Both the position numbers and the translations under genes were made by a program. Below the pieces are notes generated by a model that did no database searches, was not told the origin of the DNA, and worked only from the letters and a program-made list of their open reading frames with translations. A DNA stretch of 64,000 bases. Origin: Saccoglossus kowalevskii (lineage: Eukaryota > Hemichordata > Enteropneusta > Harrimaniidae). Positions 1-64,000 of the stretch are shown here, one piece after another. Location of the stretch: the NCBI RefSeq assembly GCF_000003605.2, contig NW_003120922.1:653409-717408 (forward strand). Direction: 5' to 3'. Position 1 is the first letter of the stretch. Every line of letters begins with the position of its first letter.

Positions 1-3000
1 TCTCATGGCTCTCTCATTTTCGACGAGATCTCGGCCGCCATTTGCAAATAAGGACTATTGTTATTTTCCAATATGTCAATCTGAGCGGTCATGGATCGCA
101 TGAATTTTATATTTACGACTGCCCGAGATTATTTCAGTAATTCGATTACCATTTATTGTGTTCAGCAGCTACATTGTTAAGAATACTATTACTAAATATA
201 TTATTTACTCATGATTCTGTGAGCATGGAAATTTGGAGGGAAGATTCATTAGAATAACTTTATACAATATTGACGACATTTTAATGATGAATTCTCTATT
301 CCGAAAATGATATGACCCACTAGTGGATTTCATCCTCGATTTCTCATTAGGCAGTAAGCATCGTTGTCTAATTTGAAACTGACAGATAATAACCAGACGT
401 GCCCTGGGTCACTTGTTTAATTGATTTATTTCTACATTGTGATTTCCCCGTAATAGCATATAAATAATGGGACGGATTATTGTGCAAGTTTCCAGGTAGT
501 ACAAACATAACATGTTTATAGGATATAGATCTGAATTATAAATCAGAGTTGGGACAATTGAATATTTTCAGCGTTCACTTATTGTTAGCTAGATGCATTA
601 TTTGGTTTTCGAATCGAAAAAGAATGATATGAAATTTTTATTTATAAGATTATTGGGCGAAATCAGATGATGCGTAATGCCTGTAAGATGTCCATAAATA
701 TGACAATCTTTTTAGCATCTTTTTAATTTAAAAACCTAATTAAAGCGCGGTGGTCGTCGCGCAACCTTATTCAAAATTCGGGTAAATTAAACATTGTATT
801 TTACACGCGTTGTGTACGTATTATGATTTCCATATGGAACAGAACATGCCTAATGAAGTTTTGAATAACTTTATGATTCTTGAGATTTTGTTTTTCAAAT
901 CACATTTCTTGAATACCAAAATATTTGATCTGCTATCTCAAAAAAATGTGAAACACATGAGATATCACACGACATACACAATACAACAAATTTTATGATT
1001 TCAAGAATACCAAGTCTGCCATTGCTGTTACTTTATGCTGTTCTAATAATAGTAGCGATTTTATCCGCGATGCTAAAAATGAACAAATGATACGATATGC
1101 TGTTCCTTTCGCTACCCAGAACCGATCATGTGTCGATTTCTCCTTTGTAAATTGGTTACACGTTATCTTTGATATCATTCCCACCGTGTATTCAATTATT
1201 GTTCAAATGGAAGATCACTCTACTTTCAGCACCCCCCTGGGAAACATCAAACGGACGTCTTATTAACGTGAGTTAATATACAGCCATTTGGTTGAATTAT
1301 TTCACCATTCATCTTTTAGTATATGCAGATCAACAATGTCATGACGTCACTTACGTTGTATTGTTGAAGTGCAACCAGCGTGTTTGTTCACGTCCCCTCA
1401 AGATTCCGGAGACGTCCAGAGCTTAACCCGTGACGCATGGGCAAATTACGAGATGACGTTCAAGCTTACGGCATTTCCCACACTAATAACTGTTGGTTTA
1501 ATGACGTTTAAGAATATGACAATAATCAATTTTCTTTTGAGTATATTGTTAATATTTGTAATGAAGGTTATTTATTGTGCATGTAATAGCTATTTGGAAA
1601 TATGTACATCTTATCTATCGTTGTTGCTAGGGGAACTGTGGTACACTTATTGTAACATAATATGTAACTGCAACATTTAGAATTGGATGCATACACTCTG
1701 CGTATTCGTTATACTGGATGTTCAGTGAACAAGATTAGAAATGCAATAATGATTCAATAAACTGCGACTATATACCATGCATATGTCATCAGAACTTTGA
1801 GTGATAGTTGAAAAATCAGTTGGAACGCAGTAGTTTCAATTTTTATATAAATTTCCATTACGGGAAACCATTTATAATCAATTTCTAGAATTAGAAGTAT
1901 CAATTAGAAGCTCCAATTTATTTATTTAGTATACACAGAGCCCGGTGTTTGATTATACACGCGTCTCGCGTTAGCCGGGACATTGGAAGTAAAACTCCGG
2001 GACCACGCGTATCTGCATGCGCGTAGCATCCGTGGCACTTGTTATGCTGACAAAATAGAACCGTGCTCAGTACGGTCTGTTAGCAATATTACAAATCCCC
2101 CATGTGAAGTAGCCAATGACGCCAACACAACCACGCGTTTGATGCTCGCTTACGCACAGCCAAACACTACAGCAGTCATGAACAGTAGTAAAAAATGAAT
2201 TGATCACCGCCACGAGATAGATGGGTCTCTTATTTGCTTCAATGAATGCAAATCAGAGACGCATATTGGTTAGGTGCGTTCTGAAGCAAATCGCATGCCA
2301 CGGGTTAATTGCCCTGAAAAAAACGACTCGGCGGGAAAATATACACGGCCCACTTGACCAGAGTTCTGAAGGAGAAACGCTCAACAAATTCCGATATCAA
2401 TGTTTGTGCTTAACCGAGTTTTTCCTTTACACTGAAATACAGTTATCAAGACTTTATTACACGGACGTTGATTAAACTATCCAAACAGTTACTTAAATAT
2501 ACTATATCTCCACTAAAACAGACAAAACAAAAGACGTCGTACCCAATGATCACCCATTGTAGACGAATCGCATTAATACAGTATAGCATAACTGAAGACA
2601 AGTGGTGTTAGGTAGATTATTTTTTTCCATCTTCCATCTAACTATCTCTCCTTCTTTTTTCGTCTTTTCTTTTCACACCTGGATTTCATGTGACTTCATA
2701 AAACCCTTTTTGTTTTCAGCCTGTATATGTTCTTCACTTTAAATTTATGCATATCACCATGGTTATAATTGTAGTCAGGCGACGCTTCTTCGTGACGCGG
2801 CAACTATTAAGTCTAGACGTATAAAGAGTAATAGATTTCACACATCCTTGGTTTAATTGAATTTCCTGATGAAAAACAAACATTTATTGACCTTTACGTC
2901 TGTCTCCAAACGTATGCCATTTCATAAGTCATATCGATTTACATAGACAACCGGTTTAATCCAGTTTGTATTCACAGGGCTCTTACGCAAAAGCTGTGTG

Positions 3001-3660
3001 AAGAGCCCACAGCCAATTGCGCAAACAGTAAGTGTTAATTATATAAACAATCTCGTATTACCAGTTTTGTTCTAACGCTGATAAGGGTTAAGGGCGACCG
3101 GTACGAATCGATTAAACGTCGCGGTCATAGTAGTTTTTTGACATATATATTTAATTAGCCTTCTTGTGTTGACTTTTGAAGGAAACTATAACGCATGTTC
3201 GTGGTCGGGCAACGTCGTATCGCTCGCGTAGTTGCATGCAATCCGTTCGACCATTGGAAGCCTCGCCCTAAAAATACGACGTCAATTACGTGCTTGACGC
3301 GAATACAGACGCGCTGGGGCTACGCTCGCAACATTTCACAGACCGGTCTGCATAAGCCAAGGGGTATTTCGAAATAGAAATCGATAAATAACAATCGAAA
3401 AATAACAACCGAAAACAACTCATTCTATCAATAATGTAGTTTTAGTGCGATTGGCTATTGAAACATTACAAATACGCTCTAAATATAGTTGAACTTAATA
3501 GTTAATTATGTGAACTAAATGCTAATAATATCACTGACTCTGGGTGTCGATAATACAGCATATGTAAAAGCTTTAGACGTTTATTGAACATATGTTTACC
3601 AAACTAATTATTTTTTACTGGATACTAAAAATATTGGGCACAGACGCAACTCAATGGCAA
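1..3660. other. AT-rich noncoding stretch, no supported gene
   Basis: Only short chance frames occur here (none above about 105 codons). None has a signal peptide, a recognisable domain or a convincing splice junction. I see no clear repeat or RNA gene. Confidence 0.5.
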
Positions 3661-3667
3661 AAGTAGA

Positions 3668-3965
3668 AGGGGGAGCGAATTGCGGACTCAGGCGTCGCAG
3701 CGGACAGCTCCATGATGCGACTCGCCTGTGAATTGCATCATGACGCTGAGCGCGTGGTACCTGGTTGCAACCTTCCACCAGCAGAGACTGTACAGGCGGG
3801 CGTCATGGCTGGCGTCCCCCTGGCGGGAGCCTGCAGATAGACTCACAACCCCAGGGGGATGGACAGCGTGGGTACCCGTGTAAAGTCTGCTTGGTCTGTG
3901 GTGGAAACCCCCAAATTTAAAGGCAGGACGATGTGTTGCGGGAGATGGGGCTTTACACGAATAGT
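3668..3965. repeat. GC-rich block with nested inverted repeats; possible old SINE-like or structured element
   Basis: About 300 bp of clearly GC-rich sequence sits abruptly in AT-rich surroundings. Three perfect inverted repeats are visible: CATGATGC at 3711-3718 with GCATCATG at 3735-3742; TCCCCCTGG at 3815-3823 with CCAGGGGGA at 3851-3859; and CGTGTAAAG at 3877-3885 with CTTTACACG at 3951-3959. The open frame across it on the minus strand has no recognisable protein features. I could not find tRNA A and B boxes, so the SINE label is only a guess. It could instead be a fragment of a larger repeat, or a structured RNA or regulatory element. Confidence 0.4.
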
Positions 3966-6900
3966 AAAACATATTTCGTCTGTTTATATGCAAATTATTC
4001 AATATCTTTGTGTATTTTTGTAAAAGTTGATTTCAAGAACGGCTTGTTCAATTGTCTTCTAATTTGGAACAAAAAATGCTGACATTTTATTTCACAATAG
4101 GTTTTAAGAAATTTTTTAATAGGCGGGGATTTAATAAAGTGAAATTGGAGTAAGATTACGGTGTCATGTATTCGAAAATGCAATATGGAAAAAAACATAG
4201 ATCTTGTTATTGTTGTTTGATACTTTAAACCAAACTGGAATATGATTTAACAAACATCAATATTTGGTGTCATTAATTTGAAATGGATTAGATAGTTACA
4301 TTACCTAAATTTTGCCACTAAACACCCGTCTTAACGTTCCTCAGAATGTATGTTTATTAAACCTTTTTTTAACGTACGTAATAATCAAAACTATTTTGGG
4401 TTTATTTTGGTTGCGAATTTCATAATATGCGAAACAAGGTATTTTTCCAAAAATATTTATCTTTTATTTTGTATTGCTATAAACTAAGCATTAATATACA
4501 ATTTCGAATATGTGTACAACTTTCTTAAATGTCCTGGTTTTTGCAGTCAATGTAAAGATGCTGTTTTTTTTTCAACACAGTTCTCATGGCACTGAATAAT
4601 CGCGAGCGTTTCCATGACGATTTAATGATTTTTAAACCAGTCTCTTCAGTCGGAAATTTGCCACCGACTTGAAAGAAGCAATCAGAAAATTCGAACATTT
4701 ATTATTGAAAAGTAAGCTTGTCGAAACTATTAGCTGAATTACAAACAATCAACATTTAACGCAAAGCGGGTATACAACATGTTCTTATTTAATTGCTAAA
4801 CAGTATTGCTTCCGACTTATGATTTCGTGAAATGTCAAGTCAATTTTGTGCGACGAACCAAGAATTATATATATGGACAATTAGTGCACTACTCGATAAT
4901 ATATTAAATTACAGTACACAGAACGGTAAAAACAATAAAATTCCAAATTGTCGATCACGGTCGAAAAAAAATAAAAACTAGGCATCAGGTTCAAATCGAT
5001 AATCCTAATACGAGTGTGGTCAGCAGGGCATCGTTTCTCGTTTCCATGGAAACAACACGCACTCGAGTCGAGATGGGAATTGCATGTTACAGTTCATCTT
5101 TCATCAGGTATTCTTTTTTTCAAAGCAGGTACATTTTTTTTACAGTTTAAATGTCCATCGTTCAACAGCTCGTAGCCAGGCCTTATTTTCGTATTTTCGT
5201 ATTTTCGCAATCACGTGTCACTGTGCACGTGGTAGTGCCAATAAACGTCAATAAACAAATTTGCGAAAGATACTTTAACATGCGTTCGTTATTTAGTTTA
5301 ATGCATAGTATTTGTAGCATCAGATTCATAATCAGGAGAGTCGACCCGCCTACCGTAGGGGGGGGGGTGTACCGCAGAAGGAAAGGCCGAAAATAATTCA
5401 ATAATAAATGTAACAGTGAAAGAACCTTGGTTAAGATCTGCTGGTGCATGTGTTCGACTGAGGCCTGGTTAAATTTCCACGGGGCACTCGTTATAGGAAG
5501 ATGGCCAAAGAGCTTTGTCATGTAGTCCCAACCTTGAATATGGTTTCTGTCCCAAAATATATATGTCAGCACTCACACATGGATATTCCACGTTTAAAAA
5601 AATGTTCGCAGCTGTCGGTTTCCTCCCCCCCCCCACCACACACAAGACATTCACAAAAAGTTGTCAAATTTGGTGTTAAATTGCATAACAATACTTATTG
5701 TTGGGTTATATAAACTGTAAAACTGAATATTGTTGTTGTGTGTATTACAGTGCCGTATTTGTGTAAAAAAATGCATTTTTGGTCAACAAATTTTAGGATA
5801 ACAAAATATAGAGAACAGTCACGACCAACAGACACGATATGTGATGTTTTTTCACCCTGTTTCACAGACCTACATTTTAAGTATGACAATCCACCATAGA
5901 AACCTATCGCCGCCACTCACTCAAATACAACCATTATTGCACAGGGACTCGTGACCTTCATATAGATCAGTATCATCGGGGTACAATATTTTGCAAATTG
6001 AATAAAATTGTCCACAATTTCATACAGAAGTAGAATTCTACTCTAAGCAGATGTAAAATACGCATGCAAGTGAAACCTAGAATTTATCTTCAATATAATA
6101 CTATTTATATAACATTTGCACGGTCTGTCAGTTGTATTTTAGCACTAAATAGTAGATTCCAGTATTCCTCCCATCTGTGAATATGTTTGCATTTATATTG
6201 ATCATAAGGAATAATTAATAAATTATGATATGCACATTTATCTGAAAACTCATAAAACATGTCATATGTCTTTTATATATTGACGGTAACGCCACGCAAC
6301 GAAAAACGGAGATGCTCAGTTTAATCTTAAAAATAGCATCATAAATGCTGAAAATTAATTAGAATATTAAATCAATCACGGCAACCTCTAAACATCTTGT
6401 CATCAACAAAACATATTAGTTTTTATATGGACGCCATCACAGGTCACATTTTCGTAAACTTGAAAGCTCCTGATTGATAATGTAAGTTTCAATCAATTTG
6501 TTGGTTACAATGAAGACCTTTTTTCATGCACAGATTTTTTTCCCGCGCAAGCTCTAACAAAATTAATATCAAGAATTGTCATGTTTGATCACGTGATTCT
6601 GCTTGTCGTAATTTGTCAAAACAAATGAAGCGTATCCCAAACCCCAAGCTGCCTAATAGCACAACGTAAATCAAAAACGTATCACCTCCAAAAAAGTACA
6701 TAGTCAACATTTATGTCTAGGCATCACGATTGTACTTTTTAAACTGTTCTTCTTGCTATGAAATCAGACCAAACGCACATTTTCTTTATTCATGTCCACA
6801 CACCAACAGAACAATTCTTTTGCAATCACGCTAAAATGTATCGATTATTGTCATTGCATAGGTATGTCGTTTATTCAGCTGTCAGTCCCATGCATGCACG

Positions 6901-9900
6901 TCGTAGTATTGATGTATTGAAGGCAAAATGCAATAAACCTAAGTACTTGTACTATAACTAATTCGTCTTCTAAGGCCGTACGGCGATAATAAATCCGCTT
7001 GTCCAAAAATATGTAGCAATGTGGGTAACTGTAATAATAATTCCCGATCCTCCTTAAAAAAATGTAAAAAAAAAATGAGAAAAGATAAAGAAGATAAGAT
7101 AAAGAATCTTTAGTAGGTTATGCCAGAAAGATTAAAGAGAACAGAACCACAGATAATGGTTAATATATGCATTTATTGCATCATATATTAGTTGCGTGTA
7201 TATCAAATCATTTTTACACTAAAAATGATTCCTCGAATGTGCAATTAATGGGACCATGAAGACGATAACACTGGCACAGCACACATAAAATTTCCAGATA
7301 ATTACGTGGCTTGTAGAATAAAAAGATAATCGGAGAGAGAGTTGACATTATGTTCTCGCTCTAAAAACACACCTTTCCCTGTATTTCAATCATGTAGCAA
7401 GAATGCTAACTGTAGTGCTTCTGAACTTATACTGATAATTGCTATTCTGTAAATATATTTGTTTCTTGGTTTATTACGTAACATATAATCAGATTGTTTT
7501 CTTTATTTAAAAATAAACGGATTTATGTTAATAATTGCTCGACCTCACCAGATTTGTAGTTCGCGAATACGATCATAACCACGTATTATTTCTTCGTGTT
7601 TTTTAACCTTTTAAGCTTCTTCTGCGGCATTTTGAATATGAGATTTCGAATGATCGTTTTATTTTCAGGATGAAACGTGGAAAAAATAAGTTGAGAAATA
7701 CACAATACCATGTACACCTAATCTGTTCTAATACGTTTTACGGGAAAATTGGCGAATCAGGTTTAGGTTAACACTCTAGCGATACGCTGTGCCTATTATC
7801 TTGGATCAGGACTTATGGATGTGGCTTAGTGTGTATCACGTACAAACTCATTATTCAATGCTGGATTACGACAGTGGTATCAAAGTTATTATCCACAAGC
7901 ATACATTCTAATATACTCTCAATATATTCACAGAGATCTGGGATATGTGTGTTTTCTCTTGTGCTGCATCAGAAACACGTTAGATGAAACAGTGCTTCGC
8001 AGGTGCTCTCATTTTCAACCGAACCAACGCAAATATGTGTGTGATCTTTTCACTATAAAATTAAGATTAAGGTTTTTTATTTATTTTTAATTATGTTTTT
8101 TTTTATAACTCTACCACGAGCAAATATCCAAACACTATAGTATGCCTAAATATGTATGCAATTAGATGAGCATTATCTACGTTAAGTTTATTCAGTTGGT
8201 GGGTGATTGCAAACATAAATAGCTCCCAGAATTTTGGGTTCGTTTGGATCTGAATTTATTCGCACACAGAAAGGTTAATTATTTGAATTAACGTGATTAA
8301 TTACGTAACTAACGCGTTATTTGACACATTGCTACAAGTGATCAACACAAACTTTTAGACAATTTTTTTTCATTGATCAAGTATACTCCTTCATAGGATG
8401 ACAGATTCACAGGAAACAACATTGAAAAACCTTCTTACTTTTAAACTTTGAACTTTTCTGACAAACAACAAAACGTAGCTGCATCTATACCCCGATACGC
8501 ATATGCAATTGGAGGTATATTGTTTTAGCGATAATATTGCTAACCAATTTCGAAACAATATAATAAGCCGTACCTAGTATAACAAATTGTCATTATCATT
8601 TAATTAAATATATTATATCCACAGGCTTCATAACAGTTGCAATGAACATATCTTGGTACGATATCGGAACAAGTTTATCCCGGTTTTTTTTTTGGTCAAC
8701 ATATAATTATTACACATAACTAATAGTTGGGCAAATAGAATAGACGGAAATACAATAAACAAGTCTTGCATTTAAACATACGACGTGGTATTGAGTTATC
8801 GCTATTTTAAACACACGCGATATACTCAAAACCCAAGTATGCCCTGGTTCTATTGTAGGCGAGTATAAACAGTCACAATCCTTGCCTCGCGCATGGCCAC
8901 ACCCTCACTACCAGCCACATCTCAGACTAGTTCCTAGCTCGTTAGCCAAACAAGTTCAAATGTATCTGCAAGGCACGTGCGTGTTTAAAAAAATGGAATC
9001 CGCGTAGAATGTGTATCCATGGTTTTAAGATGTTTTTCATCATTTGATTGTTTTTCGTCTTTGGTTGTTTGGGCAGTCTCGTCTGTTTACATAATTACGC
9101 CCATGTACGACGAGGAAATAATTACACTATCGGTAGTGCCAATGGGAATAAATTCATAATTTATTTTTACTTAAGCTAATCTATATAAATACCTATTAGG
9201 GTATGTATATTATATACATATATCTAAGAATCTACGATGTGAGAGAAAACGACTGTGGTCATGTCTTGTGTTTATTTTGCTCAATTGGTTAAGTCGAGGG
9301 ACAATGGGAAAACATTGTGACGTTTTAAATCGTATTAAGCTAGATCCTTCATGTAATTTTAGTGTAACTACTACCATATAATCAATTCGACGTGAGTGGG
9401 TATTTTGACAATAATTCCCTTAGTGTGCGTTCTCCATGTGTTCATATGCTCATTTCATTTGACAGGAAAATAATGTTCTTGTTTATTGCTGCATTCATAC
9501 ATTGATGCGATATACTGAAAAAATGAAACAGACAAACGTTTGTAAACTTCGTACTGTAAAATACTTTATTTTCGTCATTTTCGCTGAGGGGGTGATTAAG
9601 TGGAGACAAATATATCGAATATACCTTTTTCTTACATTTTATATTAATTTAGTAAAAATTAATTTCAACTAAGTAAGAGTATTTTACAATACTGTGTTGA
9701 CAAATTGTATAGAACAGAAAACAATGATAAACATATTCAGGAACAGTATGTGTAAAACAGCACATGTTCTCATTCGTAACTACGTCGATAACACTATTTA
9801 GTAATCATGTTCAACACCAATTACGTGTCATAAAATATTTTGGTAGACAGACGATGCTGGAATCTACGTAAATTCACTGTCATATATGCGAAGTACTGAC

Positions 9901-11623
9901 TACGGATATCGACTTTCGCGTATACCTATTACACACACGTATGCGCAATCAGGGACGCGTTTGAATTGTTGACGAGTGTACTTTAATTCGGCACACTAAT
10001 GTGAGACATCGATTATACACGTTAAAATGGCAGTATATTCAGAACATATTCCAACTGCATATGCAACAAACTATGTTTTCTACATTCAGAGACAACTATA
10101 TAATTTGACAATAAGCCCATAAAAACTGTTATAGAGATGCATATATGTAATATTTGGTATTTAACAACTATCTGTTTTTGGTTTGTAAAAATGATTTTAC
10201 CTGTGGCTGAACACTGCTGCACAATACTATATGAGCTCACATAGATATTTTAGCTAACTGAAACTAATCCATTGTTACGGTAGGCGAACCTAAATAAAAA
10301 AAATGATATTATTACAATTCCCGAAATCTTCAATGTATTTCCACGACACAGTCGCCTATATATATAATGTGCGTTTTAATTAAATGAATGTAACAATCAA
10401 TGTGCGGAAATAAATCTGACCTTGATGCTTTAATTATTTGAGAATTTAATGTAAACCACGTGTGTCATTAGATAGAATTGACCCCCGGCTTTTAAAGTAT
10501 AGGCTAATTAGCTGGTGATTACGTAGATGCAGTGTATCTGACTCGCTGAGTAGCCCAAGTGTTTTGTATTTGCATATAACGCAACAATAACACAGTTAGT
10601 ACTCTCAACAACCGCCCGAAGGCGATTCTTCTCACAGAATACAACGAACAATTAACTTTCCTGGGACATCTATGTAGCAGAGTATAGATCGGTCGAGCTA
10701 CATGAAAAGCTTGTCACGTTTTCCTTACCACCAATTATGATTAATGCGGCAACGCCATGGCAACCTGCCTCCGAGTAACTTAAATCGCGGAGTAGCTGAG
10801 GAGGTGGTTCAATAACAACGATGTGTTGAAAAGATAATCAATCCCACTGAATGAATAACTCAACGATTTTCTGCCAAACTTTTTTTTATCTCGATAACTC
10901 GTACGTATTGCCGGGTGTCGTTACGTTATGTTCCACGTGCACGTACGGAACTGAGAGAATTTAGCACCCGTTAATTCCCAGCAAATGTAACTGCCGATCA
11001 ATTAAAATCAACGTTATTTTTGTCGGTGTGTAATACTTAACAAGCATTTAAAGCACGGCTAAACAAAGACAAATAATACCTTATTGCTGTTACTGGTCGA
11101 TGAAGGGTCTTTAAGAGACTGTTTATCTACTGAAACGCCAAGCTTTCAATGCAAATATCATTCGCGTTTTCTTTTATAAAAAGTTTCGAAAACGCACAGA
11201 GCAAAGAAATATCTACTTAGACGTGTTTATATTTAGAATTCGATCTGTTGTGAAATAATCCGGCGTAATACGCTTTACATATTCCGTCGATAGTTGAAAA
11301 GATATTACTTCATATTTGAATACGATACTGCCTTGTTATTCCAAAAAAATATTCGTTCCATCAGAGCTTCCAGGGTTTTTCCCAATCGCTTCCTGGAGAT
11401 TCCGTCCCAGCGGCGTGTATAGTGTAAAATATGTGCATACCCCATTGTCCCTATTGTTCTATCTTCCTGCTATTTATATTAAACATACTCATTATGCTAA
11501 TTATTATTCATATACGAACACGGCTGCTGAACAATTGGTGGTACGTCATTGGGCAGACAAATAAGCCGGATAAATCAATGCAATATACGCTGTAAATAAC
11601 ACGCACAAAACGCAATTATATGG
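3966..11623. other. AT-rich noncoding stretch with simple repeats
   Basis: No coding exon is supported. Visible items are homopolymer runs (a G9 run near 5350 and a C run near 5627), a purine-rich simple repeat around 7055-7110, an RFX X-box palindrome at 5040-5053 (listed separately), and a half X-box at 10751-10765. Confidence 0.45.
5040..5053. promoter_or_regulatory. Palindromic RFX X-box motif
   Basis: The 14-mer GTTTCCATGGAAAC is a perfect palindrome and fits the RFX transcription-factor consensus GTHNYY-AT-RRNAAC at every position. No gene start is apparent next to it, so function is inferred from the motif alone. Confidence 0.35.
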
Positions 11624-11663
11624 GAAATGTACGAAAGCCGAGAGGGGCCTTCCTACTTCACAG

Positions 11664-11765
11664 TTCTAACTTCCGAGTTCCGACTTCTAACTTCCGAGTT
11701 CCGACTTCTAACTTCCGAATTCCGACTTCTAACTTCCGAATTCCGACTTCTAACTTCCGAGTTAC
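11664..11765. repeat. 21-bp minisatellite in left arm of the foldback element
   Basis: Five successive units of the type TTCTAACTTCCGAGTTCCGAC lie here, four full and one partial. Two of them have a G-to-A change (GAATTCC for GAGTTCC). The unit length is divisible by three, which keeps frames open, so the short open frames over this array are not genes. Confidence 0.9.
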
Positions 11766-11930
11766 TATTGTTGCAAACCGCAGGAGCAAAAAAGTACATA
11801 GTAGTCTATCATTTGTGCACAGAATTGTTTTGCATACAGGTTATGGGGTGAGATCAGCGCCAAAATTATTTTTATTTTTATAATGCATTGATATATTCCT
11901 AGAGGCCTGCAATGAGAAGCACGGAGTGGC

Positions 11931-12053
11931 AAATCTGAAGTCTGAAGAGAGAACTCTCAAGTTCGAATTCAAAGTCAGAAGTGGAAATGTGAAGTCGAAA
12001 ATTGGAATTAAGAATTTGGAAGTAAGAATTTGGAAGTCAGAAGTCGGAAATTT
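11931..12053. repeat. Degenerate inner array of the foldback element
   Basis: This purine-rich stretch of GAAGT/GGAAGTCAGAAGTCGG-like words resembles the arm minisatellite read on the opposite strand. It lies just inside the left arm, so the left arm could also pair with this array. Confidence 0.5.
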
Positions 12054-12756
12054 AAAATGTGTAAATATAGGAGTCTTGATATATATATATATACATAAAT
12101 ATATAAGTTAAAGCATATAATCTGATATTTCGGGGAAAACATGAAACATAAAATTATATTTGTACCCTTAAAAAAAAGTGAAAGTCAATTTCATGATTAA
12201 TAATATACCTATCGAATCTGAAAAAATAATAATTAATGTCATTTAGTGGAACCAACGTTCCTTGCACTCTTTCCATACCTCATGTCCGAAAAAAAAAATA
12301 AGTGAATGTCAGTGTCCGCCAAGTATAGGTGAGACTGATGATTAATCTGTTTGGGTAGCAGTTTTCACTTATATTTGACTCACAAGAATAAAGCAATTAC
12401 CAGGGAACGTGTCACAAAGTAGAATATAATCAGGGCATATAATCAGGCGACTTGTCCCCAGATAGATGATAATCAGTGGACTTGTCTTAACTAAGGTAGA
12501 TCACAATGAAGGGACTATGGGTAGAATATTATCAGGTCATTTTTTCCAAGGTAGAATATATTCAAATGCAAAGACAATATAAATATGGTTAGACAATGCC
12601 AATCATAATGCAAAGATAATATAAAACTAATTTTAGCGCTGATCTCACCCCATAACCTGTATGCAAAACAATTCTGTGCACAAATGATAGAAACTACTAT
12701 GAAGTTTCATCACTACAGATGACGGTACTTTTTGCTCCTGTGGTTTGCAACCATAA

Positions 12757-12836
12757 TAACTCGGAAGTTAGAAGTTGGAACTCGGAAATTAGTAGACGGA
12801 ACTCGAAAGTTAGAAGTCGGAACTCGGAAGTTGGAA
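12757..12836. repeat. 21-bp minisatellite in right arm of the foldback element
   Basis: About four units of the same 21-bp repeat, inverted relative to the left arm. One central unit is more diverged. The right arm has roughly one unit fewer than the left. Confidence 0.85.
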
Positions 12837-12876
12837 CTGTGAAGTAGGAAGGTCCTTCTCGGCTTTCGTAGAAATG

Positions 12877-15800
12877 GCCAATACGTATATAACATGATAA
12901 TTATTCAATATCATCAGCCGAAAGATCAATGCTTCAAAAAAAAAAGAAAAAAAGAAAAATGTAACTGTAAACTGTAATTATAAGTAATTATCAAAGAATC
13001 AACTACATTTTTCTATATATTATTTTTATCTATCCTAGCAACTTATCTATTTTCAACTTACACCTGTAGACATACTGAAGTTAAATATTAACAAAACAAA
13101 GCATGTCAACACTATTGAAGCGACGCAAAACGCTTAGCGTAGACGTGAGTTCGAATCTTAATTTGCATATTGTAATGCATGTATGCCTGTGATTATTATA
13201 CTTGTAAATACACATGTACTATGCTTATTCACATTATATAACGACACACATTATGTCATATGCTGAAGAGTTAATTAGCGTCTGGTTAGGCCAAATTGAT
13301 GTTTTATGTTCGTGGCGCATTTGTGATCTTGATCGGTTTAGCATATTTGTGGTATATCTGAACATTAATATTTGATCCGAACCTGAATATTTAGAAATAT
13401 TAAAATAGAGCTGTCAACTAAGTGAAAATATTGATTCCATACCACTGCTTGGTTTCTGAAACATTGCTTATTTGAATTCTAGACCATAAGCAAGACTGGA
13501 ACAGACTTAATATCATTTATTTTTTGAAAATTCTATTTTCAATCTCAAATATTTACAGCTAATTTATGTGATGTTGAACTACAACAGATGAAGTCAGAAT
13601 TGAGAGAGAATTGTTATAAATATTCAATGATTTGTATACAATCCAACAAAACTATCAGATCGTTAATATACTGCTGAATGAAACCAGATTCATATACAGT
13701 ATTTTGATCATGTTGATTTCAATGAAACTCCAATTAAAAAAATGTTTCTTTAATGAGACTGACACACGTTTCTGAATTCTGACTAATTAGATAATTTATA
13801 TCATGTAGGTGAAATATACCTGCAAAAGGGTTATTAAACGGGTTTTAAACTGTCAAATAACATAACAATGGGTAACTAAACCAATTGTTCTACAGTGGGT
13901 ACTTATGCAATATTTATATAAGCCGCATGACTTCTTATGACAACATAAACAATAAGTTGCCTACGTCCGGAAATTACACATCACAGATTGTGTCTGACTG
14001 ATTACTTTCAACAACAGTGACCAGCCACTTAGGTATTACACGTCAATTATAGACATGACCCTGGGTAAGTATACAAAAGAGTGATTTCAGCTTTGTTGTA
14101 TTTATTTTAAGTGACATCACGTCATGCGCTCGGTTTACTCTCGCACGAAGCCAAACAGCATGTCTGTTCGTGACATACTACGACATTGCTATTAGTAAAA
14201 TTTATCATCAGTGTCTTAGTGAATACTAATGTATGCTGATGACTGAAATCACGTCTATCAAGATTCAGTTTAAGAATGTGGTAGAGGTTTTCAGGAAGTA
14301 AAATATTCAACCTAAATATTTTCAAAGAAGAATTATATTAAACCGTGTCAAACACATAATTCACACTATTCGATGTTATGTCCGTTGTGACCTTCGTGTG
14401 ATCATGTGACTTCTAAGTAAATAAATCATTTCTTGAAGATTGAAATAGGCTCTGTGAAGAAATTAAAATGAATGCAACAATTTGTATATAGGAAAATCTA
14501 GAATTAAACATAACAGTCACAGCAATTCTAAATTCATAATTTTGCGTTTTCCCAAGAAAATTGTGTTGGGTTTTTACATTTAGATAGTGAGCGAATTTAT
14601 CAAAAATGTTTATGACTTTTATGTTCATGTATATCATCACATCTACAATCTCTTGAAAAAGTGAAAAAACAAATTGTGCTGCCGAGTACTTTTCAACGAT
14701 CATTTTGATGTCAGAGTTAAAACGAAGATACGTATACCCTAATTTGCATATCAATATGTGGATAGTATTGCTGCAGTATTTTTTTAAGTATTCATGAAAT
14801 TTTCTGTGACTAATGTTTTGACGTCCAGTAAATTGTAGAGATGTTCTAAAGATGTATTAAAACTATTTAATACCTAACTATGTGATTTATTTATTATTAA
14901 ACTAAACGGGAATGTGCAGACTTAGTCATTACAACATTGTGGGTTATCAATTTTGACCACTGATGTAAGATGTTTTATTTATGGTAGAGCTCTGCGTTTA
15001 AAGAATAATTAGATATACATTTCAATTTTATAAAATATAAAAAAGTTAATTTTGATTAATATGTGCCAAATAAACTCTACTACATACTTAAACCAACTGG
15101 TTGTAAGTTGCACGTTTTTTTCGGGAAATGCCAATAACTTCTTGTAGGTGTAATATATCCTGCAACTCCTGCGTCGATGTTGAATTTGCGCTTAAGTCAT
15201 CCGGTTGAAGAAACTAAAAATAAACTGAAATATAAGAAAATATCTGTTTTATTACAATTATTATTTTAGACATTCATTTTCACACCTCTCTTGATATAAA
15301 TAATAACAAGATAATCAGTAGTAAATGAGTAAGTAAACAACAATCCAACCCGACAAATGAATAAATAAAATATTGGTTGTTGGTCGTAACGTGCCGTAAC
15401 ATTAAAATGTCCAATCTAAAGCTTTGTTTCAATAAACGAAATAAAAACACAGTAATAATCAATACACAGCGTGTTTATGTTTCCCAGTGCCATCTGTACA
15501 TATACATATTCTCGGGTAATTTAAAGCGTTGTAAGCACATACGGCGGTGACACGGTGTTATCGACGTGTGGGCATGATCCACTGCAAAAATGCGGCTTAT
15601 CAAGTTGAAACACATTTGTCGCAGGGATCAGGTTACCAACGCAGGTAAATTCACAATTGTAGGTTAATATGACTCTAACACAGAATATTGCGTGTATAAA
15701 CAAATACTGATGAATACAAAATCTGTAGTTGTATGCCTTCCATCAGTCTGCTGTTTTGGATTGCAGATAGTGGAAGTGACATGACGCGATTGATGTAAAA

Positions 15801-17220
15801 CGGAAAAAAAATATTATTATATTATTAGATACTAATTTCAAGTGCAGTGATTCACTTGAATATGGGTTATTTGTAGTTTGCACTTGACTCCTACGGTGAT
15901 TCTCAATCAGCACAATGTAAGCCTAACGATTCGAGACGTCATCGGTAACCCCCTGAAAATAAGACCTTATCATTCTTTGGTTTCATTTGAAACAAGATTG
16001 GGAATTTCTGTCAAAAACCATTTTTTTCTTGTGGTGTGAATCTGTGTCAAACATAATCAATCCTATACAAGTTTGTGGCATTTGCGTTAAGTGATCTCAA
16101 TAGTTAATAGCAAAGGTTGGTGCCTCGACACGTTTGCTGATTACACCCCGCGTGAGATACAGCTATCAATGTCTTAATTAATAAACGAACATGTTCTTAG
16201 TCCGTCATTCAACACCAAGCAAAGACAACGAAGAAGACAGCTGATTGTGGCTTGTTGACCTTTCAAGTATATGCTAATACAAATTAATTAAACAGGTGTT
16301 TCGTTTCTATTTAAATGAAGAACTTGAAGGATTGGTTTCAGCACAAATGGAACAAGCATAAACGAAACTAGAAAAACGAATGATTTAATTAGCAATTTAA
16401 AGAGAAAATAATTAATGCTAGAACTGGTTATAAATAAAGCACTTCATTGCATATATAATTTATCAATGAAAATTGAAGTTGATTTTGGTTTAGTTGAATG
16501 TACGGCTGGGGAATCGAATTGAAGTAATAGGGTTGAAAAAACTGCCTAGCTTTTACTGTTTGTTTCTTTTATAATACGCACTCTACTTTCTCATACAACG
16601 AGCTACTTCTATTTAATATTATTATCAGAATATGTATCAGAACTAAAATCTGGATTATGTATTCAATTAAAAAAAACCAATGCATATGTATATGAATAAC
16701 CATGTTTGTGTATGACTTGCGAAATAACGTATTCAATATTATTTAAATAATATTAAAAAAAAAATGGTTCAGTTGTCATACGGTAAATCAAATTGTATCG
16801 CGATATTACGTAATTAACACCATCAACGTATGTTTTTTTATTTGAATCTCACGTCACGATGCGTGTTTTTTTCTTTCAAGGAATTAGTCAAACATTATCG
16901 TGCACATACTCTAAATGCGAAGGTAATGTCTGAACTAGTCAAGAAGATAAGACAAGTATTCGCAGTGACAAATCAAAGATGAAAATAGCCCACGGGCTGA
17001 TGTAGTGAATGTTGAAAATCAAAGTACGTGGTTGATTTGAAAATTGCCAATCCATCACACCGTGGAGCGGTTAGACTGTTTTATCTCAACCGAGGTCTAG
17101 CAATAGACCATTGCGGGCTTCCGTGGGGTGTGCCCGATCACGGACTGACTGTACCATAACTATCATATGATACCTTCCCTGCAATGTAGACACAAGTACA
17201 GCACTGAGGGTCGTTCATTG
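12877..17220. other. AT-rich noncoding stretch, no supported gene
   Basis: Short frames only, the longest a minus-strand frame at 14413-14754 without recognisable features. A GAGTTCGAATC string near 13148 resembles a tRNA B box but has no matching tRNA body. Confidence 0.45.
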
Positions 17221-17230
17221 TTGCTATTAT

Positions 17231-17273
17231 GATATACCCTCATGTCTTAGGTTTTTTAATCGGAGGGTATATC
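17231..17273. repeat. Perfect 11-bp hairpin
   Basis: GATATACCCTC (17231-17241) is followed after 21 bases by GAGGGTATATC (17263-17273). A GC-richer, CpG-rich stretch with no gene features follows at about 17290-17395. The function is unknown. Confidence 0.5.
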
Positions 17274-18529
17274 AATTTGTGTGTTTCTTTCACGCCGGAC
17301 AATAAGACAGGTGCGTAGCGCGGCACGTCGTAGCCAGGGGTCGTGAACGAGCGCTTCGCTTTACCGTACGCGGAAACACGCGGGCGCGACACCGAGTCAA
17401 CTATGAACGAATTGTTTAAGGTTTAGGCATGTTTCATGTGAAATTTTAGTAGTTTTTATTAACATTATAACCTCACAAACTTTTTTTTACCAAATTTAAC
17501 GTGAAAATGTTTTACGGGTCCAGGCCCACTAGAACGCAATACTATAAATACAGTAATACTCTATCGTATGATTATGTATAGCAATGACGTAACTCAATGC
17601 TCAAATATTTGCGATTGTATGTTGTAATGTGTGTCCGTGACATCGACCTACTTTTGAGTGATTTATACTTTACACAAGACAGTTTATTGCAGTTTATTGC
17701 AGTTACTGAATTCCCAAGATTCTCGACAAAAACAACATCGTAACTATTAGTCTACTGAGGGTACCCAATTTAATCGATGGTGATTTTTGTCCCCAATGTT
17801 ATGCATATGTTTTCGATTTACGCTCAGCTTTCAGACGGCCCATATTCCGTGATTGAATACTGTTGCAGTAAATTTACATTTTACGACATTGAGCCAAAAA
17901 CGGGTGATTGTCGTGAAAACGGGTGGTGCGTCAACTTCTTTTGTTTTTATTTTATATTTAATTGTTACGGGCAATTCGTCCATGTTTCAAAAGTACGTAT
18001 GAATATGAAAATACCAAATTCGTCAGAGATAAATTTTTTTCACAGTGTAAATCCTGCCTATCGCAATTGAGAGGGCCACCCACAGAACTCGCACTGGACA
18101 GGGGGTTTTCTCTCTGCTAAAATGGGGTAGACATGACAATAGTACTTACTGGAAATGAAATACACATACACCAAAATATCGAGTTAAAGCTTATGGCTTT
18201 AATACCCCTCAAAATAATTACAAAAAAACAAAGCACAGAAAAATACAATGAATAAAGTCACTAAAATAGGGAATTGCTTAGGGAAGTGTGCATTGGTGAT
18301 AACTCACAATTCCGAGACGTCGAAAATGATGACAGTCATTGGCTTCTGCAACACAACAACAACGAAGAAATACAGGAAGGAGTCTTGCTTGCAGAGGAAC
18401 GCTGTTATTCTGGAGGGCACCGCTGATAGCAGGAGATCGCACAGCAGTTCATAAAAGTTTCACAGAATGATGATTGAAGCCTGTATCACTTGTCTCACAA
18501 TATTGCAGCAGCAACACACTGGGTTCTCA

Positions 18530-18640
18530 GTTGAAATGGTGGACCGCGACTGCCCTCAGTCTAACCTATTTATAGGCATAAATGGCCCAAATTCGTGTAC
18601 ACCACCTGGGTTTCCACATGAGCCAATCAGAATGTGGTCA
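18530..18640 (-). promoter_or_regulatory. Possible minus-strand TATA promoter
   Basis: Read on the minus strand there is TATAAATAG (complement of 18566-18574). About 50 bases upstream is a CCAAT box (18623-18627 on the plus strand). An initiator-like CCATTTC lies at 18533-18539, about 37 bases from the TATA box, slightly further than usual. Downstream on the minus strand, a pyrimidine tract and CAG near 18340 precede about 38 bases and a GTGAGT donor, which could be a small exon. I could not build a protein from it. Confidence 0.25.
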
Positions 18641-18870
18641 TGTTAGCAGCTGTTTCACGTAGGCAAATCAGTAGACCGTAAACATCCTTCATGTAAATCA
18701 CAAGTACACCTGGTAGATTCTAACACTTATATTTGTAGGGTTTGAGGTGACATATATAAAAAAACAATGTTGTGAACAATCTGTTAAAAGTATTTTTTTT
18801 TTGAAAGAACGATTCCAACTTTGATCTCACATATTCATATCTTATATTTTCATGTATTTACATCTGGAGT

Positions 18871-19430
18871 CTCACGCGCGCGACATAATTTGCATATCCA
18901 TGTTGGGAGAATTGCAACCATGAATCACAGCTTTACTAAACTCTTCCTATGTACTTATATACTTTTGGTAGGCAATACACGACTGTACATAAACCAAAGC
19001 AAAGTTTTGGTTTTGAGAGGCTGCGTTGATGTGACCAAGGCTAGAATTATATGAGTTCGCGTCTACAGTCTCGCGCGTGCGACCTAATTTGCATATTAAT
19101 GTTTGGGAAATTGGAATCATGTATCGCAGCAGATTAATTTACCTGTTAATAAGTAATACTCTTTCCTACATGAATCAAGGCAACGTTTAAAAAAGCTACG
19201 ATGATGTCATCAAAACTAGAATTGTATGTGTTTACATGTAATATCATGCGTCTGATGACTCAAGCGCGGGACCTCATTTGCATATTTATGCTGGGAGAAT
19301 TAGAATCATGAATCATAACAGAACAAAACTCTTCTTTTTTTCCCAGATTTTAGCTGTATTGTGAACCATTTATGTCGGGAAGTAGACAGAGCTTGACATT
19401 TAAAATTGCTGGTATTATTTTAACAATAGT
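18871..19430. repeat. Three-copy tandem repeat of about 190-200 bp carrying octamer motifs
   Basis: Three diverged copies align from a shared core. It reads GCGCGCGACATAATTTGCATAT near 18876, GCGTGCGACCTAATTTGCATAT near 19075, and GCGGGACCTCATTTGCATAT near 19264, and is followed each time by TGGGA(G/A)A(A)TT..AATCATG(A/T)ATC. Core-to-core spacing is 199 and then 189 bases. Each copy holds ATTTGCAT or TTTGCATA, the POU octamer type. Copies 1 and 2 also share a ...TCAAGGCAA...GATG(A)TGTCA/ACCAA..CTAGAATT segment; copy 3 is diverged or truncated in its second half. Confidence 0.75.
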
Positions 19431-22400
19431 AAATGAAAATGTAACACCAATTGATCTCATGGATTTCTGTTTTCGTAAAGATCGTGTTTCTTAAAAAAAC
19501 ATGATTTTACTCCCAATAGATTAGCCGTGTTTAGCATATCTGAATGCGTCGGTTTTACCGGAGTCGGTCTAATATCGAAATGCAATACAGAGCATATGAT
19601 TGAAAACAAATTTTAAGGTGTTATAAAAAGCTTGGGTAATTTTTTTATAATTGTTGTTGATAATTTGATATACCACCAAGGATACTGCTACCAGCAAAAA
19701 ACAGAAATGCAAGTGGGATCAGAGACTAGGAATAACTTATTCTGTTTACAACTTTACAACTTTTTGTTATAAGTATTGTTTAATGCTAGCTGGAACGTCA
19801 TGGGTTTGTGTCCAATTATCATTACGTTTCTGAAAATTAGTTATAAATGCATTGTGGGTAAGTATTTTTGAGCATGTCAGCCATCCAGACAAACAAACAA
19901 AACACAACGGATGAGATCAAATAGCTAAAAACAGTAGTTTGCGGTGCTGACGAGAATGGATGCTCGACGTGCCTTCTCTTTGTTTACATTAACATGAATT
20001 CAAGCAATACGCCAGTGCCCTTCAGCATTGGTCACATGACGTAGGTTGGCCAATCACAGCGACGTTTTCAAGAAGTTGATATACTGATGTAATACATGTG
20101 TACAGTCGTGATTGAACCTTCGACTTTACGCAACCGTATGAATGATATTAGAACAAATACAAACCGACACGATTTATATATACGGGTAACTTTCTGAACT
20201 TAGATTGAACTAGCGTGACGAATTTGTCACATTCGCTGTAATTATTGGTGTTTCATAAAAATTGACGATTCGTATGATTTTGAATAAGTAGCATCACAAG
20301 CACCAAACCTGGTCTAAAATTATTGCTATTGAAATGTTAATGAAATGCGTCAGTAGTAACGCATGTATTGCTATGGCATTTATTTTAAAATAAATCTAAA
20401 ATAATTGTGGCATTCAACTTAATATAAATACATCTAAACCAGTGAAATGGAACATGTTTATTATTAGTGCGGTATGTAAAGACGTGTTTCAACGGTTATG
20501 CACGGTACTTAAACCTAAACGGTATATACATCTTAACATGAACTAGAATGTTTCTCTAATCTTGCTATAACGTTCCTGTACAATTGTCACCAAAAATACA
20601 CTCCACCATCGTCGAATTAAAACGACTTAAAACGTAATTATATATTTAAAGATGTAAATTTGGCGAAAACATATATTTTATAATACTGTTGTTCGATACT
20701 TGATACTTTAGACACAATTAAACTAGTTTTATTTTCTGCATTATTATTACTCATTTATTTATTTTCTCCCATACAAAACATGTTGTTTTTGCAGAACAGG
20801 CATCAATATTTTATTATTCGGTAAAAAAAAATGTGTGGTGCCTGTCTTTGTATGTACCAAAACACGAGGTGCAACAGTTGCACATGAGAATTATCGAATT
20901 TTATTATTTCATCTAACGAAAACTCAAACGTTCAATACAGAGACGGATTTTTCAGTTCATGATAATTTAATCATAGTCCAATTTATTTGCCAGCATACGG
21001 AATAAAACAACAATGTTAAAAAGTATATGTTTTCGTTCATATTGCATCTGTAATGTCCCATGACCCGATTCAGCCTTTTAAAAAATATGAATATATACGC
21101 AAATCAATCAATGGGAGTTAATGGGAGATTTTGTAAAACTAAATCAATTGAACTGGAAAGTAAAACGATTGAAGGGCTGGACTTGGTTTAATGAGGAACC
21201 GCCACCCGCAGAGCATAAGTATATCAACACTCATTGAAGACACGATGAAGCTACTAAATAGTGATGTTTTTTATGGAAAATTTAATTATATCGGATGAAG
21301 CCGTATGATGCGAATATTCGGTCCAGTGAGTAAAGCGTGTATTATAGCAAGGCCTCAGCAAACACGGTACTTTTTTAAGTTGAAATTGGAATTGTTTTAA
21401 AAAGTATCACAAACACAGATAGGTGGCGAGAATGACATGGATTACTTGTGGACAGAAAACAATTTTAGAGGGAGAGACATATTAAGAGAGAGATCAGTTA
21501 TTGAAATGATGGGCCTGGCGACACGGAGAGAGGAATAATCTTGCCAACCGCAGAAATTCGTTATTCTTTTAACAAGTATGCCTGTGATCGTGTGAGTACA
21601 TTGAGGTGTCGACAAAATAATATACGAGATCGATAGTTTGAAGGCATAAACTATCAATCAGCTCTGAGGGGGAGGGGAAGATAACCCTATTTCGTCATTG
21701 AGTGATAGGAGACGAACACACTAGCAGCGAGTGTGACAATTTCTCAATAGAAGGGGCATGTTCGAAAGTGCATTGTATACAAAGAGTATTGAAATCATGT
21801 AGTAATTTAATGCGTGAAATGTCGTGTTTTCCAATAAATAGTTATGTAGACAACATATTTGAAGTATCCAATGTAATCTTATCCTTTAAAATAAACGCGT
21901 AATGCTGATTTCTCGCGTGAACATATTTACCAACTTAAGAAAGTGTACAACCTAATATAAAAGTTGGTGATAATCACAATTCCCGTCTAGTTTGTAAATT
22001 AACAAACAAAATAGTTGCCTCACCTCAGCTGAAAAAAAAAAACACGAAGCTCAACAGGTTTTTACGTAGGAATTGAAAATGTCACGTTTGACTTGTGCAT
22101 GTAATCGGTTTATGGCACCAACGTTTTACGGTCGGCGTTGCGAACGATCTGAACAGATACACCAACTATTTGCTCTCTCCCTATTCTCAGCATGACCGCG
22201 GGGTGGGGCACACAGAAAGAACAACAGCTCCACGTGTATTAAATTAAAACGGATTTTACTAGGTAAAAACAAACTAATAATGGAAATAGATACACATTGT
22301 GAGAGATATACTCCATAAATACATGGGCGGGGAGTGCCTTGGGTTTTGAGGTAAATTACCAATTTAATGATTAGAATTCAAAGTTATTATGAAGAATTGT

Positions 22401-22690
22401 GTATTTAGCGTACGAGAGAGTTTATGTCACATGAAGATTAGAGTACCCTCGGGATACCATTTCCGTAATTCCCTCTATAAGCATTGAATTAGTCTCTTTG
22501 GTTGATTAATTCGAAACCGAGTACAGGTTAAGTTACAACATGTGCGCTCTGTCACTGTATCTTCGATATAACGCACGTCTCAGCAATTAATATCTGTTTG
22601 CCACGATTTTCCATTCCACTTAGATTCATTTTGATTTAAGAAACGCCTTGATGAAAACAACAAATCGATTTCAACGCCTCTCGTATTAAT
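19431..22690. other. AT-rich noncoding stretch upstream of the peptide gene
   Basis: No coding exon supported and no clear repeat family seen. Confidence 0.45.
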
Positions 22691-22699
22691 GAAGTTCCC

Positions 22700-23020
22700 T
22701 CTCATACAAGGCGCCGTCTTTTGATTGGCTGATAGATCTCCGACTTCACGTGATGCGGCGCGGAGTTAATTCGACAATTGCGCAAGCTGTAGCAAACGTC
22801 GACATCAGTGGTGGCATCACGTGTATGCGTCGTCAGACCAGGAGGGCGCATGGACACGTTGCCATAGCAAATCGAGACTACCGAGCTCGACGTAAAGTTA
22901 CCGCAGGCAACCATGAGTAGCTCAAAAAAGGCGCCTCTAAGGTAGCAGCGCTGTGGCATTGGCTCCTCCCACCGTTCACTAGTTATAAAACACGCCAACC
23001 ATTTGAAGTCCGAGTCAGAG
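22700..23020 (+). promoter_or_regulatory. Promoter of the WKAGLF precursor gene
   Basis: TATAAAA at 22984-22990 is followed about 32 bases later by GTCAGAG, giving a predicted start near 23016. This leaves a 5' UTR of about 180 bases before the ATG at 23197. Upstream are an inverted CCAAT box (GATTGGCTGA near 22715), two CACGTGA/T-type E-boxes (near 22747 and 22818), a near-perfect RFX X-box GTTGCCATAGCAAA (22858-22871, one mismatch) and a pyrimidine-rich GCTCCTCCCACC stretch just before the TATA box. The segment is much richer in GC and CpG than its surroundings. Spacing of TATA box, start site and signal-peptide exon makes the assignment consistent. Confidence 0.7.
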
Positions 23021-23196
23021 CAGGCGTCTATGCAGATAACAGTTAAACGAGAGCCCGAAGCGCATTCAACATCGTAGCTCTACTAACAAAAATCCAAGCG
23101 CGACTTCGGGAACCCGACCCCGAGATCCACCAGAGATAGAAGCGTGTTTATTTCATCTGTACCAGAACTGCAACACATTTAACAACTCGTTTGAGA

Positions 23197-23277
23197 ATGA
23201 AGATCGTAACTACACTTGCCTTGCTGTTGGTGATGATAGCATCATATCAAAGTAGTGTATTAGCTGACGATGAACAG
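23197..23277 (+). CDS. Exon 1: signal peptide of the WKAGLF precursor
   Basis: This exon has 27 codons beginning MKIVTTLALLLVMIA. A lysine at position 2 precedes a hydrophobic core, and SSVLA-DDEQ offers a typical signal-peptidase site after Ala23, so the product should enter the secretory pathway. The ATG is chosen because it opens this signal sequence about 180 bases below a TATA-based start. The exon ends CAG|GTAGGT, a good donor in phase 0, matching the phase-0 start of the repeat exon at 46081. Without splicing the frame stops almost at once (GTAGGTTGA), which supports exon status. The two acidic residues before the donor match the acidic spacer style of exon 2. Confidence 0.8.
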
Positions 23278-25996
23278 GTAGGTTGAATTTTGAGATTCCG
23301 TAATCACATAACCTGTTCTAGTTGACACATGTGGAATCCTGTGATGGCGATTGCATCTTTCCCTCATGAGATTCACATGCAACTCCGTCATTTTGTATCA
23401 TCTCAAGTATTCCCGATGATTTCCGCGCTCATCGAGAAAGAACTTCCCTACCTTTTACAGCAACAATCCCTAGGCCCTATTTCGGTATTAACGGCTTCCG
23501 TCCGTTTTAATCGCGACAATAAGCTCGCTCTGCAGTGTGTCAATGTGTCAGCGCCTATGCGGTTTATCCTTTTTTTTTCAATTATCAATATGCCAAGGTT
23601 AATTTTTCATCAGTTTGCTTGACTGATAATGATCTTCCAAAGCCGGATTAGAGCGTTTTAATTGAAAGGAATGCGATAAATGGCGCGTTAGTAATATCTA
23701 CCCGACCTCCCTGAGAAGGTGATCGTTATCGGTGCATACCACCGTATGGTTTTACGTCTTCTTCATTCATTTTTATTCACTTTACTGTCACCTGGCGCTT
23801 TAGAAAAATACGTTAATAGTTATACGGGAAGGACTATACTGTGAAGAACGCATTTTTGAATAATATATTATTGTTTATTAAAATAAGTAATTTCATGAAC
23901 CTTCACGTGACGAGGTGATCGTTACCGCAAAGTTTGATAACATTGATTCATTTCAATAAATAGCGGTCGATGTGTTTCCCCATGGGATGCGCACCCCTCA
24001 CCTTCTCACGCACACAGCATATTTATAGTGTTCTTGGTCGATGTGTTTATATTTGCTAAATATTAACGTAATTTGCTCGAGTATGAAGTAAAACATCAAT
24101 ACTCAAAATAGATATGGTGTGTATTTGCTATAATTGCGTTTGATAAAACTACATTCAACGTTACATAGTTCATGATGCTCAATAGTATTTAGCCTGCTTT
24201 CTATGTAGAGTAAACAACCTGAAACAAGTCATTGCAATCAACTCAAAAAGGCGAATAGGTTGGTTTTTGTTTGCCTGAACACGCAAATTATAAATGTAAA
24301 AAAAAAAACGATTTTTTTCGTAATCATCTGTGTTGTTTTGATTGAAATCTTCATGTGTCTAGGCAATCAAATTATATAAATATTTACCGAATTTATATAT
24401 ACATATATTACATAAAAAAATACTTCATGTTCTGTTTCAAAGAGAATAAATTCAACGCGACGACCGTGAAGTGTTTGAGATAAATGTTCAACAAAACGTG
24501 TTTCTGTTTTGACTCACAAGGTCGCAATGATGAAAAAAGCACTGTACAATGAAATGCCAGAGCATCAGTCCTAGAAATGTGACTCTTCTTCTGAATACCC
24601 AGTGAATTATTTTCAATACACATTGGTAGCTAGAACGCATGCGCTCGCGTTTAAATTGTTACTTGGCTGTGTGCTTTAATCAAGATTTAAGCTTTCAAAC
24701 TTGACTGAGCAGACCACAATTAACTTGTTTCTGAGTATTTGTAAAAATAAATGCTACAACCACCTCTTCTCCATTATTTCTTCCTGACAACCAGCGTCAG
24801 TGGTAAGGATTTAAGAATCTCGAAAAACTAGGAATTAACAGTTATTGTACCCAATGATGTCAATGTAGTAATCGCGTTGAAAGTGAAAGAAAAACCGCAA
24901 CGACAGCGAGTTTCACTGTGCAGTTTATCATTGCTAATTCGGAACCCGATATTAACGATACTTGTTTCCAGCAGTTTTATATTATCAGATTCAGGTGATT
25001 TTTTTTTTCAATTGCGTAATACTACATTTAATATGATGAGCTCTAATGGCACACTTCGCTTTATAAGTAGCGTAGTTATGAAAACATTCAGTGATGCATT
25101 GAAACGTATGATATAAAAAAAAAAGGTTTCCAGTTTGTTTCATCTTCCCGTCGAAACGAGTGTGTTCTCAAACTAGTTGATAACTTCGTAAGAAAACCGC
25201 GATCTCGGCATTTTGCTTCTTTTCAAGCTTGAAACGCCAAAGAAACATTTTCTTAAGTATTAAACGTGTTCGTTTTGATTGTATATATTAGTATATTGGA
25301 CCTCGTTGCCTCAAGTGCCTTTTTTTATTTTTTTTCTGCAATTTCTGTTTCCTCTTCATTTCGCGTGAATTTATTTACGTTATTCAAACTGTAACGTACT
25401 GACAGGAGGCTATCCGATTGAAGTAAATTAATTACAATCTTAAGCTCTTCGGATATATGAAATGGTTGATTAGTATCGCCTTGAACGTTAGCGTTTACAA
25501 ATTAAATCGAAAAAAAAAAGATTGCCGCAATCCAAAAGAACACTACATGGTTTTGAATATCTCGAAATTATGATTAGTTTAACCGTATATAGGAGTGTGA
25601 AAGAAAGAAAGATTAGTTTAATTGAAAGTATAATTTACGTTTTTGTAAACCGATGTGGGCAAACGCCATCGAAATTTGTTGAGTCGACTTTTCGCTTCAA
25701 CAATTAATAGAAGCCGACCAACGTCCCGGTCTAATAGCTCAAGATACGATCGATTGATTTTTAATAGTAATCTAAAACCGATATATTGGACTTCCGATAA
25801 AAAAAAAACTCGTTTGTAGTAAAGGTGAAAAGATGAAATAGCTATTCATCAAGCAAGTGAAAATGACAAGGATATCTTCTCCGGTCATATAATCACTGAT
25901 GTTGAATGGGATTTAACGTCAAACTGACATTCACATCAACTGGGCCATTTAAGAGCAGCACTTAAGAATTCACTTGTGCAATTCAGATAAATTCAC

Positions 25997-26055
25997 CAAA
26001 CAACTGCTCCTTTTCCAACATTAATTGAAAAGGAACAGCTGAACCCAATTGTTTG
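25997..26055. repeat. Imperfect hairpin inside intron 1
   Basis: CTGCTCCTTTTC pairs with GAAAAGGAACAG (11 of 12) across an 11-base loop. CAAACAA pairs with TTGTTTG outside it, leaving a 10-base bulge on the 3' side. The size is near that of a small RNA precursor, but the bulge and short outer stem argue against a standard microRNA. Confidence 0.35.
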
Positions 26056-29000
26056 ATGACTGTAATGGACGAACAGGTAGGGGTTGCGGCATGTCTGAAC
26101 ATCGACAACAACATCAAATATCAATATAATCTGAACCATCATGTCACTGTCCGATATTTGCATATTTCTATTATAATTAATATATGTATACCAGATAAAA
26201 AAGCAGTTTATTGTTTATAAATAGAATTATAAATAACGTATGTTATATCTCTCTATTTAAATAACGAATTTTGAATGATTTTTTAATATCAAATACATTG
26301 ATTGCAAAGAAAATCAAACAACTGATATTCATCATCAATCACTAACATTGGCAAAGTGGCAAGAAACCCCGGGATACTTTGTGATTTTACTTCCAGTGGA
26401 TGTATTAATGAAATAACTCATTACAGGCATTTTTTGAGTAATTCATCGCACCTTTAGTTGAAGACTAATTAGTCTGATTAACAATATTAACAATATTATG
26501 ATCGAGGATAATCCCACAAAACAGACATAATAATATCTACGGTGCATTGTTAGAGAGGGTAGCCGAAAAGAAGATTTGTGGTCAAGCCGACGATAGCATT
26601 GAAATAACGCGAGATACCGCGAGACCGGAAAATTAGCGTGAGAATGTGCTATACAAATAAATCCAGCTTAATAAGTACGCTGTTGCCGAGAGCGCACCAT
26701 GCGTACATTTAATTACGGAACGACTACGCATGCCAAAGCGTAATGTAGCAGCCAGATCGAAGGTGATTCTAACAAGTGCCAGTGGCGTAACAATGTCAGT
26801 CGTCTTTGTGTAGTTTTGTTTAAACTTCAGGAAATTTATGTATGCCTCAGTTGTCAAGTGTAATTAAGTTATATCCGAGTTATCCAAACAATCTTTTCAT
26901 ATAAATACAATCAAATAACGCAGTTAGCACCAACTTTGTCAACAAGTGATCTACAGATGTTTGTAGCCAACGTACCAACATCGATAAATATACAGAAATA
27001 CTACTAAACTTAGCCTGATTGTCAGATTAAATACTTAAACTGTTTCTTGCCTTTATCAAACACACGTCAAAGTAACGAGCGCTACTTGCACGCGTTGACA
27101 ATGTAGGTCGCGGTCGTATTAGACTGCGTGATTGCGAGTCCGTACAGACAGTGACAGTTTAATAGGGGATCCCATTGGATTCATGTGAATACGTTATAAT
27201 CGGTTGTCCATGTCCATCCATGCGTGCATGTAATTGTGACATCTCAACGGATCTTCACTTCCTTGAAATGTCGTTTCAGATTGTTTCAAAACGTGTATAC
27301 ATAAATCTGTGCCGCTATCAGTTAAATAAAATATACACAACACTAACAAAAATTAAACTTCATGTCTGAACACCTCAGTGTAGTTACAACTCAGTGTAGT
27401 TACTTTTGGGCTCTTGGCTCTATTACAAAAATATAATCGCTCCGTACAGACCAGCATGTCAGACTGTCCTATTTCGGTAACGTTGGTGTCGATCCACCGA
27501 TTATGATGCCAACTTGCTACACAGACTGGTCGTTAGTTAGCTTCATCCATTCGTTCACAACGTGGCATGCACCTGCCGCACTGCGCCCTATCGTGCCAGT
27601 TTCTATCCGCGTCACGAAATCTACAGCGAGACACACAAATGTCCATCCTGAATCAGTTCGATACTTTCATCGCGCATATACCTAAACAAATACAACACTT
27701 CTCATTCCATTATCGCTAAAAAGTCTCCGACCCAGTGACTTATTAGTCATGGCAGTCCATTTACAGTTCTGAATTTTCTAACGGGACATGACGTTTTTTT
27801 TTTATTGAATCAGTCGCCTCTGTCAGTACTATTCAGAAAAAAAGATTCGCGAGCAGCTTTAGGAATAACTAGTAGTATAGTGAGTAGGTACGAAATCTAA
27901 TCTGACGAGTAGATTAAAATAGATAATATTCTATCAAGCATCGTTAATCTGGCTAAAACGTTGGCGCTAATCAAATTTATGTTGACTAATAGGGTAATGT
28001 GACTGATGCGCTGAATATACGCAACTAAAAATGTTATGCCCCACAGGTGCTTATGCAGTCTGCTTTTGGCAAACCATTTTAATGACGATCTTCAGCAAAA
28101 TTGAAAATTGGATACGTACTTTCATTGCCGATGTCTAGCTATTACCACCATTGTTGAACGATTTTTTTTTGGGGGGGATACTAATTATCTTTTTAAAGAA
28201 AACGGGCCAATGCAGACGATTGGAGGGTAACCTTTACTGCAGTCAGGTTTGCTCTTATCTTGCCGCCAAATTATTCGAAAATCATATAATTGTAAGACTA
28301 CAATTTACCTTAAATTACCCTGGATTAAAATTGTCACATTCACGTGGATCATAACTAAGGTAATCAGATGAAAGATTACCTTGAACCTTGACCTTCTGGT
28401 CGTGTTTATTTACTTGATTTATTCAAACTCGACGTTACATATTAGACAAACATTATTAAATGTGTTGAATGGCGACAGTCAACAGTTATACCAATCTGTA
28501 CCATCGCAGATCGAGTTAGTAAAATCAACGTTGACAATTCTCAAACAGTACGCATCGCTTATCCGAACTGGCAATATTAAACTCTTGTGTGTTGTCAGTA
28601 GCAACACAGTTCGATAAGTGGACATCAGTCGCGTACTTGTCATTGATTAAATTATTGTTTTTACAAAGAAGATTTTGAAGAAGAAAAAAAAAACACGTTT
28701 CGTTTCTACAAAACTAATGTATAATTTCTATTATAAATCCGCGAAAATGCACGTCACGGCTCTTTATCCATCTTTTCTGCTGTCGTAGATACACACCAAC
28801 GGCGTTGTTAATAATGAATGGGGGAAGACAAAAGAATTCGTGAAAAGCAATCCGGATATTGATTTGCAAAAGCGTCGATAATACTCAGTAATTATGGTAA
28901 AATTTCATTCCAACCGAAACCATACTTTAGTTAAAAGGCTACTCGAATTAAACGATTTACTCTTTTACGGTGTGGAATATAACCATGCTTCCTTTCAATC

Positions 29001-31864
29001 GTGTACACCCATCACCTAGGCGTAATAATATAAACTTAGGTTATATAATATGTACTTCGTTACATATCTACTATGACACGTTATGAAAGTTTTTTTTCTT
29101 CTTCAATGTCACGTGTGTTTAAATATGAAGCAACTTGAATTATAAATTCAAAACATTTTGTTAGTGTAGCAACCAACAGGTACAATATTTAAACACAGCA
29201 TATTCCACTACATTTGATACGAATAATGTAAAAACAAACTTACTTCCGTGAATGCTTTCGGCTGAAAACTTAAAATGCAACACGAATGAAATACTAAAAC
29301 AGTTTTACTGTTAAATTGTCTCTATTGATATACCGCTTGGCAATTCAGAACACGCACGACGAATCGACAGTGTCTGCCGTCTCGATGGTGTTTCTGTATT
29401 ATGTATTGCGTTATATTGCCCCACACCGTCTATTGAACTTGTATTTGATGCCTTCAGTTGACAATTACGCGGGTGTTAGCAAACAGCAGCGATAGCGTAA
29501 TAGTGTAGTTGGTGGTTCTACGATGTTTTGACTGTTAGGGCAGTGTAGAAAATCAGTTACAATCTTCGCATTGACTCGGATCCACGCATAACTAGATGCC
29601 TTGAAACTATCGAGATGACATACAGTGTATTTGTACTCATTGTAACTTGACAACCATATACGCTCGGTATCACTGTAATGGCATCGTAGCTTCAACCCGC
29701 TGTTTACATAATTGATTATTCACAATTCGTCCTCCCATTACGTTGAAGATAGCATACAAACTTGATGCGAAAAACACATACAAATCTGTTTCCATCGTAT
29801 AAAATATGTTCAATAACGTGGATATGTACTCTAGTAATATCCTTCAAACGTAAAATGTTATTTTTTTCTACAAACATTTTTTTCAGTGTGGTGTTTATTC
29901 GTTTACATGATGCTGTTAATGCCGACAGAATAATAAAAGAAAAGTTGACAGGATAATCTCCAGAATTTAACACCATTTATTTCTTTCGTTCATTTGCATT
30001 CACCGCCGTGGCAGATAACATTAACCAAACACTTACATATATACTCGAGAAAAGAATTTACTTTTCAGATTCTGACAATTCAAGTATGATGAATCAATTA
30101 CGTCATTGTGCGCATGTCTCGTTACGTCACGTGTTATTTAAATAAATCGACGAGGCTGTTTTTCAAGATACTGCCGTACCAAGCAGGACGTTTGTTAGTT
30201 TGGTAAAGGGGACCTCGCAGTTCCACTGATTACATCGCAGACTATTTATTAGCATTCAGAAATGTTTCTTGCACAATTAGCACAACGTGGTGAGCACATG
30301 CATAATCCCAGCATGCATTCGTGCTTACAGATGTCACCGCTGGCTGGATTTTACCATATTTTCGCCGATTGGCAAAATTAACAGGCAAAGGAAGAGTCAA
30401 GCGTCCCGAGTTATCCACAATGACATATCATTAAGCGGCCGGTGTATTACGGAAATGAGATAATAAGTCAGTCCATGTAAGAAACAACAATCAACATAAA
30501 TGGACGCTGAGTTCTCGTTGACAGCGAGAGAGCTACGATAACAGTTTTTCTCATTTAAGAGTGTTATTTTCTCATATGTCATTGCGTTCACTGTTTCAAA
30601 TACCATGTTTTGATAGCTCATTACAATAGGCGCGATGACAGGGAAGAGTGAAACACTGTTTGAGAAACAAAACAACCCTCGTGATTTCTTTCAACGGCGG
30701 GAATCATTGCGTTTTTCTTTCTGTCAATTGCAGCTCTCATGAATGTGCCCTTCTATTCAACACCAATAGCTGACTGTAGCAATTTGACTGATGTTAGAGA
30801 AGAAGATAGATTGTAAATAAATAAATACAATTTAAATCGCATAGGCGAATTCGTTTATATATAGTTCCCACCAAAAATCGGTTCATACCCCGAAAATATT
30901 TCAACGCTATACTACTAAAAACAATACGAACGAGATATTTTTTTAAATAGACTGGAATATATTATTTTTAAAACTGTCACAAATCACGAATACGGTACAA
31001 TTGAGAAAATTACATTATTACCACTACAAGTGCTACAATTTCAGATACATATCTATCTTATCCCGCAATTACCTTCCGCTAAAATTCAATAAAATAACGA
31101 TAGCAATTATTTCGACTGTTATGTACAATATGTTTAATAGTTGTTGCCGAACCCATAATAGTATATCTGTTGGTGATTAATAGCTTACGTCACTAACATT
31201 TGTATATTTCGAAGTTGCGGTAATATCCAACAACACATTTTGAGTTACCCAAATGGCGAATAACACACGCTGCGTAGCGACTGGGACCTTGCGTAGCGCA
31301 TGGGGCGCTTTAAATTGGTTGAAACATCACCGTGTATTATCACTCGAGGAAAAAAAAAACATCACATTATACCGTGACAAAAATGACATTCCGCGAAAAT
31401 GACGTCAGTACAACTACTTATTTTTTCGCCTACTCATTTTTGGCGCGGTTGAGGTGCAGTTGTTGGAATGTATTATGTTTTAGTCTGAATTCTTTCCACA
31501 ACTCAGCTCTAAAGGTAAATAAGAATTTATACAAGAATTCCGCCATTAATTGAACTTGACAAATGGGGACACGTGTGTCTTTGAAATGAAACCCGCTAAA
31601 ATACCTCCTTTTTATGTGATACGCGCGAGACTCAGTGTAATATGTAAATATAACGAAATGACCGTCTCTATGGTCAGTCCAATTTCAACAAATGTGCGCA
31701 TGCATGGCAAAGTGGCAAGGCACCTACAATAAAATCCACCCGGGGTGTTTAGAATTTCTTTTCAATGTCCGCAATTCGTATATTTGGCGATCATAAGAGA
31801 TAAGAGATATATATTGTAGTTAGCAGTGCGATTTCTGAGCTTGATTTCATACTAAGCCGAACGC

Positions 31865-31878
31865 GTTGCCATGGTTAC
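31865..31878 (-). promoter_or_regulatory. Canonical RFX X-box in intron 1
   Basis: GTTGCCATGGTTAC reads GTAACCATGGCAAC on the minus strand, a full match to GTHNYY-AT-RRNAAC. With the near-match in the gene's promoter it may mark RFX regulation of the host gene. No local transcription start is evident. Confidence 0.4.
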
Positions 31879-34800
31879 TTAGTCCTCAATGCAATATGCG
31901 TTAAAGCGAATTTTCGTGTCTGCTGGCCCGTAGCTTTATCGTTCCACGCAACACCGACAGCGCTGCAAAACTCCCGTTAAAGTTATATAGGGTTTAATTT
32001 ACGTCATTAGGACAATCACAGCGAGGGTAAATTCATTCTTCACCCGCCTAAAGCTAAGACTATACCAAAGCATAATCTTTTCATTACCAGAAGATTTTTT
32101 ATTATCATTCCGAAAGATTATTCTCCCAAATCGGCTACTTTTGGATATTATTTAAATGAATTTACGAATTTGATATTGCCTTCCTCAATTTGTCTGAACA
32201 GTTCCTTTTTTATGTTCATTGATGTACTCGAACATCATTAACCAATTGATATTAATTAGTCAACGCATCTACACTTGAACGCACGCACGTTTTTTTTTTT
32301 AAATGTACGTGCAGACATGTTTATGGTTCGTAACAAATATGCCAACAGATGCAGGGGGGTGTCGAGATGCAGTTATTAGACATTACAATGTGGTTACCAG
32401 GACAACACCAATATTTAAATCATTCTACATGGGTTCTTATTCAATTTGTATAAACATAAAATTGGGCTTAGTTTCCCTTGTTGTTACCAACATGTGAAAT
32501 CGACGCCGCTACAATCGCGAGACATAATAATAGTAACATTACAAGCCGGTAAGTTAGAAAAAAAACTACACACATTGAAAAGTGGCTGCGGCGGTAGTAA
32601 TGCTCCTTTTTTATTTACGTAAAACACTCTGCAGGAAATTACTCGAATTTTGTTCTCGTCAATTGAATTCAACGCAGTGGGCTGTCTTTCCACACTACTT
32701 ATATCCAATATAGTTCTCAAAACGCTCAATGGGTGTGGGAACACCACCAGTGATAAGTACATAACCTACATATATTTCATTATAACTGTAGTGTCGTGTA
32801 TCGTCACGGGCGCTCCTTTCTTGCATTTGGACCTTCTAAGAATACTAATCTAACACGTGTATAATTTCAGAGTTTCTTTAGTCACGTGACCAAACTGTTT
32901 CAAGTAAATTTGAGGCACGATTCATAGCGTAGGCTGTATAAACAAGGCTGGCATGCGGAGATTCTGTGACAGAATATTCAGTGAATATAATATGTACATG
33001 TACCAGAAGCATCAATGGTAGTTTCTTTTTGTATGAAAACGAGCTCATTCTATTCAACTGGAGAGCCACACGACTGTTTCTTGTCCCCCCCTAAAGTGTT
33101 CCATTCTGCACCTCCGTCGCGTCTAATGTTCCGCTAACCTATTTAAAAATGCCTATTGGAAGTGTAGATGAGATGGAGTATAAAACACTCCTATTGGCAA
33201 ACCAAGTATCGTGGCTCGCTCACTCTCAACGCGAATACAGCGGCCGTTTGCGAATAAGCTCGATGGTGAATATAAATACAAATTATTTAAATACGTCATT
33301 ACGTATGTAGAAACTGTGGAAATTTTAACACGTTCTTTAATACATAAAGATATTAGAAACTTATAAGATATAAATGCGAACCTGGTGCTGTCGGCCATTT
33401 TGTTTTTTGTTTCAAAATATTTAAACATCAAATTATGAAGTAAAGAGTACAATTATGTTGTGTGGTGTCTTGGAATAATTTCACATGTCTGGGTTCAACG
33501 CATTAAAGTAACTGCTCAGAGACGTCGAAACATTTAGGAATTATAATTATCTTCTTAGTCATTCTACAAGAGTTTTGATGTTTGTTCTGCAGCGGCGCAA
33601 ATATGGCGGAGAACATCAAAGTCTATCTTGTAACACAGCTGTATATTTCTATGTCATCGTTTGTATGCAACTACGAAATCATTTCTACGGTATCGGGGCT
33701 ACTTTCTTGGTAATATAACCAACTGATGATATTTGGCCAGTAGGAGGATGGGGAGGAGGAGTAGAAAGAAGGAGATGCGGAGGCAAGTATTAACTGGATA
33801 ATACAAAAGGATGATTTCGATTCGTGGGAGTATGGCGCCTACAGTGCGAGGTAACAAAAGGGTGCGTGATTTTTAATTGAAACGCTATAAATTAAAAAAA
33901 AAAATGTGTCATCGTGCGTAACTTCTTTATAGATATTTATAGATGTATTTCTTCGGTTAAAAAACACCCTCTATGCAACGTGACATATCACACAAACAGA
34001 TAAGTTTTTTTTTGATTTCTAAGTAATGTACACAATTATTGAAATATCATTCATGAGCAGAAATTGAACGATGATACGTGGAAAGCCACGCATGTAACGC
34101 AAAACTAAACCGAACTATATTTTTTTCTTTAAATGGTGAAAAGGTAAAAAACGCAATCAGATAATGCAAACATCCGAAGTTTTATTAAAACCGATATTAC
34201 GTTTTTGAAAACTGTTTTACTGTAATTTAGCTAATTTCAATTCATTCACCAATGTGTGCCTCTCATTCGAAGAAGCGTACATAATTCTCAGCCCTTTAAC
34301 AATTTATTGTAATAAAATAAATCGTTATAAGATGGAGTTTGCAAAAATCCGGTGAGAATATACTATTCAAGAACACGTTTGATTATTTTTATATTAAGCG
34401 GTAAGATGAAAACAAAAGTTTTAATTTTAGGATTTTTTATTCATGTCAGTACTTAACTAGTTACCATATTGAAAATAGGGTTTACTATATAACCAAATTA
34501 TTATTATTACATTATACATTTTTGAATATGAATATTAAAAAGGTGTGTATATTTCAATTGAAACAGTTCATGTAGAAATTAAAGTTACATAGACCCATTA
34601 TCTACGTCCGAGATGTAAGTGAATTTATTCATGCTACGACGGTTATACAAGCCCAAAATTAAATAAACTCACATAGCAATTTTCTATGCGATTTGAAACA
34701 TAATTCCAATCTTAGTTACGGCGTACATATGTATGTACGAATATAACACAACTACGACATCGTGGGTGTAGTATATCGTGGGGTAAACCTCAAATCACAT

Positions 34801-37800
34801 GTTGACGATGAAATGACAATGTGTTTTTCCCAGCGTGGATTTATAAATTGATATGACCATATTAGGCAAATATCACATCCAAATATTAGTATATATAGTA
34901 TATGTACACTGGTTATGATGTTTATGAAACAGAACGTAAATAAGTGCCTTCATAAAGTACGGAAACAAATATTGCTTTAACATGCTTGTATCACCTTCTC
35001 GACTGATAATATTCAACCATTCCATATTTGGGCATGTGTCGTTCGCAGTAAGAGGGATTTTCCACGCATCAGATACTGCATTAAAGGTTAAACCACGGAA
35101 ATTAAAGACGAACAAATTGATTTCTGGGAAATTATTCTCAACGCGATTGTTTAGCAAATTGAAAAAAAGTGCATTCTTCAAAGAGGATAACAACTCTATC
35201 CAATGAGAAAGTTGTCAATGATTACTCGTCTTGTTGAAGTCCGGAATTGATTTATGCATATTTAATGCAAATTAAACGAAAACCATTAAATGGCATGTCG
35301 GCAACGCAGCCGGAAGACTCACGGGATGTTGACACGAGGTGCAAGCGCGATGGATTTATAGTTGAATATACGAGGAGTTGTGTCAAATACAGAGTCGATC
35401 TGATTTATTTTAATACACCAAACGACTCTTTGCTGTATATCGCGTGTGTTGTTAACACGTTGTATCAGGCTAATTTCATGTTTGATCGTAAAATTTCTCG
35501 TGTTGTCGTCGACTTGGTTAAATGGAAACAGATACACCTGATTGCAAGTACACTATCAATACTATTGTAGGAGGCGACTTGTAATTTTAATCTGGGAGGT
35601 TAACCGAGATTTATTTTGAACAGACAACCCTTTTTTTTCGTTGATTTACAGCCAAGTTAATACCAACAACCGACATCGTTGTAGACAGTCTTTGTCGGCA
35701 ATGTCAACAAGAACACACTCAAGTAATATGAGAAGGAAAATTCCAATCATTTTCATTTAATTGGTCTGTGTCAGAGGTTTGTTAATGTTGAAGAGACTCC
35801 ATTGAGATGCAACAGTGGGCTTCTGAATTGTCGAGTACCCATATATGTTTTGTATCGTTATACATCGATTCTTAAGTAACATACACAACCTCCCTCCTTT
35901 TAATTGGATTTTTTAATTAGTTAATATTTTCAGCGTAATTAATGGCATCAGAACAATGAACTTATATTATATAATATTAAAACCGAATAAATCATAAAAT
36001 CTCAAAAAAGCCCCCAATTAAACTTATATACATTATTATAACTATAAAACATTAATATATTGATTAAAATTGAAATATTGTTTACGTCCTTGATTCTAAC
36101 CTGATCATCAAGACGAGGATACCGATGGAACCGTGTAGGTATTAATGCAACGTGGGCAGTATGAACAATTACAGCGGCGTGTAGAGTGCTTGACATAAGT
36201 AAACAGGAATGCGCACATCTGAAGCCACTATACGCATTCAAGTTGGTGCATAATTTCCAGCCCATTGTCTACGTCAACTGAGCAAATAAAATGCAAAAGA
36301 GTAGAGAATGAGTATAATAGACATTTCTCCTCTCTCTCCCACGGGCGAGATGTTCCACATTAGTTGAGGATACGCGGTATCTTACGTGTCTTGGAGTGGA
36401 TTTTAAAAAAATACCACAAAATACGTCATTAAACAAATGGAACTTTAGTTAAAATTAGTAGATGCAGTGTTTTTAACACAAAATGTAGATCATGATTTCT
36501 GCTGAAACAACGTTTCTATGAACAGCGATATCAGAACATCCAATGCCGCCAGTATACCCAAGCGCCACGCTCAATACGATGCAATTATGGAAAAGTGATT
36601 TCCTTCCCAACAGGGATATCAACTATTCAGTTAAGTTGATTTGCCATTGTGCGCTTCCATTGATAGATAATCTGGAAATGTAATGTAATACACTTTGAAT
36701 AAGTTGGAATGGAAACATATCCAAGAGACATTCGCGATGTTCTTTGATTTTTCATTTTACTGCTAAAACAGATCACTGGCGGTTAAATCTGGCGTAGGGT
36801 TTCTAGGTTCTGTATGCAAATTATCATTATCACAACGTGTTCTACGCATTGTTGCAATTATATTTTTCAGTGACTGACTTCTCAGGCGCGTAACTTGTAA
36901 TTTATAATTACAGACGCAAATAATATTATTTTGTTAAATGGTATTTACTACATCCATTATGGGTTATTTTTTTTCCATGACCGACAAAATATATATACCC
37001 ATTCGTTACCATACGAAAGACGCATTTTGACATTTTTTCTCATATTTTTACAAGTGCTGTAATAAGGTCTTGTCCGGCCTTATTGTAATAATCCATGCAT
37101 TTTTACATCGTATGGGTTGTGCATATAGATTAAAAACAGCCTACGCTTCATACGCTGGGTTAACGTAATACATGAGCGTATGGGGGTGAAATTGACGATA
37201 ATAGGATCGACAACCACAGAATCGGAAACATTTAAATTGGCCAGACAGTTATTTCATCACGACCACCAATCTGCATAATTATTTTCCATATAGCATCACT
37301 ATATTAAGCAACGCTCTCCAAGCTGATCTGTTCTGTTTGCTTGACATAATTAGAATATTCATATACATTCAAACTCTCCGCGGTTTTAATAGTTTAGTCT
37401 ACTATGTTTTGCTAGGTTGTGTCTGTATATCTGCTTAATTATAATATTGTCAATGTATAGTTTAAGGCATACCTGAAAGGGTTCACCACGTCCCCGGCGT
37501 ATAGGTGTAATACTACGTCATCACTTTAAGACGAAATACGAGGAAAGAGAAACTAATAAACTAATTGGTATGTAGGACAAGTATCTTTGAGACAGTGGTT
37601 GGTAGATTAACCTCTGCGCATTTCTCAAGTTACTGATCCGGTGATGCATTAAATGGTGTGATAACCGGCGCAATGCAGCGAAGAGATTAGGTATACGTAT
37701 GTGTGTCTCTCGTTATGAAATTCTGAAACCACCTTATAATTAGCGTGTTTTGTAAACCACCCATAAATGTGCTAACACAGTACCCATTTACATTGTCCCG

Positions 37801-40800
37801 ACGGTGTGTGCGAGCTCTCCGTGAATGAAGCTTCAGTTCATTCGCAACGTACTAAGCATTCACTGTCAAATATCATTGCATGTTCAACACCGTCCTAGAT
37901 TCAATATTTTCCTTATATTGTCTCCTTATGTACATTCTTCGACCCAGCAACGCGAGGCAGAGTTGTCTTGGTAACCAATAATTACATATTTCTTTGCTAC
38001 CAGCACTGTTGACAATTCAGTATTAATGCAGCTTGAGGTGTCTTCCCATTGTCTGTGTTAGATGAATAGCGTCCAGCAAGAGTGCATTTACTTGTCGTTG
38101 TGGGGAAAACAGACTTGACAATTCATCTGTCAATTAGGCTTAATTATTTCACTGATCTATATATTTTGATTTTTGTTGTTGAAAATATCCCCATACCCAA
38201 GAGCCACGTGACTGCGATATTAGCTTTAATTATATTTCTACTCTCTAGGTATCTGCACCATTAATAACGTTATATATATTACCAGTGTGAAGTTCACAGT
38301 GACCCTGTGACGTCACAAAGTATCTCTGAAATCATCTTGTGCTTTGCTATTCAATAACATCAACATAAACAATAATGCTTGAAATCATCTGTCGCAGTGA
38401 AAACAGCAAAACAACGTTAAAATAATGGTATGACTGGCGTTTACAGGCTGCTAATTAAAAAATATATGATCGGGATATCAATAAATTGATATTATTATGA
38501 AAATTAACACGACTGAGTATTATGATAGTATAGTTGAAACTTTGGAGGTGTTCACAGTGCCTCTGCGTTATCTGACCCATTTGATGATGTAATCATTGTA
38601 CGAGTGGATGAATTCCCCTTTGCAATTATAGATGCAAATAACTCTGATATTATTCGTTGATTTGACGGAAAGTTTAAGGATTCGGAGCAGATTTATTGTT
38701 TCTTCATGAATAATATAATTGGCAGAGAATGGAATTGCAATTTCAATTAAAACAGAGTTTGACATCCATAAAAACAGCATGAGCTAATAAACCTGACTTC
38801 TGATAAAATAAACGTTCAATAAATAACGACTGCGTGTATCTTAGAATTGGTAATGTGTTATTAACATCATATTAAACAACTGGGAGAATTTTCTACTACG
38901 CAATACATTGTGATATACTCTTTACCATTAATGTTATACACCGAAAATATACAAAGTTAGTTCCAAGTAAATTACAAATAATTGAAGATTAGAAAAAAAA
39001 AAGATATTTGGTTTACTCCAAGATACGGCATCTATAATTGATTAAGTCGGCAATGAATGTTGGGTTATCGCGCATACGGTACAAATAAATGTATGTATGT
39101 ATGTAGTTAATATCTGGGTCGTATTAAAACGTTGCTAGCAGAATGAGTTTATTACACAGTCATTCTATTTCAGTGTTGGTTTTATCTGCCGTATGCTTCC
39201 GTAAATGAGCTTATACGTTTCATGGTTTTAGCACTGCGCACGTTATTTCCAAATTGAAAACAATTGTTAATAACACCCAGGGACGTCAGACCCACTGGGC
39301 ATCATAATCTGAGAAGAGAAAGTGACATTCTAAATAATGAATAGATCATAGTTGCAATATTCATGATCTAATAATAGAGTTGGGTCATCTATATTCATCA
39401 TTATAAAAATGAAGATAAAATTAAAAGAATTAATACCATCAACATGTGTCATATGTACAAACATATTAAATATTTTAAAGTCACATATGTGAGGGTTTCC
39501 AAAATTTGTATAACAGATATCTAGATTTCAATAGCATCCCTGGTTCATATTGTATGTATCTCGAAACGTGGATCATTAACTTTACGAATGTGATGTGTAT
39601 GCAAAACTAAAGATACACATGATGAATGGGCATTATATAGATGTCATCTTTATCTGTCGAGTCAAAGGACACGCTATAGCGTTAACTATTGCGACTCTTT
39701 CCCGCTCAATGCGATTGAACTTCTAAAGTCAATTCATAGTAACTAAGAAAACGTTTTTTTCTATACCAGTCACGGTACCATACTGACGTCATTCCAGTAT
39801 GAAATTTGGATGTTTAATGAAAAGGTAATGTTCTTGACATTTCGTCTTTAGGAATAGTAGGTTGCCATATTAACAAATTCATTACACTTTGTTTCAGTCA
39901 ACAAGTTGTAACATTGACGCAGTCTGATGAATGCATTTCTACATATGTGCTCTTGAAAAATATTTGACTCACTTTACGGTTCCTCAATACTAAGTTAGGT
40001 AGAAAATCGCTCTATTTTGAAAGCGTGCAAGGGATGGCATGCTTGTATTTCGAACTGTTTTATTTAATGTGATACGAGAAAAAGCGAGCCTTGCATTCGT
40101 GAGTGGAATTTCGGCGATCAGCAACGGGGTTTTGAAATGGCGAATTGATACATTTAGAGAACTTAGCTGAGTCAACAGTCCCATAACTGCGAGTACCAGT
40201 GTAGTAAAATCGGCTTTAATCTTATCAACATAAGCGATGATGCCATGAATTATGTGATTTAAAAAACAAAACAAAAAAACTAAACAGCCTATTTTTATTT
40301 AAAACATAATGGGGGAAAAATTGACTTGTTTGCTCAATTTTCAAAAAGCAAGAAGATGATAAGAAACACGCAGTCAAAAAAATGGTATGCTTAAGCAGTG
40401 ATATATTTCTTTGTCAATTTCATGTTTTGCCAAGTCACGACGGAAATGAACTAATTGGTTGATCATGACTTCCTGTTTAACAACGAATGTCTGCGTGGTT
40501 GTATAGCGTTATGGTGGTTTCGCGCATGAGCAGCTAGGGATTAAATTGTCCACGAAGCTAGAAAGACTGTGTTCACTGGATCGCATTGAGAGTAACGACG
40601 TATTTGTTATGTTGATTCGAATGACGCAACGATCAATCTACTTACCCAATCATGAACGCAGAGGTTTCGTGATTGCCATTCTAATTAGTGACATCACCCT
40701 ACTAATTCAGCAGTTCAGTGAATGTTGTACAATGGCAAAATTTAGATGTTGATGTATAATTGGAGGTGTTTAAAATGACTGTATATTGTAGAGTTACTGT

Positions 40801-41559
40801 ATGTACTATTTATCGGTCTATCCCTCGGTTGTTTCACTATATCCGAATAATTGCTCAGTTACGTGTATAACGTATCTGTCACAAATACAAAGTAATATAC
40901 GATAAAATAAATATATCCCTCAATTCAATAGCAATTGTTTATATAAAAAAAACATGAAACATTTTAGAATATTGTTCCTACATAACTCCACCACATTCAC
41001 AGAAATGAAACGTTATATTATTCTAGCGGATCGTGTTCTTGATTCACCTTCCAGTAAAGGCGAGTTCTGAAAATTCATGCAGTATCGCGGTTGGAACCGT
41101 AACCATTTTTATCTCGGCTCTCTGCGTAAATGCAAATCCGCATGAGTTCAAAATCAAACTACCACTGAGTCACATGTTTGCGAGTCCTATGGCAAAGTCG
41201 GCTTACATATATTTTTTTAATATTAATATTTTCAGTGTTTAGTATAAGCAGTATATTCATATAGACTGAATGTCATACTGTGTTGCCACCGTTACGTGCC
41301 AGGGGATGTTCGACACTGTCGTGTGTACAGACAGTTAATAATGCTGAGCAATGGGAGACTGTTTCCGAATGAAGTATCATTCACCAGATTATATATACAG
41401 TACCTTCCTTGCGTGGACTGCCCATAATATATTATAATAAGGCTTATGAATATTCAAAATAATGCACATAAGCAGATTGCCGAATTGAAGAGGATAATTT
41501 AGAACCAGAATTAGTATAGACAGCTTAACGCAATGATCCCGGGACCCGCCGTAGGCGGC

Positions 41560-41925
41560 AGTATTTTCATGCGAGGTCAATTTTGGATCACCAGGTCATT
41601 CCTAAACGCGTAATTAGGACTGAGACGAGAATCAATTTTGGGTGCCAGAAATCAACCAAAGACGCTTATTTGGGTATAATTTGCGCTGTCAAGACAAAGT
41701 TCAGGTTAATAAAATAAGATTGACGACGTTTTCCCAGGAGAAAAAAGTGAATTATTTGTTGAAAAATGGATACGCACAAATTGTGACGTCGACTCAACGC
41801 ATACAATGCAGCGTCATGGAAATTGTCTGCAGTACACGTACACGCATCTTTCGATGACGTAGGTTATTTTTCTAGCCAGCTCAGGACGCCGCGCCGTACA
41901 CACATTGTACTAATAGAAGGTAAGA
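41560..41925 (+). promoter_or_regulatory. CpG-rich patch with CRE-like motifs and a possible first-exon donor
   Basis: TGACGTCGA near 41783, ATGACGTAGG near 41854 and several other CpGs cluster here. A strong donor, GAAG|GTAAGAG, follows at about 41920. This could be an unspliced first exon of a plus-strand or noncoding transcript, or an intronic enhancer. I found no matching downstream coding exon. Confidence 0.2.
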
Positions 41926-43977
41926 GCTCTTGCCCTTTTCCACAAATTTTAATATATTCTTAACAATTGCTTTACCTATAAAACTCTGCACACCATGCTA
42001 TGATCATTCAGTGTTTTGAACTAAACGACTCACCGCTTAGCAAAGTCAATTTTCAGGATTTATTGGCACACAATGTCATGAATCAGGGAATCTAATGGCC
42101 AAAAATAAATCGCCAAATATTGCATCGTACATAAATGAGGACAGCGATTTATTAGGCCTATGTCCTGTGAACTCGTATGATTTGTGTGATGTGCACATGC
42201 ACGGTGCGACTAGTAACAATTACCTAACGTAGCGGTCCTTCACGCCACAGTTGTCACGATGCATTTCAATAAAATAGCATCTAAAACCAAAATAAGGCCG
42301 ACATGTGTAAATACTTGTACATTAGTCTGGTCTATGCAGCCAGCAATAATGAAATTGTAAGAATGGCATTGGCAAAATGATGACCTCGGATGTAGCCATG
42401 TCTAGGGCATGGATATGATTTATAGTCGTCCACTAATGTAATGTTATAGTGTCTATGAAGTATGTGATCTTCATTAATCATTTGTGACCACGCCATTGAT
42501 TATATAGGCTACCACACACTGTATAATATTGAGCAGAAAGCCATGCAACAAACTGCATTTCATTCACCACATTGGCATAGCTGGCTGTACTCATTCTTAC
42601 TTTTTCATGATCATTGTTTGGCCCACTACAATTTTCTTGTGATTTAGGCGGATTTTTGTCACATGCAATAAGCAGCAAGAGCAGCAATGTGTACATCAGA
42701 GTGCTTTTATCATGCTTGTGTTGTTGCTATTGTAGATAAATGGCCACAGCACGAATGTACATAACTGTCATTTATTAGGCAGTAACTGATAGGGGCCTAT
42801 TCCTTGTGCTGATGTCTACATACACATACACATCAGTGAAAGTTTTGCTGTCGCCAGCTGCCATTTTTGAAATGATGCCATCGATCAACAGTTCATGCCA
42901 CTCATCTCAACCTTAAACAATGACATGTGTTGTCATTTGTTATAAAGGCCAAATTTTATTTTTATGGAAATGAGTTCCCTTTTTCTAAAACGAACAAAAG
43001 TTGATATTAATATCATCATGTAAGAAAACAATTGTTTAAAATGATTGTATTTGATGTAGACTGAACATGTTGGGGAAAAAATAAATCTAAAATAATAAAA
43101 TCCCTGCCTAACTACCCAATATTTTTTACCCTAATACTGGAAACACCAAATTTGTTTTTCATTGGCCTCATAATGGTTTGAGATCTTTTCAACATGATCG
43201 ACATAAATAATGAGGGATGAACTGGTATTCTGTACAAACAGGTCCATGCATTTACATTCAGTTTTTCTGGTTTGATGTTGACTCATTTACAGCCCTGTCA
43301 TTGGTGATACCAGGATTTTACTCCTTATAGCATGTGTCTTATGCAAACCAACAATGCTGTCTTTGCACATGGTCAATTCACTTGGGTTATATGTCAGATG
43401 GCACATTGTCATTGCCATGCGTTAAATTCATTACTTTTACGAGTTATATCAGTCTGATGGGATTGATATCATCAATGATATTCCTATGAAGTACAATTAC
43501 ATTTGATATAGTCTCTTTGCACTCACTTTATTTCCTATTCATTCTAAATGGACAGTTGCATGAACATACAATACCCTAAAAGTAAGGGGGTATATTTGTA
43601 CGACACCCTGTAATTTTGCATGATATGGGTCTATAATACTGTCTTGTACAATGTTGTAAACAGTTAACTACTGGTTTTGTACAGTTTATTGTTGCTGCAT
43701 ATATACAGACAACAAGATATAATATGACTACTACCAAATTGGTTGTGATACCTATCATTTTGGTCTTCCGTCAACACTTGTGTGCTTTTGCACCATGAGT
43801 CGCTTCATGCACATCATACCAGATTTAATCATGACACTCTGTTGACAACACTAATTTACCTCATTATAATGTTAATGTGCATAACCTGTGTTAATTTTCA
43901 ATGAGAGGATGCTTGAATGCACGGCAGTGCTTTCAGCTTCCTCTCGCCAGTTATTTACAATGTGCCTCAAGATTTAA

Positions 43978-44095
43978 TTATGGAAGTCCAACCATTTCCA
44001 AAGCATTATCTATTTCAACAATGTTCTTCCTATTGAAAATTCCTCTACTCAACACCTTACTCAAATCATTCATTACCTTTATATAATCCTCACAA
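43978..44095 (-). CDS. Nested gene: C-terminal coding piece, function unknown
   Basis: Thirty-eight codons run from the gap edge to a TAA stop. The product starts CEDYIKVMNDLSKVLSRG, continues with an IFNRKN segment and ends DNALEMVGLP. The composition is protein-like: alternating hydrophobic and charged residues that would form amphipathic helices, and no low complexity. It differs from the random frames around it and is shadowed by no other real gene. It is open into the assembly gap, so the upstream junction is unseen. I do not recognise the family. It lies in the intron of the peptide-precursor gene on the opposite strand, within the CpG-poor block. Confidence 0.55.
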
Positions 44096-44622
44096 NNNNN
44101 NNNNNNNNNNNNNNNNNNNNNNNNNNNNNNNNNNNNNNNNNNNNNNNNNNNNNNNNNNNNNNNNNNNNNNNNNNNNNNNNNNNNNNNNNNNNNNNNNNNN
44201 NNNNNNNNNNNNNNNNNNNNNNNNNNNNNNNNNNNNNNNNNNNNNNNNNNNNNNNNNNNNNNNNNNNNNNNNNNNNNNNNNNNNNNNNNNNNNNNNNNNN
44301 NNNNNNNNNNNNNNNNNNNNNNNNNNNNNNNNNNNNNNNNNNNNNNNNNNNNNNNNNNNNNNNNNNNNNNNNNNNNNNNNNNNNNNNNNNNNNNNNNNNN
44401 NNNNNNNNNNNNNNNNNNNNNNNNNNNNNNNNNNNNNNNNNNNNNNNNNNNNNNNNNNNNNNNNNNNNNNNNNNNNNNNNNNNNNNNNNNNNNNNNNNNN
44501 NNNNNNNNNNNNNNNNNNNNNNNNNNNNNNNNNNNNNNNNNNNNNNNNNNNNNNNNNNNNNNNNNNNNNNNNNNNNNNNNNNNNNNNNNNNNNNNNNNNN
44601 NNNNNNNNNNNNNNNNNNNNNN
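44096..44622. other. Assembly gap (527 N)
   Basis: A run of N hides the middle of the nested gene: the end of one exon, probably an intron, and the start of the last coding exon. Open frames drawn across it are artefacts. Confidence 0.99.
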
Positions 44623-44697
44623 ATTCTTTCCGATCAAGTACTTTAACATCACCCTCTTGATTCAAATGACATAACTGGAGACTTAAGACATCACCTA
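44623..44697 (-). CDS. Nested gene: internal coding exon, function unknown
   Basis: The frame reads VGDVLSLQLCHLNQEGDVKV and then LDRKE at the gap edge, which is convincingly protein-like. The acceptor is taken as AAG|TAGG at 44698, which joins in phase 1 to the exon at 44782-44836. A neighbouring TATAG|GAAG acceptor at 44701 has a better consensus but would put a stop in frame with that exon, so it fits only if the upstream exon is different. The gap truncates the exon. No family recognised. Confidence 0.5.
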
Positions 44698-44781
44698 CTT
44701 CCTATAACACACAACACCATATTCACATAGTTGTTCATACATGTATACATTATCACAGCAAAATCAATTCTATAAATTTAC

Positions 44782-44836
44782 CAATTGTCTCAAGCAAATC
44801 ATTTGCCCATATTAAGTATAGCTTTTTGTAAGCCAT
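44782..44836 (-). CDS. Nested gene: probable first coding exon
   Basis: An ATG at 44836-44834 opens MAYKKLYLIWANDLLETI and ends ATTG|GTAAAT, a good donor in phase 1. The ATG directly follows ATTAG, a possible acceptor, so the 5' UTR may be on a separate exon near 45.4 kb. Joined to the next exon the protein would begin MAYKKLYLIWANDLLETIVG, giving a continuous hydrophobic and acidic pattern. The assignment rests on frame continuity and splice signals only. The first residues show no signal peptide, so the product is likely intracellular. Confidence 0.4.
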
Positions 44837-45339
44837 CTAATACTTGTGGCTTGTGTTTCAATTACATAACGTTAGTCCAAATATGTCAGCTATTATTTGA
44901 ACACTCAGGAAAAACAGAATCCCATTATCAAGGTCACATCTATATTGCGCTGGTCATGCTAACTCTGGATCAATAAACAATTAAAACATACTGCATTGTT
45001 AGACTCTTCATGCCAAGGGGGATACACTCTTTAATTAATTTCCCCGTAGGCACACGTACTAGCCTTGAATTAAACCAAACTTACATGTAGACTACTTATT
45101 CGCAATTATAGTATATCAATACATATCAACATCGGCCAAAATACACCTCGGGCAATGAATGAGGCTATAAACCTAAGGCACAAACAACTATGCGTAAATA
45201 TTGAGACGAATCCAGATACAATTAGCAATGGGTTAAATATTGTTTAATTCTAAGAAAACGAATTCTGAAATGATATGAAAAGATACGATAGATATGAAAA
45301 TGTACATTTCAGATCAACGCAAACGACGCCATTAAACCG

Positions 45340-45450
45340 AATTCTCATAGCACTCGTTCGTTCGCCTTACAGCGTCAACAAGTTCGCGGCGTCTGTGTGA
45401 GGTGATGTGCGTACAAAGTTGTTCGACAACCGTTTTAGTTATTCCAGAGA
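45340..45450 (-). promoter_or_regulatory. Presumed 5' end of the nested gene
   Basis: CpG density rises sharply here (CGTTCG, TTCGCGGCGTC and others). On the minus strand, a TTGTTGACGCT|GTAAGG donor at 45370 could end a noncoding first exon. It would splice to the coding exon about 530 bases downstream. No TATA box is seen, as expected for a broadly expressed gene. Confidence 0.35.
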
Positions 45451-46080
45451 ATAGATTATGATAGTGTAAAACCTGTTTATATATGGGAAAAACACAAATG
45501 TCTCAACATAAACAGAATTAAGATATATGAATTTTCGTTTATGCTCAGTGTATCTAAAATTCCACCGCGTTTGTTACGTGTATGTTCTCTTTTACTATGT
45601 GCGCTTCCAAAACGCTTCGTTGCAGTTTTGAGTTACGGCATTTGAGGGATTAGTTATATCCATAAAACAGAAGTTATAATGGTTTAATATAAAAGCAATA
45701 AAACATTGGTCGGCTAGGTATACCGCGAGAGTTTCCTTTTACTGTTATGTCTGTGTCGGACTTCAATACACAATCCCGTAGTTTTTCCATACACTGGCAA
45801 TGATTTGGTGCTTAACTAACTAACTTTTTAGTTCGTAGAATAACACCCAGTTCAGTTTAAGTATTATATTGATATGTTTAAAACAAAATCGCAGATTGAA
45901 TTCCCGAAATATATACTGATTACATGCAAGTCAGTATAACGAATTTCCCCCATTAACATTCGATTATTTTCTGGCGGTTCACAGCCAGAAACATAGGACA
46001 TGTTTTGTTTTTTATTATTTCCACGTCCACGCTGCTATTATAGATGCAATAATGCTCTGCGTATATATTCAATTTTCCAG

Positions 46081-46719
46081 GTTGATGATACAGACGACAA
46101 AAGAAGTTGGAAAGCAGGGTTAATTAAAAAAGATGATACGGAGTTAGATAAAAAGTGGAAAGCAGGACTTTTTAAGAAAGACGAAGAAGACGCAGCGGAC
46201 GATGAAAAACGCTGGAAAGCGGGACTTTTTAAAAAAGACGATGAGAAAAGGTGGAAAGCTGGTTTGTTTAAAAAAGATGTCTACGACGATGAGGAGGAAA
46301 AGCGCTGGAAGGCAGGCCTTTTCAAGAAGGATGACAGTAAACGTTGGAAAGCGGGTTTGTTTAAGAAAGACGCTGAACTAGACGCAGAAAAACGCTGGAA
46401 GGCAGGCCTCTTCAAAAAAGACGAAGACGACGCCGAAGAATCGAAGCGCTGGAAGGCGGGTTTGTTTAAGAAGGACGCAGAGGATGAGAAACGATGGAAG
46501 GCCGGCTTATTCAAAAAAGACGCAGAACAAGACAAAAGATGGAAGGCAGGACTTTTCAAGAAAGATGACGATCTTGATGAAAAGAAATCGTGGAAAGGAG
46601 GCATTTACAAAAGGGACGCTAAACGATGGAAAACTGGAATTCTTATTAAGAGGAATTCACCGGAAACGGAATATGACGTTGATAATAAAATCTTGGAAGA
46701 AATTGAAAAAGACTACGAA
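46081..46719 (+). CDS. Exon 2: twelve-copy WKAGLF peptide array of the precursor
   Basis: This exon has 213 codons (residues 28-240). Twelve peptides lie between dibasic sites, typically KR before and KK after. The order is SWKAGLI, nine WKAGLF, SWKGGIY and WKTGILI. Spacers are short (3-9 residues) and almost entirely Asp/Glu/Ala, such as DEEDAADDE, DDE and DAELDAE. Prohormone convertases would cut at KR/KK and carboxypeptidase would trim the lysines, releasing free-acid hexapeptides; no glycine amidation donor follows any copy. Acidic spacers offsetting basic peptides are common in neuropeptide and antimicrobial precursors. The exon begins after a TTTTCCAG acceptor in phase 0 and ends GAA|GTAAGT in phase 0. 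The open frame running on past 46719 and the antisense frames here are shadows. It is much richer in GC than its flanks. Family not recognised. Confidence 0.88.
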
Positions 46720-49700
46720 GTAAGTGTACACAACTTGCCAATACATTGCATCTATTTTTAATCGTTCCGGGCTTTTGGGCGTTGAGTCCTACATGAACAA
46801 TAAAAAATACGGAGACCACTAATAACAATTTGCTAAATGATTAAGTTCATGAAATAAAACATTCACACCGATGAAAACTTAAAATATAATTAGATTTGTT
46901 TTTCAGCGAGGTGAACTGCCTTAATGAATATCTCAATATGTTTACTAGTGATAAGAATCGTTTTATTAGTCTTAAACCAAGCTATTAATATATTATGTGA
47001 TAATGCCTATTTTGACAAGGTTAGGTTTGGTTAGTTTTGGTTTTACACTGCTTAATTAAACGGTCCTGACCTTACAAATTTAAACATTTGATGTCTAAAA
47101 TCTTGTACAAGTACGTGAAATTGTTAACTGCACATACAAGCGAGCTTCGTGGACGAAAATCTTTTAAATCGATACAGTTTGAAGTGTCCCTTAATAGAAA
47201 TGACACTACACTAATCCGGTGTTATTGCGATGCTGTTTGGTCGTGTCAAGTACTATACCTGATATCGGGTATTATGAATCGTTGAGATATAATACAACAT
47301 TCGTATAAGTTGAGTCAACGCATTAATCACAGGCACAGCACCCAAGAGATTGAAAATGACTTTGTTAATAATTTCAGCTCGTTTCGTGTTTAGCCCCGAG
47401 GTAGGAAAATTGTAATCGGCAATCAAAAACAATAAATTGTATTGAACAAAAAAACTATCAACAAGTTCAGCGTAATGACTGAACAGAGTTTTCTTAAGTA
47501 ACATACAATGTTTCAATTATTAAAAATTATCTTGAAATTGCGCCCCGGTGTATAATTCAACTGAAAGCAATCTAGCAAAAATCCATGTACAATCACATGG
47601 GGCTGGCATTAAATGCTATCAATCAGATTCAATGAAACTTTAGATTTGACCATTTAGGTTATACAATAGCGAAAGTTGATATTGTGCTCCAAAATTGAAT
47701 AATATTAAACTATAACGCTATTGCACGTTTTGCTTTACGAAAAGAATACATTACAATAAACGATTTTGTTGATTAAAAGTAGCTACTTTGATTCCAGCCA
47801 TGTGGCATACGGTGTGCTCAAAAATACATACAATTATTCCCTAATTAACAATTGCTAGAAATATACATCGTACTGTTCCACTCTCATGAGACGGGATACT
47901 GTCGCACATCGTCCTATTCGTTAAGCGCACCCCACGACACTTGTACCGCGCGTGGAATAAGTTGTTTGTATTTGCTTAAAAAAATTGAAACGCGCTCTGC
48001 ACGACGACTGTTGCGTTTCAGTTTGTTAACAATAGTAGCATGAATGCAGCCAATGCGTACTTAAAGAGATCAGTGTTTTCTATGAATGATGTTCGCGATG
48101 GCTCAACGCATTGAGGCATGGCTGACTGTATTCTATAAATTCTAAATCGAAAAGCGTACGACAGTCAACGATTTTGAAGGAATTTGTTCAGCCTTCATCA
48201 CTTACATATTTTGTACATCTGGATTGTACATTATACCGCCAAAAGCAGCTGACTAACATTTTGTATCAGTTCGCGCATAATGATAAGCTCATTTACATAT
48301 AAATATAACATTCGTTGACCATTGTAAATCAATTAAACAATGGATGTCGTTATATTGGACTGACTACGTTAATATTCTGTGTCGTTACTACACCCTCATG
48401 GGAGATGAACTCAGAGATAAACCGGAACGAGTTCAGTTTATAAGAAAATAAAATCACCCCAAATATATTTGAATTCTGGTAAAACAGCTCATACCACAAT
48501 TTTATAACGCGAACCTGCCAAATATTACGCGACAAAACGTGTTCGTGCTCATATAGTGGGAATGTCTACTCATTCACAAAAGTAAAACATTGCTGTCAAA
48601 AGCAACATCGCAGCCATATCCATCTCGGTCTGTGACGATGGCGTGTGATTACATCTAATTCTCCAATAACCTTTAGTGAAAAATTACTAAACGCTTTAGT
48701 ACACATGTTTAACTTCAGAAAACAACGAATATTTACAGAAAGCAGTCATTACAGTTATGAACTGTCAATTGTTTGCACAATGTCCAATGCTACATTTTGA
48801 ATTTGTGTATTTCGACATTTTGTCAACAATTTTGCTCCGATTTCTTGCCATACAGTCACCCGCTTTGGTCTCTCAGGAGATGGCTCTTGGAGATAATTGA
48901 ATCAAAGTCATGTATGACATTCTACGTGGCGTTGCTGTCACCCAACTCCTTTCAATTACAATGGCATATTTTACTAAAAGATTCCGACGAAAAAAAGTTG
49001 CTCAACGTTTTTCATTGCGCGGTAATCGTACGGGTTTTGTGGGTTGAGTAGTATTAGTATGGATCGCACGTTTTCTACGACGCATTCCATCTGATGTGCC
49101 AGCCTTGACTACCAAGCAAGTCTCTTTTATCTCTATTCATTTTACCTTACATTAGTTTTGAATTAGAATTTAATCAATATCGTCATTGAGTCGCTAAACG
49201 CCATGAACGAGCCGGCAAAGCGAACTTCGTGTAATGTGGAATATAGGTCGGTTCAATGATGTGTCTCGTTAAAAAGCGAGAATCAAAGCTGCGGTTCATG
49301 CGAAGCAGTGCGAGTCTAATCGTATAGTACTGCAACGCACTATAATCCCCAAAACTAAATTGTACGTTTGTATTATGCATACGTTATTAAGTGATTATCT
49401 TCGTATAAAATATTATAACCAAGTAAGTTCGTATCTTATGTGTCCATCCAATGAACCCCGGCACTTGAATCTCTCTTTATTCACGTATACGAAATGGAAA
49501 TTGCATGCTTATGATAATTATGAAAATTTATGAGAGCAACTGAGAGTTCGCATTAATTTTAAACAAACGGAATTTTCTGTATATTTACGGGGAAAAAATA
49601 GAAACAAAGACCACTTGCAAAAACGCCTGCCACAGGTGGCCACATATGATAATATTTTTTGCATGCGACGTCAACGCACCTATATACTGCAGTACCTTCC

Positions 49701-52700
49701 GAGTTTGTACAGTAGTAACTATCATTTAAAAATACTAATTTAAACAGTAGATCGGAACAGTAAATAAATACCGTCCCCAGGGTTTGATGATTTAAACGTA
49801 TCCTACTACCTCCGATTAAACCGTCTATTCGAGAGAGCTCGTTTAATTTACCCCGAAGCGTAAACGTGGCAAGAGACATTTTCGCTGGTGGAAAATTGTT
49901 GTCGCTAAACTAAATTGGTCCTCGGAGAGTTGGCGTTTATAGTAATTTGTTATACGCTAGGCATTGAAAGCACGATGGTCAATGCCATTAATGGTCTACT
50001 TTCGTAGGACGAGCTCCTCAGACAAATGCCGATAATTTGTTTATACAAAACGAGCTATCAGAGGAGGTTATCATTATTCAGATTCGTTATCGTTCATGTC
50101 GTTGCTGTAACACTCCTGAAGATAAATTAAACTGAGTTGAGAAGAACGGCAAGCACATGCAGCATCATGAACATATATCCCATAATATTCCACATTATAT
50201 CCCACATGCGTTTGCAAAATGTCCGATATTTTCTTGGTGGCCGCTCAGAACTTGTTTAATGTATGTATATTAAGCTATATGATAAATGTAATTGTGTTTA
50301 AAAAAAATCATCAAAAACACGAATGTTCATGCATCATATATTTTTTCTCATCATATCAGGTGAAAAAAAGTATAATGACAAAACACGTCTATCTGCTTTG
50401 ATTGAGCTGTCAGCCTGGTGTTTATCGTGGGTGAACACAATTTTAATTCTCGTTTAAACAACAAGTTTAATATAAATTTAATCATTGTAACGTAGACGGG
50501 TTGTTCTAATACATCAAACTTGAAGACCCACAAAACACGTATTGTTATGAATTAAGACCATAAAAACCATATTTTAGAAAACTTTTAGCTATTCAAATTC
50601 AACCGAACTAGGAATGGTGTCTGCAATTAAATCAATACTTGTCTTTATTGAAATCATAAACAGATTAATACTCTTTATTTATTAATTAAGATCAATATCC
50701 ATAATCCTTTTTCATTTATATTGATTTAAGATTTGAAGCCAGTGTATTTAAAAACCGTACCAGCGCTGTATTCATGTTGCGTTTCATAGATATTCCCTCA
50801 GGGTCGGGGTAATTATCGTCCGAGTGCGTTTAGCCCCTTCAGTCTGCACACTGAGACAAATCGATGTAATGCGCTAATCTTACAGATGGAGCAGCTGTTT
50901 TTTCAGTAACGTAGACGGAGGTCATTTTTTTGATCTTATAGAACATATTAATAGTCGTCTTATTTAGAAAATATGAAATGCGTATTGTGAGTATGAAAGG
51001 GATTAAAATTGTTTATAACTATATTGCCTACACCTGTTATTACATTCATTTCGAAGGAATATGTAATAGCGGTAACCGATCAGTTATATGACAGTTCTGT
51101 AAGGTGTTTACAAAATGTTGACGATGGTACAATGTGGTGATTTGAACTTTAGGTAAAACTGAAAAAAAAGACACGTAAAAACAATCTGCTAATGGAACTA
51201 TTAAGGTGAAGGTATTTTCCACTTACATAAAGTATTAACTCTTTACGACATTGCGGTATAAAAAGCGATAACTGTTGATAGCTCGTTTAGTTTATACACG
51301 GCGCCCCCATTGTTGTTGATTGTGGGATGATCGATGACCCTGTTCTGGGTTCAAAACCATGTAAATTTTTTGCCATCTTCTGTGTCAGTTTGTTTTAATC
51401 AAATGTTGAAACAAGATTTGCGTGATTTTGATAAAAACTAAACTTATCTACGCTTTGCCCAGCTCAAACTCACAATTGAATTAACAATAACCCCCTACCC
51501 AAAGGTCTACACTTCATCTCAAACAACTTACCCCAAACAGATCATTTCAACAACTGACGTGAATGAAATACACAACCACGTAGGGCGTTTCAGGGAAAAC
51601 TATTTTACAAGATCCATGTTTGGTTGTATTAACGCCCTGATTGCCACTGATTTGCAGATACGTTATATTGAGTGGTATTTAAGGCTTGAAAAACGATTCA
51701 CATTCATTAATAAATAACACTACACTGAGAAGGTCAACTAGGGTTAAATGGAAAACTCATTAAACACTCCTAATCGTGTGTGTGGGAATTGTTTACCAGC
51801 ACGTGCCTCATGGTTTTAGCATTGTCCATTTCCATGCACATATACGATCTCTATGTTGAAGACAACTATGTTGCCCGATCCGAAAATTAAAATAGAACTC
51901 ACAAACATTTCGATAGGTGGTGATAAATTACGTCATTGTATTTAAATCTATAGATCAGCTGATTACCAGCAATACAATTGATTACGACAGAGGAGTGTAC
52001 CTCGTTAAGTTTCATGTTCGAGTGGGGAGAGAACAATTAAGGCTTATTGATCGAGTCCATCTGTCATGACGTCACACTTGATTTATCGCGGAGCTACATA
52101 TAAAAATAGCATTTTAATACCAAATATGGATTGTTAGGTTCATTTCATCTTCTCTCATATTGTCCTAGGTAGGTCTTTCGTGACATATCGTCTGCAGACT
52201 TTTTATGGATTCTCTATTTGAAATAAACAAAATAGACACCATTATCGATTTGAATCTACTTGTTTATTTCCTAATTGAACGCACGGATTTGATGAAGCAT
52301 TTATGTTAATCTCATATATTTCTATCTTGAGATCCGTTCGTCGCTGAAAGGGTTTTCAGAATTGCCCGTGTTATATCATCAATATAATTGATAGACGTGT
52401 CTACTGTCCATCATATGTCCATCAACATTGTGCAGTCTTACTATCAAGTTACATGACACTTACTACGCAGCATAGTGACACTCACGCAATGTTTCTGGCA
52501 CAGTGGATTCAGTACAACAGAATCTTACATTAGCTTAATTGAGGAAAAGTCAATATTTTGTATACAGTATAACCATCTGACATTTTGAGTATTTTCCATG
52601 CTAATTGTTTTTGTAGTTGCCTCGAACTGATTTTAGTGACAATTTAACCCAAGCTAAACGTATATAATCTGGTATCAGATATTATCATAAATTACGTGTG

Positions 52701-53679
52701 TAATTATACCTACCATTAGTAGCATATACCTATGTTTTCCATAATTGTTGACATATAATTCATGGGTATATTTAAAGTAAAACCTAATAACCGATTGCCC
52801 AAATCAGGAGATTTCTTAATTGAAAGTTACACACAGGTGGCGGGAAGTACGTCCATGAGTAGCCCCGATTAATGTAGTAAAATAGATGTAAAACTTAAGA
52901 ATTATTATTCCTAAAATAAAAGGATAAATGAATATATATTGACAATTTGCATATTAAAGGTCAAGTACAAAATTCAAAAAATAAAATTAAAATTAGTGTA
53001 CTTCAACTCTGTTCCACATTTATCAAATATATAACAGGCCTGATGGTTAATTTAGTCATGATTATAAGTTCCCATTGCAACATGTGAAACTGTTCCATTT
53101 GTTTGCGGTTCCCTAGAAGAGAGCTCTATCGAGTCATTAAATTGATTTTTCTCAGTGTTTTTTATTCTATTTCAAACGACTTTCTCGGCAGTTTCGGTAA
53201 TGAGGAGTTATTTTATCTGCCGGTATTCCGCTTAATTAATGTGCATGTCTCTTTTTGAAGTTTGTATGTACGCGTGTCTTTGCGTTGTTGACCTCAATAC
53301 TTGACAGAAGTGAAGCTTTAGTACCGACAAATGTTGGTCGTAGAACAAGCGTGTGGTTTCAATTTGACAGTACAATATACGTCTGTTATTTAATATCCGT
53401 GATTCAATGTCTTCATTCCTTTATATTTCTAAGTTTGTTTATTTGTTAACACGCTGCGCTAGAATATACACTAAGGCATTGAAAACACAAATCATTTTTT
53501 TTTATTTATATATTTCAATTAAAAATACAAATTTAATTGAATATTTGGAAAATAGTTAAATTTTAATGAGTTGAATTAGCTCTGTGCATTACCGAAAAAA
53601 CCCGAGTAGGCTAGTAATGGAAGAGTCATATCAGTTTATTGTCTTATAATTACTAATTAATGTAATCTACATTTCACAG
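46720..53679 (+). other. Intron 2 of the WKAGLF gene (6.96 kb)
   Basis: It runs from GTAAGT to an ATTTCACAG acceptor. The content is AT-rich with only short chance frames. No nested gene or clear repeat is supported. Confidence 0.6.
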
Positions 53680-53761
53680 GAACTTAATGAGCTCACATCG
53701 TGTATAGTTGCGTTGAGGGAATTGGGATACGAAGTTATGAAACCAGACATGCAGCAACAAG
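53680..53761 (+). CDS. Exon 3: acidic/helical tail of the WKAGLF precursor
   Basis: Twenty-seven codons plus one base encode ELNELTSCIVALRELGYEVM and then KPDMQQQ. The acceptor is CTACATTTCACAG|GAA in phase 0, matching exon 2. The donor is CAAG|GTACGC in phase 1. The sequence continues the helix-prone, Glu-rich end of exon 2 (ILEEIEKDYE), so residues 229-259 may form one amphipathic helix. Cys248 is the first of three tail cysteines. If the donor is skipped, the frame runs on to a stop near 53872, so an alternative C-terminus is possible. Confidence 0.65.
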
Positions 53762-53966
53762 GTACGCATCGAAGATGCCAGACATGTGTATTTTTTATTG
53801 ATTTGGGAATAAACAGAAATATTGCAAGCTGCATTTTGATCGCATGGCATTCATTATCGAAAAAATACCCATAATATACTGAAATCTTAAATGTTATACT
53901 ATATTCTCCTAAATCTTGGCATTCGTCTGTTTTGATATTTAACAATAATGATGGAATGTTTATACC

Positions 53967-54201
53967 CGCCCTCTAGTGACGTAGTCATTCGATGACGTAA
54001 ATCAGTGACGTAAAGCCTGTTCACAATGTCTATATTAATTTGATCTGTAGTCATCCGTCAATAAGGATTACTTTTTGAGATATTTTATTATATTTTAGAT
54101 GATAAACGACTACACAACCAAACCAGTTTGATTTGAACGACACTGATTTCAAAAATATACGTCATTTTGACGTCACAGAAGCGATGTGTCCTTAGAGGGC
54201 G
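53967..54201. mobile_element. Small inverted-repeat (MITE-like) element in intron 3
   Basis: CGCCCTCTA at 53967-53975 is mirrored by TAGAGGGCG at 54193-54201, with GTGAC/GTCC-type partial extension inward and several GACGT(A/C)A motifs near each end. It is about 235 bp with no coding frame and fills about half of intron 3. No clear target duplication is seen because the right flank is a T run. It may be a MITE; the family is not identified. Confidence 0.4.
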
Positions 54202-54263
54202 CGTTTTTTTTTTTTTTTTTTAGGAATGGCGACTAATAGAGTTTATTTTCATGTTTATTACAG

Positions 54264-54307
54264 GATGCTATATCAGCGCAGACTACGCCCTCTATTGTGA
54301 ATCGTAG
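54264..54307 (+). CDS. Exon 4: C-terminal end and stop of the WKAGLF precursor
   Basis: After a strong CATGTTTATTACAG acceptor, the phase-1 join completes a glycine codon. It adds GCYISADYALYCES and a TAG stop. This gives Cys269 and Cys279, so the tail has three cysteines: one disulfide plus a free cysteine, or an intermolecular bond. The exon contains CGCCCTCTATTG, close to the end motif of the nearby intronic element, so some chance of a mis-called exon remains. Phase and signal agreement favour it. Confidence 0.6.
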
Positions 54308-54502
54308 GATGCCAGGATGGTAGAACAGGAAATGACATCACAATGCAAAATACAAATGGAAACGGACTGTATTTTTGAAGCACACTGTACAATGTAATTT
54401 TATCGGCATAAATCGCACAAATACGGATGATTATATCTGTGTTTTTTTGTTGTTATATAAACGAATAATTTGAAAAAAAAAAACTACTTATCAAAGGTGG
54501 TT

Positions 54503-54508
54503 ATTAAA
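54503..54508 (+). terminator. Candidate polyadenylation signal
   Basis: ATTAAA, the common variant signal, lies about 195 bases after the TAG stop. No AATAAA is seen in the next few hundred bases. The choice is tentative. Confidence 0.3.
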
Positions 54509-55952
54509 CTGATGAACGGAGGTTGAACAGGTGTTATAGATTGGTTCTAAAGTTTGGGATTTGTAAGATCATTAATATTTAATACGTAAAACATAAAACA
54601 TGTGCAGCCATGTTGTGCATGGAATTGAAAATACTTCGTTCACAGTAGACGAATCCCAACATTTAAAACCAGAAAAAATGAGGCATGTTAACAGTCAGAC
54701 AATTTTTGGCAGTTACCTAACAAAGAAAAATATCAGTTCTCGATAGCAACTGAAACGATATAGATTTGAAAACATTGTCTGTCTGTTGTTGTTGTTGTTT
54801 TTTTTTTTTGTGCATATCATCTCAAACATTGAAACATATTTCAACAAGTTGTAAATAACTCCCAAATACTCTGCTGCCGTTAGATGGCGCTATTGTCTTT
54901 GTCAATAACTAGCAATTGGAGGTTATGCAGATAAACAACATGTTTTATATTTAGTTTATGAGGGAATACCTTTGTCCTAGTAGTAACGGGCTCTGACAGC
55001 CAAGCACTGACATGTCAAACTTGGGATATAGTATCCTGATTTGTTTGTTTGCTCAGTGGTTACTCAGCTTGGATCTACTTGGGATAAAAACTTATTCTGA
55101 CATGACATGTTCAATCAGTAATAGTATGATATCTTAATGAACTTGTCACATTGATTTTTCAAATAACTTTGATATATTACGACATGTTACACAATCTGCG
55201 ATCCGCAGTTCAGGGCATGTACACGGAATCCTTTATCCCATACTCACTATTATTGTATTTAGAAATGATAATGTGGTTGCCCCCAAATTTGTGTATTTTT
55301 CCTTTTGATTTGTTGTTATTCTAATTATAAATATGTTTAAATTTGAGAATTTCTGAACCATTAAAGAGGATTCTATGCATACGAATATGAATAGCCCATT
55401 TCTTTTTGCAGTGACATTGTTTTATACGTTTTGTTTACTAGGGTTTTATGGCTTTCTTCAAACAATGTGTAGGCAACTGATAACACACATATATATGTAT
55501 ATAAGCCCTCCACTTTTTATTCGTTCCATTGGTTGTAATTAACTATATATTGTGTTGCTCGCTTTTGAATGCTTCCGGGAGTAAACATAACCGTCTCAAT
55601 TATTCAGCCGAGTACAGATTCGTTATTTATACACACTGCTGTCACATACGTGAGATGTTTATCTGTTTTGTGCGTCACAACCGAGCGAAGATTATTACAA
55701 TACCCGACAACGTGTGAACTGTGGCGATTGTCGGGGAACAATTAATGGTAATTAGTGCCGGTGTTCATAATCTTTAGGCGGGGTTCAGGGCAATGTTCAC
55801 GTAAATGGTTAAAAAAGGCATCTTACAGAAGAGAGTATGAAAATGAAAAATGAAAAGTACTAAGCCATTTCACAGAAAATATACATATATTAGAACAACG
55901 GGATAGCCACAGTGGATATATTTGCAACAACTCACACAATATATTCTCATAC
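54509..55952. other. Noncoding stretch downstream of the peptide gene
   Basis: AT-rich with simple repeats (GTT repeats and a T run near 54785). A GATGGCGCTATTGT string at 54893 resembles words often seen in short inverted-repeat elements. No gene is supported. Confidence 0.4.
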
Positions 55953-55982
55953 TGTTCTATGTAGTATTCTGTATAATTGAAA
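55953..55982. repeat. First copy of an exact 30-bp duplication
   Basis: The 30 bases starting TGTTCTATGTAGTATTCTGT recur without mismatch at 58071-58100. The flanks of the two copies are unrelated. Confidence 0.9.
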
Positions 55983-56305
55983 GTTTAGTACTATTTTCAT
56001 GAGTGTGATTACTTACCAACTTGCTTAAGACTTTTAGAAAGTCTTTTATATTAGTTGTGTAATATCGTCAGAGGTGAACGTTTGTTGCATTTCTGCAAGG
56101 ACATAAGTTGTTTTCACATTCCGGCACAATTAACCCATGGGTATATCTACATACATATATTTCATTCCATCGGAAGAGAATCTTTTTTTTTTATTTAATT
56201 TGCGCAATTCAATGAGTCCGCTCATTTAATTATTATCACTGTATAAGACTGTCCGATACAATATTGAAGTTCGTCTGGAAACGCAATCGTTTACTGAACT
56301 TTATA

Positions 56306-56620
56306 NNNNNNNNNNNNNNNNNNNNNNNNNNNNNNNNNNNNNNNNNNNNNNNNNNNNNNNNNNNNNNNNNNNNNNNNNNNNNNNNNNNNNNNNNNNNNNN
56401 NNNNNNNNNNNNNNNNNNNNNNNNNNNNNNNNNNNNNNNNNNNNNNNNNNNNNNNNNNNNNNNNNNNNNNNNNNNNNNNNNNNNNNNNNNNNNNNNNNNN
56501 NNNNNNNNNNNNNNNNNNNNNNNNNNNNNNNNNNNNNNNNNNNNNNNNNNNNNNNNNNNNNNNNNNNNNNNNNNNNNNNNNNNNNNNNNNNNNNNNNNNN
56601 NNNNNNNNNNNNNNNNNNNN
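56306..56620. other. Assembly gap (315 N)
   Basis: A run of N. The open frames drawn across it on both strands are artefacts. An A-rich tract follows immediately (to about 56665), which may explain the assembly break. Confidence 0.99.
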
Positions 56621-57318
56621 AAATATGGTTATAGAGGAAAAAAACAATACAAAAAAAAAAAAAACGTAAATTTGGCTGGAACAATTGCATATGCACTTTG
56701 TGTGTATCCTGGAGGACACTTGGGAACTCAATCTTGAAAATTGGTTTCCGTAATCAGTTTCGCCCCAAAGCATATTATATTAAGGTCACTTCTTTGCCTA
56801 GTTTCGTATAAGACGTATCTTCATTTATAAATGCGTTGCTTGTGGTGTCTTTTTGAGATAGGATCCGTTTCTGTTTTCTAAGAAGTAGAATGGGGTAACT
56901 TCAATATAATTTGGGTTCAGCAAGGTATAAGTCTAATTGCGTTTTCAGTCACATATATCATTGCTAAGTAAACAAATCTCAGAATATGTTACTAAGTACC
57001 TCTAATCATGCATAATGTCGGTCGCCCTCTATGTTGAGATTGTATCAAATTTACTGGGTTCATTAAATACACCGATCTCCCAGTTCATCAATACGTTTGA
57101 CTAAAATTGTATATAAAAACATTGATTTCATTTAAATTGCAGGTTTTCACATTTTTACGAAAATATCGAATATAAAACCCAGTCATTAAGTAATGTGTTG
57201 TCAGCATTGAAACATGTTTTCCTAATCTAGTGCAAATTGAATAGAACAATGAATAATTTAAGCCACACAACTAGCCAAGGAATTTGACAACGCAATTAGT
57301 ATCAATATCATTGGTTAA

Positions 57319-57478
57319 AGCGGGGGGGGGGTCGTCACCTGCGCATGCGTCAGATTGCCATGGTGTGTCACTGTTTACAAACAAGCATCTATGCATGAGC
57401 CTTTGCGTTTTTAGGGTGTGTTGTTATCGTCGCTTGAAACTCGATTCCCGCGCGTACGCAGGTGACTACCCTCCCGCT
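57319..57478. mobile_element. 160-bp inverted-repeat element flanked by TTAA
   Basis: The left end is AGC, then ten G, then TCGTCACCTGCGCATGCG (57319-57349). The right end, read on the other strand, is AGCGGGAGGGTAGTCACCTG followed by CGTACGCG (57451-57478). The arms match at most positions over about 28-31 bases. TTAA sits directly outside both ends (57315-57318 and 57479-57482), the target preference of piggyBac-type transposases. No coding capacity, so it is a non-autonomous MITE-like copy. The assignment to piggyBac rests on the TTAA only. Confidence 0.65.
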
Positions 57479-58045
57479 TTAAGCAAACATGTAAACTATT
57501 CATAAAGGACATACGGGTCGCACAATTTGGTCATCAGGTTATTAGTAAACCCACTCTACGTTGAAAAAGAAAAACAAAATTGTAAAAATGTTATATACCG
57601 ACAAGATCGTTATAAATAAATCATATTTATAATATTATTATTTTGATATATACAATCCATTATATTATGTTTTTGTTTGTTTTTCTTTTGTATTTAATTT
57701 CTCGTTTCTGATATCGTTGCTAATGCTATTTTTATGTTTTTTTTTTAACTAAACATATTCGTACAGACACCAATCAAAGATTATCGCACATGTCGATATC
57801 TTGTTATTGCAGCTCCCGCTTCCCGTTCATATTAATGCCTTCCATTCATTAGAAACGAAATAAAAACTTATAAAAGCCATATAATGCTCGTGAAAATAAC
57901 ACCTGTATACGCAGAGCACCACACCGCCAATACATAAAGCATATACTTCTGAGAACACGTGTTTGGATCTATTTTGCAATTAATTACATCGCTGATAAAT
58001 ACACAACAGTCTTTCTGTCTTACACTGTGACTACTGGTTATTATC

Positions 58046-58211
58046 ATGGGGGCGGTAAAGTGTGGTGGAATGTTCTATGTAGTATTCTGTATAATTGAAA
58101 TACAAGTCCATACTTGCGATATACATGGAAAACCCCGAATAGCAAAAATAACTGCTAGATGGGGGCGCCCTTTCAAAGAATCTAAATTCCATCTACAATG
58201 TACAGCTACAG
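58046..58211 (+). CDS. Weak candidate first exon of a secreted Ig-like protein
   Basis: An ATG opens MGAVKCGGMFYVVFCIIEIQ, possibly a poor signal sequence with an internal Glu. It is followed by CDIHGKPRI and a WGRPFKESKFHLQCTAT segment. The last part resembles the first half of an I-set immunoglobulin domain, up to the B-strand cysteine (L-x-C-x-A-x-G). It ends ACAG|GTATAA in phase 1, a phase common in Ig-superfamily genes. No matching second exon was found before the window ends, and the signal region overlaps the 30-bp duplicated sequence, which weakens the case. A chance frame is at least as likely. Confidence 0.18.
58071..58100. repeat. Second copy of the exact 30-bp duplication
   Basis: Identical to 55953-55982 over all 30 bases and in the same orientation, about 2.1 kb apart. 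Confidence 0.9.
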
Positions 58212-58557
58212 GTATAACACAAGGCTATAAAGGGTGCCCTCTGGAAGCTACCAGAACATTTGCATACTTGATTTCCGTCACTTGGGAACAGTTTCATTTT
58301 AATTAATGATATGTTTATTTTTGTCGCCATCAGTGTGTTTATTAGTCCGACATGTAGGCGTGAGTAGGCCCTCGCCGACTAACAGTTGGGTTTGGAGCTC
58401 CGCGGAGGGCGCAACTCATGTGTTTATGGTTTCGTAAATATACTGATAAAATCCGTGGCATTACATCGTCTCTGAAAAATCACAAAACAGACTCTTCTCG
58501 TCTTACACAGCATTAAAAAGTAAACTTTCACCATGGCGTAAATAATTCCTCTGAAAA

Positions 58558-59076
58558 CGATGTGTTGATACTAAATTGCCACAAACACAAACATAATGAT
58601 GGGAACTAATGTACAAGCACGGAAACATGTTTTGAAGAAAAGACAATAGCGGGCGCTCTACACACATCATTGTCGCATCTTTGATGAAATGTGTTCGGTA
58701 TAAAATATCGACTTGCCGTTACAAATTTACGATGTGTTGATACTAAATTGCCATTGTTGCCAGATCTTCTCAGGTTTTACTCGGGATACCCTTCAGCAAA
58801 TGGACTTCGGCGCCGGACATCTTATCTTGGCGCCGGTTAAACAGAAGAACTGCCTCTTATTATTCCGCTAATATACAAAGATGCCGCAAAGTTAACAACA
58901 GTAGAGTCTAACCTCCAAAGAAAATTTATAAACACAAACATAATGATGGGAACTAATGTACAAGCACGGAAACATGTTTTGAAGAAAAGACAATTGCGGG
59001 CGCTCTACACACATCATTGTCGCATCTTTGATGAAATGCGTTCGGTATAAAATATCGACTTGCCGTTACAAATTTA
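58558..59076. repeat. Nested direct duplication (25 bp plus 146 bp)
   Basis: A 146-bp segment at 58584-58729 recurs at 58931-59076 with only about two differences (for example AATAGCGGG versus AATTGCGGG). A 25-bp segment, ACGATGTGTTGATACTAAAT and the next five bases, lies just before the first copy (from 58558) and again just after it (from 58729). The order is short, long, short, 177-bp spacer, long. This fits a tandem duplication followed by loss of the spacer from the first copy, or insertion of the spacer into the second. Confidence 0.85.
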
Positions 59077-61130
59077 ACGCAATCTGTTTTTTTCTCGTTC
59101 AAAATATTAATTCGAATACAATTATTTACCTTTTTTTTGGACATTGGTCATCATCTTTTCAGGGTTTTTGTCCTCACTGCGAAATATTATTTGCGGGTCA
59201 TCTAGTGTCTGGAAAATGCGAAACATGATTGTGGAAAATTGTTATAGGATTTGATATTAAAACATTAGCAAATAAGAACACTTGTGCATCTCTATTTTAG
59301 GTTTTGTATATTGTTAATTTTGTTAAATATCGGCTTTTAAAATTGTATTTAGAAGGCCATCATAACGCCAAAGAATGGCTGAATCAATTTGTTGTCATCA
59401 ATAATGTTTTTCAGCAATATTTATTCGACGGGAAAGCTATTAAGTGAAATCGACACAATGGGTGAATGCACACAATCCAATCATTTTTACATTAAAAAAT
59501 ATTGAGTGTGAAAACACAAAACATTTGAGATATGGTGAGACGGTTTTATATAGGGTTGCATGAAAACCAGTATGAAATATGACCACATTGTAAAAATATA
59601 GGATATGTTTTAATGGCACTCAATGCAACGAGCTCGTGTTTTGTATTTTTGCACGCGTTGTCATTGAACGTAATTCGGTGTTTAGACTACTGTGCTTCAA
59701 TTCTTATATACGTTAAGAGCACAACATTATTATTTATTTTTTTAAAAAAGATAATTTGTTCGCATGTTATCAGTCAGAAAAGTTATTTGTGCTATGGCTG
59801 ATAATTTCACAACAGATTTGCCGATGACCAGCCGATCTCGAAGTTTAACCCAAGCAGATTAAATTGAATGAGTTTCTAGTGAAGAGATAGAAGAGTTTAC
59901 TGTAAAATTACAGTCCCTCTATATAGCGGCAAAATGTTGTGAATATGTTTGGCCCCCAAGCGGCGAAGTCGGTTGAACAAGTCGTTTTTATGGTGTTTCG
60001 CTTCAGCCTCCAGATAGATGTACGGAAAAAGGATGTATTTGTTTCAATGGTACCCTCTGCTTACGTTATATGAGCAATATTGTCCAATTATTGAAACATG
60101 GGGTGATAAAGAATTGGAATAGAGAACGGCAACGAGTATAAGAACATGGCACACGAAAGAAATGCAGGACCGTCTATCCTATGTAGCGCCCCCTACGGGT
60201 AAATGATGCAATTATTAAAACCTGCCGTTAAAAAGGGCGCGGTGGACCAGGGCACTGAATAACAACACACTGCAGGTTGAAATCGACTACGTATGATACA
60301 TTGGCAACGCGATAGCAACGGTGTACTCCACATCATCGTCCTCGCTTCTCCGTCACACTGGCTTAGGTACAGCGACGTTAATAATATCACTGCCTCGGTT
60401 GGATGATATGTTACCATGGAGACCATCATCTGAAGATCATCTTTCGCAGTGAGTACACGTGTCACTTAGGGTCAATGTTCGGTGTGTATGTACGTTTCAG
60501 CGGGTTGTAATGTCTGCCATATGTCTGTATGTTATATGTACATTGTCATTGTCGGTCGCAGTATTGAACGCTTCTAAAATAGATGACCCAATTTATTTTA
60601 AAATTCATATTAATATTATTTGCGGTTGATGTTGTACTACACATTATGAGGTATATTGGGTATCTGCTTGGTATATATTATATATATTTAAAAAGTGGTG
60701 AGTGATACGCTGCTAGAATTAGAGGGTATTGTACGAAGTGGTTAGCATATTGGAGCATCACACAGTCGGAATTGACACGAACATACGCTAAGGGCAATAG
60801 GGATATATCGTGACAGGTTGCTTTAGCACGCGTCGCGATTTGGATTGCGAATATCTCGGCTGCAATACGCGCCCAGAATGCTCCTCCGCCCAGGTCAGAA
60901 TTGTGGAAGTACAGCAAGTGATTGGAGCATTGCGCTGACAGCAATACAGCGATAAATGACAATATATGGAGGCAATACGCAAGTGGCTTCAGTGACACAT
61001 GGCCGACATTGCAACCATATATCGGAGACTGGGACAGCACATGTGCACGACAGAATAAAGGTGGTGGATGGTCGATAACGACTAGATGAACGTAGATGGT
61101 CCATTTCCCTAATAAATGTTAGCACTGGGT
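59077..61130. other. Noncoding stretch, partly GC-richer
   Basis: No supported gene. 60180-60470 and 60700-61240 are richer in GC and CpG than average and hold overlapping open frames on the minus strand (up to 120 codons) without recognisable features. They may be regulatory or old repeat sequence. Confidence 0.4.
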
Positions 61131-61540
61131 TTAAATACGATGTGGCAGATGCCGTTCCGTGCACTATTAGTTCAACGAAGCGTGAACGAATAGTGGTGTC
61201 AAAAGCTGAGCACCCGCGCGCTTTCAGAACTGACACTAATGGTCGAGATGTTCGCTTAGATCAACATCGTTTTAATCCTCAAGCCGGAGTTGCCATAATG
61301 AGACGAAAAGATATCACCAAAAAGTCAGTTAGCGTCACGTGCCGTGTAATGGGACATGGGTTATACAAATGATGTCACGTAGCCGCGTGAGCTGTCAGCT
61401 TGATGATTTTTAAAAGGCTAGAAAAACACGCTAATATTAAAGTCGATAATAATATTATGTGATATTTGTCTTTTGAACCAGAACAAAAATGCTCTTTACT
61501 GACAGAGACAATTAATAAAATACTGTAAAATGACAAATTT

Positions 61541-61691
61541 TCACTGGGTTTAAATTTCGCTGATTCAGCATTTCAGGAATATTCACAGTTTTATCATTTA
61601 ATAATGTGTTCTATGCTCAATTTTACATATTCACTGGGTTTTAATTTAGTGCATTTTCCAGTCAGCGAAATAAGTAAAACTAAAACCCAGT
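61541..61691. repeat. Decayed inverted-repeat element with CACTGGGTTT ends
   Basis: TCACTGGGTTTAAATTTCGC at 61541-61560 is inverted at 61663-61691 (CAGCGAAATAAG...AAAACCCAGTA). A direct partial copy, TCACTGGGTTTTAATTTAGT, lies at 61631-61650. A fourth fragment, CACTGGGTTTAAAT, is at 61134. It is likely a MITE fragment family, not identified further. Confidence 0.45.
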
Positions 61692-62850
61692 AAATAATTT
61701 TACTGTTTTTTGAGACGTACAATGTTCTACTTGGAAATTATAATTTCCAGTTTCTTGTTTTAGGGTCCCTGTGAAACAGCTTGCAGCTGATGGGGACTAC
61801 CATGTTTAAATGAGAGTAAATACATTTAAGTTAAACAAAAATTAACAATACTGCAAAAATAGAAAACAAAATACTAGATACCAATTAATCTCATGACTTT
61901 GGGCGTTGTAAGTAGACCAGGAATCATGATACCCGTAGAGTGGTTCGACTACGCCATTAACAAAGTATATGTTGCTAATTAATAATATTTTTTTAATAAG
62001 TCGACATTCAATAGGGCGTATCACCCGAACACTGAATACTGCGCAAACAGACAGCGATGTGGGATGTACACAGATGGCGTCCCTTTGTAGACATTGGTAG
62101 CTGCTGCTGGTGTCTAAAATCATGAATAACTGTATCTTATGTCGCAATTGAATTGTCATGCAGGTTACTATGGGAAACCGATTTTACCGACGCACCATTA
62201 GATTTTGTGAGAAAGGTATGTACGCTTTGGAATAAAACAAACTATAAAAAATGCGACAGGCGGTCATGCGTTGTTTTATTTTAATTCAATACTGAGGTCT
62301 TCATACAAAATGGATAATTGCCGTATTTTAAACCCCACTAGTAAAATGTTGTGCTACCACACCATAACAATCGCAATCGTCACGGTAAATTAATTGGAGC
62401 TAACACCGAGAATACCGAGTAACAACTTTATTCACTTTAGCCTGTATCTCGCTTACGCATTTAAAAACCAACTGTGCCGTCACTATGATTTCGACAGACA
62501 GGCACATCAAAGGTAATCCAACAAGGAGGTGCATCGGGATTCGATGACAATGTCCCACCTGATCAATGTATACATCTATTTTGTCATAAGCGGAGAATAG
62601 ACATGAAAGAAAGACAGATAGACAATGTTTGTGTATAAATGTGGTTGTTTGAGCGAACGTTGGATTTTTACAAAATGGCGGATCCGTATAAAAACTGTTG
62701 TCATGATGCATACTATGATTTTGACGAAGGAAACGATTTTATGCATTTATTATAAACGCTGTCTCAACTATGTAAATAAATTCCGTTCTCATTTTTAACA
62801 GAAACGAACATTTTAATACTTGTTTATGGTCACGCAGCTGAAAGATTGTT

Positions 62851-62971
62851 CCGTGAAAATTAAAAACTGTACTATTTTCTGGGAATATAAATGAACATGT
62901 TTACAGTATAATATATTGTGGCGCGAATTAATTTTTGCTGAAAGTATTTTCACGGGATTTTATTTTCACAG
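62851..62971. repeat. Second decayed inverted-repeat element
   Basis: CCGTGAAAATTAAAAACTGT at 62851 is roughly mirrored by CACGGGATTTTATTTTCACAG at 62951-62971. The GTGAAAAT/AAAA pattern resembles the 61.6 kb element loosely. No coding content. Confidence 0.35.
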
Positions 62972-64000
62972 ATTTATTCCTTCGGCAAATATCAATTCTA
63001 AGTTGAAATATAGTTGCGCCCTCAAGCGAGTAAGCGCTGTTGTGGCGTAATGGGTTAATTGACGTCATTCACAAATTTCGCTGGTTCTCATCGTTCCTTG
63101 CGAACGGTAAGCAGGACGCCAGTAACAAATAATCACTCTTGTCCGGAATTGCAGCTCTAGATTCAGAGGACTGAGTGGCGTAATTTGAAAACAATAACGT
63201 CATATACAGTTTGCCTGCTTAGACTTCACATTTGAGAAAGTGATAACAAACGAAACGGTTTAATTAGAACACAGTTTGAGAACTTGACGAACCAATCAGA
63301 ATGCCGCAACCGCAAATTCAATCAATATTAATGTGGACGCGACTGAACACCTAGATCTCATTGACGGCGAGAGAGCCACGAGACTTGGTTAACCCATCAA
63401 ATATTGTTCTATTCAATCTCGTAATTGCGTTCACAGTATTGTCAGGGAAGGATGTAGACTGTGACGTAGTGTTGTGTGAACTCAGGATCTTTATTCGGAT
63501 TGTGACATCGGAAAAACGAAGTATAGAGTGTATTGAGTAAAATGGTTATCTATGGGCTTTGGCCGCCAAGACCAGAGAGCAAACAAGTGAAATCAGGCAT
63601 ATTTGTGTGTGTGTGTCTGAGTCAGTCCCCAGTATGAAGTAACATGTCTTTTATAAGGTAAATAACGTGATCCAAATTGATACATCACATGGCTCATAAC
63701 ACATCTTATGATAGGACAGTGATTCAATACACCCGCATAGGTTTCCAGAAAATACATTGAATAAAAATACAATAGTGATTTTAGCTCCTCCACATCGTGG
63801 CGAAATGCTCTACAGGTTGATTTGTCGCAAGTGATAATGTTTTACGAATTGTATTATTACACGTGGTGCCATACACTGTCAGATGCCCATATACCACATA
63901 CTTGCTAAAAGCGATACGGATATTGTTTTAGAAACCACGCTTGTTGATAGCAATGTGAAGATACGCTTGATATTGTTTCAATACAGGCATCTCCCGTGGA
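62972..64000. other. Noncoding right edge
   Basis: No gene supported. A short GT microsatellite lies near 63605. Confidence 0.4.

Follow-up and report, generated by a model that had tools for sequence, protein, structure and literature searches.

Multi-copy peptide precursors of bilaterians, among them those of the pedal peptide/orcokinin (PP/OK) type in echinoderms, combine a signal peptide with several peptides set between dibasic sites, a plan which they have in common with the Saccoglossus kowalevskii precursor analysed here. PP/OK peptides are non-amidated, about 14-16 amino acids long and possess a conserved motif, peptides of the somatostatin/allatostatin-C (AST-C) type form rings closed by a disulphide, and the LF peptides of Ciona end in -LF and carry no amide; to our knowledge, a W-K-x-G core does not occur in the latter. 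A partial starfish precursor of the pedal-peptide type contains seven putative peptides set off by dibasic sites as well as a signal peptide (PMC4772807), a WK motif is common to the somatostatins of echinoderms, amphioxus and humans, none of which is amidated (PMC5627052), and CiLF peptides were mapped in the ganglion of Ciona (PMC12441681). Luqins are amidated peptides of the RWamide, RFamide or RYamide kind with cysteines that typically, though with exceptions, stand ten residues apart, and their C-termini were proposed to act in the regulated secretory pathway (PMC5940834). The same source reports that a separate RWamide luqin precursor is already present in S. kowalevskii. Peptides mapped in this species comprise VIamide, luqin, WFMRFamide, NNFamide, vasotocin, orexin, GnRH, CRH, TRH, calcitonin and CCK, and for juveniles the expression of PC2 and GPC was described, PAM being the third marker mentioned (PMC10508912).

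In the present study the window, which is the whole stretch of 64,000 bases that was analysed (35% G+C, 842 N; C1344:653409-717408 in a genome of 572 Mb and 4,830 contigs), was found to hold four exons on the + strand, which, joined in silico, give a coding sequence of 846 nt with a TAG stop and a product of 281 residues. The locus probably encodes a precursor, not described so far, from which S. kowalevskii would obtain a short, non-amidated neuropeptide or peptide hormone. Its parts are:

22984..22990, + strand: TATA-like box TATAAAA, 213 nt 5' of the start codon, with a presumed function as such.
23197..23277, + strand: coding part of exon 1, with the putative signal peptide MKIVTTLALLLVMIASYQSSVLA and the acidic DDEQ; donor CAG/GTAGGT, phase 0.
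46081..46719, + strand: exon 2, with the array and the start of the tail, NSPETEYDVDNKILEEIEKDYE; twelve peptides with their dibasic sites and acidic spacers; enters and exits in phase 0.
53680..53761, + strand: exon 3, ELNELTSCIVALRELGYEVMKPDMQQQ, with one cysteine; exits in phase 1; less certain.
54264..54307, + strand: exon 4, GCYISADYALYCES, then the TAG stop; nine residues lie between its two cysteines.
54503..54508, + strand: possible polyadenylation signal ATTAAA, a motif match only; a second one at 55360.

The intron phases (0, 0 and 1) are mutually consistent, and all three introns show GT-AG borders. Splice sites were scored with simple, rough matrices built from the general splice consensus and ranked among the GTs and AGs of the window, the scored site counted in. 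An equal or higher score was reached by 3, 17 and 30 of 3793 GTs for donors 1, 2 and 3, respectively, the donor of exon 2 being GAA/GTAAGT, and by 28, 88 and 10 of 2968 AGs for the acceptors of exons 2, 3 and 4. Between positions 1 and 46080, 15 candidate first exons run from an ATG to a phase-0 donor, and a signal-peptide-like core was present solely in 23197-23277, where the hydrophobic core of the putative signal peptide reads LALLLVMI (KD 3.45 over 8 residues); the cleavage point is our own reading of the sequence. From the position of the TATA-like box, a short 5'UTR within exon 1 is suggested. Exon 2 is situated inside a stop-to-stop frame of 254 amino acids, whereas no N-free ORF in the rest of the window exceeds 147 amino acids, and given this difference the array as a product of chance is excluded. 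The gene is a real one.

An acidic stretch lies between the signal peptide and the array, in which nine copies of WKAGLF are accompanied by single copies of SWKAGLI, SWKGGIY and WKTGILI (computed [M+H]+ 721.4032, 774.4508, 810.4145 and 830.5134, respectively). Each of these twelve related peptides is flanked on both sides by a pair of basic residues, and the eleven spacers, of 2-9 residues each, consist largely of acidic residues (D or E at 45 of 62). A Gly ahead of the C-terminal dibasic site was found in none of the twelve, and because of this, amidation by the usual route is impossible for all of them. The sequence-only reading had already proposed the four exons with agreeing phases and a 281-residue product, which were reproduced exactly, and what it had said of the splice signals, the putative signal peptide, the twelve peptides with their dibasic sites and acidic spacers and the lack of amidation was borne out by the ranks and counts given above.

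Processing, release from neurons or endocrine cells, the type of receptor and the function of the tail are what we infer for such a precursor. Once the signal peptide is removed, cleavage by prohormone convertases is expected at the KR and KK sites, followed by carboxypeptidase trimming of the basic residues left behind, by which one molecule would yield nine WKAGLF and one each of SWKAGLI, SWKGGIY and WKTGILI. The machinery for such processing exists in this animal, in which PC2 and GPC are expressed (PMC10508912). The acidic spacers offset the basic array. By analogy with other peptide systems, the released peptides would most likely target one rhodopsin-type GPCR, and the amphipathic tail with its cysteines would most likely assist the protein in folding, in dimerising or in being sorted to secretory granules.

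This tail is 63 residues long and holds three cysteines, one in exon 3 and two in exon 4. In a monomer, one of the three would be left unpaired. Exons 3 and 4 appear to be the weaker and less secure part of the gene model, resting on splice signals, and among 31 candidate internal exons above our score cut-offs exon 3 ranks only fourth. Since the frame of exon 2 stays open to 46758, the transcript could be read through the donor and end, without the tail, at the TAA in 46759-46761, and such a read-through, or a continuation into other 3' exons, would place the cysteine tail outside the product, for which we see a limited but real chance. However, the donor of exon 2 is strong (17 of 3793), the phases match across two further introns, the acceptor of exon 4 is strong and the stop lies in frame. 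An amphipathic stretch moreover runs on over the junction of exons 2 and 3, although the same is achieved by 28 of 358 open acceptors, the actual one included. The four-exon model with the tail is thus preferred to a gene ending behind exon 2. Of the earlier claim of a cysteine-bearing tail, the model and its splice signals stood, and the confidence attached to it was slightly high, with an odd cysteine in the tail and splice signals as its sole support.

Relatives of the precursor were sought among proteins, profiles and structures as well as in the genome itself. The protein set comprised 5.8 billion sequences including nr and UniRef entries, and the entry of S. kowalevskii seen there was COX3. 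The first 2 kb of the genome's last contig, C4830 with 17,037 bases, encode ATP6 and then COX3, and 192 amino acids of this COX3 are 100% identical to that entry, the next best match being Glossobalanus with 79%; this settled S. kowalevskii as the source of the window, against molluscs, brachiopods, arthropods and tunicates, which had also been considered. The full 281 amino acids gave 6743 candidates of about 155-492 amino acids, none of them at E<=1, and residues 1-111 gave 118 candidates of about 61-194 amino acids, none of them at E<=10; these length ranges would not catch a gene model that is fused or very short. If the absence from the nr and UniRef entries is complete, then, for a species whose genome is public, it could stem from weak expression or from gene modelling that failed. 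In Pfam, one weak match each was obtained, PF08017 with the whole protein (E = 0.26) and PF18249 with the tail (E = 0.066), both below the curated cut-offs, and there was no match in NCBIfam and none at E<=1 for the full protein in PDB. Searched against PDB on its own, the tail matched ERCC-6 over its residues 14-39 (4cvo, E = 0.0075), which was taken as a chance match of helices, and two further chains (E = 0.4 and 10) were read likewise. Rfam and tRNA scans of the window yielded nothing.

On the DNA level, a degenerate pattern for WKAG[LF][FL], searched exactly and genome-wide, produced at least 12 matches, nine of them in the array and three lone, as against five for a backward-read control. 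None of the three lone matches has dibasic flanks, and no second array was found genome-wide by this exact pattern, which a diverged array would escape. Tblastn over 188 kb around the gene detected no second copy of the tail, the array or the N-terminus, all other matches lying at E >= 0.9. The window contains 189 N-free ORFs of at least 60 amino acids, and 98 of these were compared with Pfam in search of neighbouring genes, which gave 14 weak matches, the best at E = 0.0034 and none convincing. Of the 98 ORFs, 30 lie between 23 and 56 kb, and the scan left out the 39 shortest and 52 others, namely the array's own ORFs and many shorter ones at 23-56 kb; the flanks were covered by a Pfam scan of six chosen ORFs.

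Within open-access texts, a scope that did not extend to supplements or to the majority of subscription papers, WKAGLF occurred in a single paper, an unrelated one dealing with antibody CDR3 repertoires, and related W-K/R-x-G cores beside neuropeptide terms occurred in no paper, a query which papers giving the lone string would escape. WKAG beside neuropeptide terms led to a starfish corazonin-type peptide, HNTFTMGGQNRWKAG-amide, in which the tetrapeptide is there by chance. No matching peptide is contained in the accessible sections of neuropeptide papers on starfish, sea cucumber, brittle star, oyster and nemerteans, brachiopods and phoronids. The comparison closest at hand, with the same animal and the same kind of precursor, is that with the mapped peptides of S. 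kowalevskii, among which the available part of PMC10508912 names no W-K-x-G peptide. It is possible that the sequence was listed earlier, unnamed, in supplementary tables. That the family is unrecognised, as had been stated from the sequence, agrees with these searches, in which the protein set held no relative, Pfam, NCBIfam and PDB nothing credible and the literature no relevant paper.

Set beside the described families, the S. kowalevskii peptides are, with 6-7 amino acids, far from the length of PP/OK peptides, and their W-K-x-G core is unlike the PP/OK motif as it is known to us. Cysteines near the C-terminus of the precursor are shared with the luqin/RYamide type, but 0 of 12 W-peptides has an amidation Gly and none ends in RW, RF or RY; furthermore, nine residues separate the last two cysteines, upstream of which lies another one. 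With somatostatin/AST-C the W-K-x-G peptides share the WK motif and the lack of amidation, which is a lead only, but none of the twelve contains a cysteine with which the ring characteristic of that type could be closed. The -LF ending likewise connects WKAGLF with the Ciona LF peptides, also from a deuterostome nervous system; this comparison was drawn from their description and is a lead only. An RFamide-type amidated C-terminus, as in the NPFF, QRFP, PrRP and kisspeptin families, occurs in 0 of 12 W-peptides. Neither an amidation Gly nor a GXLMamide-like motif nor the echinoderm RIFGPXXamide motif of the bombesin type is present (motifs according to PMC12002301). The kind of precursor is ordinary and its sequence is new, and it is a member of none of the families tested.

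Even so, the W-peptides might be the derived, lineage-specific ligand of a known receptor system, e.g., of the somatostatin, NPFF, QRFP, PrRP or bombesin type, and not belong to an independent one. Receptors of the NPFF, QRFP and PrRP type were reported in S. kowalevskii in 2014 without identified ligands (PMC4062910), putative bombesin-type receptors are mentioned (PMC12002301), and the WK motif and missing amide of somatostatins (PMC5627052) fit as well. However, the resemblance amounts to two to three residues, and the W-peptides have neither an amide signal nor the disulphide of somatostatin nor bombesin-type motifs. Kisspeptin-type precursors, moreover, were found later in S. kowalevskii, as stated in PMC4772807. 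The kisspeptin ligand gap is therefore closed, and other gaps between receptors and ligands may have been closed by later work as well. A paper published in 2020 (PMC7314547) reportedly deals with PrRP/sNPF in echinoderms. Altogether, we regard a derived ligand of a known receptor system as unlikely and prefer an undescribed precursor that stands apart from these families.

Selection on the repeated peptide was estimated with the method of Nei-Gojobori, summed pairwise, by comparison of the copies within this one array. Among nine copies of WKAGLFKKD, 173.0 synonymous differences fall on 162.7 sites (p = 1.06, saturated), as against 20.0 counted non-synonymous differences on 809.3 sites (0.025), which derive solely from multi-step paths between Leu codons; these copies were picked for their alike translation, and low non-synonymous change is thus partly a matter of construction. 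Because of this choice, the fairer figure is given by all twelve units, unselected and taken over six codons from the W, with p = 0.88 for synonymous and 0.11 for non-synonymous sites. Silent sites have thus come close to saturation or reached it, whereas the peptide has been retained, and the repeated peptide is therefore under strong purifying selection. Recent gene conversion among the copies was rejected on account of the divergent silent sites, since conversion would be expected to homogenise these too. The divergence of silent sites around a retained peptide is, in our view, the strongest evidence that the array is translated and that the peptide is of importance.

The same comparison bears on whether the peptides are secreted for purposes outside neural signalling, as epidermal or gut-gland products of an antimicrobial, mucus or pheromone-like nature. 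Gland products are also known to be secreted, multi-copy and processed at dibasic sites, and Trp and Lys are present in each of the twelve W-peptides. On the other hand, 6-7 residues with a single Lys are short for a membrane-active peptide, and a peptide that was kept while silent sites changed freely points to a specific binding partner, which leaves gland products as a rather improbable explanation. A non-functional or chance repeat, or an artefact of simple sequence, can practically be dismissed, as the peptide is conserved at saturated or nearly saturated silent sites, the dibasic sites are intact in 12 of 12 and the signal peptide is in phase.

Much work on the origins of the deuterostome and chordate nervous systems uses S. 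kowalevskii as its model, and with WKAGLF ([M+H]+ m/z 721.4032) a concrete and cheap candidate ligand is at hand for in situ hybridisation, peptidomics and receptor deorphanisation. The precursor suggests that non-amidated peptides can escape catalogues which are guided by amidation signals. More tentatively, it may stand for a new hemichordate, possibly ambulacrarian, family of non-amidated W-K-x-G-[LI]-[FYIL] ligands, in which an orphan GPCR of deuterostomes would find its missing ligand; if this is true, deorphanisation would close one of the gaps that the map of ligands and receptors has at the deuterostome base.

Besides the WKAGLF precursor gene, whose first intron measures 22.8 kb, neither convincing coding sequence nor a transposon ORF was found among the 98 ORFs of the window scanned against Pfam. 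One lone genome match, WKAGFL at L001:1501, a stretch elsewhere in the genome, lies in a frame translating as VGKNLADSWKAGFLESSAKEN, which resembles exon sequence of a small GTPase of the Rheb type; it was therefore regarded as a chance match. At the start of the mitochondrial contig (L022:1-700, G000:C4830) a tandem repeat with a unit of 140-141 bases and five detected starts precedes ATP6.

Upstream of the window by about 22-79 kb, on the same contig C1344, an exon pattern resembling an insulin A-chain (ECC, five residues, CVWEELAEYC) occurs in three intact copies and one degenerate copy from which the CC pair has been lost. An ORF of 77-80 residues (SCYKQECVYP...) is also repeated; its copies share 86-95% identity, and every one of them precedes an insulin-like exon by some 4-8 kb.

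Insulin-like exons and repeated ORFs (L coordinates local to each stretch)
L011:1543-1740, +, intact insulin A-chain-like exon
L013:4646-4831, +, intact insulin A-chain-like exon
L015:4549-4740, -, intact insulin A-chain-like exon
C1344 ~631760, degenerate copy of this exon
L010:7372-7602, +, SCYKQECVYP ORF
L013:717-956, +, SCYKQECVYP ORF
L016:2367-2597, -, SCYKQECVYP ORF

Pfam scanning returned no insulin match for the three intact exons and only a sub-threshold match for the one ORF copy submitted. Veenstra (2021; PMC8286064) describes octinsulins that are amplified in hemichordates, and the insulin-like exons of C1344 possibly represent these.
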